Shown here piece by piece: positions 1 to 64,000 of a stretch of 64,000 bases of DNA. Below the pieces are notes generated by a model that saw only the letters and a program-made list of their open reading frames with translations, did not search any database and was not told the DNA's origin. The number at the start of each line of letters is the position of its first letter. The stretch's first letter is position 1. Source of the DNA: Chryseobacterium aureum. Lineage in GTDB: Bacteria > Bacteroidota > Bacteroidia > Flavobacteriales > Weeksellaceae. A program made the position numbers and the translations under genes. The DNA lies in NCBI RefSeq assembly GCF_003971235.1, contig NZ_CP034661.1, positions 1,612,001 through 1,676,000 on the forward strand, in the 5' to 3' direction.

Positions 1-327
1 AAATTTAACGAAAAAAAGGTAAACCTCTCTTACCTTGCTAATTATGCCAATACCAACATAAGATATTTAAATGAGGTTCTTAAAAAGCATAAGAAAAAAT
101 CATTCAGTAAATATATCAATGGGCTGCGTATAAAATACATCACTAAACTTCTTTATAAGGAACCGAAATACAGAGAATATAAGATTACCTATCTGGCTGA
201 GTTATGCGGATTTTCTTCCAGGCAGGTATTCACATCTGTTTTCAGAAAAGAAACAGGGCTCACTACTTCGTATTTTATTAAACAGCTCAAAAGTGATCGT
301 GATACGCCTGATAAAATTTCCAATTAG
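1..327 (+). CDS. AraC-family transcriptional regulator, C-terminal part (5' end outside window)
   Basis: The frame is open from base 1 to the TAG at 325-327 and gives the last 108 residues of a regulator. The region holds two helix-turn-helix elements, the second around LAELCGFSSRQVFTSVFRKE followed by a TGLT-type tail, which is the normal AraC/XylS DNA-binding layout in flavobacteria. The sensor or membrane part that would precede it is missing, so the inducer is unknown. The gene converges on the large minus-strand locus and is separated from it by a perfect hairpin at 460-504. Confidence 0.85.
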   Translation, partial: KFNEKKVNLSYLANYANTNIRYLNEVLKKHKKKSFSKYINGLRIKYITKLLYKEPKYREYKITYLAELCGFSSRQVFTSVFRKETGLTTSYFIKQLKSDRDTPDKISN

Positions 328-459
328 AATACTATACATTTTTATAATAAACAGATTTACATCATTTCTCCTGATTAAAGAATACAGATATTCAAAAGTT
401 AACTGCTAGCTTTTATGGAATTGCAATTCCAGTCATAAGTGATCTATAAATTTGAATTT

Positions 460-504
460 AAAACAAATCAGGACGGGTATTGATTACCCGTCCTGATTTG
501 TTTT
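460..504. terminator. Bidirectional hairpin terminator
   Basis: Perfect 20-bp inverted repeat: left arm 460-479, loop TTGAT, right arm 485-504. The arms begin and end with A-rich/T-rich runs, so a U-tract follows the GC-rich stem (AGGACGGGTA) on either strand. It sits between the converging AraC-type gene and the barrel gene ending at 558. Confidence 0.85.
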
Positions 505-557
505 AGTTTAACAGTATCCTTAAAAAGCCTGTATGCAGATAGTATTCATAGTCTTAT

Positions 558-2312
558 TTAAAAACTGTAATTATAGCCTGCAGTAAGGGTCATTTCATTA
601 ATATTTGGATTTTCGACAGCCTGGTTGCTGTTTCTGAGCATCTGGATAAAATTCACATCAAAACTATGTTTTTTCCAGGGAATATAATTAGCACCTAACC
701 TAAAACTGATCACGTTACTATTCGCGGTACGGCTTCCCGAGTGGTTATAAGAAGTTCCAAAACTGGTTTTAAGTTTGTCTTCTTTAAGAAAAGCTTTAGT
801 CAATGTAACAGCAGGACCCCAGATTGCAGAGCTCTGAGAAGCCGCAAATGTATGAGTATAGTTAAAGGATGCCCCTATATTCATTTTCCTCTCCGGAAAT
901 CCTAATGTATAATTGATATTGGCATTATGAAATCTGGATAAGCCTCCTCTTCTCACCAACCCATTTTCCTTGCTCACCATATCGTTAAGTGAATAATTAA
1001 TATTAATATTCTGAACTTTTTCTTTGGTATTTGAAAGAACGTAATTGACATTGATATTGGTATTCTGGGAGATCTGTTTATAATCTATAGAATCTTTGGG
1101 CTGCTGGATCAGCAGCGGATTATTGTTGATCGTATTAAACTGGTTAAGCTGCCTGTTTGTAAACATGGTAAAATTGGAATAGCTTGCCGTGATCATCAGC
1201 CTATCAGACGCTTTCAGGTTTGCATTTACAGCTCCTACCCAACGGCTGGTCTGCTTGAATTTGTGTCCATCCAGATTGTCCCTTTGCCGCCCAATATTCC
1301 CGGAAAGCGATAATTTATCTTTCCATAAAGTGAAGGCTGTATTCAGCGTAATATTTTCAAGATCATTGTTAAAATAATAAGCTCCCAACGTTCTATAGCC
1401 AGGATCTATTCTTTCGTATCGTACACCAATCATTCCTTTTTTGAGTTTTAAATTGACCCCTCCGTTATATGCAGAATAGTTTTGAAGTGAAGAATTTGCA
1501 GCAAGAAATTTTGATGCAATCCCCTTTTTTACAGCCGAATTTGAGGAAGCTCTTAAATCCTCCACTAAAGCAGAATTGGCATATTCTCCATATACTTCCA
1601 GGTTTTTATCAATCATGAAGCTTCCTGTCAAAGACAGTACAAGGTTTTCCTGTGGCAAAACTCCTTTTGCATCGGGAGCTACTGATAGAGAACCAATGTC
1701 ATCTTTTGCATAAAATCCTATTAAACCTAATTTATACCTTTCTTTTTCCCATCTGATATGTGCTCCATAACCCATTCTGCGGTAAGCCGGGATTGTACCT
1801 GGGTTTCCGTCATCTTCCACCGCTTTGTTAAGCCTTCCCGTCATTAAAGCCACTTTAAGGGGAATATCCGGGGTAAGTTCTACGCCGGCTCCAGTAAATA
1901 GCAGCCCATTAAATGTATAGGGTGAAAAGGTCATATTGGCGTCTCCGATATATGCTTTGATCCATTTATATTTTGGTGCGATGCTTAATCTGTTGAACTT
2001 AAACGGAACCTGATATCCTAAATGGCTGCCCTGGTTGGTAAAGCTATAGGATACAGGCATTGTCCATTTATAAAGTCCCAAATTAAGATTTCCATTGAGA
2101 AAATAGGTAAATGGCGCTCTTCCGCTGTACACATTGGAATTATAAAAAACCGAATTGGCAGAAATTCCACCGCTTATTGTAAAGGGATTCTTTTTAAGCT
2201 CCTGCATTGTTCTCTTTCCCAGATTTTCGAGATCTACTTCCTGTGCTTTATTGATCGTAAAAGCTGAGGTCAAAAGCAATAAAGCAGCGCTTTTTATATA
2301 AATTTTCTTCAT
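558..2312 (-). CDS. Outer-membrane beta-barrel protein, last gene of the TANFOR locus
   Basis: I chose the ATG at 2312 (MKKIYIKSAALLLL...) because it is followed at once by a signal peptide ending near NKAQ. The frame stays open upstream to 2561, but that part lies inside the next gene and has no secretion signal. The 584-residue product alternates short polar and aromatic strands throughout and ends in aromatic Phe (AGYNYSF), as expected of an outer-membrane barrel. It starts 10 bases after the PKD lipoprotein gene and closes the series. I infer a surface assembly or anchoring role; the exact family is not recognised. Confidence 0.75.
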   Translation of the reverse strand: MKKIYIKSAALLLLTSAFTINKAQEVDLENLGKRTMQELKKNPFTISGGISANSVFYNSNVYSGRAPFTYFLNGNLNLGLYKWTMPVSYSFTNQGSHLGYQVPFKFNRLSIAPKYKWIKAYIGDANMTFSPYTFNGLLFTGAGVELTPDIPLKVALMTGRLNKAVEDDGNPGTIPAYRRMGYGAHIRWEKERYKLGLIGFYAKDDIGSLSVAPDAKGVLPQENLVLSLTGSFMIDKNLEVYGEYANSALVEDLRASSNSAVKKGIASKFLAANSSLQNYSAYNGGVNLKLKKGMIGVRYERIDPGYRTLGAYYFNNDLENITLNTAFTLWKDKLSLSGNIGRQRDNLDGHKFKQTSRWVGAVNANLKASDRLMITASYSNFTMFTNRQLNQFNTINNNPLLIQQPKDSIDYKQISQNTNINVNYVLSNTKEKVQNININYSLNDMVSKENGLVRRGGLSRFHNANINYTLGFPERKMNIGASFNYTHTFAASQSSAIWGPAVTLTKAFLKEDKLKTSFGTSYNHSGSRTANSNVISFRLGANYIPWKKHSFDVNFIQMLRNSNQAVENPNINEMTLTAGYNYSF

Positions 2313-2322
2313 AAAAAAAGCT

Positions 2323-3678
2323 TTAAGGTTGTTTTTGTACTTTAATATCCACAATGATATAGGAAGCCGGGCCATTAGTGACAAAATTTTTGATTTTAAC
2401 GGCTCCTTTTCTTCCGTCTGTGGTCTGGAAAAGAACAATTCTCGGCACGGTGGAATTGGTAAACGGAGATTTCCCCGCATTGGTTTCCAACACGTTGATT
2501 GAGGCAAAATCATCTCCGGAATCCAACAGATCAAAATCTGATGGGGAAAGTTGTATGCCAACAGATTCCTGGGAATTGATCACTTTAGTATGGATAGGAT
2601 TGGGAATTGCCATGAAGCCGGTATTCTGAACCTCATCCGGCGAAACAAACTGATTATACAGGAATGATGAATTGAGTCCGAAGAAGGCAAAATCTATTTT
2701 GGAACCATTAGCCTGATTCACCTCTCCCTGCTTAATTACGGTTCCTAACTTCGAAGAAAAGAAACATCCTACTGAAGCGTGCGCACTGTTGATTCCGAGT
2801 TTGATATCTGAAAAGGATAATAAATTAGTATCTGCTAAAACCGTTACCTGCTTTTGTAAGGTTTTTGTTTCTTTATCATTGGTTGATTTTAAAATGATTG
2901 TGTAAGTTCCTGCAGAAGGGAGATTGATATCCGGATCTGCAGCGGCTGAACCGGCCGGAACTGCTCCTGCAATTGTCCATTCATAGGATGTGGCATTTGT
3001 GGAGAGGTTGTGAAGATGAAGCAGTACCGGGGCCTGATAATCATTATCTATTGCATCTACCGTCCAATTGAAGTCAATGGTCATTGCAGGCTTTATGTTG
3101 ACAGTCTTCTGAATAGAATACGTCTCCAATCCATTGGAAATGGTAAGCTTAATGACATGGTCTCCGGGTGTTGTAAATACTACCTGTGGATTTTCTTCAT
3201 GGGACGTCGCTGGATTTCCGCCATCAAATTCCCAGAGATATTGAGTTGCTCCCAGTGATTTATTGATCATTTTCAAGGTCACCGGAGAGATATCACTTCC
3301 CTGCATCTGCCAGTCAAAATCTATACTCACCGCTGCATCGGCTTTTACTTCTATTTCTTTTGTATCTACATTTCCGTCTTTATTGGAAGCTTTCAATTTT
3401 ATTGTATACACTCCCGCAGCAGCATAAGTAACAGGCTGAGGATTTTTCTCTGTAGAGCCTGTGACTGATGCTCCCTCAAATGACCATTCATAGGTTTCTG
3501 CCCCTGTAGATTTATTGGTAATTTCTACTTTTACAGGAACTGAAAAATCATTGTTGATCACTTTTATACTAAAATCAGCCTTTACAGGGATACTTTCCTC
3601 TACTGCGCATGCATTGAAGAAAGATGCTATTACAGTAATAAGGAAAACAGACCAGCTTAGGTTTTTGTTGAATTTCAT
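2323..3678 (-). CDS. PKD-domain lipoprotein
   Basis: 451 residues. The N-terminus is a lipoprotein signal with candidate lipidated Cys24 (FFNAC). Three PKD-like repeats follow, at about 35-110, 115-195 and 200-285; each has the typical YEWSF/YLWEF core and a YTIKL-type strand. The last 165 residues form a separate domain I do not recognise. PKD modules are extracellular Ig-like adhesion or spacer domains. The gene lies between the SprB-repeat protein and the barrel with tiny spacers, so it is probably a surface-exposed lipoprotein of the same apparatus. Confidence 0.8.
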   Translation of the reverse strand: MKFNKNLSWSVFLITVIASFFNACAVEESIPVKADFSIKVINNDFSVPVKVEITNKSTGAETYEWSFEGASVTGSTEKNPQPVTYAAAGVYTIKLKASNKDGNVDTKEIEVKADAAVSIDFDWQMQGSDISPVTLKMINKSLGATQYLWEFDGGNPATSHEENPQVVFTTPGDHVIKLTISNGLETYSIQKTVNIKPAMTIDFNWTVDAIDNDYQAPVLLHLHNLSTNATSYEWTIAGAVPAGSAAADPDINLPSAGTYTIILKSTNDKETKTLQKQVTVLADTNLLSFSDIKLGINSAHASVGCFFSSKLGTVIKQGEVNQANGSKIDFAFFGLNSSFLYNQFVSPDEVQNTGFMAIPNPIHTKVINSQESVGIQLSPSDFDLLDSGDDFASINVLETNAGKSPFTNSTVPRIVLFQTTDGRKGAVKIKNFVTNGPASYIIVDIKVQKQP

Positions 3679-3706
3679 TGTGTTTTACTTGTGTTTATGA
3701 TGGTTA

Positions 3707-6700
3707 TTATTGTACGAGCATTCTTTTCACCAGCGCTTCATTTCCGGTTTCCAGGATGATCAGATAGGATCCCGCAGGAAGTGAGGTATTGTAAGGAATG
3801 GTGAAGTAGGTAGAAGGTGTTTTTTTCACTGCCGGATAAACTTCGTGAGAAATCATGTCAATAATTCTTACATTGATTATGGCAGCTTTGTCCAAACCAA
3901 CCAAAATAGTGAATACTCCATTATTGGGGTTGGGAAGAATGGTAAATTCTCTTACATTGGAGGCTTTTTCAGGGTTCAGATTTACTCCGTTTGTATTTTC
4001 TTCTACGATTACCTTTTTAGAGAAGATCTTTTCGCATTCGCCCTGTGTTCCTTTAAGCCCAATTTCATAAGCGCCTAATTGTAAGAATTTAAGTTCTATG
4101 AAATCATCTGTTTTATTAATCACCTGAATATCCGGTGTATCAGGAACCACCCATTCTACTGTCTGAGGTTTTGTAGGTGATGTATTGACCAATACTACTG
4201 TTGCTTCCCTGTAAGCATGGGTGGTTAACATAAACTGCGGATTGAGGATTTCAGAAGAATTTTTAATCACAACGGTATCGGTTGCAGTACATCCTTTAGA
4301 ATCTGTAATGAGTACAGTGTATATTCCTGCAGCAGATATTGTGATGAACGGATCTGTAGAGATGACGTTTCCGTTTTGGTCTTTCCATTGGTAAGTTGCA
4401 GCCGGATCAGTTATCATTACATTATAGGTTTGGGAATCTCCCAGACACAGCGTTCTGTCTTTGCCCAAGTCTACTGTAAGCTGTACAGGATCTGTTAAAG
4501 TATACTGTCTGAAAATACTGCATCCGTTAGCATCCGTAACAGTAACGGTGTATTGGCCTGCAATAAGACCTGTATTATTTTCTCCCGATATTCCATTGGT
4601 CCAGCCAATCGTATAAGGTGCTTTTCCTCCTGAAACGCTTATTTTGATTTCGCCGTTAGCAGCCCCGTAACAAATGGGATTCTGTACCAAAATATCATCA
4701 ATCGCCAACTGATTGGGCCCCTGAACCTGTACACTTCCGCTTACTTTACAGTTTTTGGCATCATTCACAAGAACGAAATAATTTCCGGCAGATAATCCTG
4801 TAACCGTAGGGGTTGTATCATTGGTATTCCATTGGTAAGAATACGCTCCTGTTCCGCCGGCAGCTGTAACAGAAACCTGTCCTCCATTTTGCCCGTAACA
4901 CGCAATGGTATTGGCTGCCAGGGTAATTGCCAATTCAGGAGGAAAAACAAGAACATATTGCGCATCTGTTGTGTTATTTTTTGAATCTTTTACCAGAACT
5001 TTATAGGTTCCGGTTGTTAGATGATCCAAAGTAGCCTGATTGGCCCCAGAAATATCCTGGAACAACCCATTATTCAGAATCTGCCATTGATAGGTGTAGT
5101 TTCCTACCCCACCGGTGACTACAGCTTTAAGGATTCCGTCTTCTGCTTCATCAGGAACTCCATTATTATTCATGTCCGGTTTGAACTGATAATTATTGGC
5201 TATATTACAGGATATTTGTTTTTCAAGCTGAATATTAGCCACCAGAGGATCCGGCTGATTTACAATAAATTCCTGGGCTATAATTCCGCAATTACCCAGC
5301 TGGCTTGAGGCTGTCGAATAGTTTTTATCTTTTACGGTCAAATAATAGATTCCCGCAGGAAGTCCGCTCAGCAAAATGGTATATGGGCTGTTCACCGCGT
5401 CTGTGGTGATTCCTGATGTAATCACGGCACCTGAAGGGCTGTCTTTTCGCCATTCAAAATTGTAAGACCCGTCTGCATTAGGGGTTCCTCCGACGACTCT
5501 CACAGAAATATATCCGTTACTTAAACCATATCCTGTAGGCTGTGAAACTTCTGTTTCTGCTGCCGGAAATGCAATGGCCTGAGAAGGCTGTGTGATTGTT
5601 ACCGTTATTTCTTTTTCATTGCCATTATCTTTTGCCACACAGAGATTAGAATCTCTTACTTTTATTTTATAGATTCCTGCCCCTAACCCCTGGATTATTG
5701 TTGTATTTCCACTGCTGAAATTCGTCCAGTCTACATAGGGCTGTCCGTCTTTTGTAACCAAATACTGATACTGATTCTGTCCGCCTGCAGCTGTTAAAGA
5801 GATATTCCCATCACTGCCCTGAAAACAGTACACATTGGTTTGTGAAGTCATGGAAAAAGTAACCGGGGTGGGTTTGGTGATCTCAAAACTAACGGTATGG
5901 CTTGGAGCATCGGTATAAGTAGCATTAGCATTATAAGTTCCTAAGAGTCCCAATTTATATTTACCCGGCGGCAAATTAGGAATAACAAGCGTGGTACCGG
6001 TCTGTAAAAATGGGGTCAGATCTCCATTCGGGAAACCTGAATTTGTAAGATCAACGGCTGCCCCTGTATCTGTATTTAATAATGATACTTTTAAATTTTC
6101 ACCCGCAATTAATGTTCTGTCAAAATTTAATGTGATGCTTCCATCCGACGTGTCTGAACATTTTGTAGGTGCAACGGTATTTGACGGGATGTGCGGTGAA
6201 GATTTTATCATCGTCAGAATAACAGGAGAAGAAACCGCCTGATATACTCCATTGGATAAACATGAAGCCACTCTGAAATAAATATTCTGTCCCAGATATT
6301 GCGAGTAATTATTTCCAAAAAGATCTTTGGCGGAAACACTCAGCTTGTTCAGCGTGTATAAAGAGGGATCCACATCAACCCAGTTGACATTATCCAGACT
6401 ATACTGATAATGGTATAAATTGGCAGCAAACCCTTGTTTCGCATACAGATTTACTTTATCATCTGATGGTAAATTGGTATTGGGCTGGCTTGTACCGGGA
6501 AGATTTTCAGATATAAGCGTATGTACCGGAAGAAATCTCAGATCATAATTAAAAGGGGGATCAAAGTGATCGCTATTTTCAGCATTAGGGAAATATTCTA
6601 CCACATGTATTGGTGTACATATATCTGTTGTACGGAAATAATCGCCTTCATGAACTTCAGTATTAGTGCTTTGTTTAATCCAGTTTATAAACATATTATA

Positions 6701-6982
6701 ACGAATTCCCACCGGTTTTTTAGGAGTGGTATAAATATTAGAATAGTTATAGGTGGAATTTCCTGGATTGTCATTAAACAATTGTTTATAAAAGATTTCA
6801 TCTCTGGAGCCATCCTCATAATACATAAAAATATGCATCTCTGAGTTATTTGAATTGTTCTGAATATTGTGTGTTATAACGGCATTAAAGTTCTTAAACT
6901 CAACTTTATATTCCGCCTGTCCTCCCTGTCCCCAAAGGAAAACATGAAACACGATCAATAGTAATATTACAATTTTCTTCAT
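3707..6982 (-). CDS. SprB-repeat T9SS cargo protein
   Basis: The start is set at the ATG at 6982 (MKKIVILLLIVFHVFLWGQ), which begins a clean signal peptide. The frame can be opened upstream only with a TTG that overlaps the preceding gene. The 1091-residue protein has about five SprB-type repeats (GG..YSYQW...GL.AG.Y.V.V.D...C), mainly between residues 400 and 850. It ends with a type A T9SS sorting domain (ILPNPNNGVF ... VKRMLVQ). SprB repeats were named from the mobile gliding adhesin of Flavobacterium johnsoniae. I infer export by T9SS and a cell-surface adhesin role beside the toxin. Confidence 0.88.
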   Translation of the reverse strand: MKKIVILLLIVFHVFLWGQGGQAEYKVEFKNFNAVITHNIQNNSNNSEMHIFMYYEDGSRDEIFYKQLFNDNPGNSTYNYSNIYTTPKKPVGIRYNMFINWIKQSTNTEVHEGDYFRTTDICTPIHVVEYFPNAENSDHFDPPFNYDLRFLPVHTLISENLPGTSQPNTNLPSDDKVNLYAKQGFAANLYHYQYSLDNVNWVDVDPSLYTLNKLSVSAKDLFGNNYSQYLGQNIYFRVASCLSNGVYQAVSSPVILTMIKSSPHIPSNTVAPTKCSDTSDGSITLNFDRTLIAGENLKVSLLNTDTGAAVDLTNSGFPNGDLTPFLQTGTTLVIPNLPPGKYKLGLLGTYNANATYTDAPSHTVSFEITKPTPVTFSMTSQTNVYCFQGSDGNISLTAAGGQNQYQYLVTKDGQPYVDWTNFSSGNTTIIQGLGAGIYKIKVRDSNLCVAKDNGNEKEITVTITQPSQAIAFPAAETEVSQPTGYGLSNGYISVRVVGGTPNADGSYNFEWRKDSPSGAVITSGITTDAVNSPYTILLSGLPAGIYYLTVKDKNYSTASSQLGNCGIIAQEFIVNQPDPLVANIQLEKQISCNIANNYQFKPDMNNNGVPDEAEDGILKAVVTGGVGNYTYQWQILNNGLFQDISGANQATLDHLTTGTYKVLVKDSKNNTTDAQYVLVFPPELAITLAANTIACYGQNGGQVSVTAAGGTGAYSYQWNTNDTTPTVTGLSAGNYFVLVNDAKNCKVSGSVQVQGPNQLAIDDILVQNPICYGAANGEIKISVSGGKAPYTIGWTNGISGENNTGLIAGQYTVTVTDANGCSIFRQYTLTDPVQLTVDLGKDRTLCLGDSQTYNVMITDPAATYQWKDQNGNVISTDPFITISAAGIYTVLITDSKGCTATDTVVIKNSSEILNPQFMLTTHAYREATVVLVNTSPTKPQTVEWVVPDTPDIQVINKTDDFIELKFLQLGAYEIGLKGTQGECEKIFSKKVIVEENTNGVNLNPEKASNVREFTILPNPNNGVFTILVGLDKAAIINVRIIDMISHEVYPAVKKTPSTYFTIPYNTSLPAGSYLIILETGNEALVKRMLVQ

Positions 6983-7004
6983 CCCTTTTAGTGTTTTAAA
7001 TTTT

Positions 7005-9092
7005 TTAATATTCAATAGTTATCTTTTCTGTTTTTGCCAGCTGGTTATTTTTGAGCATAGGTTTTATCAGATAGGTGTAAGAATTGCCTGTCTGAACTGA
7101 TTGATCTTCAAGAAAATTCTGAGCTCCGCTGAGGGTTCCCCACAGGGTTGGTTTTTCGGTTCCTTTTTGGCGATAGACGATAATTTCTCCTACATCCTTG
7201 CTGCTAATTTTCCAGTTCAGCTCAATTTGCTTTTTATTTCTGTTTGCCGCACCGGAAAGATTGGTCAATATGGATAAAGCTTCAATTCTGTTGCTTCTGA
7301 GTGTCATTTCCTGGGATTTATCAGACTTAAGCTTGCTTTTATCAATGGCCAGCAAATAATAAGTATAGCTTTTATCTGCTTCTACGTCTTTGTCGGTGTA
7401 AGTATAAGCCGGCTGTATATCTTTGGTTTCATAAATCATTTTCCAGCTTTTGTCGGCTCCTTCTTTTGCCTGGCGGAACAATTGGTGGGCCGCAACATCG
7501 TAACTGTGGCTTCTCATCCAGTTGATGGTGATTTTTCCATCGTCTTCCAATTTATATTCTGTGAAAACAGGAGTCTGAGGTTTTACTTTATCCGGCTTTT
7601 CAAGTTCAAGAATGATGGATGGTCTGGACTGATTTTTTCTTCGGTCTGTTGCGGTGATATAATAATATACTTTCGAGTTAAGATTTTCCAGAACCACTTT
7701 ATCTTCAAAATGATTTTCGGTGATCGCCTGAGGCGTTACACGCACCAGTTCGTCTCCTTTTTGAATCCCTCTGAATATATGATAGCCTTCAAGATCCTTC
7801 TCAGTATTGGCTTTCCATTCCAGATGGGCTACTCCCAACGTATCTATTTTTCCTTTAAATTCTAAAGGAGTATCGGGAGGTGTCACATCATTCGGCTGGG
7901 CAAGAACAGAAAACGACTCCCGTTTGTCTCCGGCTTTTCCGATGGCCTGTATTTTATAATAATTGGAAGGAGCCAGACTTTTTGTGATAAGACTTCTATC
8001 ACTCACAGGAATCTTATTTTTGATCACTTTATAACTGTTTTGCATATCCGTTTCTGAATGCAGTAATTCGAATGAGGTAATATTTTTTTCGTCTTCTTTA
8101 GGAAAATCCCATTCAAGCTTTATGGTTTCATCTTCATCAATGATAAAGTTTGAGATTCGAGGCGTGGCTTCCAGACTTTTTTTCCCTGCTCCCGAAACGA
8201 TATCGGAATAAGGCCCATACTCTCCGAAGATTGTTTTTCCACGGATGCGGTAGCTGAATTCTGTAGTATTCTGAGCCAATGAATCTACAAAGGTCATTCC
8301 CTGTACCTGCCTGCCTTCATTATCATTCATATTCATCACCGGAAGATTGCCCAGAGGTTTGAAGCTTCCTCCATTCTGTGCTTTTTCAACAAAATAAGCG
8401 GTATAAATATCTCTTAGCTGTAAATATTCCCAGGAAAGCGTTACGGTTTTATCTTTAAATATTCCGATAAAATCTAAAGGTTTTGGAAGCTCAGTATTGG
8501 CTGAGACAGCGGCCAGCGCATCGCCTTTCTGTACCAGCAGGCTTCCTTCCGAGGTGTTGATGCTTACGGTATAGAGATATCTTTCATTCGGTTTTACGCT
8601 GGTATCCGTATATGCCCAGCCGGCCAGTTTTGCCACTTTAAAATCAAGATCGGCAGCCATTAGCGCATAGGCAAAACGCTGTTCCACTTCCTGAGATTTG
8701 CTTACAACTCCTTCAAGCTTTCCCTGCTTCTCGCCCATTTCTACTTCAAAGCTGTCTCCGAAAAGAGATTGTGCCACAATAGCGGCGTTGTCGTTTTCCT
8801 GAACCAATTTCTTCCATTCGTTCTCGGAGGCGGGTTTGAATATGCCCAGATCTTTTTCTTCGGCTTTCTCCAGCACTTTTCCGTCACGGGAAAGCGTGAA
8901 TCTTTTTAGGGAAAAACCCATTTTATTGGCTTTTTGCCAGGCAATAGGTTCATCTACCGCCCATCGTAAAGAGATGTGGTCTTTTTTACTGTCTACTTTC
9001 AGACGAATGTGAGGAATAATGGTTTTATCACTATTCTTTTGCTGTCCCCATAGTAAACTACAGAAAAACAGAAGGAATACATATTTTTTCAA
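7005..9092 (-). CDS. Fibronectin type III-repeat secreted protein (probable TTG start)
   Basis: 695 residues beginning with a signal peptide (MKKYVFLLFFCSLLWGQQ) directly at a TTG at 9092. An in-frame stop lies a few codons upstream and the next in-frame ATG is about 58 codons in, which would remove the signal, so TTG is the best start. Several fibronectin-III-like modules follow, with the recurrent YTYTD/YTYYLLA and YYKIQAIG strands. No T9SS sorting domain is visible at the C-terminus (KTEKITIEY). The next gene begins 22 bases downstream. FN3 modules suggest a protein-binding scaffold at the surface. Confidence 0.8.
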   Translation of the reverse strand: MKKYVFLLFFCSLLWGQQKNSDKTIIPHIRLKVDSKKDHISLRWAVDEPIAWQKANKMGFSLKRFTLSRDGKVLEKAEEKDLGIFKPASENEWKKLVQENDNAAIVAQSLFGDSFEVEMGEKQGKLEGVVSKSQEVEQRFAYALMAADLDFKVAKLAGWAYTDTSVKPNERYLYTVSINTSEGSLLVQKGDALAAVSANTELPKPLDFIGIFKDKTVTLSWEYLQLRDIYTAYFVEKAQNGGSFKPLGNLPVMNMNDNEGRQVQGMTFVDSLAQNTTEFSYRIRGKTIFGEYGPYSDIVSGAGKKSLEATPRISNFIIDEDETIKLEWDFPKEDEKNITSFELLHSETDMQNSYKVIKNKIPVSDRSLITKSLAPSNYYKIQAIGKAGDKRESFSVLAQPNDVTPPDTPLEFKGKIDTLGVAHLEWKANTEKDLEGYHIFRGIQKGDELVRVTPQAITENHFEDKVVLENLNSKVYYYITATDRRKNQSRPSIILELEKPDKVKPQTPVFTEYKLEDDGKITINWMRSHSYDVAAHQLFRQAKEGADKSWKMIYETKDIQPAYTYTDKDVEADKSYTYYLLAIDKSKLKSDKSQEMTLRSNRIEALSILTNLSGAANRNKKQIELNWKISSKDVGEIIVYRQKGTEKPTLWGTLSGAQNFLEDQSVQTGNSYTYLIKPMLKNNQLAKTEKITIEY

Positions 9093-9204
9093 AATTGCGT
9101 TTTTAAATGTTTAATGTAAGATCATTCACATGGTTTTTATCATCGGATATTTCTCAGAAATCCGGATCAAATGTAGTTTTGCTTCAATATCATTTTATTT
9201 ATAT

Positions 9205-9236
9205 CATCTTCCTGCTCTATAAAAAACAGGAAGATG
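9205..9236 (-). terminator. Hairpin after the 482-residue protein gene
   Basis: A 10-bp perfect stem (CATCTTCCTG / CAGGAAGATG) with a 12-base loop lies just downstream of the gene ending at 9247. No clear U-tract follows on the minus strand, so it may be a partial terminator or an mRNA-stabilising hairpin rather than a full stop. Confidence 0.4.
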
Positions 9237-9246
9237 AATGGTTTAT

Positions 9247-10695
9247 TTACTTTTTACAGCTGGTTTGATAATCATCCAGAATTTTGATGAGCCCATCTTT
9301 GGTTGTTGTATCATAGCTGGAAAAATTCATGGCCGGACAGTTGACATATTCATCGAATATTTTTTTCATTTTTTCCGGTTTTCTTGTTCCAAAATCACCT
9401 TTTTGTCCTAAATAAGCAGCTTTTGGCTGATCTGCCAGTTTCAAATAATAGTTATTGGGAGTCCTGAGATTGACGAGAACATAACTTCCGTTATTCTCTG
9501 AAAGGATTTCTGTAAACTTACTTCCAAACATATCGGTTCCTGCAACTCCTATAAAACATCTTTCACCAGCACAGAATTTCACGCCGTCTCTGGCTTTGAA
9601 AAATTCATTTTTCCCTTCTACATTCAGGGTTACAGATCCTCCGTAATTGGTAAGGTCACCCATTCCTTTTTCTCTTCCCATTTTGGCATCAAGAGATTCA
9701 AATTCTATGGTAATATTTCCTTCTTTTTTGGTTCCGGATTTGTCGATAACATATCCGGGAATGTTGTAGATGTTGATAGAATTGGCTTTTGCCTGGTTTT
9801 CAGCTTCCAGATTTTTCTGATTGACTGCATTTCTCTTTTCTTGTTCTATTCGCTCAAAAACCGGCCTCATATCTCCCAGAGAATATCCATTAGCATAAAG
9901 CTTTTTCACCAAACGATCTGCTATATGATCTACTGAAAGAGGTTTTGTATAATCCCAACCATTTTTAGCAGCCATTGGAATTATCTTATTATCAAAAGTG
10001 TAAATTTTTAAACCTACCTGTTCATTATTAATATCACTGTCTGTACATGGCAGTTTGGCAATAAGTACTCCATTAACGTCAAATACACGATATTCTAAAA
10101 ACTTGTGTACCATTGGACTACCTGAAAATTTAGATTGTGACGGATCCACAATTACTCTGGTAATACTTCCTATAATTTCGCCGTTTTTATTTTTGATATG
10201 ATCTTTAAAATCTATCGAAAGTCCCAGATCATCTTCATTTTTTGCATTTGCTTTTTGGGATGCAGTACTTTCATTTCTTTTTTCAGAAAGAGAGCGATCT
10301 GCAGTCAGGAAAAATTCATTTACTTTGGCTTCATCAATACCGTCTTTTGTGATAAGATCTTTTGCCATCATATTCTGAACCAATATTTTTCCCATACTCA
10401 AAGTAAAAGTTACATTATCAGAAAATTCAATTTCTTTTACATTACCATTTGCTCCTATACATTCAATCCAGCCACGATCCGGTTGTGTACCACTTGTTTT
10501 TGGGCTAATAATTGCAGCGCTAAACTGAAATTTACCATTCATATCGCTAAACCTATAGACCCTATTTTTATCCTCTACTTTAGCAACCACTTTATCATCC
10601 AAAAGCAGCTCTCCTTTTTTTATTTTTATTTCCTGCGAGAATGCAGAAATACCCACCAGCATGGTGGAGATTACGAAAATTTTTGTGTTTATCAT
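9247..10695 (-). CDS. Secreted protein of unknown function in the TANFOR locus
   Basis: 482 residues with an N-terminal signal peptide (MINTKIFVISTMLVGISAFSQ). The body is mixed alpha/beta; a Lys/Glu/Gln/Asn-rich likely helical stretch near 285-305 splits it, and a Cys-containing segment (KFCAGERCF) lies near 375. I recognise no catalytic motif. It sits between the small genes next to the toxin and the FN3/SprB/PKD surface genes and shares their orientation. It could be a periplasmic or surface partner of the apparatus; no function can be assigned from sequence alone. Confidence 0.7.
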   Translation of the reverse strand: MINTKIFVISTMLVGISAFSQEIKIKKGELLLDDKVVAKVEDKNRVYRFSDMNGKFQFSAAIISPKTSGTQPDRGWIECIGANGNVKEIEFSDNVTFTLSMGKILVQNMMAKDLITKDGIDEAKVNEFFLTADRSLSEKRNESTASQKANAKNEDDLGLSIDFKDHIKNKNGEIIGSITRVIVDPSQSKFSGSPMVHKFLEYRVFDVNGVLIAKLPCTDSDINNEQVGLKIYTFDNKIIPMAAKNGWDYTKPLSVDHIADRLVKKLYANGYSLGDMRPVFERIEQEKRNAVNQKNLEAENQAKANSINIYNIPGYVIDKSGTKKEGNITIEFESLDAKMGREKGMGDLTNYGGSVTLNVEGKNEFFKARDGVKFCAGERCFIGVAGTDMFGSKFTEILSENNGSYVLVNLRTPNNYYLKLADQPKAAYLGQKGDFGTRKPEKMKKIFDEYVNCPAMNFSSYDTTTKDGLIKILDDYQTSCKK

Positions 10696-10840
10696 TTGTG
10701 TTGTTTTTTATTTGTCAAAAATTATTTTCTATTATATTTCTATAGTCCATTAATATTTTTTATTACCTTGATTAAACCTATATTTTTTATTAGGTAAATG
10801 ATTTTTTCTTTATATCATTTAAAATTCTCATTCTTTAATT

Positions 10841-11272
10841 TTAGATTTTATTTATTTTTTTTAATTTAAAATACATTAAAAGATGTAATGGGAAAAATGA
10901 TATAAATAATCTAATTCCTAGATGAAAAATTCCTTTATTAGAAGAAGCATCCAACATAAGACCAACAAAGATTATTATCAAAAAATAAACAATTCCTGAT
11001 ATGATAAAATACACTGTTCTCCTATTTTTTTGATTAAACAAAAGATAAGATAATGAGCTAAAAAATAAGAGGAAATAGGAAAAAATATAAGCTAAATAAA
11101 CTAATAACAACCCCGAGTTAACCATATGGTCATCAATAGGAAAATCAGTTTTACATAGTAAAATAATGCTTAGAATACCTATAATAAAATTTATTATATA
11201 ATAGATGAAAATTTCTAATTTCATTGTTATAGAAATACCAATAAAAATCGCTAATATTAGAATTATATACAT
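10841..11272 (-). CDS. Small membrane protein, candidate immunity protein
   Basis: 143 residues with four hydrophobic segments (about 2-20, 28-45, 50-75, 85-108) and a possible fifth near 120-135, ending in a basic tail (KLKKINKI). The gene is very AT-rich compared with the surface-protein genes around it. It lies in the small-gene block downstream of the toxin, where polymorphic-toxin loci keep immunity genes. A membrane immunity protein would suit a pore-forming or inner-membrane toxin rather than the NADase tip seen here, so it may be left over from an earlier toxin tip. Family not recognised. Confidence 0.6.
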   Translation of the reverse strand: MYIILILAIFIGISITMKLEIFIYYIINFIIGILSIILLCKTDFPIDDHMVNSGLLLVYLAYIFSYFLLFFSSLSYLLFNQKNRRTVYFIISGIVYFLIIIFVGLMLDASSNKGIFHLGIRLFISFFPLHLLMYFKLKKINKI

Positions 11273-11275
11273 AGT

Positions 11276-11395
11276 TTATTTTATAACTGTTACTTTATAA
11301 GCTATTAAATTATTAACAGTAGATTCGTGAGCATATGAAATGGTATTTACTTTTTCCACTTTAATGCTCCTTTTGAGAATAGCTTGTCCTATCAT
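11276..11395 (-). CDS. Small ORF or gene fragment (39 aa)
   Basis: An ATG at 11395 opens a 39-codon frame (MIGQAILKRSIKVEKV ...) ending in TAA at 11276, four bases before the next gene. The short beta-like sequence looks like the C-terminal end of a larger protein rather than a complete domain. With the 40-codon frame just upstream it may be the remains of one decayed gene in the immunity block. Family not recognised. Confidence 0.35.
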   Translation of the reverse strand: MIGQAILKRSIKVEKVNTISYAHESTVNNLIAYKVTVIK

Positions 11396-11434
11396 ATATT
11401 TTTGTGTTTAATTAAAAATGGATTATATATGAAA

Positions 11435-11557
11435 TTAAATCCTAACCTCTTTATCCTCAAGCAACCAATAATTGACATTCACATCTGAATTTAGAGGTAT
11501 TATAGTTTCTTCTTTATTGGAAATTCCATTCTGTCCTTCAAAAAAAATGTTTATCAT
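11435..11557 (-). CDS. Small ORF or gene fragment (40 aa)
   Basis: The ATG at 11557 overlaps the stop of the 109-residue gene (ATGA arrangement), which argues for real coupled translation. The frame codes for 40 residues (MINIFFEGQNGISNKEE ...) and stops at 11435. No known domain is visible. The overlap supports a translated peptide; the short length supports a truncated gene. Confidence 0.4.
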   Translation of the reverse strand: MINIFFEGQNGISNKEETIIPLNSDVNVNYWLLEDKEVRI

Positions 11558-11883
11558 TCTAAATCGTATGTTTTAATATTGTTTTCGTTAAAATATTTTT
11601 TCCACTCATCCCCTCTCAAATTCTCTATAAATTCAAACTGATGTTCTCCTCCTTTATAAATAAGATCCGTTTTAAGAAGTCTTTCAAACTCTTGAAGTTC
11701 ATCCAAAGAATTAGCTCCGGAAAGATCAATAGCTTGTCCATCTCTTAGAGGTCCTACTATTCCGTCTCTTACTGGAAGACGTTTTATTACAGTATATTCT
11801 CGTGTTACTAAACCTCCTTGAATATCTTCTTTTTTCCAATCTTTAAGAATACCTTTATATTTGTTATTGTATTTTCCAAACAT
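11554..11883 (-). CDS. Small cytosolic protein next to toxin, candidate immunity protein or displaced toxin tip
   Basis: 109 residues, no signal peptide. The mid-section has a basic motif (IKRLPVRDGIVGPLRDGQ) followed by acidic helices (LDELQEFERLL) and an aromatic C-terminus. The start codon lies 20 bases inside the preceding 136-residue gene, so the two are translationally coupled. The position is that of an immunity gene, but an Arg/Asp/Gly-rich core of this size could also be an orphan C-terminal toxin module left by tip exchange. I recognise neither family. Confidence 0.55.
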   Translation of the reverse strand: MFGKYNNKYKGILKDWKKEDIQGGLVTREYTVIKRLPVRDGIVGPLRDGQAIDLSGANSLDELQEFERLLKTDLIYKGGEHQFEFIENLRGDEWKKYFNENNIKTYDLE

Positions 11884-12274
11884 TCTCTAGTATCAAAATC
11901 CAACGTGAGGGTTGCTTTTCACCATAAGTAAATAATAGTAGTAAATTATTTTTCATAAGATAATTCAAACCTAAATGACTTTCAGATTTATAATAATTTG
12001 CATTTTTCATTAAATCTGCATATTCATTTTCAGAAATTAATCTTTTAATATATCCTGGAATATTATTTTTTATTTCGCCTTTTTCCACAATTATCTCCAG
12101 ATCATTTTTACTTAAAAAGTCTTCAATATTTTTAAAACTGTTATTAATTAGATCAGAAATTTTAAAAGTTATATTTTCTTCTCCAAGAATTATATTAAAC
12201 TCATGGTTAAGTTCCGCACATATACCATCATATAGAACTTGAGATTTATTATCTATCAATTTATCTATTTTCAT
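11864..12274 (-). CDS. Candidate immunity protein for the TNT-like toxin
   Basis: 136 residues, no signal peptide or membrane segment, acidic and AT-rich. It is the first gene after the toxin, five bases beyond its stop, the classic place for the cognate immunity gene. Because the toxin tip looks like a cytosolic NAD+ glycohydrolase, a soluble cytosolic inhibitor is the expected form. No family is recognised; the call rests on position, size and solubility. Confidence 0.6.
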   Translation of the reverse strand: MKIDKLIDNKSQVLYDGICAELNHEFNIILGEENITFKISDLINNSFKNIEDFLSKNDLEIIVEKGEIKNNIPGYIKRLISENEYADLMKNANYYKSESHLGLNYLMKNNLLLLFTYGEKQPSRWILILENVWKIQ

Positions 12275-12279
12275 AATAA

Positions 12280-15200
12280 TTATTTTTTAACATTAATCCA
12301 TTTACCACCTTCAAATTTCAATTTTTCAATTATTTCAATATGATCTAAAATATCATTAAATTTTGAACTAGACTTTACTTGATCTGCTGTTCCCATATAT
12401 TCAAACCATGGAATTGCTTCACCATATTCAAAAAACAAGCCTGGTACATCATCTTTAATTCTAAATTTATAATAATAAGTTCCTTCTTTAATTTTATTTG
12501 CTAATGCTCGGGAATCATAAGTAAAAACTAAATCAGCTACACCTTCTGTACTATTTAATACGGGACTGGCAAAACTTCCTCCTAATCCATCAGCATATTT
12601 TCCAACTTGGAATCTATCAAATACTTTTCCTACTAATTGTGAACTCATTTCAACTTTCTCAATACTTTTAGCACCATTAAAAGGTGGCCAGCCTCCATTC
12701 AGATTATTATCTTTAAATAGTTTCTCCAAATCACTCCATTTTTCTTCTCCCCATAACTTGTAAGCTTGCTTAGCCAAATCTTCTTTTGCTCCACCAGCAA
12801 AATCTCCAACCGTAGCTATAAAATCTTCATACTTGATACCCTTATAAACAATAACAATATCTTTTCCTTTCAGGATATCAACAGCCTCATCAACAGTTTT
12901 ACCTTTTAAATCATTAGACAATTTTACAAAATCGTTATAATAAGGTTCTGTTTTCTCAACCGTAGCCAGAAGTTTTTCTGTCCTTAAAAGTTTTGCTTCT
13001 CCTATTACAGGAACTACAATACTTGCAATAAAGAAAGTTGCTTTGCCTTGTACATATGGGTTTGTATAATTTTTCTTTGCCCAATCCCAAGCGGCAGTAA
13101 TCAACTGATTATATTTTGTAACCTCTTGTGGACTTACAACTCCCATACATTCATACATATATTGAAGCTGATTCTGGTTTTGCCCAACAATCATAAGAGT
13201 TGTTCCACGCTTATCAGTAAGGCATTTAATATCTTTTATCAGTTTCTCTACAGCAATTTTAGTGATACCACTTGCCATCGCGTCTACATCTATAGTATGT
13301 AAAAATTCATTTACAAAACCATAAGAAAATTTAGTCAGGTAAGAATCACCAGCATTCAGTTTATCTTCTTCGGACATACAGATACCATATTCTAAACCTC
13401 CTGTATATAAAGCAAGACCTAACCCTGCTGGTGAAGGGCTCTTCTTAATAACTTCCTTAGCTCGTGCTGCAGATCTTCTAAGACACTCAATACCTCCGTT
13501 TCCAATTGTATTTTTATAAAACTGGTCAATATCATCGTTACAAGTTTTATTAAACAGTTCCTGATATTGCCATTTCGATGGGTCAATTTTTGCAGTAATA
13601 AGTGTCAATACTTCCGCAGACGTTTTTCCAGATGGTTTTTCCCAATTTATTGTCTGATATTTGAATGAGCAACTTGTTGATGGATCAAGCCCTTTAATAA
13701 CAGCATTTCCTTTTGTGCTTAGTTCAATATCATAAGGAAATTTAACTCCATTTCCTGTTTCATAAACTACAGCTCCATTTCTTTCAATGGCGGTATAAGA
13801 AATCCTTGTATCATCTTTTACAGTTCCGTTTGAAATATCATAAACATCATATCCAGACCTTACATAAGGCTTATTATTGTCTAATTGCCCAACGATTAGA
13901 TGTTTGGATAAATCATTCGCATCCTGCTTGACTTTAACAATAATATTCCCAAGTAAATCTATACCATCTCCATTTCTATCTTCACCTTGAGCCTGGCTCT
14001 GGAAAACATACAATTTAAGCGCGGGATCATTGACCTGTTTCCAATCCAGGTGAGAAAACTCTTCGCCTATGCTGCTATCCATTAACAGGTCTGTAGAACC
14101 TTTGGGGGTTTGATTAACCTTCCAAGGGTGCTCCAGGTTAAATACTCCATGTCCTAATTCATGGGCTCCTGTTTTTTGTAGTGCATTGTTGAATACATAT
14201 CCAAACTGACCGTTCAGGCGCATGTATCCATTCTGAGCTTTAGAAGAGCTCTTGTTGGTAACAAATAATACATATCGGGCATCAGTACCTTTGTACAGGG
14301 CATTGATCTGCTGCTGCTGAGGGCTGTATGTGCTCATCAGATCAGAATCTTCACTGCTGATGGTATTTCCGCTTACAATGCTGCTGATATTTAAAACAGG
14401 CTCCTGCTTTACATTAAAGGTTACCCCAATCCTACTATAAATCTGATTGATTTTATCACTCTGCGCCTGTAATTTCGATTGCGAATCCGAATCCAGCGGA
14501 ACCATGCTGACATTAACCGTCTTAGGGCTAAGATGTATCAGTCTGAAACTGCTGATCACCTGTTGTTTTGCTATGGTGTCAGCCGGCATCAGTACAGCAA
14601 GAACCTCTTCCTCAGCATAGTCGAAAGAGCCAACCAGCTTTAACTGATACGTTCTTTCCGTATCGGTCTTATTAAGCTCCGTCGCATTAATTCCTTTTCC
14701 TGAGCCCAATGTTTTAAAGATAATTTTAGCATCTTTAAGAGCCGGATCAGTAATCTTTACTTTGGCATCAAATAATTCGGTCTGTTTGTTTACTGTTGCT
14801 TTATAAGGCACATACACCGTATTGTTTTCCGCATCTTTTACTGACGGGTATTTCGATTCTGGAAGTTGTTTTTTCTCAGGAGTATCATAAGCAAATTTTC
14901 CTTTGCTGTCTTTTTCCCACTGAATGGTAATCCCCTTTGCCGTATACTGATTGACAGATGCACTACTACCGCTTCCTGTAACACCTGCTGTATTATTAGA
15001 GTTGGAGGCTCCTCCTTCTGCTACTTTACCTACTTTGGTGACATTTCCTTCTTCATCAACGGTCCAGATATTACCATCTTTGTCTTTGATTTCATAATCT
15101 TTTCCTCCCGGATAATCTTCCTGGCTAGCTTCTCCTCCTGTACCGAAGTCTCCGTAGATGGTGATTTTTCCTGGTGGCGGTGTAGCAGTATATTGTATAT

Positions 15201-16845
15201 CTGTAATTACATATTTTACTGTAACGTCCTTTACGCCTGCATCTCCGAAAATTTCTCCCAAGCCTCCGGAAACAGAATGCACGCCTTTTTCCTCAGGATC
15301 ATAAGCGGTTTCAATTTCTCCTGCAATAAGCTTTTTATCGGTATTAAGCTGGATATTATTAAAAGTAACCTTGATTTTTGTATTGGCTAAATAAGGAACC
15401 ACAATATATCCTATCCCTGAATAGACACCGCTACCCTGTGATGCGATCACGGTAACAGGAAAATCTCCCGCCATAAAGACTTCATTGATTCCCAACTGCG
15501 TCTGTAACGGAGTTTTATTCGCAATGTCAATGGCAGGCATAATCCCGCACTGATAATTGTTATCTACATCATTGGAATCTGTGGTGAAATACTGCACTCC
15601 GCTGTATGAATAGGCATTTCCTCCGGAATTTCCATTTTCAGACGGATTGGTATTGTTAAAAGTCTGTACATTTCCACATACGGAACCGATACGGTATTCG
15701 TATTCGGTTTGGTCTTCAAGCCCTGTAAGGATGGCTGAAGGCTGATAACTCTGCTGGGTTACCCACTCTGCGGTGCTTGCTTTTTTGCGGTATTGAACAT
15801 TGTATAGCCCAGCAGGCTGACCTGCAATACTCCAGTTCAGTTCTACCCTTCCACGGCCTACATTTTTAGCCGTCAAAAGTGCTGGGACGGCACAGTTTTC
15901 TACGTAATCGAAATAATAGATTTCAGATAATCCGTTGTTTTTATAGACTCCGTTATCATCCGTAGGATTGGCTCCCAAAACAGGGTTTCCGGATTTTGCC
16001 TGTACCTGCCATGCATATCTTTTTCCGGGGATTAGCTGGGTTTTATCAATTCCATAATATAAAGTGGGAGCATAGGTTTCTTCCGTCCATAAAGCTGGTG
16101 CCGAAAGAAATCCTGAAACAGGACTCTGCCCCATGTCCCAAAGTTCTTTTAAGGTAAAAACATACCTTGTATTGGGAGCAATCTGCCTTGGCATCCATTG
16201 GAAAACAATACCTGCTCCTCCGGTGTATGGTGATAATGCCTGTACTTTTTCTGCATTCTGCGGAAGGGTAAGCATTGGCGGATCATACTGCACCAGAAAT
16301 ACGGGAGCACAGGTTTTAGCAGAAAGGTTATTTTTGGTATAATAATCATAAGCCTGAAAACAGAACTGGTATACTCCATCTGACAATGGTTTTGAATATT
16401 GCACCGCATTGATTCCCGATAAATTCTGCAGCTCAAATAAAGACCTGAGATCTACATTGGTAAGGGTGATATTATTACCGGGATAGAGCATGAAGGGATT
16501 CATACCTGTAATAAAATTGTTGGATTTTGCAAGGGGCACGGCATTCAGTCCTGCTTCTAACGAAAATTTAATTCCTGTCTGATGCTGCGGTTCCAGCAAA
16601 TCTGTCATTAAGACCTGCAGCTGAAGCTTGTTGTCTGTACTGGTAGCGTAATCTCCAATTCTTACACTGTATGGAGGAATTACCACAGGAACCAGCTTAA
16701 CGGGGTATTGCTGGGATTTCACAGCTACAGGCAATACGCTGTAAGCTGTAAGCAAAAGCAATGTCAACAACCTCATACTATGAGCAGTAAGTTTCTGTCT
16801 TTTGCTTCTATATCGTTGAAAATAATTTTTTATTTTATTAATCAT
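12280..16845 (-). CDS. TANFOR-like polymorphic toxin with zincin motif and C-terminal TNT-like NAD+ glycohydrolase tip
   Basis: 1521 residues. The N-terminus is Arg/Lys-rich followed by a signal peptide (MRLLTLLLLTAYSVLPVAVKSQ). The next region (YPVKLVPVVIPPYSVRIGDY) has the look of the TANFOR domain, known from large Bacteroidetes surface toxins. An FN3 module lies near 316-395. A zinc-protease motif HELGHGVFNLEH occupies 895-906 (His895, Glu896, His899, His906) and may release the tip. The last 137 residues (1385-1521) resemble the tuberculosis necrotizing toxin fold (TNT, formerly DUF4237): GWPPFNG, a DRF motif, GGSFASP, and a late Gln (Gln1489) where TNT has its catalytic Gln. That fold cleaves NAD+. 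No T9SS sorting domain is present, so export is unclear. The 3' end looks more AT-rich than the rest, as expected of an exchanged tip. Confidence 0.75.
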   Translation of the reverse strand: MINKIKNYFQRYRSKRQKLTAHSMRLLTLLLLTAYSVLPVAVKSQQYPVKLVPVVIPPYSVRIGDYATSTDNKLQLQVLMTDLLEPQHQTGIKFSLEAGLNAVPLAKSNNFITGMNPFMLYPGNNITLTNVDLRSLFELQNLSGINAVQYSKPLSDGVYQFCFQAYDYYTKNNLSAKTCAPVFLVQYDPPMLTLPQNAEKVQALSPYTGGAGIVFQWMPRQIAPNTRYVFTLKELWDMGQSPVSGFLSAPALWTEETYAPTLYYGIDKTQLIPGKRYAWQVQAKSGNPVLGANPTDDNGVYKNNGLSEIYYFDYVENCAVPALLTAKNVGRGRVELNWSIAGQPAGLYNVQYRKKASTAEWVTQQSYQPSAILTGLEDQTEYEYRIGSVCGNVQTFNNTNPSENGNSGGNAYSYSGVQYFTTDSNDVDNNYQCGIMPAIDIANKTPLQTQLGINEVFMAGDFPVTVIASQGSGVYSGIGYIVVPYLANTKIKVTFNNIQLNTDKKLIAGEIETAYDPEEKGVHSVSGGLGEIFGDAGVKDVTVKYVITDIQYTATPPPGKITIYGDFGTGGEASQEDYPGGKDYEIKDKDGNIWTVDEEGNVTKVGKVAEGGASNSNNTAGVTGSGSSASVNQYTAKGITIQWEKDSKGKFAYDTPEKKQLPESKYPSVKDAENNTVYVPYKATVNKQTELFDAKVKITDPALKDAKIIFKTLGSGKGINATELNKTDTERTYQLKLVGSFDYAEEEVLAVLMPADTIAKQQVISSFRLIHLSPKTVNVSMVPLDSDSQSKLQAQSDKINQIYSRIGVTFNVKQEPVLNISSIVSGNTISSEDSDLMSTYSPQQQQINALYKGTDARYVLFVTNKSSSKAQNGYMRLNGQFGYVFNNALQKTGAHELGHGVFNLEHPWKVNQTPKGSTDLLMDSSIGEEFSHLDWKQVNDPALKLYVFQSQAQGEDRNGDGIDLLGNIIVKVKQDANDLSKHLIVGQLDNNKPYVRSGYDVYDISNGTVKDDTRISYTAIERNGAVVYETGNGVKFPYDIELSTKGNAVIKGLDPSTSCSFKYQTINWEKPSGKTSAEVLTLITAKIDPSKWQYQELFNKTCNDDIDQFYKNTIGNGGIECLRRSAARAKEVIKKSPSPAGLGLALYTGGLEYGICMSEEDKLNAGDSYLTKFSYGFVNEFLHTIDVDAMASGITKIAVEKLIKDIKCLTDKRGTTLMIVGQNQNQLQYMYECMGVVSPQEVTKYNQLITAAWDWAKKNYTNPYVQGKATFFIASIVVPVIGEAKLLRTEKLLATVEKTEPYYNDFVKLSNDLKGKTVDEAVDILKGKDIVIVYKGIKYEDFIATVGDFAGGAKEDLAKQAYKLWGEEKWSDLEKLFKDNNLNGGWPPFNGAKSIEKVEMSSQLVGKVFDRFQVGKYADGLGGSFASPVLNSTEGVADLVFTYDSRALANKIKEGTYYYKFRIKDDVPGLFFEYGEAIPWFEYMGTADQVKSSSKFNDILDHIEIIEKLKFEGGKWINVKK

Positions 16846-16890
16846 CTTTATGTTTTTTTAAGCTTATAGCCTATTGCTTAGCGCTTACAG

Positions 16891-19800
16891 CTATTTAAAT
16901 TCATAGTTGATTTGTTTTTCTGTTCCCGGCTTATTACCCGGAAGGATATATTGGGCTTTTACATTGTATTTCGTTTCCGGAATAATCCCGTAGGTTGACT
17001 GCAATAAAGTGTTGATCAATGCGGGTCTTGTATTGGCCGGAGCTCCTACATATTTGGAAGCGGCTTTTGAAATCAGCTCATACCAGTCTGATTTATAATA
17101 ACTGAACAGATCATATTTGAACGGGAAGGTCTGCTTCAGGAATCCGTTTCCTTTTTCATTGCCCAAATATTGAAGGTAGGAAGTGAAAACAGGGAATGCT
17201 TTTACCGGAGGAATTCCAGCAGTATCATCTTCGTTTTCAGCCCTGTTCAGCGTGAGTTCATCAAAAGGATAATTGTTATAAATCAGTCCTTTAAATTTAT
17301 TCGCAAAAGAATCGTCCATCATTGCTGTCAGGTTTATCAATGGCAGGTTATCGGTAAATTTTGACCCTGAAATTTCAACAGCATCAAAATATTCATCTGC
17401 ATTCATATTATTCTGAAGGGTCACCACATCTGAGCTTACTCTTATCCACAGCGGATTGAAACGTAAACCAGACATTTTATCGGCAAACGTGTTATACTTA
17501 CTGGTTTTGAAAACAAAAGCTAATCTCTCAATTTCTCCGTTTTTAGAAAGGCTTTGCGCTTTTTTCACTTCTGTTGTGACAGAAACACCGGAATCTTCCT
17601 GGTTTTCTTCATTTTTCACCGTTTGTTCTACGGTTTGATTTCCTGTAGCAGCGCTGTTTCCGTTTTTATTTTTTGCGATCAGGGCAAATGTATATTCTTT
17701 CTGTTTTCCAAGATTGGGTGTATTGAAATTCACCGTATTATCATTGGTATTGTAGGAGAAATCACTCTCTGTTGCCGATTCGGCAGCAAAGGCTGATACT
17801 GTATTCCAGTCAGGATCATCAAATAAATAATCCTGTCCGCGCTTAAGCTTGATGTACCCTTTGCCGGATTCACCCGTATAATAATTTTCCTGGTCAGGAA
17901 CCGGATAGGCATACTGTATATTCTGTAAAGGAATAACATTCGGAGCCCCTCCTGTGGTAAATACTCTTTCTTCAACCTCCACGGCTTTTTGGCCGTCTGC
18001 CATCACCACTTCATACATTCCGTTCTTTTTCTCCATGAAACTTACCTGAGTGACGGCTTTTAATTTTTTATTCGGAGGAAGGATATCTTCTGAAATGAAA
18101 TTGGCAACGTCTTTGGATGGAGTATATTCAATAATCCCCTTGATTTCTTTCCCCTGATCATCAATAACAGTCATTTTATCTACCACCACTTTATAAGTAT
18201 GATCTCCATCATCTTCAGGAATAACAATGGGTTCATTGACGCGTACAGCGAATGTGGCCTGTGGAATAGCAAAAACATCTACGTCAGTTTCATCTTTTTT
18301 AGGGGTAAGGTCTGAGATAATTTTCATGCCTCCCAGAACAGAAGAGTTTTCCAAGACACATTCTTCTCCAAATTCCATCTTGAATCTGAATCTTCCTTTA
18401 ATCATCCCTCCCAACAGGTTGTAATAGCCTCCAAGATAGCCACGCACCCAAAACGGATTCGGGCCTTTCGCCTGTAATAAAGAAGCTACACCTGCTTTGA
18501 TAATCGGGATTTTCTTTTTGATAAACCAAAGTTTTATTTTGATACCAAGTTCTCCCTGCAGATACACATAAGCCTGTCCGTTGGCATACCACCCATTGAT
18601 TCCGATTTTTTCTCCTCCACGGTTGGAGCATTTGGCCTCCCCATAGTTTTTAAGCATAATATCGGTTCCAAGACCTGCCTGGAAACGGGCATATAAGAAC
18701 AATGCCGTCATATCCCCTGTATCAAATTTAAGATGGGTTCCGAACGCAAATCCTTTGCCGTCTCCCAGGGCATTCAGACTGCTCATATAGTCTATATCAT
18801 TCAGCTGAAGGCCTAGTATATCAGCCACTTCCTGCGGCGGCGGCGGGCTTCCCGGGATTCTGTTTCCTACCATAAAATAGCTTCCAGACTGCAAATAGAA
18901 ATTACCGAAACCTACTTTAAGGCCGATCATGTCCGTAGGAGTACCAATGTGCATATACCATTCATCAGGAGCAATATGTACTACGGCCCATCCAGCTCTT
19001 CCGTTCGGACCAATTCCTTTGATAATTCCGTTGGCTATATTGACAAAAACATCTAAACTCGCATGAAAAACCTTATTGTTGAAGTCATAATTCATGGCAA
19101 GCTTGGCATGGATGGCACCTTCCATATTTTCTGTAACAGGATATTCTTTATCCACATCGGCCACATCCAGCACAGAGTTCAGCCTTTTATCTTTAAGCTT
19201 TTCAAGGAAGGCTGGTTTCCCGACCATTTCTTTAAACTTATCTTTAAGACCAGCCATAGGATCACCGGGAACTAATTTTGATAAATTAGCCATCACCACG
19301 GCTTCTCCCATAAAACCGATATTAGCCAGCCCTCCATTGGGATTCGTGGAAATATTGAACCCAGCCATAATATCAATGGTATTCTCTTTAGGTATCGAGC
19401 CAAAAATTCCGGCTCTTAATGCCAGACCAACTGTATTATCTGGTCTTAACACCAATGCTTTATCTGCGTATGCCGGATCCAGGGACATCTCCCTGTCCGG
19501 AATCATATGGTAAAATGCACCTCCTGTAAATCCTGTAATTCTAAGTGCAGATGCCTGAATAGCAAGCCCTCTTACTGATCCTTCAAAGCCCCAGTACCTG
19601 AAAGTACTGTATCCATAAGCTGCATTAACGCTGACTGTTATTCCTTTAACAGCTGTAAGTTCAGCCTTGAGAAATGCCCTAAATCCATTTCCGTACAAAG
19701 GATCTTTTCTCATCAGCTGAAATTCTCCGGTTACTATAGCAACCCCTATATCAACCTTATGGAGTCCAAGCTTAGTTAAATCAAAACCATCATATTTCCA

Positions 19801-21585
19801 TCGCTGCCTGTTATTTTCATTGGTAACCAGTCCTCTGATGATCATTCCGCCGGATGCTGAAAAACGGTCTTCCTGCAATCCGACAGATATATCAAACCCT
19901 AAGCTCACCTGAGAACCGTCTGCTATTACTTTTATATCTTTGATGCTTGCCGGAAAATTAGCCAGTTTCTGTTCTCCTTCAACACCAAAATATTGTACTG
20001 TGATATAAGGAGCTTTGGTCTGAAGGGTTAACCCCTGAAATTTTACTCCTTTAAAATCAGCATCTTTTTTCTCATTCGGATCACTACTTTCTGCATATTT
20101 AGCATTAGCTCCGATATCGAAACTTCCGTTAAGAATAGCTTTAGGTAAAAATTCTCGGTTTTTCACCCGTAGTTCAATAGTTGATCCTATATCAATAAGC
20201 GCTTTAGCACTCCAGATATCAAATTTAATCTGATCAAGAGTAGTCACAGAAATAAGATATTCTTCTTCTGTGATCATTCCTCTGTATCCGAGATACTTTG
20301 GAATACCGGTATTCTGATTATCATTATTCTTTTGAACCGGAAGCTGGATGGTACCTTCTAAATTGGCTCCTACAATTTTAGAGGCGGCCAGATCTACTCC
20401 TATTTTATCCAGAGAATACCTCCATGCATTTTCTTTATTGGTAACCCCTCTGTCTATCGGAAAAAGATTGTTGGCAGCAAAACTTCCGGAAACCCCGTAA
20501 GAATCAATCAGAAGATTGTTGGCTTCAAAAGAAACCCGGCTGTCTATATGATCTTCCGTTTTGAATTCCTGGGGAAGACCTATCTTTAAAGTCTGCACAT
20601 ACAGCCCCCGCCAAGAATCTGTTCCGCCGATCAGATAGCCGTGGGTATTATAATATTGTGGGAATTGAACATCGGGATCTGTTCTGAGGTCACTTAAATC
20701 CAGTACAGCATTGTTGACAAAGAAAGAGAAATATCCTTTATCCTGATTTTTAATCTGTGACGTAATCGCAAAAGGACTGATGCTTACTTTCACCAACAGA
20801 TCATTCCAGTCGGTAGCTTTAATGGAAAAATCTCCACGAACTCTGTTCGTTACACCATTAACCCCGGTCTCAGGCAATACAGCACCATTGCTGTCTAAAG
20901 GAACAAGCACATTTCTGGAAATCTGAACATTCCCCTTCAGAGAAAGTTCTCTGATCCCATCACAATCGATGACGATATAGGTATTATCATTTACACTTTC
21001 ACCATTGGACCGGTTAAGTCTTCCTCCTTCAAGAGTAAGCATCCACTGGTTCTGGTTAAAAGGCATGCTGACATCTCCCAGCAAAGAAAGCTTTGCATCT
21101 CCAATAATTTTTCCGCTGTAGGAGAGCTTAATCCCTTCAGCACCAAAGAATAAGGATTTTCTGCCTCCTTCTGCTCCCTGCTGTGGGGTAACTACCCTTC
21201 CATAGACATTAATAAGCGCATATTCAGGAGTAAACTTTGCCTTGGTAACCACCAGACTATATTCTACGCTGGATATATTTTCTTTCAGCCCAATGGGAAA
21301 CTCAGTGAGCTCATTGGGATTTATGGTACTGGTAAAGTTTCCGCTCTTTTCCAGGGCATCGAATGCTGATGTGGCTTTACCAATCTCCTGATCGGTATCC
21401 GGATCATTTTCTGAAATTAATGAAAACCGGTCTGATGAAAACTCTGGTAAGAAATGATGACTATTGAGTTGACCGGGAAAAGATAAACTCTTGTATAAAT
21501 TGAGAGAATCATTTTTATCATGACTATTAGCTTTTGTAAAAACAAAAAATAAGAGCATAATAAAAATAGAATATATTTTTTTCAT
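16891..21585 (-). CDS. Giant secreted beta-rich protein, first gene of the TANFOR locus
   Basis: The ATG at 21585 (MKKIYSIFIMLLFFVFTKA) is chosen for its signal peptide; the longer frame starts only with a TTG. The 1564-residue product is a long run of beta-strand repeats with many Gly/Asn turns (LSLKGNVQISRN, GLALRAGIFGS). A Gly-rich central part is predicted to form barrel or beta-helix strands, and the C-terminal 350 residues carry Ig/FN3-like stretches. I recognise no enzyme motif and no clear T9SS sorting domain. It lies 45 bases upstream of the toxin gene in the same orientation, so it may help export, display or deliver the toxin; this is inference from linkage. Confidence 0.75.
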   Translation of the reverse strand: MKKIYSIFIMLLFFVFTKANSHDKNDSLNLYKSLSFPGQLNSHHFLPEFSSDRFSLISENDPDTDQEIGKATSAFDALEKSGNFTSTINPNELTEFPIGLKENISSVEYSLVVTKAKFTPEYALINVYGRVVTPQQGAEGGRKSLFFGAEGIKLSYSGKIIGDAKLSLLGDVSMPFNQNQWMLTLEGGRLNRSNGESVNDNTYIVIDCDGIRELSLKGNVQISRNVLVPLDSNGAVLPETGVNGVTNRVRGDFSIKATDWNDLLVKVSISPFAITSQIKNQDKGYFSFFVNNAVLDLSDLRTDPDVQFPQYYNTHGYLIGGTDSWRGLYVQTLKIGLPQEFKTEDHIDSRVSFEANNLLIDSYGVSGSFAANNLFPIDRGVTNKENAWRYSLDKIGVDLAASKIVGANLEGTIQLPVQKNNDNQNTGIPKYLGYRGMITEEEYLISVTTLDQIKFDIWSAKALIDIGSTIELRVKNREFLPKAILNGSFDIGANAKYAESSDPNEKKDADFKGVKFQGLTLQTKAPYITVQYFGVEGEQKLANFPASIKDIKVIADGSQVSLGFDISVGLQEDRFSASGGMIIRGLVTNENNRQRWKYDGFDLTKLGLHKVDIGVAIVTGEFQLMRKDPLYGNGFRAFLKAELTAVKGITVSVNAAYGYSTFRYWGFEGSVRGLAIQASALRITGFTGGAFYHMIPDREMSLDPAYADKALVLRPDNTVGLALRAGIFGSIPKENTIDIMAGFNISTNPNGGLANIGFMGEAVVMANLSKLVPGDPMAGLKDKFKEMVGKPAFLEKLKDKRLNSVLDVADVDKEYPVTENMEGAIHAKLAMNYDFNNKVFHASLDVFVNIANGIIKGIGPNGRAGWAVVHIAPDEWYMHIGTPTDMIGLKVGFGNFYLQSGSYFMVGNRIPGSPPPPQEVADILGLQLNDIDYMSSLNALGDGKGFAFGTHLKFDTGDMTALFLYARFQAGLGTDIMLKNYGEAKCSNRGGEKIGINGWYANGQAYVYLQGELGIKIKLWFIKKKIPIIKAGVASLLQAKGPNPFWVRGYLGGYYNLLGGMIKGRFRFKMEFGEECVLENSSVLGGMKIISDLTPKKDETDVDVFAIPQATFAVRVNEPIVIPEDDGDHTYKVVVDKMTVIDDQGKEIKGIIEYTPSKDVANFISEDILPPNKKLKAVTQVSFMEKKNGMYEVVMADGQKAVEVEERVFTTGGAPNVIPLQNIQYAYPVPDQENYYTGESGKGYIKLKRGQDYLFDDPDWNTVSAFAAESATESDFSYNTNDNTVNFNTPNLGKQKEYTFALIAKNKNGNSAATGNQTVEQTVKNEENQEDSGVSVTTEVKKAQSLSKNGEIERLAFVFKTSKYNTFADKMSGLRFNPLWIRVSSDVVTLQNNMNADEYFDAVEISGSKFTDNLPLINLTAMMDDSFANKFKGLIYNNYPFDELTLNRAENEDDTAGIPPVKAFPVFTSYLQYLGNEKGNGFLKQTFPFKYDLFSYYKSDWYELISKAASKYVGAPANTRPALINTLLQSTYGIIPETKYNVKAQYILPGNKPGTEKQINYEFK

Positions 21586-21599
21586 GCATTGTGTTTTTG

Positions 21600-21607
21600 C
21601 AAAAGTA
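21600..21607 (-). promoter_or_regulatory. Candidate promoter -7 box of the TANFOR locus
   Basis: On the minus strand this reads TACTTTTG, matching the Bacteroidetes -7 consensus TAnnTTTG. It lies 14 bases upstream of the chosen ATG at 21585. No clear TTTG -33 box is seen at the usual distance. Confidence 0.45.
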
Positions 21608-21886
21608 TATTTTTTAATTCCATTTTTATAAATTCCGTAAAAAAATATTTTATTTTTCAACAAGAATAATTATGTATCAAATAACATTATAAATTTCAAA
21701 TTCACAAAACCAACACACTCATTACAAAATAGTTATAAAATAAATTATTTCAAAAATTTTTTTAAAACAACTATATTTTTTATCAAAATAATATATTTTA
21801 AGAATTATATAAATCCAAACAAAATAATTATATTATTATATTTATCATAAATAATTCATTAAAATAACTAAACAATACATTCAAAA
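21608..21886. other. AT-rich divergent intergenic region
   Basis: Very AT-rich spacer with many A and T tracts between the divergent TANFOR locus and the TetR gene. Apart from the boxes listed at its edges I see no gene or strong hairpin. The A-tracts may give curved DNA upstream of both promoters. Confidence 0.5.
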
Positions 21887-21922
21887 AAATGTCTCAATAT
21901 TGAGACATTTGTCTTAGATTTG
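21887..21922 (+). promoter_or_regulatory. TetR-type operator palindrome overlapping a promoter
   Basis: Bases 21887-21910 form a perfect 24-bp palindrome with half-site TGTCTCA / TGAGACA around ATAT. Immediately after it, 21915-21922 reads TAGATTTG, a full match to the -7 box TAnnTTTG. The palindrome thus covers the place of the -33 box, so a bound regulator would block the polymerase. The following gene is a TetR-family regulator, so autoregulation is the simplest reading. Confidence 0.75.
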
Positions 21923-21937
21923 AACAAAAAAATACAT

Positions 21938-22498
21938 ATGGATACTCAACAGAAAATTATCTACACAGCCATACAGGTGTTGAATGAGGATTTTTCGGCG
22001 ACATTTGAAGAAATTGCTGTACAATGCAATCTTAACCGAAGAACTTTACACCGCTACTTTAAAAACAGAAGCGAATTATTGGGAGCCTGTTATAAAAATA
22101 TGATGGGTTCCTGGGAAGAAGCAGCCATTAAAGCCTTTAACAGTTCTAATGATCCTGTAATACAGCTGGAAAATCTGTTATATGCCGGAATTGACAGCGG
22201 AATCCAATATGCTTTTTTAATCAGGCTCAACGAAATTGAACCTACTTATACAATAGAAACAGGCAAAGACTATATAAAAGCAAGAACTGATCTGTTCAGT
22301 GCCATACAGAAACTGCAAAAAAAGAAGATAATAGACAGCCAGTTACCGATACCCTGGATAAAAATACTCTTTACCAATATCATTACAGCAACCATCACAG
22401 CCTACAGATCAGGAGATATTGCGCCCAATGAAATAAAGAAACTCGCCTGGAATTCTTTCAGCAGAAGTATAGGTTTACCAGTAAATACACAGAAATGA
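21938..22498 (+). CDS. TetR-family transcriptional regulator
   Basis: 186 residues from the ATG at 21938; a TTG 18 bases earlier would fall inside the promoter box. Residues 1-50 form the TetR helix-turn-helix (FEEIAVQCNLNRRTLHRYFK), ending in the typical RYFKNRSELL. The rest is the helical ligand-binding and dimerisation domain, whose ligand cannot be read from sequence. The stop overlaps the next start (ATGA), so it is co-translated with the esterase. The perfect palindrome in its promoter is the probable operator. Confidence 0.9.
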   Translation: MDTQQKIIYTAIQVLNEDFSATFEEIAVQCNLNRRTLHRYFKNRSELLGACYKNMMGSWEEAAIKAFNSSNDPVIQLENLLYAGIDSGIQYAFLIRLNEIEPTYTIETGKDYIKARTDLFSAIQKLQKKKIIDSQLPIPWIKILFTNIITATITAYRSGDIAPNEIKKLAWNSFSRSIGLPVNTQK

Positions 22499-23337
22499 TA
22501 CATTCTTTTTTAATGATAGGCCAGTCTAATATGGCAGGACGCGGCTATACAAAGGAAGTTCCTTTAATTTTTGATGAACATATTAAAATGCAGAGAAACG
22601 GGTTGTGGCAGATTATGCGTGAACCCATTAATTTTGATCGTCCCAGTTCTGGTGTAGGACTGGCTTCCTCTTTTGCTGCTGCCTGGAGACTGGATAATGA
22701 ACATGATGAAATAGGGCTGATTCCCTGTGCTGACGGAGGAACCAGCCTTGATGACTGGGCGGTAGGCGGTGCACTTTTTGAAAATGCAGTATCACAGGCA
22801 AAGCTTGCCCAAAGAACAAGTGAGCTTAAGGGAATTCTATGGCATCAGGGCGAAAATGACTGCTCTCCGGAAAAGGTAAGTCGATATCAGGAAAAATTTT
22901 CAGCTGTTATTGATGCATTTCGGCAGCAGCTCAATATTCCTGAAGTTCCGCTTATTATAGGAGGTTTGGGAGATTTTTTACCTGATGGGATATTGGGGCA
23001 GTATTTTGCCCATTATTCTTCGGTCAATCAGGAATTGGAGCAGTTTGCCAGGTCTCATAAACACTGTTATTTCGTAACCGCGAAAGGGCTTACTGCCAAT
23101 CCTGACGGTATTCATTTTAATGCCCGCTCACAAAGGTTATTCGGAATACGATATTATCATGCTTATCATCATCTCAAACAGATTTTGAATCCTTTGAATA
23201 ATGAGGAGAGCTTACTGAATACAATTTATAGCCGTCCTTATACAAAAACAGAAAAAATTAAGCTGCTGGAGAATGAATTTGCATTGGGAAATATGGATGC
23301 CGGCACCTATTTAATTAAGCTAAAAATCCTGGGATAG
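22495..23337 (+). CDS. SASA-family (sialate O-acetylesterase-like) carbohydrate esterase
   Basis: 280 residues with SGNH/SASA hydrolase landmarks: block I IGQSNMAGRG with nucleophile Ser11, the ADGGTSLDDW oxyanion region, WHQGEND, and the C-terminal catalytic pair in PDGIHF (Asp204, His207). Such enzymes remove acetyl groups from glycans. No signal peptide is seen, so it should act in the cytoplasm, unlike most xylan-type homologues. About 60 extra C-terminal residues (YTKTEKIKLLENEFALG...) form a short helical tail. It is translationally coupled to the TetR gene, so expression probably follows that regulator's ligand. Confidence 0.85.
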   Translation: MIHSFLMIGQSNMAGRGYTKEVPLIFDEHIKMQRNGLWQIMREPINFDRPSSGVGLASSFAAAWRLDNEHDEIGLIPCADGGTSLDDWAVGGALFENAVSQAKLAQRTSELKGILWHQGENDCSPEKVSRYQEKFSAVIDAFRQQLNIPEVPLIIGGLGDFLPDGILGQYFAHYSSVNQELEQFARSHKHCYFVTAKGLTANPDGIHFNARSQRLFGIRYYHAYHHLKQILNPLNNEESLLNTIYSRPYTKTEKIKLLENEFALGNMDAGTYLIKLKILG

Positions 23338-23379
23338 GAATATTATCTTACACTCTTTTTGAATCTACATTAAAATTAT

Positions 23380-23412
23380 AAAAATCCAGTATACTACTCA
23401 TATTGGATTTTT
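23380..23412. terminator. Bidirectional hairpin terminator
   Basis: Arms AAAAATCCAGTAT (23380-23392) and ATATTGGATTTTT (23400-23412) pair with one G-U position and a 7-base loop. U-runs on either strand suit termination of the converging esterase and DUF1826-like genes. Confidence 0.75.
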
Positions 23413-23433
23413 CTATTGAATGAGTTCTTACAA

Positions 23434-24132
23434 TCAGCAAATCAACAGCAATCTATACTCTCCCTCGTTTTCAACAGGTGCTCTGTGCACACAGGGCAAA
23501 GCCTGCTGACCGGGATGGTCTACTGCCAGACGCCAAAGATGGCCCGCTCCTAAATTCACGGCTTCCGCATCAGGTTTTGGCTGATAATGCAAATCGAAGA
23601 AATACTCTTTCAGGAAGGCCTCAAATTCTTCTTCCGGACCGTTGTGCAATTGTTTTAATTTTTCACGGATTTCCGGAATCAAAATTTTCTGTTCCACCTG
23701 ATCATTGGCAATGATATCACTTGCCGCCCCGTGATAGGTACATAAAAAAGTATCTGTTGCAATAGGTGAACGGTCTACATGGTATGAATACACATCAGTT
23801 GAAATAAAACCCAGCTCTTCGTCCCGGTCATAATACTTAAGCAAATTCAAAGAGGGAGAAGCACCAAAATCCGACAATAATCTCATATCACTCAAGATTA
23901 TTTCTCTGGCCATCATTCCTCCTGCTGAAAGCTGTAAAGCCAAAAGATCTTCCGGAAAAATTTCTGTAATATTATCTTCCGGCTGAAGTTTTGAGACGAT
24001 TTCCTTAAAATCTCCGGAGAGCTCTCTGTGCAAGCAAATAGCATTCATTGTTCCATGAAAGCGGGAGTTTATGAGTTCCGAAAAGGAAGTAACAACTTCA
24101 ATTTGACTGTTATCAGAAAATGCATTGCTCAT
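23434..24132 (-). CDS. DUF1826-like protein
   Basis: 232 residues from the ATG at 24132 (MSNAFSDNSQIEVV...). An upstream in-frame extension is possible but would run past the candidate promoter box. The centre contains a YHVDRSP ... FLCTYHGAASD pattern like the HVDN ... CTYRGPGTEW core of DUF1826, whose function is unknown; in some bacteria DUF1826 genes are linked to zinc homeostasis. The C-terminal end has GAGHLWRLAVDHPGQQALPCVHRAP, also typical of that family. No signal peptide. The gene stands alone between terminators. Confidence 0.65.
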   Translation of the reverse strand: MSNAFSDNSQIEVVTSFSELINSRFHGTMNAICLHRELSGDFKEIVSKLQPEDNITEIFPEDLLALQLSAGGMMAREIILSDMRLLSDFGASPSLNLLKYYDRDEELGFISTDVYSYHVDRSPIATDTFLCTYHGAASDIIANDQVEQKILIPEIREKLKQLHNGPEEEFEAFLKEYFFDLHYQPKPDAEAVNLGAGHLWRLAVDHPGQQALPCVHRAPVENEGEYRLLLIC

Positions 24133-24168
24133 ATTTTGAAATAAAGACTTTAGCGGCTTAATCGTATG

Positions 24169-24176
24169 CAAAAATA
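24169..24176 (-). promoter_or_regulatory. Candidate -7 promoter box of the DUF1826-like gene
   Basis: Reads TATTTTTG on the minus strand, matching TAnnTTTG, 36 bases before the chosen ATG. This supports the 24132 start over the longer frame. Confidence 0.4.
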
Positions 24177-24231
24177 CGGAATAGCAGATCAAAAAATGCT
24201 ATTATAAAGAACGCAGGATATAAAAACGTAT

Positions 24232-24263
24232 AAAAAAACAGCGTTCTCCATCAGAGAACACTG
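24232..24263 (-). terminator. Intrinsic terminator of the propeller protein gene
   Basis: Stem CAGCGTTCTC / GAGAACACTG (one wobble pair) with a CATCA loop, followed on the minus strand by seven or more U residues. It lies 38 bases past the stop at 24301. Confidence 0.88.
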
Positions 24264-24300
24264 CTTATATATAGGGTTATTAATTTTCGGTTTTTGTTTT

Positions 24301-26163
24301 TTACTTCTTCAGTATTTTTTCTGTTACTGTAGAAGATTTTGTTTTAAGTTTGATGTAATATACTCCCGTCTGAAGAGAGGATACTACAACCTGTTCCTGT
24401 GCCATATTCAAAGCTCCCTGTTTTACGAGCTGCCCCGCCGCACCAAAGATTTCGTAAGAAACCAAGGGTTCCTTACTTCTGATGGTAAGCACATCCTGAA
24501 CCGGATTCGGGAATAATTGAATTCCTGCCTGAACGGCTGTTTCCTCAACCGACATCTGACTGCATGCTGATTTAGCATATTTTGTAATAAAAGACTGGGA
24601 TTTCCCTCCCACTACATTGACTGTCATTGTATTGACGTTATCATTGGCATCTGTAAACAGCTGGTCATGAAAAAGGCCACCTAATACATAATTTCCATTT
24701 TTATCTACTGCAATTGCCGTAAATTCATCCTGAACCTGAAAGTTACTATAAATTTCCCCGGTACCGATTACGGCTCCTGTATCTTTATTAAAGCGTACCA
24801 ACAAAGGATCAGATAAATCTGAATTGGGACGCGTCATGGAAAAACTTCCCCAAATTTCATTCCAGCTTCCTTTAGCAAAAGCAAGTTCATTACCGTTAAC
24901 CGCAATTTTTCCTTTCATAAAACGATAGGCTGAAAAGCTGGTAAGCCCGTCGGGAACTTTTGCCCATTGTACAGCTCCATCAGCATTCAGCTTCATCACA
25001 AAAGGGGTCTGTCCCTGATAATTTTGTACCGGAAAAGAATAGTTTCCGAAAGTGGCAGGAACTGTTCCTGAAAAATAACGTCCGGAAATATAGATATCTG
25101 TAGACCCCGGTGCTTTGATTACGGAATGAATTTCATCATCCATAAACCCTGGTAAGCTGTTATCAAATTCTTTTCTCCATACTTCAGCTCCTGTGCTTCC
25201 ATTAAATGCTAGTATGTAGGCGTTTTTTGTAAACGGGACAGCATTGTACGAGAAGTCTTCCATGTTGCTGGTATAGTTTCCAAACATTCTTTTACCTGCC
25301 AGATAATATCTGTTCAACGTTTCATCATACAGCAGATTCACTTTACCGTCTGTTCCTCCTGCTGTAAGCCCTCCTGTAATAGGAAGTAATAACGGAGTGG
25401 CAGGTGTCATATTCCCGTTGTCATAGTTAAATTTAACCAGATAATACTGAAATGATGCAGTGAATGTTGAAGGTACCGTAATCAGCCCGTTTAAATGAGT
25501 TCCTGCTCTGAACCCCATAATGGCATGAATATTTTTGGAAGAATCCATATACATCATCTGAACATCACAACGTCTGCTAAGATAATTGACATCTCCCTGC
25601 AAAGGCTTGCTCCAATCCAATGTTCCGTCAGAAGTTTTGTATTTTAGAAGATACCCTGCCTTATGTGCAGGTTCTACGGTCTGATCATAATTGGTATAGA
25701 AAGGCATTGTATGGGTAGCATCAAAATGCATAGGAACAGCGGTTGGATCTCCGCTGTATGAATTGTTATAAAGAGTAGCCAATACATACAGCCCACCATT
25801 GTTATCCACTTCAATATGCCAGGCATTTTCACCGTCTTCTGATCCTCCTATAACTGTAGACCATAATGTATTACCCTGACAGTCTGTAGCAAATAACATA
25901 AGATCACGAAGTCCGTAATTAGGTACAGATACTCCGTTCAGGTTTTGACCTCCTCCCCATACACTTGCGAGATAATAGGTGTTGTTATTGTTATCTACAA
26001 CAATATCCCGGATAGATTCATCAAATTGGTAATTAAACCCCGGATCAGCAGAACCAGATTGTCCGCCGGCCTGTTTTGCCCATTGCCACTGGTAAGTCTG
26101 GCTAAAAGATAATACCGGCAGCATAAGCAATAATCCCCACAGTTTGTTTTTTAATTGTATCAT
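24301..26163 (-). CDS. T9SS cargo protein with SBBP-type beta-propeller
   Basis: 620 residues, signal peptide MIQLKNKLWGLLLMLPVLSFSQ. The body repeats the pattern D..GN.Y..G.F.G.....G......Q..FV.K....G...W, as in SBBP beta-propellers, across about residues 30-530. The last 75 residues are a type A T9SS sorting domain (LFPNPVQDVLTI ... VTEKILKK). So it should be exported across the outer membrane and anchored or released by T9SS. Ligand or activity unknown. It follows the PKD giant in the same orientation, but a strong terminator separates them. Confidence 0.88.
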   Translation of the reverse strand: MIQLKNKLWGLLLMLPVLSFSQTYQWQWAKQAGGQSGSADPGFNYQFDESIRDIVVDNNNNTYYLASVWGGGQNLNGVSVPNYGLRDLMLFATDCQGNTLWSTVIGGSEDGENAWHIEVDNNGGLYVLATLYNNSYSGDPTAVPMHFDATHTMPFYTNYDQTVEPAHKAGYLLKYKTSDGTLDWSKPLQGDVNYLSRRCDVQMMYMDSSKNIHAIMGFRAGTHLNGLITVPSTFTASFQYYLVKFNYDNGNMTPATPLLLPITGGLTAGGTDGKVNLLYDETLNRYYLAGKRMFGNYTSNMEDFSYNAVPFTKNAYILAFNGSTGAEVWRKEFDNSLPGFMDDEIHSVIKAPGSTDIYISGRYFSGTVPATFGNYSFPVQNYQGQTPFVMKLNADGAVQWAKVPDGLTSFSAYRFMKGKIAVNGNELAFAKGSWNEIWGSFSMTRPNSDLSDPLLVRFNKDTGAVIGTGEIYSNFQVQDEFTAIAVDKNGNYVLGGLFHDQLFTDANDNVNTMTVNVVGGKSQSFITKYAKSACSQMSVEETAVQAGIQLFPNPVQDVLTIRSKEPLVSYEIFGAAGQLVKQGALNMAQEQVVVSSLQTGVYYIKLKTKSSTVTEKILKK

Positions 26164-26191
26164 ATAAATTCATTTAATTATCACATACGAT

Positions 26192-26222
26192 AAAAAAACA
26201 GTGCTCTCCGGAGAGAACACTG
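26192..26222 (-). terminator. Intrinsic terminator of the PKD giant gene
   Basis: Stem built from CAGTG / CACTG and CTCT / AGAG around a CCGG loop with a two-base bulge, followed on the minus strand by seven U residues. Its stem sequence closely resembles the hairpin at 24239-24263. Confidence 0.8.
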
Positions 26223-26234
26223 ATTTATAAGTCA

Positions 26235-29200
26235 CTAATTTTTAATTAGTTTTCCTTGTAATGATGTGTCTCCCGTTTGTACAATAACGATATAAACACC
26301 TTGCAGCCAGCTGGAAACTTCCACGTCTACCTCTCCGGAAGCCGCTTTCACTTCTTTACGGAATTTGATATTGCCCATGGCATCAAAAACTGTAATCTGT
26401 TTTGCCAGTAATTTTTCATCGCCCGTATTATACGAGATTTTCACTTTTTCCTTCGCAGGATTTGGTATCATTTTCAGAGAAGAGACAGCAGCAGCGGTAA
26501 CGCTTCTTGATGCACTTCTCATACCCATCCATTCCGGATCTACCGCTTTAGTACTAAACTTACACGTTTCATTATAGAACAAGATCTCATCTACACCCTG
26601 GAAATTCGGGTTTGGATAGAAAGCTAATGGATTAACATTCATATCATACACCCCTCCTGCAGGAATGGTAATAATAGACGGAATATAAGTTCCATATCCA
26701 TTAACACTGGAAACATTAAGACTTATTGGCTGTCCTCCAGCATTGTGAATAACACCAGAAACAGCGTAATGGTCTCCTACCCACTTCATTGGTTTAATGT
26801 CTCCTTCAATCTTACAATCTGTTTCGTATCCACATTCTTTACCCGGATAGTAATTCATGGTTCCGGATGTATACTGGCATCCCAAATGATTTACCTGTAA
26901 TTGGTATGTACCCGCAGAACCAATATATAATGGGAAGATGAAGTTATTGTTTCCACTCTGAATACTGTTTCCGAACAGCATCCAGTCATGATGGTCAAAT
27001 ACTCCTTTCGGTCCTATGATATAATTATTTTCTCTCAGACATTCGTCATAGCATCCTGTAGGGAATACCCACATCAGGCTTTCAAGACTTAACGGTACTT
27101 CTACAGAATTAGATACTTTACAACCACTTGGCGCCGTATAGGTAACCTGGAATACCCCCCCTTCATTTACGGTAATTGTCTGGCCAGACATTCCATTACT
27201 CCAGTTATAATCTCCAGCAGATGGTCCTGATGCAGTTAACTGAATTTTATAAGGCTGGCAGCTCACCAAACTGTATGTTGCCGTAATAGATGATGGTGGG
27301 TTGCTCACCGTAAGGGTAAAGTTTTTAGAGCTTGTACATCCTGATGTACCCGGAGTTCTTACTTCCAGGGTATACACATAAGTACCTGCAGTTAATGCCC
27401 CTGTATTAAGAGTAATCGGGTAAGGAGCAGAAGTCCATGGTATAACTACTGAACCTGCTTTTTTCCATTGATATTCTAATGTATTATCTGTAACAAGACC
27501 AGTCAGTATTGTAGAAGATCCTGCGCAGATATTGGCTTTTCCTGAAATATTCACATACGGAGCATTTTTCACCGTCACTGTTGCAGCTTTAGTACTCATG
27601 ATGCTTGTTTTACAACCATCAGGTGATACCAATACCGGCCAGTAAGTTCCTGACTGAGTCGGCGTGAATGTCAATGAATTTGGCGCTCCTGGCACTGGTT
27701 GAGAACCATTCATCCAGATATACTGACTGGCAGTTCCTACAGAACCATTAAACACAAGCGTAGGAACAGATCCTGCACAGGCAACCACATTAATAGGTGA
27801 AATATTACCATCAATAAAGGCTTCTTTCACACTAATATTAGCAACTGGTGAAGTATATACACATCCGTTAGGGGTAGTGATTTTTAGCTGTACTGTCTTT
27901 GCTCCACTTGTATTATAGGTAACTGTTGCACCTGATCCTGAAGCCACATATGCTGTACCATCAAAAAGCCAGGTGTATGTATTAGCCGAGTTGTACCCTG
28001 CCGCAGTGAATGTAATAGGCTCACGTACACAGATCCATGCCGGAACCAGGAAGTTGGTATTTGGAACTGGAGCTAATGTAACAGTTTGCGTAGTTGTACA
28101 CGATGGCTTTCCTGGCGCAGACATTGTCATGGTAAAGGTATAAGTACCTGGCGCAAGGTTGTTGTAAGTAGCCGTCTGTCCTGTTTGGGTGGGCTGACCC
28201 GGGCTGGTGAATGTATATGTAATAGATGACTGGTTGATCTCAAAAATAGTAGAACTATTGAAAAGCGTCACATTATATCCGTTTCCGTTACATACTGTAC
28301 TCACACTGAACTTAGGCTCATAGTTCTTTCTTACTTCTACTGCTTTGCTGTACCAGCACGAACCATATCTTAACCGTACAAAAACAATATGTGCCCCTGC
28401 AAGAGTTGTCTGATACGTTGCCGTAGGCTGCCCCTGAGGAGAAGTTAAAGTAAGTACACTGTCTGATGACCATTCGATCTGATCAGGAGTTCCATTATAC
28501 GTTAATCCTGAAGTAGAAATCGTATTACAACCTGACCATGTAGCCGCAAAGTTGATCTGAGGATCTGCATTACAAGATCCACTGCTTGGACAAAGCTGGC
28601 TTACATTAATGTTTTGTGAGTAAACCACACAACCATTAATATCTATAGCACGTACCCTATAGGTTCCAAAAGCACCTGCACCTCCTATGGTATAAGAGTT
28701 GGTGGTAGCTCCTGATATGGCCGAATTATTTTTGAACCATTGCCATGAAGTAATATTGGTAAGTCCTGTGGAGCTGTTAGCCGTAAGAGTATACGGGGTC
28801 ATTGTGGTAGGATCACATACCAGGATATTATATACCGGAGAAACAGTAATAATAGTTTCAGGATATATCGTAAAGTTAGCACTTGCTGTAGGCTTATAGT
28901 TACATCCGTTAGTTCCTGTATAAGTTACTGTAACCGTTTGAGAAATATTACTTCCTGATCCGTTTTGAATATATCCGTTATTCGGGAAGCTGTAATTTCC
29001 TGTTGGATTATAAGTGGTATTATAGGTAGTTCCGTTGGCAAAAGTGAAAGTCACCCCCGTTGCTGAAGCGATTGATCCCTGATTTACAGAGAATGACAGA
29101 TTGGAACCTAAACAGATTCCTCCAACGTTTGTGAAGCTTACCACAGGAAGCGGTAATAAAGATACCGGAACACTGATGATTTTTGTTACTCCACATTTTA

Positions 29201-31127
29201 CAACTTTCAGGTTCAGCGTAGTGCTGCTTGTTGTAGAAATTTCGTTGAAGTTTATCGTGATATTACTGGTCCCCTGTCCTCCTACAACACTTCCGAAGTT
29301 GGCACTTCCGAATGTCCATTCCATAAAGTCAGGAACAATACCGTTCAAATTTGCCGTGAATGTCTGAGTGCTGCTCGGACAGAAAGGCCCACCCGGATTA
29401 GGGTTAACTGTAATCGTATTAAGATCCAATGGCGCTGCACTGAACGAAACAGGAGCCGAAAGACACCCTGCATTACTCATCGATTTATTCTGTGCAGATA
29501 CTGAATAGGATGAAGCACCCGTATTAAATATGACCGTTACAGAAGATCCTGCATTGCTTCCCTGAATTGTTCCGTTAGTAACACTCCAAACCGGAACCAT
29601 TCCTGCATCAACAGAGCTGATGGTGTATACATACGGTTTTCCCGGACATACTTTTGTCTCTCCTGAAATAGTTCCTGCAGGCGGCTGCGGAATGGGTAAT
29701 ACTTTAATAATCCTTGGATTACTTTCACAACCTCCTCCTTGCTTCACCGCAACAATCGTATAAGTACCTGCCGTGTTAAAAGTATACGTAAATGGTCCGG
29801 ATACAGCTCCAGAAGTCACAGTTGAGCCTCCTGTAGTCACTTTCCAGATAACAGGTACATTCGGGGTTGTTGTAAATGTCTGGCTTGTTCCTGCACAGAT
29901 CTCATCCACACCTCCGCTTATTGCTACCGGCTGTTCAACAGTGATATCGATAGAAGCATTTCCTTCACATGATAATAAAGTGTTGTAGTAGCTTGCCTCA
30001 AGGTGATATGTTCCAGGCTGAGTGGCTGAGAAAACAATTTCATTTCTCTGCTGGGTATTCACCAGCTGTCCTCCTGCAGGGCCTGAGACATTCCAGTTAA
30101 CTTTGGTTGTAGGCCATTGAGGAATAGAATAGGTATACTGTTTACCAGCACATACTTTTTCCTGTCCTTTCACTTTGGCATTCTTTAAAATCACAGGGAT
30201 TTTAACTGTAGTCCATTCAGGACAAGCACATTCAGATCTGTACATTACATATCCGAAACCGTCCAGCGGATCTACCTGATCCCAAATTACTTCAATTTCA
30301 TTACCGTTATTGTTGATAATGTTTCCACCAATAACTTTCCACTGTCCTTTGTTACATCCATCCTGTGCATTGTATTTTTCTGTACTTCCTTCACATACTA
30401 CAGAAGCACAGTTGATCTGTACAGGATATGATTTCACTACTTTGATCTCTTTTTTATACCTGCTCTGGCAGCCACATTTATTGGTGACCGTAAGCTGAAT
30501 GGTATAAGTACCGGGATTCGTATAAATGTGAGACGGCTCAAAAGCTGTGGAAGTAGAAGTAGTTCCATCTCCGAACTGCCAGAAATAATTGACAATATCG
30601 GACCCTCCGTTTTGTTCGGAAAGGTTGTCAAAATACACCGTTGTATTGTTACATACGGTATAATCCAGATTCAGCAATTCAAATTTAGCAATCGGTCTGT
30701 TGATTTTTTCAATACAGATGGTCTGGGTCTCCACTGTTCCGTCATTGTAGGTGATCACAGCCTGTAGAGAACCATTCCCGGCTGCTCCCCACGTAACATA
30801 CGCTAAGACATTCCCGGTTCCGGAAATGGTGGCAGTTCCTCCGGAAACAGACCATTGTACATTAGAAACGTTGGAGCCCTGAACCAGGTATTTCACAGGG
30901 TCTATTGATTTCTCGCAGACCCGGAGACACAGGGCGGAATTGATGTAAGAACTGGCGATTCCGTTATCAGGAACCTGTCCTTCTTTCTCGCCGCGGAATT
31001 CCTGGCATCCGACCTCTTCGGTCCATGTAATTCGAGCTTGTGCCTGTAGTACCCAAGGTACCAAAAGCCAACATAGCAGGAGCCATCTGAAGATGTGCTG
31101 CCTACCAAAATAGGTGTTGTTTTTCAT
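26235..31127 (-). CDS. Giant PKD/Ig-like repeat T9SS cargo protein
   Basis: 1630 residues with a signal peptide ending near VLQAQA. A clear PKD domain lies near 170-230 (YFWQFGDGTT ... GTYTIQLTVTN), followed by about a dozen Ig/PKD-like repeats of 80-100 residues, most starting with a Cys-containing strand such as VCAGKQYTYSI or ICAGSSTILTG. The end is a type A T9SS sorting domain (MIPNPAKEKVKISYN ... LQGKLIKN). The paired cysteines in repeats suggest disulfides outside the cell. Probably a long surface fibre or adhesin; the partner is unknown. Confidence 0.88.
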   Translation of the reverse strand: MKNNTYFGRQHIFRWLLLCWLLVPWVLQAQARITWTEEVGCQEFRGEKEGQVPDNGIASSYINSALCLRVCEKSIDPVKYLVQGSNVSNVQWSVSGGTATISGTGNVLAYVTWGAAGNGSLQAVITYNDGTVETQTICIEKINRPIAKFELLNLDYTVCNNTTVYFDNLSEQNGGSDIVNYFWQFGDGTTSTSTAFEPSHIYTNPGTYTIQLTVTNKCGCQSRYKKEIKVVKSYPVQINCASVVCEGSTEKYNAQDGCNKGQWKVIGGNIINNNGNEIEVIWDQVDPLDGFGYVMYRSECACPEWTTVKIPVILKNAKVKGQEKVCAGKQYTYSIPQWPTTKVNWNVSGPAGGQLVNTQQRNEIVFSATQPGTYHLEASYYNTLLSCEGNASIDITVEQPVAISGGVDEICAGTSQTFTTTPNVPVIWKVTTGGSTVTSGAVSGPFTYTFNTAGTYTIVAVKQGGGCESNPRIIKVLPIPQPPAGTISGETKVCPGKPYVYTISSVDAGMVPVWSVTNGTIQGSNAGSSVTVIFNTGASSYSVSAQNKSMSNAGCLSAPVSFSAAPLDLNTITVNPNPGGPFCPSSTQTFTANLNGIVPDFMEWTFGSANFGSVVGGQGTSNITINFNEISTTSSTTLNLKVVKCGVTKIISVPVSLLPLPVVSFTNVGGICLGSNLSFSVNQGSIASATGVTFTFANGTTYNTTYNPTGNYSFPNNGYIQNGSGSNISQTVTVTYTGTNGCNYKPTASANFTIYPETIITVSPVYNILVCDPTTMTPYTLTANSSTGLTNITSWQWFKNNSAISGATTNSYTIGGAGAFGTYRVRAIDINGCVVYSQNINVSQLCPSSGSCNADPQINFAATWSGCNTISTSGLTYNGTPDQIEWSSDSVLTLTSPQGQPTATYQTTLAGAHIVFVRLRYGSCWYSKAVEVRKNYEPKFSVSTVCNGNGYNVTLFNSSTIFEINQSSITYTFTSPGQPTQTGQTATYNNLAPGTYTFTMTMSAPGKPSCTTTQTVTLAPVPNTNFLVPAWICVREPITFTAAGYNSANTYTWLFDGTAYVASGSGATVTYNTSGAKTVQLKITTPNGCVYTSPVANISVKEAFIDGNISPINVVACAGSVPTLVFNGSVGTASQYIWMNGSQPVPGAPNSLTFTPTQSGTYWPVLVSPDGCKTSIMSTKAATVTVKNAPYVNISGKANICAGSSTILTGLVTDNTLEYQWKKAGSVVIPWTSAPYPITLNTGALTAGTYVYTLEVRTPGTSGCTSSKNFTLTVSNPPSSITATYSLVSCQPYKIQLTASGPSAGDYNWSNGMSGQTITVNEGGVFQVTYTAPSGCKVSNSVEVPLSLESLMWVFPTGCYDECLRENNYIIGPKGVFDHHDWMLFGNSIQSGNNNFIFPLYIGSAGTYQLQVNHLGCQYTSGTMNYYPGKECGYETDCKIEGDIKPMKWVGDHYAVSGVIHNAGGQPISLNVSSVNGYGTYIPSIITIPAGGVYDMNVNPLAFYPNPNFQGVDEILFYNETCKFSTKAVDPEWMGMRSASRSVTAAAVSSLKMIPNPAKEKVKISYNTGDEKLLAKQITVFDAMGNIKFRKEVKAASGEVDVEVSSWLQGVYIVIVQTGDTSLQGKLIKN

Positions 31128-31612
31128 AGTTATTAAAAAATGTTATTAATTTTTTGTCAAATTAACAAAAAAAATAATACAAAAATCATTTAATAGTGAA
31201 AAAATAACACATTTTTGCTATTGAAGCCCAACAATATAGATAAATTCATGCTTATCTGTTATTTCACCTACATGCCAGTTATAAAAAAAATCCTTTTTTT
31301 TCATAATTTGATGGTTTAAATAAATAAAATACTCAGTTTTCACTATAAATAAAAAACAAAAACAACAATCAAAACATTAATAATGAATTTTATTAACTAA
31401 AAATAGACAATAAACTAAAATTAATAACACTAAGAGTTCAATTACAAAAAAGAAAAAAAGATCAACCGAAATCTTTCTCTTTTCATAACATTTTTTATCT
31501 GCTGAATTTCTTTTCACTGCTGTGGTATACATCCCCTTATTTCCCGTAGAAATACTTTATAAACATTCATGAGTGCAGGCAACCAGAATTACAGACAATC
31601 CCAAAAATATTT
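31128..31612. other. AT-rich intergenic region
   Basis: Spacer between the divergent PKD giant and the glutaminase gene. Long A/T tracts, no open frame of note and no strong hairpin seen. It must carry the promoter of the PKD gene, but I find no full TAnnTTTG match on the minus strand near 31127. Confidence 0.45.
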
Positions 31613-31620
31613 TATCTTTG
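31613..31620 (+). promoter_or_regulatory. Candidate -7 promoter box of the glutaminase gene
   Basis: TATCTTTG matches TAnnTTTG, 43 bases upstream of the ATG at 31664, which would leave a leader of about 35 bases. A clear TTTG -33 box is not visible. Confidence 0.55.
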
Positions 31621-31663
31621 TTTCCTCAGGCATATCATAACTATTTTATCTGAAGACGTCCTT

Positions 31664-32677
31664 ATGAAAAACAACAGCTTTTTATCCTCAGCAAAAGGAT
31701 TTTGCACTGCGGCTTTTTTAGCCTTAAACACTATTGCTTATGCTCAGAAAACCGCAGATCTCTCAACCATTTCAGAAAAAACCTTAAGCAGCATTCTGGA
31801 AAAAAACAGAGATTATTATACACAAGGTAAAGTAGCAGATTACATTCCTGAACTGGGAAAAATGGATGCTAAAGCCATTGCTTTTTCAGTGGTAGACAAA
31901 AACGGCAAAGTGTTTAACACAGGTGATGTAAGTAAAAAATTCACCATGCAGAGCATTTCCAAAATCATATCCTTAATGGTGGCTGTCAATGAAAAAGGAG
32001 AAACCCATATCTTTGACAAAATGGGATATTTTGGTTCAGACAAACCTTTCAATCATTTTTCAAACCTGGAAACTACAGGAAAACCGCTGAACCCGATGAT
32101 GAACGCAGGTGCTATCCTTACCACTTCATTAATTTCCGGGGAAGGTGAAAAGCCATTCCTTAAAATACTGGATATGGTAAGATACATCACCAAGAACCCT
32201 TCAATAGATTACAACAAATCTGTTTACGAATCCGAAAAATCAACAGGACACCGCAACCGTGGTATGTTTTATATTATGAAAAACAGCGGCCTGATTTCAG
32301 GGAACGAAGATCAGCTGGATAACTATTTCAAGCAGTGCTCCATTGAACTCACCGCTGAAGACCTTGCCAAAATCGGATACTTTTTTGCCAACCAGTGTGT
32401 AAGATTTGATGGAGACTCCACCTATAAAAATGCCGATATGGCAAAACTGATAGAATCCCAGATGCTGACAGCCGGAATGTACGAGTTCAGCGGAGAATAT
32501 TCCAGAATGGTAGGATTACCAAGCAAATCCGGTGTTGGAGGCGGAATTACCGTAAGTGTTCCGGGAAAAATGGGGATCGGAGTATTCAGTCCTGCTTTGG
32601 ACCAGCATGGTAATTCGCTGGCAGGTTACCATATGATTCTCGATCTGGCAAAACAGTACGGATTAAGTATTTTTTAA
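31664..32677 (+). CDS. glsA: Glutaminase with signal peptide
   Basis: 337 residues. From about residue 35 the sequence follows the serine-dependent beta-lactamase-like glutaminase family (glutamine to glutamate plus ammonia): AFSVVDKNGKV, the S-x-x-K active site QSISK (Ser97, Lys100), NPMMNAGAI, and the GVGGGI loop near the end. Unlike the usual cytosolic enzyme of about 305 residues, it has an N-terminal signal peptide (cleavage near AYA-QK), so it should act in the periplasm or outside, supplying glutamate or ammonia. It stands alone with its own promoter box and a perfect terminator. Confidence 0.93.
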   Translation: MKNNSFLSSAKGFCTAAFLALNTIAYAQKTADLSTISEKTLSSILEKNRDYYTQGKVADYIPELGKMDAKAIAFSVVDKNGKVFNTGDVSKKFTMQSISKIISLMVAVNEKGETHIFDKMGYFGSDKPFNHFSNLETTGKPLNPMMNAGAILTTSLISGEGEKPFLKILDMVRYITKNPSIDYNKSVYESEKSTGHRNRGMFYIMKNSGLISGNEDQLDNYFKQCSIELTAEDLAKIGYFFANQCVRFDGDSTYKNADMAKLIESQMLTAGMYEFSGEYSRMVGLPSKSGVGGGITVSVPGKMGIGVFSPALDQHGNSLAGYHMILDLAKQYGLSIF

Positions 32678-32700
32678 AGATTCAAGTATATACAATATCA

Positions 32701-32735
32701 CAAAGGCTCCAAAACATTTTGTTTTGGAGCCTTTG
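32701..32735. terminator. Bidirectional hairpin terminator
   Basis: Perfect 16-bp stem (CAAAGGCTCCAAAACA and its complement) with a TTT loop, between the converging glutaminase and hydrolase genes. Confidence 0.88.
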
Positions 32736-32744
32736 CATCAAGGA

Positions 32745-33599
32745 TTAATCATTCCTTCTCCTTAGTAAAAAATCATTTATTGTGTCCGCCATACCAATCA
32801 GCACATGCCCTTTGTCAGGATCAATATAGCATTCAAAATCAGGAAGCAACCCTTCGAGTCTTTCTTTTATTTGTCGGGAATCCCTGACCGCATCATCTGC
32901 TCCGCCTATAAAAAAGACAGGCATGGTCATACTTTTCAATTCTTCATCAGAAAAAATATACTCCTTATCGATCCTTGCATCCACAGAAGACTGCATAAGA
33001 TTCATAAAGTCCAGAACAGGCTGATCTATTTTTTGTGAACCAGTGATCATCTTATTGATTTTTCTCTTCCCGGTAGCTCCAAGTAGAGAAAAGAATATCG
33101 CTTTTAACACAAAACTAAGCTTTGTTTTTACAATTCCACCCGGAGAAAGAAGAACAAGCTTACTGACTTTTTCCGGATATCTGGCTGCAAACTTTACCGC
33201 AAGCCATCCGCCTTGAGACAGTCCCACCAAAGAGGCTTCTGTTATTTTCAGCTGTTGGAAAACCTCATTCAGCCAATTACTGTAATAATTACCATCATAA
33301 GGAAGCCGGTTGGGCTCACTTTTACCTGGTTCCCCGATAATATCAATAGCATACACTTTATATTCTTTGCTGTATAAAGCAAAATCCTTCATCCAGGATG
33401 CAGCGTTAGAATTAGCTCCATGAAGTAATATAAGTTTAGGATGATCTTCATTTCCGTAACTCAGAACGTGAGTTTGTCCAAAGTTTGTGGAGACCACTTG
33501 CTGACGGATATTTCCTTTAAAATTTACTACCGCATTATCATAGTGCTCCAGCACCCTTTTTTTGTGAATCTCTGATCTGAAAACTGTTGTCTGTTTCAT
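32745..33599 (-). CDS. Alpha/beta-fold hydrolase
   Basis: 284 residues, no signal peptide. Landmarks: the HG oxyanion turn (LLHGANSN), nucleophile elbow GLSQGG with Ser128, acid in GGADDAV (Asp235 or Asp236) and His265 in KGHVLIG. A helical cap lies between about 155 and 215. The substrate cannot be told; family members include esterases and lipases. The gene stands alone, converging on the glutaminase gene. Confidence 0.85.
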   Translation of the reverse strand: MKQTTVFRSEIHKKRVLEHYDNAVVNFKGNIRQQVVSTNFGQTHVLSYGNEDHPKLILLHGANSNAASWMKDFALYSKEYKVYAIDIIGEPGKSEPNRLPYDGNYYSNWLNEVFQQLKITEASLVGLSQGGWLAVKFAARYPEKVSKLVLLSPGGIVKTKLSFVLKAIFFSLLGATGKRKINKMITGSQKIDQPVLDFMNLMQSSVDARIDKEYIFSDEELKSMTMPVFFIGGADDAVRDSRQIKERLEGLLPDFECYIDPDKGHVLIGMADTINDFLLRRRND

Positions 33600-34255
33600 A
33601 TTTACCTGTTTTATTTTGTTGTATTTTTTTTAATCCAAAACAGATTTCTGTATTACATGCTCAAAAAGTCAGCTCTCTGGAATCTGATCACAGTTATTCA
33701 AGATCGACTGGAAATTAATCAATTTCAAAAAAGAAAGTTAATACGAATAAGTAATGGAGGGATTAGAAACTCTTTCTAGATCATCATTATTGAAAAAATA
33801 GAAAACGAGCTTACTCTTATAAACACAGGCATATAGACATCATAATTTTATTGAATTATGATTGAGTTCTTGAGAGGGCAAAAATACAAAAAATTTTAAA
33901 ATACTCATATTATCAAATTATAATGACATACAGTGTTTTTAAATCCTAAAGATAATAACACAGTAATAAAGAGATACTTTACCTAAAATAAAAAAACACT
34001 CAATCTTATATATTTTACTTTTTTTATGAATTTCGGAAACATATATTAATTATTCTTAAAATCTTCTATCTGTTTATTTATCAAAAAGATAGGAAAAATT
34101 CATAAATAATTTAAATTAAATCACAGTATATTGATTAATTTTACTTACATTAGCATATCCGTTTTATCAGATTGATAAAGGTAATTCTTACATTTCAGAA
34201 CATTATTCACTGTATATTATCTTTTTGTAATATAACCTAAAACAAATCTCTTGTT
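33600..34255. other. Long AT-rich intergenic region
   Basis: Spacer between the hydrolase gene and the lipid-synthase operon, made mostly of A/T tracts. I see no coding frame, RNA gene or strong hairpin. It is unusually long for this chromosome and may hold regulator sites for the operon. Confidence 0.45.
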
Positions 34256-34288
34256 TTTGAAATATTTTATTTTTTATTCTTATATTTG
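34256..34288 (+). promoter_or_regulatory. Candidate promoter of the lipid-synthase operon
   Basis: TTTG at 34256-34259 and TATATTTG at 34281-34288, 21 bases apart, match both Bacteroidetes elements (-33 TTTG and -7 TAnnTTTG) at allowed spacing. Transcription would start near 34295, leaving a leader of about 500 bases before the ATG at 34801. Confidence 0.6.
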
Positions 34289-34563
34289 CTTAACATTTTT
34301 TTAACAATAATTATTTATAGTTAAAATTACCAAGATTGTACCGCCTCATTTTCAGGAATAAGAAAACAATAAATATACTTTAATAACATTTGAACAATTG
34401 ATATTTTTATATTAATAAATCATTATCAAATTTCATTTATGATTAAAGATATATCATAGTTTTATTATTTTTATTTCCTCATAACTGCAATTCGCAATAT
34501 ATACCGATGGTATTTGTGTTTTGCTGTGAGACATCATATAACTACTCCAATACCGTGAATGCT

Positions 34564-34722
34564 ATGAAAAACTTGACTAAAATCAGGCTAATGCCTCTTG
34601 AAAAACCGGACAACACCTCCTTCTTCTGCAATCTATCCATATGCGACAGATCATTACATAATTATCATCGAAACACATATACGATTAACGATTTAGCAAA
34701 AACCAATTTTATTATATCGTAA
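34564..34722 (+). pseudogene. Diverged copy of the megasynthase start within the operon leader
   Basis: The ATG at 34564 opens a frame whose first 16 residues (MKNLTKIRLMPLEKPD) match the megasynthase N-terminus (MKNLTIIGLTPFEKPD) at 12 positions; after that the sequences differ. The DNA upstream is also loosely similar, including a GTAC(C/T)GCCTCATT element at 34338 and 34728. It is either the remnant of a duplicated or recombined 5' end or a translated leader peptide of about 52 codons. Confidence 0.5.
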
Positions 34723-34800
34723 CAGAAAGTACTGCCTCATTACCGAAAGGCTCTGCATTGTGTTACAAAACTCTTGTTATCATTCAATAATTATCACGCC

Positions 34801-37800
34801 ATGAAAAACTTAACCATTATTGGACTAACGCCTTTTGAAAAGCCAGACGTTAACCTTATCGCTAGACTGCATCATGCGGGTGCATTTCCCGTTCTAAGCC
34901 TAGGAAATGAGTTAACGGCAGCCCAGGAAGCGTTACATGAACTTGATCAGATAGAGGTACCATCGTATGGTATTTATTTTTCTAATGACAATTTTACCCC
35001 ACTTCAAATCCCGGAAAAAGTAAGATTCGCGATTCTTCCGTTCGGAATGCCAGCACCTTCCAATCTGCCTGCTGTATATCAGGTAAGCAGCGTGGAAGAA
35101 GCCAGAAAGGCAGAACAGTCAGGAGCAGAAGGAATCATTATTAAAGGAAATGAAGCAGGCGGGCGGGTAGGTTATGAATCCACGTTCGTATTATTCCAGC
35201 GTGTGATCAAAGAAATCCAGAGCATTCCGGTGTGGGTACAGGGAGGAATAGGTCTCCATACCGCAGCCGCATCTAAAGCATTGGGAGCAACAGGAATTGT
35301 ACTGGATAGCCAGCTGGCACTGTTTCCTGAAAGCTCTGTTCCTAAAGAACTGAAAGAAGTATGCTCAAAACTGAATGGTACAGAAACTAAGGTGATTGCT
35401 AACCATCGTGTATTGGTGAGACCCAACTCACCTGCACTTCCTGAAAATGCAACTGCTGAAGATCTGAAGCAATACTTCAACGGCCTGGACCTCAGTGCAT
35501 GTTATATCCCTATGGGGCAGGACATTTCACTGGCTGTAGACCTGTATGAAGACTTCAAGACCCTGAAAAGGCTGATTTTCGGATTTAAAGAAGCAATGTA
35601 TGGACATCTGAAACAGGCAAAAGCGCTTAAAGCTATTGATAAAAACAACGCTTTAGCAAAAGATCTGGGGCTGGATTATCCTATCGCCCAAGGTCCCATG
35701 ACCCGTGTAAGCGATGTTCCTTTATTTGCCAATGCCGTTGCCAATGCCGGAGCCTTACCTTTTGTTGCATTATCCTTATTAAAAGGAGAATCTGCAAAAT
35801 CTTTGGTAATGGAAACCAAAAACCTGGCAGGTGAAAAAACCTGGGGTGTAGGAATTTTAGGATTTGCCCCGCAGGAATTAAGAGATGAGCAGACCTCCTA
35901 TATATTGGAAGCAAAACCTCCTGTTGTTCTGATTGCCGGGGGCAGACCTTCGCAGGCCAAAGTATTTGAAAAAGCCGGAATAAAATCATTCTTACATGTT
36001 CCTTCCCCTGCCCTTCTGGATATTTTCCTGAAAGAAGGGGCTAAAAACTTCATTTTTGAAGGACGTGAATGCGGAGGCCACGTAGGCCCTCTTTCAAGTA
36101 CAGTTCTTTGGGAAAAACAAATTGAACGTATCTTGAAAGAAGACCACCCTGAAAATATCAGCGTCTTTTTTGCCGGAGGAATCCATGACGCATTTTCAAC
36201 CGCATTTGTTTCTATCATGACTGCACCCTTAGCAGCAAGAGGAGTAAAAATTGGTGTGTTGATGGGAACTGCCTATCTCTATACTCATGAAGCGGTGCAG
36301 ACAGGGGCTATTCAGGAAGAATTCCAGTCTCAGGCTATGCAGGCTAAAGATACCGTTTTACTGGAAACAGCTCCGGGACATGAAACCCGTTGTTTAAATA
36401 CAGCATTTGCCCACCACTTCAATACAGAAAAAGCAAAACTTCTGGCTGCAGGTATGGATAAGAAGCAGGTATGGGAACAGCTTGAAAAATTAAATGTCGG
36501 ACGCCTGCGTATTGCCGCTAAAGGAATAGAACGTCAGGGTGACAAGCTTGTCAACATTCCTAAAGATGACCAATTAGACTTAGGAATGTATATGATCGGA
36601 CAGATCGCTACGATGCAGAATCGGGTGATCTCTTTAGCCGCTCTGCATCAAAATGTTGTAGACAATGATAAGCACATCCAGAATGCAGTGTTGCCGGAAC
36701 AGCCAATTTCTGCGGAAAAGCCGCTGGACATCGCTATCGTAGGAATGGAGTGTATCTTCCCAGGTGCTAAAAATCTTGATGAGTACTGGAGAAATATCAT
36801 TCTGGGTAAAGACAGTGTTACTGAAGTACCGGATGAAAGATGGAATAAAGATCTTTATTACAAACCAGACTCCAATGAATCTGATGTATCACACTCCAAA
36901 TGGGGAGGATTTATTCCTAAAATTGATTTCGATCCATTGGCATTCGGTATTCCTCCACAATCTCTTGCTGCTATTGAACCCACTCAGCTGCTGACCTTAT
37001 TGGTAGCTAAGCGTGCGATGGAAGATGCCGGATATGGTGAAAAACACATCAACAGAGACAACATTTCTGTCATTATAGGTGCTGAAGGAGGTAATGATCT
37101 TGCCAACAGCTATAGTTTCAGAGGATATTATAAGCAGGTTTTCGGAGAACTTCACGAAGAAGTAAAAGAAGCTTTCCCACATACTACTGAAGATTCTTTC
37201 CCTGGTATCCTGGCGAATGTAATCGCAGGTAGAATTACCAACCGACTGGATCTTGGAGGTAGAAACTTTACAGTAGATGCAGCCTGTGCTTCTTCTTTGG
37301 CAGCCATCGATCTTGCCTGTCAGGAACTTGTATTAGGAAAATCGGATATGGTACTTGCAGGAGGTGCAGATTTACACAACGGAATCAATGATTACCTGAT
37401 GTTCTCCAGCACGCATGCTCTATCCAGAAAAGGAAGATGTGCTACATTCGATGGTGATGCAGACGGTATCGCTCTGGGAGAAGGTATTGCCATCCTTGTT
37501 TTAAAAAGATATGAGGATGCTATCCGTGATGGTGACAGAATTTATTCAGTAATCAAAGGAGTTGGAGGATCCAGTGACGGTAAAGCATTAGGATTAACGG
37601 CTCCTAGAAAAATAGGTCAGGTAAGAGCCTTAGAGCGTGCTTATTCCCAGGCTGGGATCAGTCCTGCTTCCGTTGGTCTTGTAGAAGCTCACGGTACAGG
37701 AACAGTAGTAGGTGACAAAACCGAATTAAGTGCTCTGACCAATTTATTCAGCCGTTCAGGAGCATTACCTGGACAGACGCATTTAGGTTCTGTAAAAACA

Positions 37801-40800
37801 CAGATCGGGCATACAAAATGTGCGGCAGGACTAGCTGGATTAATCAAAGCTTCCCTTGCGGTATATCACGGTGTAAAGCCGCCTACCCTTCATCTTCAGC
37901 AGCCTAATGCTTATTATAATGCTGAAACAAGTCCGTTTGCCTTCCATGCGGAAAGCGGATTGTGGGCAGAGAAAAACCGATATGCCGGAATCAGTGCTTT
38001 CGGGTTTGGAGGAACAAACTTTCATACAGTTATTGCCAACCACCCTAAGGAAGATAACTCCATTGCAATGCAGTCATGGCCTTCGGAATTGTTTGTTTTC
38101 CGTGGAGATACCTATGAAGAAGCTAAAGGACAGTCCAGCCAGATCAAGACCTTATTAGAAATTAACGATGGTATTCCATTAAAAGATATTGCTTACAGCT
38201 TAAGCATCAGCTCAGAAAAACCGATTCAGTTCAGCATCGTTGCAGACACCGCAGAAGACCTGATGATGAAGCTTGAACTGGTACTGCTAGGGATTGAGAC
38301 AAAAGATACTTTTACCGTGAATAAAAAAGAAGGTAAAGTAGCATTCACATTCCCTGGACAAGGCAGCCAGAGAATCAATATGGCTCGTGACTTATTTGTG
38401 GTTTTCCCGGCCATGCGTAAGATTATTGATGAGTATCCTGAACTTGAAAAAGTAGTTTTCCCATCTAAAACCTTTAATGAAGCTGACTTAAAACAGCAGA
38501 AGGAAATCATTAAAGATACCCGCCTGGCACAGCCGCTTTTAGGAATCGTAGATCTTGCACTGGCAAAATTCTTAGAATCATTGGGCATCATTCCTGATAT
38601 GCTGGCAGGTCACAGCTATGGTGAAATTCCGGCTTTATGCTTTGCAGGAGTATTTGGAGAAGATAAACTGGTTGACTTAAGTGTTAAGAGAGCTCAATCT
38701 ATCTTGGATTCAGTAGAAGGCGGAGATCCGGGTTCAATGTTGGCAGCAAGTGCTTCCGCAGAACGTTTACAACCTATTATTGCTAAAGTTGAAGAATGCT
38801 ATCCTGTGAATTTCAACGCTCCTACTCAATGTGTGATCGCTGGCAGTACAGAAGCCATCAATAAACTGCTGGAAGTCCTTAAACAGGAAGGTATTTCTGC
38901 TAAAAAACTGGAAGTTGCCTGTGCATTCCACAGTCCATTACTAGCGAAATCCAAAGGTTTATACGCTGAAGTCTTAAAAGATGTTCCTTTCCAGGAAATG
39001 CAGATTCCTGTTTGGTCTAATACCACTGCAGAAGTATATCCAACGAATCCATCAGAAATAAAAGAAAGACTTACTGATCATCTGGTACAGCCTGTAAGAT
39101 TTGTAGAACAGCTTCAGGCCATGTACAATGACGGTGCAAGAATATTCATCGAAGTAGGACCAGGAAAAGTTCTTACCGGGCTTACCAAATCCTGCCTGGA
39201 AAAAGATCAGCTCACCTTATATGTAGAAGACAACAGCCGTAATAAATTCAGCCATCTGCTTTGTATGCTGGCTCAATATCTAGGAACAGGCAGAAGCTTC
39301 AATATTGATCAGCTTTTCAATGGCAGAAGTGTTACGATTATTGATCTAAACCAACCTGAGCTTTACAAGAAAAGCCCTGCTATCTGGCGTGTTAACGGGC
39401 AAACTGCCCACCCAACTACCGGTAATCTGCCAGCCAATGGTGCATTGCCACTTATAAACCCCATTCCCATGAACAACTTTACTAACAATCCACAGGCACC
39501 TGCAACCGAAGCTCAGTCTACTGCTGAACGTATGCTGCAGGAATATTTAAACAGTATGAAATTAATGATACAGGCACAGCGCGATGTGATGCTTTCCTTT
39601 ATGGGACAGAATCCTCAGGCGTTCCCTGCTCCTGTGTACCATTCACCGCAACCAGCTGCTGCCCATCAGCCCATTCCTGCCATTCCGGTACAGCCTGTTC
39701 AGCAGGAAAGACCGGTAGCTGTTGCTGCTGTAAAGCAAGCACCTTCAAGAGATATCAAATCCTTATTATTACAGGTGGTAAGTGACAAAACAGGATATCC
39801 TCAGGAAATGCTGGGTATGGAAATGGATCTGGAAGCGGATTTAAGTATAGATTCTATTAAAAGAGTAGAAATCATCGGAACACTTCGTACCGAGCTGGGA
39901 AGCATGGGTAACGGAAACACCAGTGAAGATACCGTTATGGAGCAATTGGCAGGAATAAAAACCTTAAGTGGTCTCGTTTCATGGCTTACTGAATTCTCAG
40001 GAACTGAAACGACTACTGCCCCTGAAAAAAAAGCATCAACAGCTGAACCAGCGGGTTCAAAACCGCAAGCTCAGCCGGTATTTTCTCTTGAAGATCTTCA
40101 AAACGCGATTCTGAATATCGTCAGTGAAAAAACCGGATATCCCAAAGAAATGTTAGGTCTTGATCTGGATCTGGAAGCAGATTTAAGTATAGACTCCATC
40201 AAACGTATGGAAATCATCGGTGATCTTAAAACTAAGATCGGATTTGGCCAGAACCTGGAGCAGGCAGATGATGTGATGGAAAAACTGGCTGCCATTAAAA
40301 CACTTCGTGGTCTGGCAAGCTGGATCAGCGAAATGAATAGTGACCCCAATGAAACCAGCACGGAAACCAAAGAAAGCAATACAGCAGGGCCCACTCAAAA
40401 CATACTTTCACGTCTTCGTTTTGATATCACACCTACTGATGCTTCTTTAGTACAAAATACAGAAGTATTGCTGGGTAAACGTTTTGCCATTACACAAGAT
40501 GACAGCAAACAAACCTCAGCCATCAAAGACGCATTAGAAAAGCATGGAGCTATTGTAGAGTTAATAGATACTGAAAAAGATCTTTCCAATATTGACGGAT
40601 TAATTATGTTAGACCTATTCTCTGCTGCTGACAAACCAAGCATCATCGATCACGTAGATCTGATCAAAAAACTGGATTTTGATAAAGCAAAATGGGTATA
40701 CCTGATCTCAGATATTCCGGCTCACCTTCAGGAAATCACAGAGGTAAGCGTACTGCGTCATCATCAGGGATATCCGGGACTTTTCAAAAGTTTAGCCCGA

Positions 40801-41826
40801 GAATTTGACAATACAACCTGTAGATTAATCAGCCTGAGCACCCCTCAGGAAGTAGATCAGATTGCTGAAATTACTTTAAAAGAGATCCTTACCAATGATA
40901 AACCTGCTGAAGTTATTTATAAAAATAATCAGAGACACCAGGTAGACATTATCCCGTCTCCATTGTCAACAAGTCTGAATAAAGCCCATATCCAGTTAGA
41001 TCAGAAATCCGTGGTACTGGTACTTGGAGGAGCACAGGGAATCACAGCTGAGCTGGTAAAACATATGTCTCAGGCTTATCCTTGTACGTATATTCTGGTA
41101 GGAAGATCAGCTGACCCAAGAAATGAGATTTCTGCCAAAGACTTTCAGCGCATGAAAACCAAAGAAGAAATCAGAAGTTTCTTAATTAAATCCGGACAAT
41201 TCAATTCTCCGGCAGAAATAGAAAAGGAAACGACAAAAATTTTCAAAAACAATCAGATCCTACGTACCATCCGGGATATGGAAAGCCTTGGAAACACCAT
41301 CATTTACCAATCACTGGATCTTTGTGACGAGGAAGGCTTAAGCAATCTGATCAGCAATATCTATGAAAAATACGACCGCCTGGATGGGGTCATCCACGGA
41401 GCAGGTCTTTTAGAAGATAAATTATTCAAACAAAAGACAACAAGCTCTTTCGGACGCGTATTCGATACCAAAGTGAAACCACTTCGTGTATTGGCGGAAC
41501 AGCTTCGTGAAGACTGCCAGTTTGTAGTATTATTTTCAAGTATTGCGTCAGTATATGGTAACAAAGGACAGACGGATTATGCTGCGGCCAACAGTGTACT
41601 GGATGACTACGCTAATGCCTTAAACAAAAGATTAAAAGGAAAAGTAATCTCCATCAACTGGGGACCATGGAAAGGTGCCGGAATGGTTTCTTCCACCCTT
41701 GAATCAGAATATGAACGCAGAGGAATTTCTATGATTCCATTGGATGAAGGGAAAGAAATCTTCCTCAACGAGATCAAATACGGAACGGAAAGCCAGGTGC
41801 TGATCATGTCTGGAAATAATTGGTAA
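34801..41826 (+). CDS. Megasynthase: NMO-like/PfaD-like - KS - AT - ACP - ACP - KR
   Basis: 2341 residues from the ATG at 34801; the longer frame begins only with TTG. Domains in order: a first nitronate-monooxygenase-like half (1-275) whose EAGGH motif reads EAGGR (Arg122); a second PfaD-like enoyl-reductase half (280-610) with intact ECGGH (His427); ketosynthase (640-1090) with Cys829, His964, His1004; acyltransferase (1180-1480) with GHSYGE Ser1272; a Pro/Gln-rich linker; two ACPs with LSIDSIKR, phosphopantetheine sites Ser1685 and Ser1799; ketoreductase (2070-2340) with a Tyr near 2260. Twin ACPs plus PfaD are the hallmarks of PUFA and heterocyst-glycolipid synthases, so it should build a long reduced or hydroxylated acyl chain iteratively. 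It starts an eight-gene operon. Confidence 0.9.
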   Translation: MKNLTIIGLTPFEKPDVNLIARLHHAGAFPVLSLGNELTAAQEALHELDQIEVPSYGIYFSNDNFTPLQIPEKVRFAILPFGMPAPSNLPAVYQVSSVEEARKAEQSGAEGIIIKGNEAGGRVGYESTFVLFQRVIKEIQSIPVWVQGGIGLHTAAASKALGATGIVLDSQLALFPESSVPKELKEVCSKLNGTETKVIANHRVLVRPNSPALPENATAEDLKQYFNGLDLSACYIPMGQDISLAVDLYEDFKTLKRLIFGFKEAMYGHLKQAKALKAIDKNNALAKDLGLDYPIAQGPMTRVSDVPLFANAVANAGALPFVALSLLKGESAKSLVMETKNLAGEKTWGVGILGFAPQELRDEQTSYILEAKPPVVLIAGGRPSQAKVFEKAGIKSFLHVPSPALLDIFLKEGAKNFIFEGRECGGHVGPLSSTVLWEKQIERILKEDHPENISVFFAGGIHDAFSTAFVSIMTAPLAARGVKIGVLMGTAYLYTHEAVQTGAIQEEFQSQAMQAKDTVLLETAPGHETRCLNTAFAHHFNTEKAKLLAAGMDKKQVWEQLEKLNVGRLRIAAKGIERQGDKLVNIPKDDQLDLGMYMIGQIATMQNRVISLAALHQNVVDNDKHIQNAVLPEQPISAEKPLDIAIVGMECIFPGAKNLDEYWRNIILGKDSVTEVPDERWNKDLYYKPDSNESDVSHSKWGGFIPKIDFDPLAFGIPPQSLAAIEPTQLLTLLVAKRAMEDAGYGEKHINRDNISVIIGAEGGNDLANSYSFRGYYKQVFGELHEEVKEAFPHTTEDSFPGILANVIAGRITNRLDLGGRNFTVDAACASSLAAIDLACQELVLGKSDMVLAGGADLHNGINDYLMFSSTHALSRKGRCATFDGDADGIALGEGIAILVLKRYEDAIRDGDRIYSVIKGVGGSSDGKALGLTAPRKIGQVRALERAYSQAGISPASVGLVEAHGTGTVVGDKTELSALTNLFSRSGALPGQTHLGSVKTQIGHTKCAAGLAGLIKASLAVYHGVKPPTLHLQQPNAYYNAETSPFAFHAESGLWAEKNRYAGISAFGFGGTNFHTVIANHPKEDNSIAMQSWPSELFVFRGDTYEEAKGQSSQIKTLLEINDGIPLKDIAYSLSISSEKPIQFSIVADTAEDLMMKLELVLLGIETKDTFTVNKKEGKVAFTFPGQGSQRINMARDLFVVFPAMRKIIDEYPELEKVVFPSKTFNEADLKQQKEIIKDTRLAQPLLGIVDLALAKFLESLGIIPDMLAGHSYGEIPALCFAGVFGEDKLVDLSVKRAQSILDSVEGGDPGSMLAASASAERLQPIIAKVEECYPVNFNAPTQCVIAGSTEAINKLLEVLKQEGISAKKLEVACAFHSPLLAKSKGLYAEVLKDVPFQEMQIPVWSNTTAEVYPTNPSEIKERLTDHLVQPVRFVEQLQAMYNDGARIFIEVGPGKVLTGLTKSCLEKDQLTLYVEDNSRNKFSHLLCMLAQYLGTGRSFNIDQLFNGRSVTIIDLNQPELYKKSPAIWRVNGQTAHPTTGNLPANGALPLINPIPMNNFTNNPQAPATEAQSTAERMLQEYLNSMKLMIQAQRDVMLSFMGQNPQAFPAPVYHSPQPAAAHQPIPAIPVQPVQQERPVAVAAVKQAPSRDIKSLLLQVVSDKTGYPQEMLGMEMDLEADLSIDSIKRVEIIGTLRTELGSMGNGNTSEDTVMEQLAGIKTLSGLVSWLTEFSGTETTTAPEKKASTAEPAGSKPQAQPVFSLEDLQNAILNIVSEKTGYPKEMLGLDLDLEADLSIDSIKRMEIIGDLKTKIGFGQNLEQADDVMEKLAAIKTLRGLASWISEMNSDPNETSTETKESNTAGPTQNILSRLRFDITPTDASLVQNTEVLLGKRFAITQDDSKQTSAIKDALEKHGAIVELIDTEKDLSNIDGLIMLDLFSAADKPSIIDHVDLIKKLDFDKAKWVYLISDIPAHLQEITEVSVLRHHQGYPGLFKSLAREFDNTTCRLISLSTPQEVDQIAEITLKEILTNDKPAEVIYKNNQRHQVDIIPSPLSTSLNKAHIQLDQKSVVLVLGGAQGITAELVKHMSQAYPCTYILVGRSADPRNEISAKDFQRMKTKEEIRSFLIKSGQFNSPAEIEKETTKIFKNNQILRTIRDMESLGNTIIYQSLDLCDEEGLSNLISNIYEKYDRLDGVIHGAGLLEDKLFKQKTTSSFGRVFDTKVKPLRVLAEQLREDCQFVVLFSSIASVYGNKGQTDYAAANSVLDDYANALNKRLKGKVISINWGPWKGAGMVSSTLESEYERRGISMIPLDEGKEIFLNEIKYGTESQVLIMSGNNW

Positions 41827-41845
41827 ACCGCTGTAGAAAATCAAT

Positions 41846-44800
41846 ATGAAAAAAACAGATGTTGCTGTAATTGGCCTGTCCTGTGTCTTTCCCGGGGCAC
41901 AGGATGCCAACACGTTTTGGCAGAACATTGTCAATAAAGTAGATTCTACCGGACCGGTTCCGGCAGACCGGATAGATCCTGTTCATTTCACTGATGCCAC
42001 AAGTCCTGTTGACCGTTTTTACTGTCAGCGTGGAGGATTTATCCCTGATTATACATTCGACCCTACAACATTCGGTATTTTACCACTGGCCGTTGAAGGA
42101 ACGGAGCCTGACCATTTGCTTACCCTTGATCTGGTACAGAAAGCACTGGAGGACGCAGGCGTATTTCAGAAAAATAGTTCCCTTGAAAAAACGGGAATCA
42201 TCATCGGTAAAGGAAATTATACCGGACCGGGCGCTACCCGTGCCATTGAAATTGTAAGAACCGGAGAACAGATTTCTGCTTTATTGCAGGAGTTACTGCC
42301 TCACGTTTCTTCTTCCGATATTGAAAAGGTAAAGCATGCATTTCAGGAACGTAAAGGTCGTTTTGCAGCAGATACTGCGATGGGATTAATTCCCAATCTT
42401 GTTGCTTCACTTGTCGCCAACCGTTTCAATCTGGGAGGTGCTGCATTCACTGTAGATGCCGCTTGTGCCTCTGCTTTAATTGCCGTAGATCATGCCGTAC
42501 AGGAACTTCAGAGGGGCCGTTCAGATATCATGATCGCGGGAGGAGTGCATACAGGACAGAATGCTGCATTCTGGAGTATTTTTGCCCAGCTGGGAGCCAT
42601 GTCCCGCCAGCAGCAGATCAAACCGTTCAGTATGGATGCGGACGGACTACTCATTGGCGAAGGCTGTGGTTTCGTAGTATTAAAACGACTGGAAGATGCC
42701 GTTCGCGATCAGGATAAAATCTATGCCGTAATCAAAGGGGTGGGAGTAAGCAGTGACGGGAACGGAACCAGCGTAATGAGCCCATCCGTAAAAGGTCAGC
42801 TTAAAGCACTGGAACAGGCATGGATTAATGCTGATTTAGATAAAAATACAGTAGGATATCTTGAAGCGCACGGCACAGGAACTCCTCTTGGAGATAAAAC
42901 AGAACTTCAGACCTTAGCTCAGTTCTTCGGTAAAGAAGAAACTGTTCCGGTAGCAGGAATCGGGTCTGTAAAGTCCAATATCGGGCATGCAATGCCAGCT
43001 GCCGGAATTGCTGGATTAATTAAAACCTGTCTTGCCTTACATCACGATACTTTACCACCAACCCTATATTGCGAAAATCCGACTTCGGAGATGCAGAATA
43101 CAAGGTTTGAGCCTGTACAGGAAGCAAAAAACTGGTCGAAAACAGGACTCCCCAAAGTCGCAGCAGTGAATGCTTTCGGATTTGGAGGAATCAATGCCCA
43201 CGTTGTTTTGGAGGGGTATGATATGCCTAAAAAAGATCAGGTGCTCATATTGGCCAGACCTACCCATGAAGAACTGCTTTCAGCATTACACAATCATGAA
43301 ACAGCCATTGGTGATGGAGATTTCAGAGTGGCAATATTCGATCCGACACCCGCAAGAATAGAAAAAGCCATTAAAATTGTTTCCAAAAATATCACCTGGA
43401 AAAACAAACAGGATATCTGGTACACTTCTGCTCCATTATTAAAAGATGGCGGTAAGATAGCCTTTGTATTCCCTGGCCTAGACGGTCTGGCCAAAGGAGA
43501 AGTAGAGACCGTCAGCCGTTATTTCGGATTAACATCCCCAATAGAAACGGAAGGTGAAGGACTTTTAACCGATGCTTTAAATATTTTCAACACCTGCAGT
43601 ATCCTTGACAATTCCTTGAAAAAACTGGGCATTATTCCGGATATGAACGCAGGACACAGTTTAGGAGAATGGCTGGCAGGATATTCTTCCGAGCTGGCAG
43701 AAGCGAATTCTGTAAAAGCTTTAATTGATGTGCTGAATCCTGAAACTTTTGAATTAAAAGATTCGAAATTCATCGCCATAGGAGCCGGAATTGAGGTGAT
43801 AAAACCTTTTATTGCAGAAATTTCAAACCTTTATGTTTCCAATGACAACTGTCCTAATCAGGTGATTCTTTGTGGGAGCAATGCAGCTCTGGATGAATTG
43901 GTTCCTTTGTTAAAAGCAAAACAGGTCTTCCATCAGGTATTGCCATTCCAGTCCGGATTCCATTCTCCATTTATCGCCGATAAACTGGATGTGATCCTTG
44001 CGGGAATGGAAAAAGCACAATTCCAGCAGACAAAAATACCATTATGGTCTGCTACCACATTAGAACCTTATCCTTCAGATCAGGCAGCCATCAGAAAACT
44101 GAGTGCGGAGCATCTGGTTCAGCCAGTCCGTTTCCGTGAACTGACCGATACATTATATGAAGAAGGCGCAAGAGTTTTCATTCAAGTCGGAACTGGTGGT
44201 CTGATTGGATTTATTGATGATACTTTAAAAGGAAAAGCCTTCAGTACCATCGCTTCCAGCGTTCCAACCCGTTCTGCACTGGCCCAGTTACAGCGTGTAG
44301 TTGCCTCATTGTTCGTAGAAGGAAAAACAATTGCTCTTGACTTTTTAGAGATTCAGAATCATTCAAAAAGAGCATCGGGAAAAGGAATCAAACTGGAATT
44401 AGGCTCACCTATTATCCGTAATTTTAAAGAAGCAAAAGTGTTGGCTCAATCTTTTGATACGCCAAAACAATATACAGCAGCTTCAGCCATTGTGGCTAAA
44501 AGCGGTCATCCGCTGGTACAGGCATTCCAGGATAACGTTGCCGATATGATCCGTATGCAGGAAGAAGTATTGACTTTATTCCAAAACCGTCCGGAAATTA
44601 CCATCCAAAGACCTGCGCCTGTAACCCATGCTGCTCCAAAACCAGTAAGAAGCACAACCTTTTCAAAAGATTTGTACGTAACCTTAGAAAGTCATCCTTA
44701 CCTGATCGACCACAGCTTATTGAGACAGCCTAAAGGATGGGCTCATGTAGCAGACATGGAACCGGTTATCCCGATGACTATGATTTTTGAACAGCTTGCA

Positions 44801-46096
44801 GAAATTGCAGAAGCGGAAATTCCGGGAACAGAGGTGCATAAAATCATGAACGTAAGCGTATTCCAATGGATGAACGTAGCTAAACCTTTCGAAAAAACCG
44901 TAAAGGGAGAATGGCGTGGAAACAACCATGCCTACCTGGATATTGAAAATTTTGCGAATGCAGAAGTGATCTTAAAATCATCTCCTGTTCCTACGCCGGA
45001 ATTCAATCTTTCCATCGGTAATCTTCTTCCTATCGAAAGAACACCTGAAGAAATCTATGACATGCACATGTTCCATGGAGAAAAATACCAGGGAATTACT
45101 GAAGTTTCAGCTGTTGGAGACAAAGGAATTATCGGAAAAATAAAAGGGAACGGCGGTAAAGGCTCTTTGCTTGATAATGCAGGACAGCTGTTCGGACTTT
45201 GGCTGCAGCTTACTTTGGTGAAAGACCGTATTGCATTCCCTGTGAAAATCAGAGATATTGAATTCTTTGGTGATATGCATGATCAGGAAGGTATTTTTGA
45301 ATGCACCTGTATGCTGACCGAGCTTAATGATGAATTTGCCATTGCAGACATTATCCTGAAAAGAGACGGGAAAATATGGTGTGCCATTACAGGCTGGCAG
45401 AACAGGAGGCTGGAAATTGATGCCCCTTTATGGAATGTTTCCATGTCACCACTGCACAACAGGCTTTCGGAAGAGATTGCCCCTGAAGTATTTTTCTTCC
45501 ATCAGGCGTATACCAGAGTCGCTTCATGGGATTTTATCCTGAAAAGATACTTCAATCAGACAGAAAAACAGCATCACCAGCAGTTATTACCCAACAAAAA
45601 GAAAAACTGGATGGTAAGCCGTGTGGCCGTGAAAGATGCCGTAAGAAATCTTCTTCGCCAGGAAAAAAATATTGCCTGCTTCCCGATCACGTTTGAAATC
45701 CGTTCCGATGAAGTGGGAAAACCTTATCTCATCAGTGATTTTACAGAAGACATTCATATTTCACTGGCTCATAAAGACAAAGAAGCCGTAGGAATCGCGA
45801 GATATGGAAAATCTGTAGGAATTGATATGGAACTGATGGAAGAACGCAGTTCAGGATTCTACGACATGGTATTTACCGACAAAGAATTAACCCTATTAAA
45901 AGACAGAGATCAGGCAGAATGGACCACCCGATTCTGGGTCGCTAAAGAAGCTTACGGAAAGTTTCTGGGAACCGGACTGAAAGGAAATCCTAAAGCCTTC
46001 GAAGTCGAAATGATAAAAGATGATCACCTGTGGATCAACAATATTGAAATCAAAACTATTAAACATAAAAATTATATTATCGGATGGACACTGTAA
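41846..46096 (+). CDS. Second synthase: KS - AT-like - DH with fused phosphopantetheinyl transferase
   Basis: 1416 residues. Ketosynthase 1-450 with full triad Cys207 (DAACASAL), His342, His381; acyltransferase-like 530-830 with GHSLGE Ser605; hot-dog dehydratase 940-1210 (SHPYLIDHSLL with His950/His956, and an Asp in LLDNAGQLFG); C-terminal 4'-phosphopantetheinyl transferase about 1240-1416 with VGIDME (Asp1327) and WVAKEA (Trp1364, Lys1367, Glu1368). It has no ACP of its own, so it must work on the twin ACPs of the upstream protein or the free ACP downstream. The PPTase would activate these carriers, making the operon self-sufficient. It starts 19 bases after the first synthase. Confidence 0.9.
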   Translation: MKKTDVAVIGLSCVFPGAQDANTFWQNIVNKVDSTGPVPADRIDPVHFTDATSPVDRFYCQRGGFIPDYTFDPTTFGILPLAVEGTEPDHLLTLDLVQKALEDAGVFQKNSSLEKTGIIIGKGNYTGPGATRAIEIVRTGEQISALLQELLPHVSSSDIEKVKHAFQERKGRFAADTAMGLIPNLVASLVANRFNLGGAAFTVDAACASALIAVDHAVQELQRGRSDIMIAGGVHTGQNAAFWSIFAQLGAMSRQQQIKPFSMDADGLLIGEGCGFVVLKRLEDAVRDQDKIYAVIKGVGVSSDGNGTSVMSPSVKGQLKALEQAWINADLDKNTVGYLEAHGTGTPLGDKTELQTLAQFFGKEETVPVAGIGSVKSNIGHAMPAAGIAGLIKTCLALHHDTLPPTLYCENPTSEMQNTRFEPVQEAKNWSKTGLPKVAAVNAFGFGGINAHVVLEGYDMPKKDQVLILARPTHEELLSALHNHETAIGDGDFRVAIFDPTPARIEKAIKIVSKNITWKNKQDIWYTSAPLLKDGGKIAFVFPGLDGLAKGEVETVSRYFGLTSPIETEGEGLLTDALNIFNTCSILDNSLKKLGIIPDMNAGHSLGEWLAGYSSELAEANSVKALIDVLNPETFELKDSKFIAIGAGIEVIKPFIAEISNLYVSNDNCPNQVILCGSNAALDELVPLLKAKQVFHQVLPFQSGFHSPFIADKLDVILAGMEKAQFQQTKIPLWSATTLEPYPSDQAAIRKLSAEHLVQPVRFRELTDTLYEEGARVFIQVGTGGLIGFIDDTLKGKAFSTIASSVPTRSALAQLQRVVASLFVEGKTIALDFLEIQNHSKRASGKGIKLELGSPIIRNFKEAKVLAQSFDTPKQYTAASAIVAKSGHPLVQAFQDNVADMIRMQEEVLTLFQNRPEITIQRPAPVTHAAPKPVRSTTFSKDLYVTLESHPYLIDHSLLRQPKGWAHVADMEPVIPMTMIFEQLAEIAEAEIPGTEVHKIMNVSVFQWMNVAKPFEKTVKGEWRGNNHAYLDIENFANAEVILKSSPVPTPEFNLSIGNLLPIERTPEEIYDMHMFHGEKYQGITEVSAVGDKGIIGKIKGNGGKGSLLDNAGQLFGLWLQLTLVKDRIAFPVKIRDIEFFGDMHDQEGIFECTCMLTELNDEFAIADIILKRDGKIWCAITGWQNRRLEIDAPLWNVSMSPLHNRLSEEIAPEVFFFHQAYTRVASWDFILKRYFNQTEKQHHQQLLPNKKKNWMVSRVAVKDAVRNLLRQEKNIACFPITFEIRSDEVGKPYLISDFTEDIHISLAHKDKEAVGIARYGKSVGIDMELMEERSSGFYDMVFTDKELTLLKDRDQAEWTTRFWVAKEAYGKFLGTGLKGNPKAFEVEMIKDDHLWINNIEIKTIKHKNYIIGWTL

Positions 46097-46383
46097 ACGC
46101 AACATTAAAAATGAACCACGAAGAACTTTTTACTTTATTAAAAGGTTTTATAACTGAAGTGATAGGTGCTGAATTTGTAGAAGAGATGGATATTACTCCT
46201 CAAAGTTCATTCACCAGAGATCTTGAAATGGACAGCATTGAGATTGTCTCTTTCTCAGAAAAGATCAAAGCGCATTTTGGCGATCAGATCGACTTTACAG
46301 GCTGGTTATCTTCTATGGATCTTGACCAGCTGATTAATCTTGACCTTAGTATGATCATCAATTATATCTACGAATGCCAATAA
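46084..46383 (+). CDS. Acyl carrier protein
   Basis: 99 residues (or 90 from the ATG at 46111). Acidic four-helix carrier with EMDSIEIV; Ser51 is the phosphopantetheine site. The start overlaps the end of the synthase, and the stop overlaps the start of the hydrolase by 10 bases, so all three are translationally coupled. A free ACP beside a two-synthase system could hand the finished chain to the hydrolase or the acyltransferases. Confidence 0.88.
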   Translation: MDTVNATLKMNHEELFTLLKGFITEVIGAEFVEEMDITPQSSFTRDLEMDSIEIVSFSEKIKAHFGDQIDFTGWLSSMDLDQLINLDLSMIINYIYECQ

Positions 46384-47156
46384 TCACTGTCAATAACAGA
46401 CAAGTTCATATACAGGAACTCAACAAAGGAGCCGAACATACCGTGGTACTTATCCACGGGATGTTCAGCAACCTGTCCATTTATTATTTTAATATTGCCC
46501 CTGTGCTGGCAAAGCATTTCCATGTGGTGATGTATGATCTGAAAAGCCACGGTATGAGTGAACGCTTTCCGGATGGGTACGATCTTGACAATATGTCATC
46601 CGATTTAATAGGTTTAATAGATCACCTTCAACTGGAAAAAGTACATCTTGCAGGCTACAGCTTCGGAGGGCTTATAGCGTTGAAAACAGCTTTGGAATAC
46701 CCGGACCGAATACATCAGCTCGTGGTGATAGAAGCACCTGATCCTCAGGACGAAAAAGCCCGAAACATCATTGATGAGTACAGCAAAGAATTTCTAGAGC
46801 ATTATGTAGCCAATTTTACCGATACCACCAAAGTACAGATGGGCAAAAGACAAATGGAAAAGAACCACCGTATGTATGAATTTCTGTTTAACGAAACGAC
46901 CATCAAAGCAGACATGATCCGGGAGAAACATTTCCTGGGGGAAACCGACTTCAGCAAACTGACGGCTCCCACTCTGTTGCTTTATGGCGCTGATTCCAAC
47001 TGCAGACCTACCGGTGAGTGGCTGCAATCTCAAATCAGCCAGTCTGAACTTGAATTAATTCCGGGTGATCACAATATTCCTATCCAGGAACCTCAGCGCA
47101 TTGCTGAAACGATTGCTCAATTTTTATCTAAAATTTTAACACAAAACCATGGCTAA
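46374..47156 (+). CDS. Alpha/beta hydrolase, possible chain-releasing thioesterase
   Basis: 260 residues, no signal peptide. HGMFSN oxyanion turn, nucleophile elbow GYSFGG (Ser96), acid in LYGADSN, and catalytic His in GDHNIPI. Its place directly after the ACP and before glycosyl- and acyltransferases makes thioester release or transfer of the polyketide chain the likely role. Many alpha/beta hydrolases look alike, so an esterase acting on the final product cannot be excluded. Overlaps the neighbours at both ends. Confidence 0.82.
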   Translation: MPIITVNNRQVHIQELNKGAEHTVVLIHGMFSNLSIYYFNIAPVLAKHFHVVMYDLKSHGMSERFPDGYDLDNMSSDLIGLIDHLQLEKVHLAGYSFGGLIALKTALEYPDRIHQLVVIEAPDPQDEKARNIIDEYSKEFLEHYVANFTDTTKVQMGKRQMEKNHRMYEFLFNETTIKADMIREKHFLGETDFSKLTAPTLLLYGADSNCRPTGEWLQSQISQSELELIPGDHNIPIQEPQRIAETIAQFLSKILTQNHG

Positions 47157-49551
47157 ATTTGCATTTATAGTTCCACCACTCACAGGACATGTCAACCCTA
47201 CCCTAAGCATCGGTGCTGCGCTGCTGAAAAGAGGACATGAAGTAGCCTGGATCAGCCTTGACCCTACTTTAGAGGCTAAACTTCCCGAGGGAGGAAAATT
47301 ATTGCTGATCCAGTATGATCAGACCGACGAAGAAAAGAAAGAAAGTGAACAGTATCTTGATATTATTTCTAAGAAAGTAGTGTATGGTATAGACAGCGTG
47401 AAGTTCCTTTACGAAGAGGTTCTTATTCCGCTGAACAGACATTGCTATAACGGTATTGTTTCATTGTTAAAAATAGAGCAGCCTGATTTGATTATCGGGG
47501 ACCATCAGTTATTTGCAGCTCCTGTTGCCGCAAAAGCGCTTGGAATTCCTTATGCAACTTCCGTTACCGCTCCGGCCGCCATTAAAATCATGAATGAACT
47601 GCCAAAAGTACACGAATGGGAAGTGAATCAGATTATAGACTTACAAAAAGAACTCGGTTTCCAGGAAGAACGCTCCCTGGCGACTTCAGAACTTTTGACC
47701 CTGGTTCTGACCTCCAATTATTTCTTTGGTGAAATGGATGATCTGCCTGCTCAATATCAGTTCACAGGGCCTGTTCTTACCGAAAGACGCGTTTCATGCG
47801 AATTCGACTGGGATAGACTCAAAAGCAATGACAACAAAAAAATCCTGGTAAGCATTGGAACCACCTTCGATCATGATCATAAAAAAGCGTTCTTCCAGAA
47901 GGTCATTGATGCCTTTAAAGATGAAAACTTAACCGTTGTCGTGGTGTCTGATCCACAGCTTTTCGAGCAGTGGCCGGATAATTTTATGGTGTACCAGCAG
48001 GTTCCTCAATTAGATCTTTTACCTCATCTTGACGGTGTGGTATGCCATGGCGGTCACAATACCGTATCCGAAACCTTATCCCATGGCATTCCTTTGGTAG
48101 TGATCCCGATTGCCTATGACCAGTCGCATGTTGCAGGACGTGTTGTGCGCACAGAAGCGGGTGAGCGTCTTAATTTTAACCGATTTAAAGCCCATCACCT
48201 GAAAGAAGCTGTAGAAAATATTTTAACCAATCCAGCTTACCGTGAAGCTGCTCAGAAAGTGGGACAGTCTTTTGTGGAAGCCGGAGGTTCAGCCACCGCA
48301 GCCCGTTTATTGGAACAGGCTTTATCAACATCTTCAAAACCTGAAAAACCGTCTAAATTTTTATTTGTAGTTCCACCGTTTTTCGGACATGTAAGCCCTA
48401 CTTTAAGTGTTGGAGCAAGTTTAATTGCACGCGGCCATGAAGTAAAATGGTTCGGAATTACCCCTTTAGACAGTAAACATATTCCTGAAGGAGGTTCTTA
48501 TTTCTATCCTGAAGAAGATCTTGTTCCGTATCAGCAAGAAATTGCCCGCATTCTAAAAAGACAGGATGACGGCCCGGCATGTTCGGGACCTGAAGTGATG
48601 AAACTCGCACTGGAAGAAACCTATGTGCCTTTCGCAAAAATGATGATGCCGGGATTAACGAGACTGACTGAGACCTGGATGCCGGATGTGATTGTGAATG
48701 ACTGCATCTCTTTCGGAGGCGCTCTTTTCGCCCACAAACACAATATCCCCTGCGTAACGACCACTCCGGTTCCACCGGATGTGATGGGAGATACGGAAAA
48801 AAGTGCCCCAAAAATCTGGGAATGGCAGCAAAACCTGATCAAAGACCTGCAAAAAGAAGTAGGCATTCATGAAGAAGGAATTTATATTCATTCTCACAAA
48901 CTGAATATGGTATTTACCTCACAGGCATTCGCCGGTTTTGAAACCGTTCCGCCTCATATGAAATTCGTAGGTCCGGTAAAAGGCCGCCCGAACGATGCCC
49001 CATTTGACTGGGATAAACTGAATGCCTCCACCACTCCAAAGATATTCGTGTCATTGGGAACCCTTTTGGTAGATATCAGAAAAGCTTTTTTCGAAAAAAT
49101 TATTGCAGCATTTAAAGACCAGCCGGTTACAGTGATTGCCGCTACTCCACCGGAAATCTTTGAAGAATGGCCTGAGAATTTTATTGTCAACAGCTTTGTT
49201 CCCCAATCTGCGGTGATGCAGCAAATGGACATGGTGATCTGCCATGGAGGTTTCAATACCGTAAACGATACTTTCCGTAACGGATTACCAATGCTGATCA
49301 CGCCCATCGCTTATGATCATTTCCATATTGCAAAACTGATCGAGCAGGCAGGCTGCGGGATCAGCATCCGATACAAAAGACTGCGTGTAGACGCTCTTCG
49401 TGAAACCGTTTTTGAATTGCTGAAAAACCCAAAATACGGAACCGCAGCTCAGGAAGTAAGCAATACATTCACTCTTGCCGGAGGGAATGATAAAGCGGTA
49501 GAACTGTTGGAGAACTTTGTACAGGAACATTCAACATTCGCTTCTGTATAA
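47149..49551 (+). CDS. Tandem GT1-family glycosyltransferase (two fused copies)
   Basis: 800 residues made of two homologous MGT/UGT-like enzymes, 1-395 and 402-800. Each starts with the same pattern (FIVPPLTGHVNPTLS and FVVPPFFGHVSPTLS) and ends with a sugar-nucleotide-binding signature (VVCHGGHNT...ETLSHG and VICHGGFNT...DTFRNG). GT1 enzymes of this type glycosylate lipids, carotenoids and polyketides. Both halves keep the HGG motif, so two sugars may be added. The ATG overlaps the preceding stop by 8 bases. Confidence 0.88.
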   Translation: MAKFAFIVPPLTGHVNPTLSIGAALLKRGHEVAWISLDPTLEAKLPEGGKLLLIQYDQTDEEKKESEQYLDIISKKVVYGIDSVKFLYEEVLIPLNRHCYNGIVSLLKIEQPDLIIGDHQLFAAPVAAKALGIPYATSVTAPAAIKIMNELPKVHEWEVNQIIDLQKELGFQEERSLATSELLTLVLTSNYFFGEMDDLPAQYQFTGPVLTERRVSCEFDWDRLKSNDNKKILVSIGTTFDHDHKKAFFQKVIDAFKDENLTVVVVSDPQLFEQWPDNFMVYQQVPQLDLLPHLDGVVCHGGHNTVSETLSHGIPLVVIPIAYDQSHVAGRVVRTEAGERLNFNRFKAHHLKEAVENILTNPAYREAAQKVGQSFVEAGGSATAARLLEQALSTSSKPEKPSKFLFVVPPFFGHVSPTLSVGASLIARGHEVKWFGITPLDSKHIPEGGSYFYPEEDLVPYQQEIARILKRQDDGPACSGPEVMKLALEETYVPFAKMMMPGLTRLTETWMPDVIVNDCISFGGALFAHKHNIPCVTTTPVPPDVMGDTEKSAPKIWEWQQNLIKDLQKEVGIHEEGIYIHSHKLNMVFTSQAFAGFETVPPHMKFVGPVKGRPNDAPFDWDKLNASTTPKIFVSLGTLLVDIRKAFFEKIIAAFKDQPVTVIAATPPEIFEEWPENFIVNSFVPQSAVMQQMDMVICHGGFNTVNDTFRNGLPMLITPIAYDHFHIAKLIEQAGCGISIRYKRLRVDALRETVFELLKNPKYGTAAQEVSNTFTLAGGNDKAVELLENFVQEHSTFASV

Positions 49552-49569
49552 GCCTTTAAATACCTGCCT

Positions 49570-50841
49570 ATGAAAAGAAGATTGTTATTTGGTGAGCGTA
49601 TGTTGCTGGGGGACGGAACGGAACCCTTCAACGCAGTTATTGCATTCAGACTGAGAGGTTCTTTTACATTAAAAGAGATCCAGCATGCACTGGCTCAGAT
49701 TCAGAATAAACATCCGTGGCTGAGAGCACTGATCAGCCACGATGAGAAAAATATACCCTGGTATACTGTTCCTGAACAGCCTGTATCCATTCCTGTAAGG
49801 ATATTGACCCGACAGGGAGAAGATCAGTGGCAGGAAGAATCCAGAAGAGAATGGAATACACCGTTCAGTTATGAAAAATTACCCCTGATAAGATTCGTTT
49901 GGATCAAAGGGGAAAACGTTTCTGACATGCTGTTTGCATTCCACCATTGTCTTTGCGATGGCGGCTCTGCAATGGCTTTTTTAAAAGAGTTTTTAGCAGT
50001 ACTGGACAATCCGGCAGCCGAAATCGGGAAAGAAAATCCGATATTGGGAATTCAGGATGTAGTTCCGGCTCATATTCTGAACAGCCGGAGGCAGAGAATG
50101 AAAGCAAAACTGATCGGGAGGCTGGCTGCTACAGCAATCAAATGGATTCCGGTAGGTAAAAAAGCTATAGAAAGACAGAATGACTACCTGATCCACTGGA
50201 AACTGGATGAAACGGTGAGCAAAGAATTAATTGCTTACTGCAAATCTCAGGGAGTAACTGTAAATACCTTCTTGAGTGCGGCAGTATTGCAGGCCTTTAA
50301 AAAAGTGAGAGATGAGAAATCCTTCAACAAAGTTTCCTGTCCGGTAGATATCAGGCGTTTTGCCAATCAAATCAAGGAAGATCATATTTTCGCTTTCGGG
50401 CTGATGATTGTGGTTTCTTCTGATGAAAAACTGAGTTTTTCAGACAACCTTCGTGCGATGCAGAAATCGGTGGAACAAAAGACCTCAAAACTGAATCCTT
50501 ATATTACGATGATGGTGATGGAATCCGGACATGATGCGCTGAAGAATTTCACCAGGCTTTTAAAGAACGGAAAATCATCCAACGACTGTATGTTTTCCAA
50601 TCTGGGACGTATTCAGATTCCTCATCAGTATAAGGCTTTCAGTGTAGATACTATTTTCAGCCCTACAGTCATCGGACCGTTGGGAAATACCACTACGATG
50701 GTGACCTCTACCTACCGTGGTGAAATGGATTTTTCATTCATGGGAAGCGAAGGCTATTTACCTTACACTGATGCATTGGCCGTCCGAGATGAGGTAATGC
50801 AAACAATTCATTCACAATTAAAACAAGTCGCAGTATCATGA
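49570..50841 (+). CDS. Condensation-fold acyltransferase 1 (PapA/WES-like)
   Basis: 423 residues. Condensation-domain fold with the complete HHxxxDG motif (HHCLCDG, His125, His126, Asp130). Such stand-alone enzymes (PapA5-type and wax-ester/DGAT-type) move an acyl chain from a carrier protein or CoA to a hydroxyl group. Next to an ACP, a synthase and a glycosyltransferase, it likely esterifies the sugar or lipid hydroxyl. It starts 18 bases after the glycosyltransferase and its stop overlaps the next start. Confidence 0.85.
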   Translation: MKRRLLFGERMLLGDGTEPFNAVIAFRLRGSFTLKEIQHALAQIQNKHPWLRALISHDEKNIPWYTVPEQPVSIPVRILTRQGEDQWQEESRREWNTPFSYEKLPLIRFVWIKGENVSDMLFAFHHCLCDGGSAMAFLKEFLAVLDNPAAEIGKENPILGIQDVVPAHILNSRRQRMKAKLIGRLAATAIKWIPVGKKAIERQNDYLIHWKLDETVSKELIAYCKSQGVTVNTFLSAAVLQAFKKVRDEKSFNKVSCPVDIRRFANQIKEDHIFAFGLMIVVSSDEKLSFSDNLRAMQKSVEQKTSKLNPYITMMVMESGHDALKNFTRLLKNGKSSNDCMFSNLGRIQIPHQYKAFSVDTIFSPTVIGPLGNTTTMVTSTYRGEMDFSFMGSEGYLPYTDALAVRDEVMQTIHSQLKQVAVS

Positions 50842-52091
50842 TCAGACGACCTTTAATGATGGTGGAAAGGATCATGTATGTAGATCCGGAAACGCCTTTA
50901 AACTGTGTGTATACTGCCAGGATCAGCGGGCAGATTACTGAGGAAAACTTTACAACGGCCTTAGTGAAAATCCAGCAGAAACATCCTTTGCTGAGAGCGG
51001 TTATTGATCATAAAATCGGGCGTTATCCCTATTTTACAGGACAGAAAGATATTGAACCTATTCCGCTTCGTATTGTAGAACGAAAGGCAGAAGACGACTG
51101 GTTCAGGGAATCTGAAAGAGCGTGGTTTCAGCTTTTCGAAGAACCCAGAAAACCACTTGCTGAGGTCGTATGGGTGAAAGGAGAGAACGTTTCCGAAATC
51201 CTTTGGGTAATGCCGCACTGCATTTCGGACGGAACCACGGGAGTGACATTAATGCGCGAACTTTTAAGTTTACTGGACAATCCTTATGCTCCATTAATCC
51301 CTTACGTAGCTTTTGAATCTGTGGATGATTTCCTGCCTTCAGATTTTAATGCAGGAATTAAAAAATATAAGGCCAGCCTTTATCTGCTGTTTGCAAAGCT
51401 CTTCTTCTCTATCCAGCGAAAAAGTAAAAAGAGAAACGTTGGAAACAACTATGCCATCCACTGGAAGATGACTCCAGAAGACACCAAACTGATCACTGAA
51501 AAATGTAAGGCCAACGGAATCTCCGTCCATGCATTGCTGTGTTCTGCTGTGATGCAGGCGTTCCGTGATGTACAGGGAGACCGTGCCAAAGGTAAGGTGA
51601 TCAGTCCGGTAGATGTGCGTCATTTTATTCCGGAAATTAAGGAAGATCATCTGTTTGCTTTTGCTCCCACGGTAGAACTCTCCATCAAAAAAGGGAGTAA
51701 AGATGTGATGGCTAACGCTAAGCAGATCAAAAAAGACCTTACGGAGAAAATCAATAAGATGGAAGCCCGTGAACTCCTGTGGATGGGAGAACATATGCAC
51801 CCTGTTGCAGAACGCATGATCCATATGCTGAAATCCAGTGAGGGCGGTCATGATATCACCTTATCCAATATGGGAAAAGTGAATATCCCGAATGATTATA
51901 AAAACTTCAAACTGGAAACCGTGATCAGTCCTACCGTGGCTTTTCCATGGCTGAACTCGAACACCTTGGTGACCAGTACGTACAACCAGCAAATGGACTT
52001 TACCTTCATGTCCAATGAAAACTTTCTTCCCAAAAAAGAAGCCTATCTGATAAAAGATAAAGCCATTGAGCTATTGACCACCTCTCTATGA
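50838..52091 (+). CDS. Condensation-fold acyltransferase 2 with altered first His
   Basis: 417 residues, homologous to the preceding protein (shared layout HPLLRAVIDH, KGENVSEILW, LSLLDNP, SNMGKVNIP). The active-site motif reads PHCISDG: the first His of HHxxxDG is Pro126, while catalytic His127 and Asp131 remain. It could be active with altered substrate positioning. A pair of paralogous acyltransferases suggests two acylations or a heteromeric enzyme. ATGA overlap with the previous gene. Confidence 0.82.
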   Translation: MIRRPLMMVERIMYVDPETPLNCVYTARISGQITEENFTTALVKIQQKHPLLRAVIDHKIGRYPYFTGQKDIEPIPLRIVERKAEDDWFRESERAWFQLFEEPRKPLAEVVWVKGENVSEILWVMPHCISDGTTGVTLMRELLSLLDNPYAPLIPYVAFESVDDFLPSDFNAGIKKYKASLYLLFAKLFFSIQRKSKKRNVGNNYAIHWKMTPEDTKLITEKCKANGISVHALLCSAVMQAFRDVQGDRAKGKVISPVDVRHFIPEIKEDHLFAFAPTVELSIKKGSKDVMANAKQIKKDLTEKINKMEARELLWMGEHMHPVAERMIHMLKSSEGGHDITLSNMGKVNIPNDYKNFKLETVISPTVAFPWLNSNTLVTSTYNQQMDFTFMSNENFLPKKEAYLIKDKAIELLTTSL

Positions 52092-52636
52092 AATTGAAAA
52101 TAAAGCCGCCCAAGCCAAAACCCATCAAAAAAACCACCCTCAGACGCTTTCTCATCAAGCGTACAATTTACTATGTCCTCCCGAATGTATTTTTTAATTT
52201 CATCATTGCGTATGCCAGCTTCAAAGAGTTAGGCTACACGCATTTTTTCTCAGGAACCCAAAACCTGGCCCGTCTTACCCTACCGATGGCTATCTTCCTT
52301 CCGGTAGTCCTTACCATTGATATCATCAAAAGAGTAACCGATGCCGCCAGCCAGGAAGCCATAGAATTTACCGTAGACGAGCAACTGAATATTAAAAAAT
52401 TAATGATCAAGCTCAGCATTCTACATGGCTTAATTACAGGTTCATTAGTACTCTCCCTACTCTTTATAGGACAATATAATTTTTCAAAGGATTATAAACT
52501 GGATGCTACGGCAATGGCTGTGGTAGTGGGTGTGCTGGCCGGGATTTTGTCTGTGGTGTTTGTGTATCTGCCGGTGTGGAGGTTGAGGAGATGGATGTGT
52601 AGGAAGGTGAATTTAGTTAATTTAGACACTCAATAA
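52088..52636 (+). CDS. Membrane protein, last gene of the lipid-synthase operon
   Basis: 182 residues. A basic proline-rich start (KIKPPKPKPIKKTTLRR) is followed by four predicted membrane segments (about 28-47, 65-85, 115-132, 142-165) and a basic end. Start overlaps the previous stop (ATGA), so it belongs to the operon. Family not recognised. It could anchor the acyl- and glycosyltransferases at the inner membrane or help move the product. Confidence 0.7.
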   Translation: MKLKIKPPKPKPIKKTTLRRFLIKRTIYYVLPNVFFNFIIAYASFKELGYTHFFSGTQNLARLTLPMAIFLPVVLTIDIIKRVTDAASQEAIEFTVDEQLNIKKLMIKLSILHGLITGSLVLSLLFIGQYNFSKDYKLDATAMAVVVGVLAGILSVVFVYLPVWRLRRWMCRKVNLVNLDTQ

Positions 52637-52700
52637 ATACTCTAAATTCTTAAATATTGAACATAAAATAAAAACCCAGAAAAGTATAAATTATAATCTA

Positions 52701-52729
52701 TTTCGTTAAAGAATACTTATAACGAAATT
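52701..52729. repeat. Inverted repeat, terminator or operator
   Basis: Nine-bp perfect arms ATTTCGTTA (52701-52709) and TAACGAAAT (52721-52729) with 11 bases between them, followed by TTTTG. It lies 64 bases after the lipid operon and immediately before the -33 box of the restriction operon, so it could terminate the former or be an upstream controller site of the latter. Confidence 0.5.
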
Positions 52730-52777
52730 TTGACTATCGCCACTTTTAAGTTACATTTGTTGATTCAAATGTAACTT
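52730..52777 (+). promoter_or_regulatory. Promoter and controller operator of the restriction-modification operon
   Basis: TTTG at 52730-52733 and TACATTTG at 52752-52759, 18 bases apart, match the Bacteroidetes promoter. The -7 box forms part of a perfect inverted repeat: AAGTTACATTTG (52748-52759) and CAAATGTAACTT (52766-52777) around TTGATT. The next gene, 7 bases on, encodes a small XRE protein, so this looks like its own binding site overlapping the promoter. Confidence 0.72.
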
Positions 52778-52784
52778 CTTATTT

Positions 52785-52985
52785 ATGGAAATAAATATTG
52801 CAAAATTGCTTAGAGATACTCGTGTGAAGCATAATCTTACACAAGAACAACTTGCTCAAAAAGTAGGGAAGAAAAGAAGTTATATTTCAAGAATTGAAAG
52901 TGAAGAAGGTAATAATATAAAAATTAAAACCCTTATTGAAATTGTCGAAAAGGGATTTGGTGGAAATATTAAAATTGAATTTTAA
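52785..52985 (+). CDS. XRE-family controller protein of the type I R-M operon
   Basis: 66 residues, almost entirely a Cro/C1-type helix-turn-helix (LTQEQLAQKVGKKRSYISRIE). Size and place before hsdM fit a controller protein that delays restriction until the host is methylated. HipB-like proteins look similar, but no HipA follows. The stop is 5 bases before hsdM. It probably binds the inverted repeat at 52748-52777 and controls its own operon. Confidence 0.88.
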   Translation: MEINIAKLLRDTRVKHNLTQEQLAQKVGKKRSYISRIESEEGNNIKIKTLIEIVEKGFGGNIKIEF

Positions 52986-52990
52986 ATAAT

Positions 52991-55063
52991 ATGAGTGTAA
53001 ATATTTTACAATACGAATCAGATATATGGAAAACAGCTGATTATCTTAGAGGAGCAGGAATTAAGGAAAGTGATTTTCCAAAATATATGATGCCGTTTTT
53101 TGCCTTACTCATGGTAGAGAGTAGATTAATAAGGGAATCTGGAAGACTTGAAAATGAACTTAGTAAAGAAGATATAAATGACTTTGTAGAAATTTTTCAA
53201 TTAGAAGGTTTAGGTTATAATGATTATGTTATCAGGCAAAATAAGACATTAAAAACGATTAGCCAAAATGACAAAAATTTTAATTTAGATTTTCAATTAT
53301 ATCTGCAAGCCTTTGATGGGGAAACTAAAAGCTTATTAGGAGTAGAACGTGGTACAGATGAAGAGAAGTACCTAGATATTTCAGGTATAAGTAGCCTTCT
53401 AAACAAAAAACGTATTTTGTTTGATTATGTAAAAACTTGGAGTGAAATTGATTTAACACCTTTTAGCAATTCCGAGATTACAACACTTGAAGAACACATC
53501 AAAAGAAGATGGGCAGATATATCAGCGGAAACTTCCGGAGAGCAATATACACCGGATGATATCATTTCTTTAATTTCTGATATTATTGTTACTAAAATAG
53601 AGGATAACGGTAAGTTTCTGACTATTTATGATCCAACCTGTGGAGGTGGTAACTTGCTTTTTGGAGTCGAAGATAGAATTAGAGAAACCTTCAGGAATAG
53701 ACCTACTGCAACTTTTGGGGAAGACTGGAATGATGCTCTATACGCTTTAGCAAAAATTGAAAGTCGATTTAGAACAGATTCTACCATTAGGCATGGTAAC
53801 ACACTTACGGAAATTAAATTTATTGAAAAACGTTTTGATGTTGTAGTTGCGAATCCTCCCTATGGTGTAGACTGGAAGGGCTATCAAAAAGACATTCAAA
53901 ATGATAAAACAGAACGCTTTGTCGCTTTACCGTCTATTTCAGATGGACAATTTCTGTTTACCCAACATATTTTGTATCAGTTGGCAGATGATGGTATTTC
54001 TATTGTGGTACATAATGGCTCTACACTTTTTAGTGGAGACGCTGGAAGCGGTGAAAGTAATATTCGGAAATACTTCTTTGACCAAGATTGGGTAGAAGGC
54101 ATTATCCAAATGCCTACTGATGAGTTTTTCAATACGGGAATTTATACTTATTTATGGATTTTTAATAAAAATAAACCCGCAGAACGGAAAAATAAAGTTA
54201 TTCTCATCAATGCTAGTGATCTTTGTGAGCCTCTGAAAAAAAGCAGAGGAAAAAAGCGTAAGCAGATGAATTTTGAAAATAGAAAAGATATTCTTAAAGC
54301 ATTTAATGATTTTTCTAACAATAATTTTGCAAAAGTTTTTGACAAATGGGAATTTTATTATAATAAGCAATCAATAATGCTGACTAATGCTGATGAAAAT
54401 GGAAGGTCCATAGAGATGCCATTAAAAGCCAATCGTTCAGGAGAAATGGTAGAAGAAAAATCTATCAAATTGAATCCGGTAAAAATACAATGGTTGGCAA
54501 ATGATGAAATGCAAAGTTGGACGGAATTTGAAATTTCTGAATTCGACAAGCAAAATTACAATTCACTAGAAAAGTATTTTGAAAATGAAGTGAAACCATT
54601 ATTGTCTGGTATTGATTATAAGGAAAATAGATTAAAATTTCATGCTGATGATGTAATTTATTACTTCGATAATGATAAGGAAACCATAATAGAAGACAGA
54701 AATGGAAGCCTTATAGAGCTGGGTTGCGGAAAATTAGTGATAAAGCCAATACTTAAAAAAGCAACTAAAACTAAAGATGCGATTATCAGTATTTCATTAG
54801 AGTTAACAAAAGATTTACAGAAAGATTATGAAATAATCTCTTACACCCCTGAGGAAAATGAGAACCAAAAAGGAATAGATATCTTTATGGCAAAATATGT
54901 AACTAGGCCTTTTGAATATATAGACAATATAGTGGGAGTTGAGATTAACTTTAATAAAGTTTTTTACCAGCCCGAACAATTGCGGGAACTTACTGAGATA
55001 ACCAAAGATTTAAAAACGCTGGAAGCCGAATTGTCAAACCTTGAAAAAGAGTTAGAGATATGA
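52991..55063 (+). CDS. hsdM: Type I restriction-modification system, DNA methyltransferase subunit HsdM
   Basis: 690 residues. The N-6 adenine methyltransferase core has SAM-binding motif DPTCGGGNLL (from Asp214) and catalytic NPPYG (from Asn288). The N-terminal helical domain (1-180) precedes it. The C-terminus is longer than in classical HsdM, with a predicted coiled coil at the end (LRELTEITKDLKTLEAELSNLEKELEI) that should meet HsdS. HsdM methylates adenine in the site chosen by HsdS. The stop overlaps the hsdS start by four bases. Confidence 0.93.
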   Translation: MSVNILQYESDIWKTADYLRGAGIKESDFPKYMMPFFALLMVESRLIRESGRLENELSKEDINDFVEIFQLEGLGYNDYVIRQNKTLKTISQNDKNFNLDFQLYLQAFDGETKSLLGVERGTDEEKYLDISGISSLLNKKRILFDYVKTWSEIDLTPFSNSEITTLEEHIKRRWADISAETSGEQYTPDDIISLISDIIVTKIEDNGKFLTIYDPTCGGGNLLFGVEDRIRETFRNRPTATFGEDWNDALYALAKIESRFRTDSTIRHGNTLTEIKFIEKRFDVVVANPPYGVDWKGYQKDIQNDKTERFVALPSISDGQFLFTQHILYQLADDGISIVVHNGSTLFSGDAGSGESNIRKYFFDQDWVEGIIQMPTDEFFNTGIYTYLWIFNKNKPAERKNKVILINASDLCEPLKKSRGKKRKQMNFENRKDILKAFNDFSNNNFAKVFDKWEFYYNKQSIMLTNADENGRSIEMPLKANRSGEMVEEKSIKLNPVKIQWLANDEMQSWTEFEISEFDKQNYNSLEKYFENEVKPLLSGIDYKENRLKFHADDVIYYFDNDKETIIEDRNGSLIELGCGKLVIKPILKKATKTKDAIISISLELTKDLQKDYEIISYTPEENENQKGIDIFMAKYVTRPFEYIDNIVGVEINFNKVFYQPEQLRELTEITKDLKTLEAELSNLEKELEI

Positions 55064-56373
55064 ATGTTTTAGATAAAACTTTTCAAGATGTTTTCATAGA
55101 ATCATTACCTGCAAATTGGAAGTTAAGTAGAATTAAAGATCTGGGGAAAATTTATGGTAGAATTGGTTACCGTGGATATACTACTTCTGATATAGTAGAG
55201 GAAGGTAAGGGGGCTTTATCAATAAGTCCAGGAAATATTAATAATAATTTGTTTACATTAAAATCAAAAACGTTTATTTCTTGGGAAAAATACTATGAAT
55301 CTCCCGAAATTATGATTTTTCCAAAAGATATTATTTTAGTCAAAACAGGCTCTACAATTGGAAAAGTTTCATTAATACCTAATATTGAGTATAAACTTAC
55401 TTTGAATCCACAGGTTGTTGTTCTAAAAAAAATTAAAATTGATAATTCATTTTTTTATTATTTCCTGACTACAGGTTATATAAAATATTTATTCGAGTGT
55501 TTTCAGTCTGGGGGTGCAACACCAGCAATTTCCCAAGAAAAAATAAACAATTTCGTAGTAGGTTTTCCTAATGATTTTTCAGAACAAACAGCCATTGCTC
55601 AATATCTCAAAACCAAAACTCAAACGATTGATAAAAAAGTAAAACTTTTAGAGCAAAAAATACAGTATTATAAGGAGCTCAGAAAAAGCATTATCAACAA
55701 AGCGGTAACTAAAGGTTTGGATGATAAAGTTGAACTAAAAGAAAGCGGAATAAATTGGATTGGAAAAATACCAAAGCATTGGGAAATAAAGAGATTTAAA
55801 GATTCTGTTAAGAAATATACAACAGGAGCAACTCCATCAACATCAAATAGAGCTTTTTTCGAGGGTACTAACGACTGGATTTGTATTTCTGATATATCTA
55901 AAGATAAATATATTTTCTCTTCTGAAACTAAATTGACTGATGATGCTATAAAATCAGCCAATATGGTTATAACTCCAATTGGTTCTCTTTTATATAGTTT
56001 TAAACTCTCTATTGGTAAAGTTGCTTTTGCAGGTAAAGATGTTTATACAAATGAGGCTATTCTTTCTATATTTCCTAATAAACTGATTGATTTGGAGTAT
56101 TACTATTTTATGTTACCGATTTTTTTATATCTACAAGCAACTGAAAACATATATGGTGCTAAAATGCTAAATCAAAAATTGATATCAAGTGCATTCGTAG
56201 TTAATCCTCCTAAAAATGAACAAATTCAAATCGCTCAGTATTTAAATGAGAAAATCTCTGTAATAGACAGAATAGAAAAAAATATAGAAATACAGATTAC
56301 TACATTCAAAGAACTGCGCAAAACGCTTATCAATAATGTAGTAACAGGAAAAATAAAAGTAACAAACGATTAA
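55060..56373 (+). CDS. hsdS: Type I restriction-modification system, specificity subunit HsdS
   Basis: 437 residues with two target-recognition domains, each entered by an LPANWK / IPKHWE-type motif (near 18 and 240), and two conserved helical spacers: EQKIQYYKELRKSIINKAVT (near 200) and a similar FKELRKTLINNVVTGKIKV at the end. This is the normal internal-repeat layout that recognises a split DNA site. No second hsdS or recombinase gene is nearby, so phase variation by shuffling is not indicated. Confidence 0.92.
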   Translation: MNVLDKTFQDVFIESLPANWKLSRIKDLGKIYGRIGYRGYTTSDIVEEGKGALSISPGNINNNLFTLKSKTFISWEKYYESPEIMIFPKDIILVKTGSTIGKVSLIPNIEYKLTLNPQVVVLKKIKIDNSFFYYFLTTGYIKYLFECFQSGGATPAISQEKINNFVVGFPNDFSEQTAIAQYLKTKTQTIDKKVKLLEQKIQYYKELRKSIINKAVTKGLDDKVELKESGINWIGKIPKHWEIKRFKDSVKKYTTGATPSTSNRAFFEGTNDWICISDISKDKYIFSSETKLTDDAIKSANMVITPIGSLLYSFKLSIGKVAFAGKDVYTNEAILSIFPNKLIDLEYYYFMLPIFLYLQATENIYGAKMLNQKLISSAFVVNPPKNEQIQIAQYLNEKISVIDRIEKNIEIQITTFKELRKTLINNVVTGKIKVTND

Positions 56374-56376
56374 CGG

Positions 56377-59300
56377 ATGCACGAATTAGATTTACAAGAC
56401 AAATATCTTATCCATTTCCTTTGTGAACGCACAGATGGTTTGCGATATAAAGAGGCAAAAGCCAATACGGTTTCTACGCATTTTTTTATATTGGAAGACC
56501 TCAAAACATTTTTATCAGAAACGACTCTCAACAAAGATAATTACAAAAAACTGTTGAGAAAATTTGATAATGAAGATGAACTTTTGGAAGCTTTCAGTAA
56601 TCTTCTGGATGAACGTATAAAATCTTCAATGAATATGGCTTTGTTTATTAACAATAACAAAACGGTGGAATTTGAAGGTGTGAAATTACATCTGTTCTAC
56701 CCGAGTGGAAGTGAATTTTATGAAGATAGGTTATTTAATGAAAACATATTTTCCGTAGTTCAAGAATTACCCTATACATTTAAACTTGAAGGGAAAAATC
56801 GTTTTTCATTTCGTCCTGACTTGTCTTTCTTTGTCAATGGAATTTATTTAGGCTACAGTGAGCTTAAAAGTAATTGGAATAATCAAAATGCTAAGAAAAA
56901 CGGAGTAAAAAAAGTAGCAAAAGATTATCTATCTGCAGTTCAGGAATATCTGAAAATTGCAGATAAAAATGATTTGTCGCAAAGTATTCGGAAAGATTTT
57001 TTAAAAATTTTTGAAAAAGCAATTCATATAACATCAACCGACATCAATGAAACTTATATCATACGAAATATAGGAAGCCATTTCGAAGAAATAAAATCGG
57101 CTGATGTAGAAGGAGGTGATTTCGATAATTATTTTTTAAAGGCTGGGAAAGACTTCAAAGTTTATCCTCTACGCAATCCAGAAGCATCAAAAACACAACG
57201 TTTCGAGGAGGTTTTTAAAGCACTTTATGACAAAAAGAATATCGAAAAAGAAATTCTGTATTACAATTTTATCGAACGTGAATTGATAAAAAAAGAAGGA
57301 AGTCAAACCAAAGAATACAAGCATAACGATGGTAAACTTATCAGCCCAAGACCAAAGCAGAAATTTGGAACGGATAAAATTTTAGATAAAATAGATGAAT
57401 TTCTTATTCACGAAACAGAGTCAGAATATTTTATCCAAAAACTGAATGCTGATTTACAGGAACTTGGAATTGGAGAAGAACGTAGAAAGGAATTGATTGC
57501 CAAAAGGCAAAAATATCAGAATAATAAAAATGTTTATTCCTTACTATTACAATATTCAGCTGGATTTGGTAAAAGTAATATCATTGGTTGGACAGCCTTA
57601 CAACTAAAAGATTTAAGAAAAGGTGGAGCGTACGTCTTTGATAAAATAATCTTGGTAGTAGACAGGTTGCAGTTAAGAGACCAACTTGATTCAATGTTAC
57701 ACAATATGAACATTCAGAAAGGTATGTTTGTAGAAGCCTTTGATAAAAAAACTTTTATCAATGCATTGAGCACCGATAAAAAAATTGTCGTTGTTAATGT
57801 GCAAAAGTTTTCTACCATTAATGATATTTTAGATGCTTCTATCATTAAAAAACTTTCCACGCTTCGTATTGCTTTTTTAATTGATGAAATTCACCGAAGT
57901 AATAGTGGAACACAACATGAAGAAATGATCAGTCTTTTTGATGAGCTTCAAAGTAGTTTTGATAATAATGAAACATACCAAAAAAATCGAACAAAGAAAA
58001 ATCTGATAATTGGTTTTACAGCAACACCAAGTGATCATACATTGGCAAGGTTTGGAGAATTTAATAAATATGCGGAATCTGAAAAAATTTGGGTTCCATT
58101 TGACAGTTATACCATGAAAGAAGCCATTGATGATGGCTATATTCTCAATCCAATAAAAAATATCGTTCCGGTTTCTGCAAAAATGTATTTTGAAATTCCG
58201 GATAATGAGTTGGAAGGATTTGAAGATGATTTAGGTTATTTTAAAGAAGCAATTCCTGAAAATACTGATACAGGAATTGACGAATATGGAAAGAAATATG
58301 CCATCCGAAAAAAGAAAATTTACGCTAATACAGATCGTATAGATGCTATTTCAAAATTCATTGTAGAGCGATTGGTAACAGCTGTCTATACCAAAATTAG
58401 AGGAACAGCAAAAGCAATGTTGGCTGTTTCATCTATTCCAATAGCTATAAAATATAAAAAGAGAATAGAAAAGTATTTCGAAGCAATGACAGCAGAAAAA
58501 AAGTACGAAAAATATAAGGATGCTCCTATTTATATTGTGTATTCTGATAGTCAAGACCAACCAAATAGTAATACTCTTAATAATGGACTAAATGAAAAAT
58601 CTGTTTTGCAAAACTTCAAATTAGCTAAGAATGGAATTATTATAGTTGTGGATAAATTGCAAACAGGATATGATGAACCAAAACTTCATACTTTATTTTT
58701 AGACAAAGAAATCAGAGGTATTAATGCTATTCAAACTATTTCCAGGGTAAATAGAACTACAAAAAACAAAATTGATTGTAAAATAGTTGATTTTTCTTAC
58801 AAAAATATCAATGTAAAAAATATTAAAGAAGCGTTTGAACACTTTAGCAATGTAGTTGTATCTGACTTTGATCCGATTGGTGATGAAGGAAAATTAAATG
58901 TTTTTTATAACGAACTTTGTCAAAATAATCTATACATAAATCATTTTTCAAACTTTGTAAAGTATAAAAATGATGATTTAGGAATTTATGAGGTTTTAGA
59001 TATTGAAGCAGGTTTTGAAAATTATATATTAAAATCTCCTATAGAAGCAAAGCTACTTCGGGAAAGAGTAAATAAATATTTTAAAATTCTTAATACTATT
59101 GAATTTGTAATTGAATTTGATAAACGTTTCAAAGAACCATTTTTCTTAGAGTTCTGGAGAAAATTTAATATTATTTTTAGACATATCAATAAACCTGATG
59201 AAATTATTGACGATGTAGAAATCTATTTTGATAATAAAATTGGAATTGTTGCCCCTAAAGATTACACCCAAAAACCCTCCAAAGATGTTGTAGCTGAATC

Positions 59301-59649
59301 TAAAGGAGATTCAAACAATCATAAATATAAATACAACATCTTAAAAGTTATTGAAAAACGTAATCAGGAAGAAGAAGAAATTGCAGAACTGATTGAAAAA
59401 TTTCAGAAACAAATTGATATTTTCTTTGATTATATTAAAGGGGACAATATGGGAGTGCGTTTGATTGCTAAAATAAATGATGATGGATTAGCTTTCTCTC
59501 AAGAAGAAATCTATAATGATTTTGCTAAAATCTATCGTAAATATACCGTGTTGAATAAAGGTTTGGATGATTTCTTCAAAAGAGAAACAAAAGATATTTT
59601 GCCTCAAATTTGTGATGATTTCGAAAAAACCTTGAAAACTAATAATTAG
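56377..59649 (+). CDS. hsdR: Type I restriction-modification system, endonuclease subunit HsdR
   Basis: 1090 residues. The N-terminal PD-(D/E)xK nuclease has Asp148 (RPDLSFF), Glu162 and Lys164 (SELKSN). The SF2 translocase follows with Walker A-like SAGFGKS (Lys399), motif II DEIHRS (Asp503), GFTATPSD motif III, and motif VI SRVNRT. The C-terminal helical region joins the methylase complex. It cuts unmodified DNA after ATP-driven translocation. It starts 3 bases after hsdS and looks intact. Confidence 0.93.
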   Translation: MHELDLQDKYLIHFLCERTDGLRYKEAKANTVSTHFFILEDLKTFLSETTLNKDNYKKLLRKFDNEDELLEAFSNLLDERIKSSMNMALFINNNKTVEFEGVKLHLFYPSGSEFYEDRLFNENIFSVVQELPYTFKLEGKNRFSFRPDLSFFVNGIYLGYSELKSNWNNQNAKKNGVKKVAKDYLSAVQEYLKIADKNDLSQSIRKDFLKIFEKAIHITSTDINETYIIRNIGSHFEEIKSADVEGGDFDNYFLKAGKDFKVYPLRNPEASKTQRFEEVFKALYDKKNIEKEILYYNFIERELIKKEGSQTKEYKHNDGKLISPRPKQKFGTDKILDKIDEFLIHETESEYFIQKLNADLQELGIGEERRKELIAKRQKYQNNKNVYSLLLQYSAGFGKSNIIGWTALQLKDLRKGGAYVFDKIILVVDRLQLRDQLDSMLHNMNIQKGMFVEAFDKKTFINALSTDKKIVVVNVQKFSTINDILDASIIKKLSTLRIAFLIDEIHRSNSGTQHEEMISLFDELQSSFDNNETYQKNRTKKNLIIGFTATPSDHTLARFGEFNKYAESEKIWVPFDSYTMKEAIDDGYILNPIKNIVPVSAKMYFEIPDNELEGFEDDLGYFKEAIPENTDTGIDEYGKKYAIRKKKIYANTDRIDAISKFIVERLVTAVYTKIRGTAKAMLAVSSIPIAIKYKKRIEKYFEAMTAEKKYEKYKDAPIYIVYSDSQDQPNSNTLNNGLNEKSVLQNFKLAKNGIIIVVDKLQTGYDEPKLHTLFLDKEIRGINAIQTISRVNRTTKNKIDCKIVDFSYKNINVKNIKEAFEHFSNVVVSDFDPIGDEGKLNVFYNELCQNNLYINHFSNFVKYKNDDLGIYEVLDIEAGFENYILKSPIEAKLLRERVNKYFKILNTIEFVIEFDKRFKEPFFLEFWRKFNIIFRHINKPDEIIDDVEIYFDNKIGIVAPKDYTQKPSKDVVAESKGDSNNHKYKYNILKVIEKRNQEEEEIAELIEKFQKQIDIFFDYIKGDNMGVRLIAKINDDGLAFSQEEIYNDFAKIYRKYTVLNKGLDDFFKRETKDILPQICDDFEKTLKTNN

Positions 59650-59715
59650 AATGTAAAATAAAATCTTCCAATCTTTTAAAAGATGGAAGCAAGAAATTAT
59701 TCAAATAATAAAATT

Positions 59716-59747
59716 AAAAAGGTTCAGGAGATGCTGAACCTTTTTTT
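59716..59747. terminator. Bidirectional hairpin terminator
   Basis: Stem GGTTCAG / CTGAACC extended by A and T runs, loop GAGATG, with a seven-base T-tract on the plus strand and an A-run on the other side. It lies between hsdR and the opposed XRE gene. Confidence 0.85.
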
Positions 59748-59757
59748 ATATCTTAAG

Positions 59758-60165
59758 TTATCCCTTCTCAATCAACTTCTCCAGCCTCACCATCATCTCA
59801 TCCTTCTCCTTCAGCATCCTTTCATAAAGTTCCATCTTTTCTTCATGCAACTTCTTTATTTCATCAATTGGACTAAAATTGAAAGTTGAATTTGGATTTC
59901 CAACGCACGCATTATCACCAAACGTATTAGAAATAATATTCACCGCCTGCTCCTCATCAAAATTCTGAAACGCTTCCACCGGAATTTTCAATACTTCAGA
60001 AATTCTTTTCAGCAAAGGGTCTTCAATAATTTCTTTCTGTTCCAGCAGAGAAACTTTCTTCTGATTCCAGTCGTCCCCAAGGTCAAGAGCCAATGCTTCC
60101 TGCTTGATGCCCAGCATTTCTCTGAATCGTTTTACATTGCGTCCCTGATGTATTTTATGTTCCAT
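59758..60165 (-). CDS. XRE-family regulator with C-terminal coiled coil
   Basis: 135 residues. Residues 8-66 form a Cro/C1-type helix-turn-helix (VKRFREMLGIKQEALALDLG ... KISLLEQ-like), and the last 35 residues are a heptad-like coiled coil rich in Glu, Met and Lys (EEKMELYERMLKEKDEMMVRLEKL), suggesting dimer or oligomer formation. It converges on hsdR and is separated from it by a terminator, so it is probably not part of the R-M operon. Its target is unknown. Confidence 0.85.
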   Translation of the reverse strand: MEHKIHQGRNVKRFREMLGIKQEALALDLGDDWNQKKVSLLEQKEIIEDPLLKRISEVLKIPVEAFQNFDEEQAVNIISNTFGDNACVGNPNSTFNFSPIDEIKKLHEEKMELYERMLKEKDEMMVRLEKLIEKG

Positions 60166-60426
60166 GATAATTCAACATTTATGAGGTTTAAATATAGAAA
60201 AATATTTATAAAAACTGCCCTTAAAAAACAGCTTAATTACAATCTCTGTTCTCCATTCTGATACCCAGAAACTGACCTGCTCTTCTATTTCACCATTTCC
60301 TTTTTTACAGCCTCTTTTTTTCATCAAAAATCAAGAAAAAACAAACCCTGTTATCCCGTTTTTATTTTCTGACGAACACACGCTGAAAATCTTACAGCAC
60401 CCTATTTTTCTATGCCTGGCACTCGC
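60166..60426. other. Intergenic region
   Basis: Spacer between divergent XRE and 165-residue protein genes. It is T/A-rich with CT-rich stretches. I see no coding frame or strong hairpin. Confidence 0.4.
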
Positions 60427-60434
60427 TATATTTG
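60427..60434 (+). promoter_or_regulatory. Candidate -7 promoter box
   Basis: TATATTTG matches TAnnTTTG, 28 bases before the ATG of the 165-residue protein; no clear TTTG -33 box. Confidence 0.5.
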
Positions 60435-60462
60435 ATCTTGTAAACCAAAAAAACACAATATT

Positions 60463-60960
60463 ATGGCACTAGACAATTTAATCAGTGTAAGCTTTTCCGA
60501 AAGTGATCTGGAAACTATTGATAAAGCGATTCAGGACATCCAGACTGTCCTTACAGGGAAAACAATCAACCTTACTCCAGACCAGAGACAGCAATACGGA
60601 AGAATTGCAGAACAGAACAAACTCTTCGTGAATAAAGCCAAAAACTATATGGAGCAATATCCCCAGTATGTTCCGAACTTTTTAGATAAAGCAGAATTTG
60701 ATAAAGATTATCTGGGAAGAGAACAGGTAGAACAGCGCCTGCAAATCATGAGTTCTTTAACAGAACAGCTGTCTGACACTAAAGTTTTGCTGGACCATGA
60801 TAACTACCACAATGCCATCACCTTCTATAGAAATATGAAATTTCTTTCAGGAGAAAATGTTCCGGGAACCAATGTCATTTATGAAGATCTGAAACAGTTT
60901 TTTGTGACGACAGCCCCTTCTACCCCTCCGGTAACTCCCCCTGATGACCTAAAGAACTAA
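60463..60960 (+). CDS. Conserved-looking helical protein of unknown function
   Basis: 165 residues, no signal peptide or membrane segment. It is mainly helical (LETIDKAIQDIQTVL, RQQYGRIAEQNKLFVNKAKNYMEQY) and ends in a Pro/Thr-rich tail (TTAPSTPPVTPPDDLKN). I recognise no catalytic motif. It has its own promoter box and downstream hairpin, so it is probably a single-gene unit. It sits between two defence systems; whether it shares in defence is unknown. Confidence 0.7.
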   Translation: MALDNLISVSFSESDLETIDKAIQDIQTVLTGKTINLTPDQRQQYGRIAEQNKLFVNKAKNYMEQYPQYVPNFLDKAEFDKDYLGREQVEQRLQIMSSLTEQLSDTKVLLDHDNYHNAITFYRNMKFLSGENVPGTNVIYEDLKQFFVTTAPSTPPVTPPDDLKN

Positions 60961-61026
60961 CAGCAATCGGTTATACAAGCATCAGCAGCTGGTTCTAAAG
61001 TTCACTCCCCTATTTCCATAAGTATC

Positions 61027-61052
61027 AATACCCCCTTCCTTAAGGGGGTATT
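61027..61052 (+). terminator. Hairpin terminator
   Basis: Perfect 11-bp stem AATACCCCCTT / AAGGGGGTATT with loop CCTT, about 65 bases after the 165-residue protein gene; a short T/A-rich tail follows. Confidence 0.65.
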
Positions 61053-61413
61053 ATTATTTAAAAACTGCCTGCAGCTTATTAATGAAGTGTCTTCAGCTTA
61101 TTCTGAAATACCTGCAGACACTTAACCAACTTGTTGCCATTATTGTAAGACCGGCTTTTGATATATGGACAACCTGTTTCAGGGACTTAGGTATACGGTA
61201 GTTGATACTAAAGAAGCCACGTACTACCACTTTGATAGGTGTTTAGAATAATTATTATGCAAAATTGTGGATTTCCGTAATAATGTGGTGGAAATTTTCA
61301 TTATCATTGCGCATAAAGAGCGTCTTAAAATTCATTATAATACTCAATAATTATTATGTGATATTTATAAGTGAATAACAGACATAAGAAGAATGAAAAA
61401 CAAATAGCCATAC
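61053..61413. other. Intergenic region upstream of mcrB
   Basis: Spacer before the McrBC genes. An AATAATTATTATG stretch occurs twice, near 61248 and 61346. I see no full TAnnTTTG promoter box. A 28-codon frame at 61165-61251 is the only open frame and is probably chance. Confidence 0.4.
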
Positions 61414-63588
61414 ATGACAATTCAGGAAACGTATAATCATTTTATTAATAAATCAGATGTTGAAAACTGGGATTGGTACAATTCTTTAAAAAGATATTCT
61501 GAGATATTACAAGAAATTAAGCAAGAAGCTAAGCTTAATCGTTATCAATCCTACAGTGACTTAAATCATCATTTTCAAGTTTTAGCAAATGAAAAAAAAG
61601 AGGATTTTTTAGATCGCTATCTTTTCAGAAAAAATAATGGTTTATCAGAAATTCCCCAACAGCTAATTACAATAAACAGGAGAAATGAAATTTTAAATGA
61701 GGTAAATTCTTCTTTTTCTGCCCTAAATAATATTTTAAAGGAAGATAATATTAAGGCATGTCTAAAATTAATTCTAGAATTTATTGATCAAAACAAATGG
61801 AGTGTTGCCAATCGTTTTTTAAGAGCATTATTTCCGAAGCATTTTACATCAATAGATTCTTACAAGCATTTTGAGTTATTAAAGAAAAAACTTAAAGCAG
61901 ATTTTGGCATTGTAATCAACGCTAAAGATGTAGTTGAAAAAAATGAGTTGGCACTTTCTTTAATACAATTTGAGGATATTTATAAAGCGCAGATTTTCTT
62001 TTGGATGTTAAAAGGTAATCAGACTCCATCTTTAGAAGATATATCTAAGAATACAACTAATATTATGGCAACCAATCAAACGGAAGAAAAATTCCCAATC
62101 AATCAAATCCTTTTCGGTCCTCCGGGAACAGGAAAAACATACCATACCATTAATAAAGCAGTTGAAATTATCAATTCAGATTTTGATTCATTTCAATCCA
62201 GAGGAGAAATCAAAGATGAATTTAGAAATTTGGTTGAGGAAGGACAAATTGTTTTTACGACTTTCCATCAAAGCATGTCTTATGAAGATTTTATTGAAGG
62301 AATAAAACCTGAGACCGTTGAAGATAAAGATGGGAATAAAAATATTATTTATGAGATAAAAGATGGTATTTTCAAGCTTATTGCAGATAAGGCAAAAGAT
62401 AATTGGTTAAGTTCTCAATCCACAGATGCAACAAGACTATCTTTTGAAGAAGCCTTTACAAAACTGAAAGAAGACTGGGAAGAAAACAATGAGATTAAAT
62501 TTTCATTAACCAAGAAGGGTTTTGAATTTACAATTCTTGGGTTCACCGGAAAATCTATAAAATTTAAAAAATCAAGCGGAACAAGTAATCATACATTAAG
62601 CATAAATACTTTACGCGATTTTTATTACGGGAAACGTGAACCAAAGAAAACAGGAGTAGGTATTTATTATCCTTCTATTTTAGATAAGCTGTTATCTTAC
62701 TCTTCAAGCGAAACACAGAAGCCGGAACTTCAAAATTTCGTACTTATTATTGATGAAATCAACCGTGGAAATGTATCTCAGATTTTTGGTGAATTAATAA
62801 CCCTCATTGAGGAAGACAAACGCTTAGGAAATGATGAGTCTTTAGAAATTACCTTACCATATAGTAAAGAAAAATTTGGGGTACCTCCCAATCTTTATAT
62901 TATCGGAACCATGAACACCGCAGACAGAAGTGTGGAAGCTTTGGACACCGCACTGAGAAGACGATTCTCATTCGAAGAAATGCCACCTAAACCTGAGCTT
63001 CTTTTGTCTCCATCTGAAATGATTGAAAAGCTTCTCTGGGATTATAAAGATCAGCCCTGGGAGGATAAGGAATATGAGCTGAAGGAAAGAGAACTGTTCG
63101 ATTTTTTAAATGCCCCAGAAAAATTGTGGAATGACAGGAAAAAAATCTGGGAAACAATGAAGCTGGATAAAGACAATGGAAATATAAAACATGGAACCTA
63201 TTTCACTGAATATTTTACTGAGGTTGATTTTAAAAATTTATTAATAACCATCAATAAAAGAATCGAAAAACTGATTGATAAAGATCACGCTATTGGTCAC
63301 GCCTATTTTATGGGTAAAAATAATGAGACTATTGTGGATTCTTTTTATAAAAATATCATTCCGCTATTACAAGAGTATTTCTTCGGAGATTACGGTAAAA
63401 TAGGATTGGTATTAGGGAAAGGATTTGTAAAAAAGAAAGATTCTATACGGTCTGTTTTTGCAGCATTCGATTATGAAAATGATTATTCAGAAAGGGAATC
63501 CTATGAAATCATAGATTACAGAAAACCTAATACAATAAGTGATAATGGAATGACCTTTATAGAAGCCGTCAACTTATTAATGAACTAA
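61414..63588 (+). CDS. mcrB: McrB-type AAA+ GTPase of a McrBC restriction system
   Basis: 724 residues. The N-terminal 230 residues are mostly helical and should form the DNA- or modification-sensing part. The AAA+ motor follows with Walker A GPPGTGKT (from Gly235, Lys241), FTTFHQSMSYEDFIEG typical of McrB, Walker B region FVLIIDEINRGN, and the McrB signature MNTADRS with ALRRRFSF. E. coli McrB is about 460 residues, so this is a long variant with an extended sensor and an insertion near 330-440. With McrC it would cut modified (for example methylated) DNA in a GTP-dependent way. McrC follows 7 bases on. Confidence 0.92.
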   Translation: MTIQETYNHFINKSDVENWDWYNSLKRYSEILQEIKQEAKLNRYQSYSDLNHHFQVLANEKKEDFLDRYLFRKNNGLSEIPQQLITINRRNEILNEVNSSFSALNNILKEDNIKACLKLILEFIDQNKWSVANRFLRALFPKHFTSIDSYKHFELLKKKLKADFGIVINAKDVVEKNELALSLIQFEDIYKAQIFFWMLKGNQTPSLEDISKNTTNIMATNQTEEKFPINQILFGPPGTGKTYHTINKAVEIINSDFDSFQSRGEIKDEFRNLVEEGQIVFTTFHQSMSYEDFIEGIKPETVEDKDGNKNIIYEIKDGIFKLIADKAKDNWLSSQSTDATRLSFEEAFTKLKEDWEENNEIKFSLTKKGFEFTILGFTGKSIKFKKSSGTSNHTLSINTLRDFYYGKREPKKTGVGIYYPSILDKLLSYSSSETQKPELQNFVLIIDEINRGNVSQIFGELITLIEEDKRLGNDESLEITLPYSKEKFGVPPNLYIIGTMNTADRSVEALDTALRRRFSFEEMPPKPELLLSPSEMIEKLLWDYKDQPWEDKEYELKERELFDFLNAPEKLWNDRKKIWETMKLDKDNGNIKHGTYFTEYFTEVDFKNLLITINKRIEKLIDKDHAIGHAYFMGKNNETIVDSFYKNIIPLLQEYFFGDYGKIGLVLGKGFVKKKDSIRSVFAAFDYENDYSERESYEIIDYRKPNTISDNGMTFIEAVNLLMN

Positions 63589-63595
63589 TTTCCCA

Positions 63596-64000
63596 ATGAA
63601 ATCTAGAGAGCCTATTGTAGTCTTTGAGCATGAAACATTTCATTTCGAAGAAAAGCATAAAAAAATGAAGCTTGATACGGCTTTGGAAAATTATCATGGA
63701 GATGGTACCCCATTCTTTTCCCTGGTAAAAAACGGGGTGAAATTTAATCAGCACGTCGGCATCTTAAAAGTAGGCCATACAACAATTGAAATTCTGCCCA
63801 AAGCAGACCGCAATGAAAAAGATGCATGGAGACAGTTATTAATCGGCATGATTAAAACAGTGTGGGGTTTTGATGTGAAAATTTCCGGGAGTGCCGATTT
63901 GAAGCTTAAAAGTACCTCCGTTTTAGATCTGTATTTCGAATTGTATATAAAAGAATTAGAATATCTTCTTCACCGCGGACTGATCAAAAGATATACTAAA
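63596..64000 (+). CDS. mcrC: McrC nuclease subunit, N-terminal part (cut by window edge)
   Basis: The frame opens with ATG at 63596, 7 bases after mcrB, and runs open to the window end (135 codons). The N-terminal region has the McrC pattern VGILKVGHTTIEILPKADR followed by a helical stretch (RQLLIGMIKTVWGF). The C-terminal PD-(D/E)xK nuclease would lie beyond the window. An alternative McrB-linked partner is unlikely given the IEILPK motif. Confidence 0.88.
   Translation, partial: MKSREPIVVFEHETFHFEEKHKKMKLDTALENYHGDGTPFFSLVKNGVKFNQHVGILKVGHTTIEILPKADRNEKDAWRQLLIGMIKTVWGFDVKISGSADLKLKSTSVLDLYFELYIKELEYLLHRGLIKRYTK

Follow-up and report, generated by a model that had tools for sequence, protein, structure and literature searches.

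We have shown that a window of the Chryseobacterium aureum genome (the whole 64,000-nt stretch analyzed; contig NZ_CP034661.1, positions 1,612,001 to 1,676,000) carries eight genes that run in the same direction on the plus strand between positions 34801 and 52636 (Table 1); judging from their sequences, there is about an even chance that together they build a long acyl chain that is capped with sugar and then acylated, yielding an acylated glycolipid from a two-protein Ars/Pfa-like synthase. The coupled operon and its domains are present as originally predicted; five of the seven gene junctions overlap, by 13, 10, 8, 4, and 4 nt, and at the remaining two the genes lie 19 and 18 nt apart. The domain order, the intact catalytic motifs, the conservation of the genes, and their co-inheritance are established; it is the product that we infer.

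Table 1. Features of the operon and its upstream region, numbered from the first nucleotide of the window
Feature	Position	Strand	Remarks
Putative Bacteroidetes-type promoter: TTTG 34256-34259, TATATTTG 34281-34288	34254..34288	+	Predicted function
Leader ORF, 52 codons	34564..34722	+	First 16 residues similar to ORF1 start
ORF1: long-chain synthase, barrel1-barrel2(ER)-KS-AT-ACP-ACP-KR	34801..41826	+	ATG at 34801; alternative TTG at 34774
ORF1 barrel1: FabK/PfaD-like barrel without active-site His	34801..35655	+	
ORF1 barrel2: FabK/PfaD-like enoyl reductase	35656..36720	+	His427 kept
ORF1 KS1	36733..38058	+	Cys-His-His intact
ORF1 AT1	38344..39201	+	Ser/His/Arg intact
ORF1 two tandem ACP domains	39733..40350	+	Attachment Ser 68/68 in each
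ORF1 KR	41011..41673	+	Ser-Tyr-Asn intact
ORF2: KS-AT-DH-PPTase	41846..46096	+	
ORF2 PS-DH-type dehydratase	44678..45550	+	His956/Asp1110 invariant, 69/69
ORF2 PPTase domain	45551..46093	+	PF01648; motifs in 69/69
ORF3: free ACP	46084..46383	+	Attachment Ser 68/68
ORF4: alpha/beta hydrolase	46374..47156	+	Ser and His 69/69
ORF5: two fused GT1 glycosyltransferases	47149..49551	+	TIGR01426; both active-site His 66/66
ORF6: PapA5-like condensation-fold acyltransferase	49570..50841	+	HHxxxDG, 69/69
ORF7: PapA5-like condensation-fold acyltransferase	50838..52091	+	PHxxxDG, 68/68
ORF8: small hydrophobic, probably membrane protein	52088..52636	+	Four predicted helices

With its first gene, ORF1, as the marker, the operon was traced to 105 of the 173 Chryseobacterium genomes searched; the other 68, a few of which are incomplete, are candidate natural negatives. 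Among the 149 genus genomes covered by both the ORF1 and the ORF7 searches, the ORF1 N terminus and ORF7 occurred together in 93 and were both missing from 56. The eight-gene order that was to be sought in relatives was recovered, with all eight frames intact at 62 of the 69 loci fetched; three further loci, from Pedobacter, differ by having ORF5 as two genes (400 to 404 aa each, at 3/3 loci). Because the cluster is conserved in 69 loci and dN/dS lies between 0.019 and 0.118 across every part of the operon, a chance cluster is excluded, and a decayed one is likewise ruled out by purifying selection. The catalytic motifs tested are invariant in 66 to 69 sequences, apart from the barrel1 positions, the P1a Gly (66/69), and the tentative acid of ORF4. 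The original prediction that the set is portable and brings its own PPTase holds: the PPTase domain is part of ORF2, the flanking genes vary from species to species, a record labeled Flavobacterium seoulense nests within Chryseobacterium (in a quick ORF2 tree without bootstrap), and a related core is found on Streptomyces plasmids.

Position 34256, which had been given as the start of the operon, is that of the TTTG of the putative promoter; both boxes, which we take to match the Bacteroidetes promoter consensus, are invariant across the window and 13 close loci. The leader ORF that follows has a recognizable copy at 31 of 67 loci examined, and in 17 sequences picked for possession of the 52-codon frame, its dN/dS was 0.37 overall and 0.12 for codons 1 to 16. 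An Rfam scan of the leader gave no matches.

In the proposed mechanism, the ACPs would be primed by the ORF2 PPTase, after which ORF1 (KS1, AT1, KR, and the barrel2 ER) and the DH of ORF2 would produce a long, largely reduced chain, like ArsA; AT1 is presumably of the malonyl type, given its motif. The second active KS-AT, in ORF2, would then carry out one more condensation, perhaps with the free ACP as carrier, so that an oxygen function remains. We can only guess at this role of KS2-AT2; the pair is fused to the part (DH-PPTase) that adjoins type III polyketide synthases (PKSs) in Ars-type clusters. Since the synthase has a KR, a DH, and an intact ER domain, a reduced chain appears at least as likely as the hydroxylated chain first suggested. 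The hydrolase, ORF4, may release or edit the chain, one or two sugars would be attached by the GT1 domains, and sugar or chain hydroxyls would be esterified by ORF6/ORF7, with ORF8 perhaps aiding membrane placement. The AlphaFold2 model of ORF8 has four helices (mean pLDDT, 74), and a fold search returned no matches at an E value of ≤0.001. Neither a sugar-nucleotide gene nor a recognizable export gene is found among the eight ORFs, and the sugars and acceptors cannot be read from the GT1 or condensation-fold sequences.

The N-terminal region of ORF1 had been described as NMO-PfaD; a region of the FabK/PfaD/NMO type is indeed there, but it comprises two homologous barrels, the first of them degenerate. 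Barrel2 matches FabK (7l00) with an E value of 1.4e-18 and keeps His427 in 68/68 sequences. A Foldseek search with barrel1 placed FabK among the top matches at an E value of about 1e-8, from a modest model (mean pLDDT, 68; TM of about 0.5 to FabK); the active-site His position is occupied by L, Q, W, K, R, or S in 66 of 68 rows, with one His and one gap; Streptomyces, Beijerinckia, and Methylosinus have R or Q there. The dN/dS values are 0.096 for barrel1 versus 0.036 for barrel2. We rejected barrel1 as a further functional FabK-type enoyl reductase, as the His is replaced in nearly all rows; it is probably a structural pseudo-reductase.

The predicted tailoring enzymes, two GT1 domains in tandem and two condensation-fold acyltransferases, are present with intact motifs. 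The best PDB sequence match of both ORF6 and ORF7 is mycobacterial PapA5 (8s6l; E values of 6.8e-19 and 1.3e-21, respectively), which has P-H at the same place as ORF7; the [H/P]HxxxDG motif and similarity across most of their length make both PapA5-type by sequence. PapA5 accepts chains straight from PKSs, which, with the membership of ORF5 in the broad MGT family, would fit an alternative that we consider unlikely: the synthase chain serves as acyl donor only, the GT1 domains act on a different aglycone, either a carotenoid or another lipid alcohol, and the resulting glycoside receives the chain from the ACP through the PapA5-like enzymes, much as in carotenoid glycoside esters. The antiSMASH label on the region that fits the Chryseobacterium herbae copy of the operon, hglE-KS/T1PKS/terpene with no similar known cluster, includes a terpene call that also favors this alternative; however, when 25 ORFs of the window were scanned, no carotenoid or terpene family was among the matches listed. 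In favor of our main reading, although not specific to it, three glycolipids have been seen by TLC in C. herbae.

The Streptomyces clusters also speak against a donor-only role, since they retain a GT beside the synthase without any condensation-fold acyltransferase. Two plasmids (NBC_00984 and NBC_01243) carry the five-gene core in the same order (KS1, 62%; KS2, 49%); being near-identical (DH-PPTase, 99.6%), the two clusters amount to a single case, and identity to the operon is no more than 24 to 33% for the ACP, hydrolase, and GT, so that the orthology of these three rests on order. They differ from the operon in that a single ACP was found in PKS1, there is a single GT domain, and a SAM methyltransferase occupies the site of the PapA5-like genes and ORF8. 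Because this core order lacks the condensation-fold acyltransferases, glycosylation looks like part of the core and acylation like an add-on: the steps from priming to sugar attachment would be common to both lineages (with one GT domain in Streptomyces), and esterification would be specific to the lineage. The best reading of these sequences is a glycosylated long-chain core with an exchangeable tail module, which in Bacteroidota would consist of a second sugar and acyl groups.

A polyunsaturated or polyhydroxylated very-long-chain glycolipid made by the PUFA/heterocyst route, as first proposed, is somewhat less probable than a donor-only synthase. Part of that parallel stands, namely, the twin ACPs and the PfaD-type barrel, and as a whole protein ORF1 scores above the cutoff of the NCBIfam PfaA model TIGR02813 (1056 versus 1010.1 bits; best single piece, 707); the hglE-KS label in C. 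herbae points the same way. Nevertheless, KS1 and KS2 both keep Cys-His-His, and thus there is no chain-length factor (CLF). The KS2 Cys is kept in 69/69 sequences, with an AT next in the protein, whereas two Persicobacter CLFs, used as a control, show Glu in that column; ORF2 as a KS-CLF protein was accordingly rejected. The predicted KS-AT-DH-PPTase architecture was confirmed, with the correction that the DH is of the PS-DH type: PF14765 is found in 8/8 family members (the window's own score is 23.6, against a cutoff of 23.7), and the domain scan listed no FabA-type family for ORF2, the type to which we take PfaC DHs to belong. Searched against the PDB by sequence, the DH gave a best relevant E value of 0.12 (PksJ), the top row (0.062) being an unrelated regulator. 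In the KS tree, which covers PfaA, PfaC, Ars-type, and Streptomyces KS domains, the PfaA clade (seven rows; 100/100) leaves KS1 outside; KS1 groups with the Streptomyces KS (99/97), and that group joins the Ars-type pair (92/84). Support for the KS2 group is only 86/86, and its grouping with the PfaC KS is weak (83/84, long branches). Close kinship to PUFA synthases is thus not upheld, as there is no CLF, no FabA-type DH is listed, and KS1 is nearer to Ars-type synthases.

Least probable of all, and doubtful in our view, is a phenolic or pyrone-type lipid glycoside on the model of the mycobacterial phenolic glycolipids. Here KS2-AT2 would take the place of the type III PKS of Ars-type clusters and form an aromatic head group, to be decorated later with sugar and acyl groups. 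In its favor, the Ars-type proteins from Beijerinckia and Methylosinus are similar to ORF1 and to the DH-PPTase half of ORF2, and KS2 is fused to that half. Against it, the matches listed for the eight ORFs include no family of cyclases, aromatases, or type III PKSs (nor do those for seven neighboring ORFs scanned include a type III PKS), and KS2 differs from type III enzymes in being linked to an AT and a DH.

The acylated glycolipid that we favor may belong to a wider group. Tentatively, and with somewhat less than even confidence, we envision cross-phylum sugar-capped secondary lipids made by an Ars-like synthase whose type III PKS partner has given way to a second active KS-AT, with a GT in the inherited core, an exchangeable tail (a PapA5-type pair in Bacteroidota and a methyltransferase in Streptomyces), and barrel1 as an ancestral pseudo-reductase. 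The operon offers synthase and tailoring enzymes together as a complete candidate set, and the Streptomyces version predicts which portions of the molecule belong to the core and which are lineage specific. A 2026 paper (PMC13291983) puts the number of secondary lipid synthase products identified so far at only a handful. Lipid comparison between the 105 carriers and the 68 candidate noncarriers would make this product directly testable.

The synthase class has been cataloged: in Shulse and Allen 2011 (PMC3098273), Chryseobacterium gleum and Chitinophaga pinensis have a "Type N" secondary lipid synthase, listed without an assigned product. The original statement that no named product is recognized in flavobacteria therefore stands insofar as no product assignment for the class was found in open-licence papers, but the class itself was already on record. 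The operon shares with Type N the genus (C. gleum being known here by its published description), the twin ACPs, and, by the motif definitions of that source, a PPTase with P1a and P1b' and without P0 and P1b (69/69 for each of the four); in contrast, the excerpted description of Type N mentions no glycosyltransferase, PapA5-like pair, hydrolase, or membrane protein. PfaA-D and HglE/HglC are like the operon in having KS-AT-ACPs-KR and a PfaD-type reductase, whereas the operon lacks a CLF, has a PS-DH, and has tandem barrels fused at the N terminus; the HglC layout, given in the same excerpt as KS-CLF-AT, is not matched.

Likeness is greater to the Ars (Type P) synthases, compared here through Beijerinckia, classed as Type P in that excerpt, and Methylosinus. 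Tandem barrels (the first without His), KS-AT-ACPs-KR (KS, 49.6%, and barrel2, 50%, to Beijerinckia), and a PS-DH-PPTase protein homologous to the end of ORF2 are held in common. Unlike the operon, Ars-type clusters own type III PKSs (two chalcone-synthase-type neighbors in Beijerinckia and one in the otherwise similar Methylosinus layout); the operon instead fuses an active KS-AT to DH-PPTase and has sugar and acyl tailoring genes after the synthase. The Beijerinckia and Methylosinus versions of the PS-DH-PPTase protein suggest the location of the dehydratase for alkylresorcinol chain synthesis. Phenolic glycolipid, sulfolipid, and trehalose polyphleates are mycobacterial acyl glycolipids built by PKS and PapA enzymes; their synthase architecture differs, and the eight ORFs include no MmpL-like transporter or FadD-like ligase, but the scheme is alike, combining a PKS-made chain with GT enzymes and PapA-type esterification. 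If the cross-phylum reading is true, the Bacteroidota version would be a Gram-negative counterpart of these PKS-built acyl glycolipids.

The eight-gene operon is a real, conserved gene set under selection. Its genes lie on the forward strand at the positions of the original prediction and overlap at five of the seven junctions. Pfam and NCBIfam placed KS-AT-ACP-KR after NMO-type domains in ORF1, KS-AT-PPTase in ORF2, an ACP in ORF3, an alpha/beta hydrolase in ORF4, two MGT-type GT1 domains in ORF5, and condensation-fold proteins in ORF6 and ORF7; no family from either collection scored above its cut-off for ORF8. The dehydratase region of ORF2 is a PS-DH domain (PF14765), matched in 8/8 family members, the window itself scoring 23.6 bits, just under the cut-off of 23.7. 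Position 34256, originally taken as the start, falls on the TTTG box of a predicted promoter; both of its boxes have the same sequence in the window as in 13 close loci. The G+C content is 43.0% in the operon and 38.1% in the window.

Relatives were collected as 69 named loci from one genome scan (the best 80 of 115 candidate places): Chryseobacterium, three Pedobacter, one Sphingobacterium, and one record labelled Flavobacterium seoulense. All eight frames reach at least 85% of the window length in 62 of them. The seven exceptions are L048, at a contig end; L052, L095, and L105, with short or broken frames; and the Pedobacter loci, where ORF5 is two genes (see the table). Every one of the 67 loci scored for it retains the 13-nt overlap of ORF2 and ORF3. 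ORF7 was present in 93/296 genomes of the family sample and confined to one of 33 genera; within the genus, the ORF1 N terminus was found in 105/173 genomes, one copy being in frameshifted pieces, and the two markers agreed in all 149 genus genomes covered by both searches (93 with both, 56 with neither). Across the phylum sample, full-length DH-PPTase occurred in 4/395 genomes, and 89 other matching genomes matched the PPTase end only. Among 17 close sequences, dN/dS ranged from 0.019 (GTb) to 0.118 (a linker), with values of 0.096 for barrel1, 0.084 for ORF6, and 0.090 for ORF7.

Motif positions of KS1, KS2, AT1, AT2, ACP, KR, and DH were invariant in 66 to 69 sequences, as were those of the PPTase (except the P1a Gly, kept in 66/69), the hydrolase Ser/His, the GT, and the acyltransferases; the tentative hydrolase acid varied, with Asp in 43/69. 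The clear exception is barrel1, the first match of whose predicted model, of modest confidence, was FabK. His427 of barrel2 aligns within the GGH motif of FabK and corresponds to its active-site His; the corresponding barrel1 position is Leu in 44/68 rows and His in one. At the same barrel1 position Streptomyces and Methylosinus have R and Beijerinckia has Q, so the loss of the His looks ancestral.

A leader of about 510 nt precedes ORF1, with long stretches conserved among close loci and no family in an Rfam scan. The first 16 residues of its 52-codon ORF resemble the start of ORF1, as a diverged partial duplication. This frame is recognizable in 31/67 loci examined, and its dN/dS was 0.37 (0.12 for codons 1 to 16) in 17 sequences selected for having it.

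Features of the operon, its surroundings, and related loci
Feature	Record	Position	Remark
Leader	window	34289-34800	upstream of ORF1
52-codon leader ORF	window	34564-34722	between promoter and ORF1
Extra PapA5-like gene resembling ORF6	L071	18990-20468	between ORF6 and ORF7
	L072	18964-20274	between ORF6 and ORF7
	L080	18988-20313	between ORF6 and ORF7
ORF5 halves as separate GT1 genes	L085 (Pedobacter)	13586-16005	400-404 aa each
	L086 (Pedobacter)	15285-17701	400-404 aa each
	L092 (Pedobacter)	15277-17700	400-404 aa each
Two tRNA-Tyr genes	L067 (labelled F. seoulense)	20803-21165	directly behind operon
HTH_3 protein (66 aa), then type I restriction-modification M, S, R	window	52785-59649	behind operon
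Large secreted-type proteins	window	2323-31127	minus strand
ArsD-like protein	L138 (Beijerinckia)	21042-22931	PS-DH N-terminal to PPTase
ArsD-like protein	L140 (Methylosinus)	18761-20455	PS-DH N-terminal to PPTase

The suggestion that the set is portable held: neighbors vary between loci, and in a quick tree ORF2 of the record labelled F. seoulense is nested among Chryseobacterium. The gene set is transferable. A glutaminase gene lies within the fetched flanks, some of them short, in 34/69 sequences (window plus 68 loci), upstream in 33 and downstream in one; the remaining loci have other neighbor genes. A helix-turn-helix protein and a restriction-modification system follow the window's operon, and ahead of it, on the minus strand, is a run of large proteins that carry type IX secretion tails as well as PKD, SprB, or fn3 domains.

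An acylated glycolipid with a long, Ars-like chain is the most likely product; its chain, sugars, and acyl groups are all predicted from the genes. ORF6 (6.8e-19) and ORF7 (1.3e-21) matched phthiocerol/phthiodiolone dimycocerosyl transferase (PDB 8s6l) over most of their length, and the P-H-xxx-DG of ORF7 is identical in the 8s6l chain. Since the Streptomyces set retains a GT without acyltransferases, we infer that glycosylation is core and acylation an add-on. C. herbae is reported to have three glycolipids on TLC and an antiSMASH hglE-KS region dissimilar to known clusters (PMC10459008); the coordinates of this region match our C. herbae locus, provided that "region 2" is contig 2. A similar antiSMASH label is recorded for Sphingobacterium thalpophilum in PMC11446778. 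In neither PMC13291983 nor PMC11804610 did a term search of the main text return the word Chryseobacterium, and the accessible open-licence literature yielded no assigned product.

The original prediction had also pointed to PUFA synthases, a close kinship that the 28-row KS tree does not support: PfaA, its rows assigned by TIGR02813 score or by a following KS-CLF, forms a separate clade (100/100) apart from KS1. As a control, two Persicobacter CLFs (chain-length factors) carried Glu in the Cys column. KS1 groups with Streptomyces (99/97), joined next by a Rhodobacteraceae KS and an Ars-type pair (91/89, 92/84); the KS2 group is weaker (86/86). The operon is best filed as a variant of the secondary lipid synthase cluster and not as a PUFA system. 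Shulse & Allen 2011 (PMC3098273) assign one such class, Type N, to Chitinophaga pinensis and Chryseobacterium gleum without naming a product, and all four of their statements on Type N PPTase motifs hold in 69/69 sequences.

When KS1 was queried against plasmid records, 1294 matched, only two of them, both Streptomyces, with >60% identity. These plasmids are near-identical and therefore count as one case; IS3-type transposase genes flank the cluster on both sides in one (L136) and on one side in the other (L137). Their order is PKS1, KS-AT-DH-PPTase, ACP, alpha/beta hydrolase, glycosyltransferase, and SAM methyltransferase, and identity to the window is 33% for barrel1, 50% for barrel2, 62% for KS1, 49% for KS2, 30% for DH, 34% for PPTase, 24% for ACP, 31% for hydrolase, and 33% for GT. 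The second Streptomyces protein had 1153 relatives at E <= 0.001 among 7993 scored; in the best 120 of these, those with given names were Streptomyces or other Actinobacteria.

Compared with heterocyst-glycolipid synthase on the CLF only, the operon is without one. The cluster of Beijerinckia, listed as Type P in PMC3098273, combines a tandem-barrel PKS with two type III (chalcone-synthase-type) PKSs and has its PS-DH and PPTase in a protein of their own; that of Methylosinus resembles it but has one type III PKS. PMC4824345 gives the length of the chains made by ArsA as C23-C25 and describes ArsD as a PPTase. The ArsD-like proteins of the Beijerinckia and Methylosinus clusters carry a PS-DH above the Pfam cut-off, a putative DH for making the alkylresorcinol chain.
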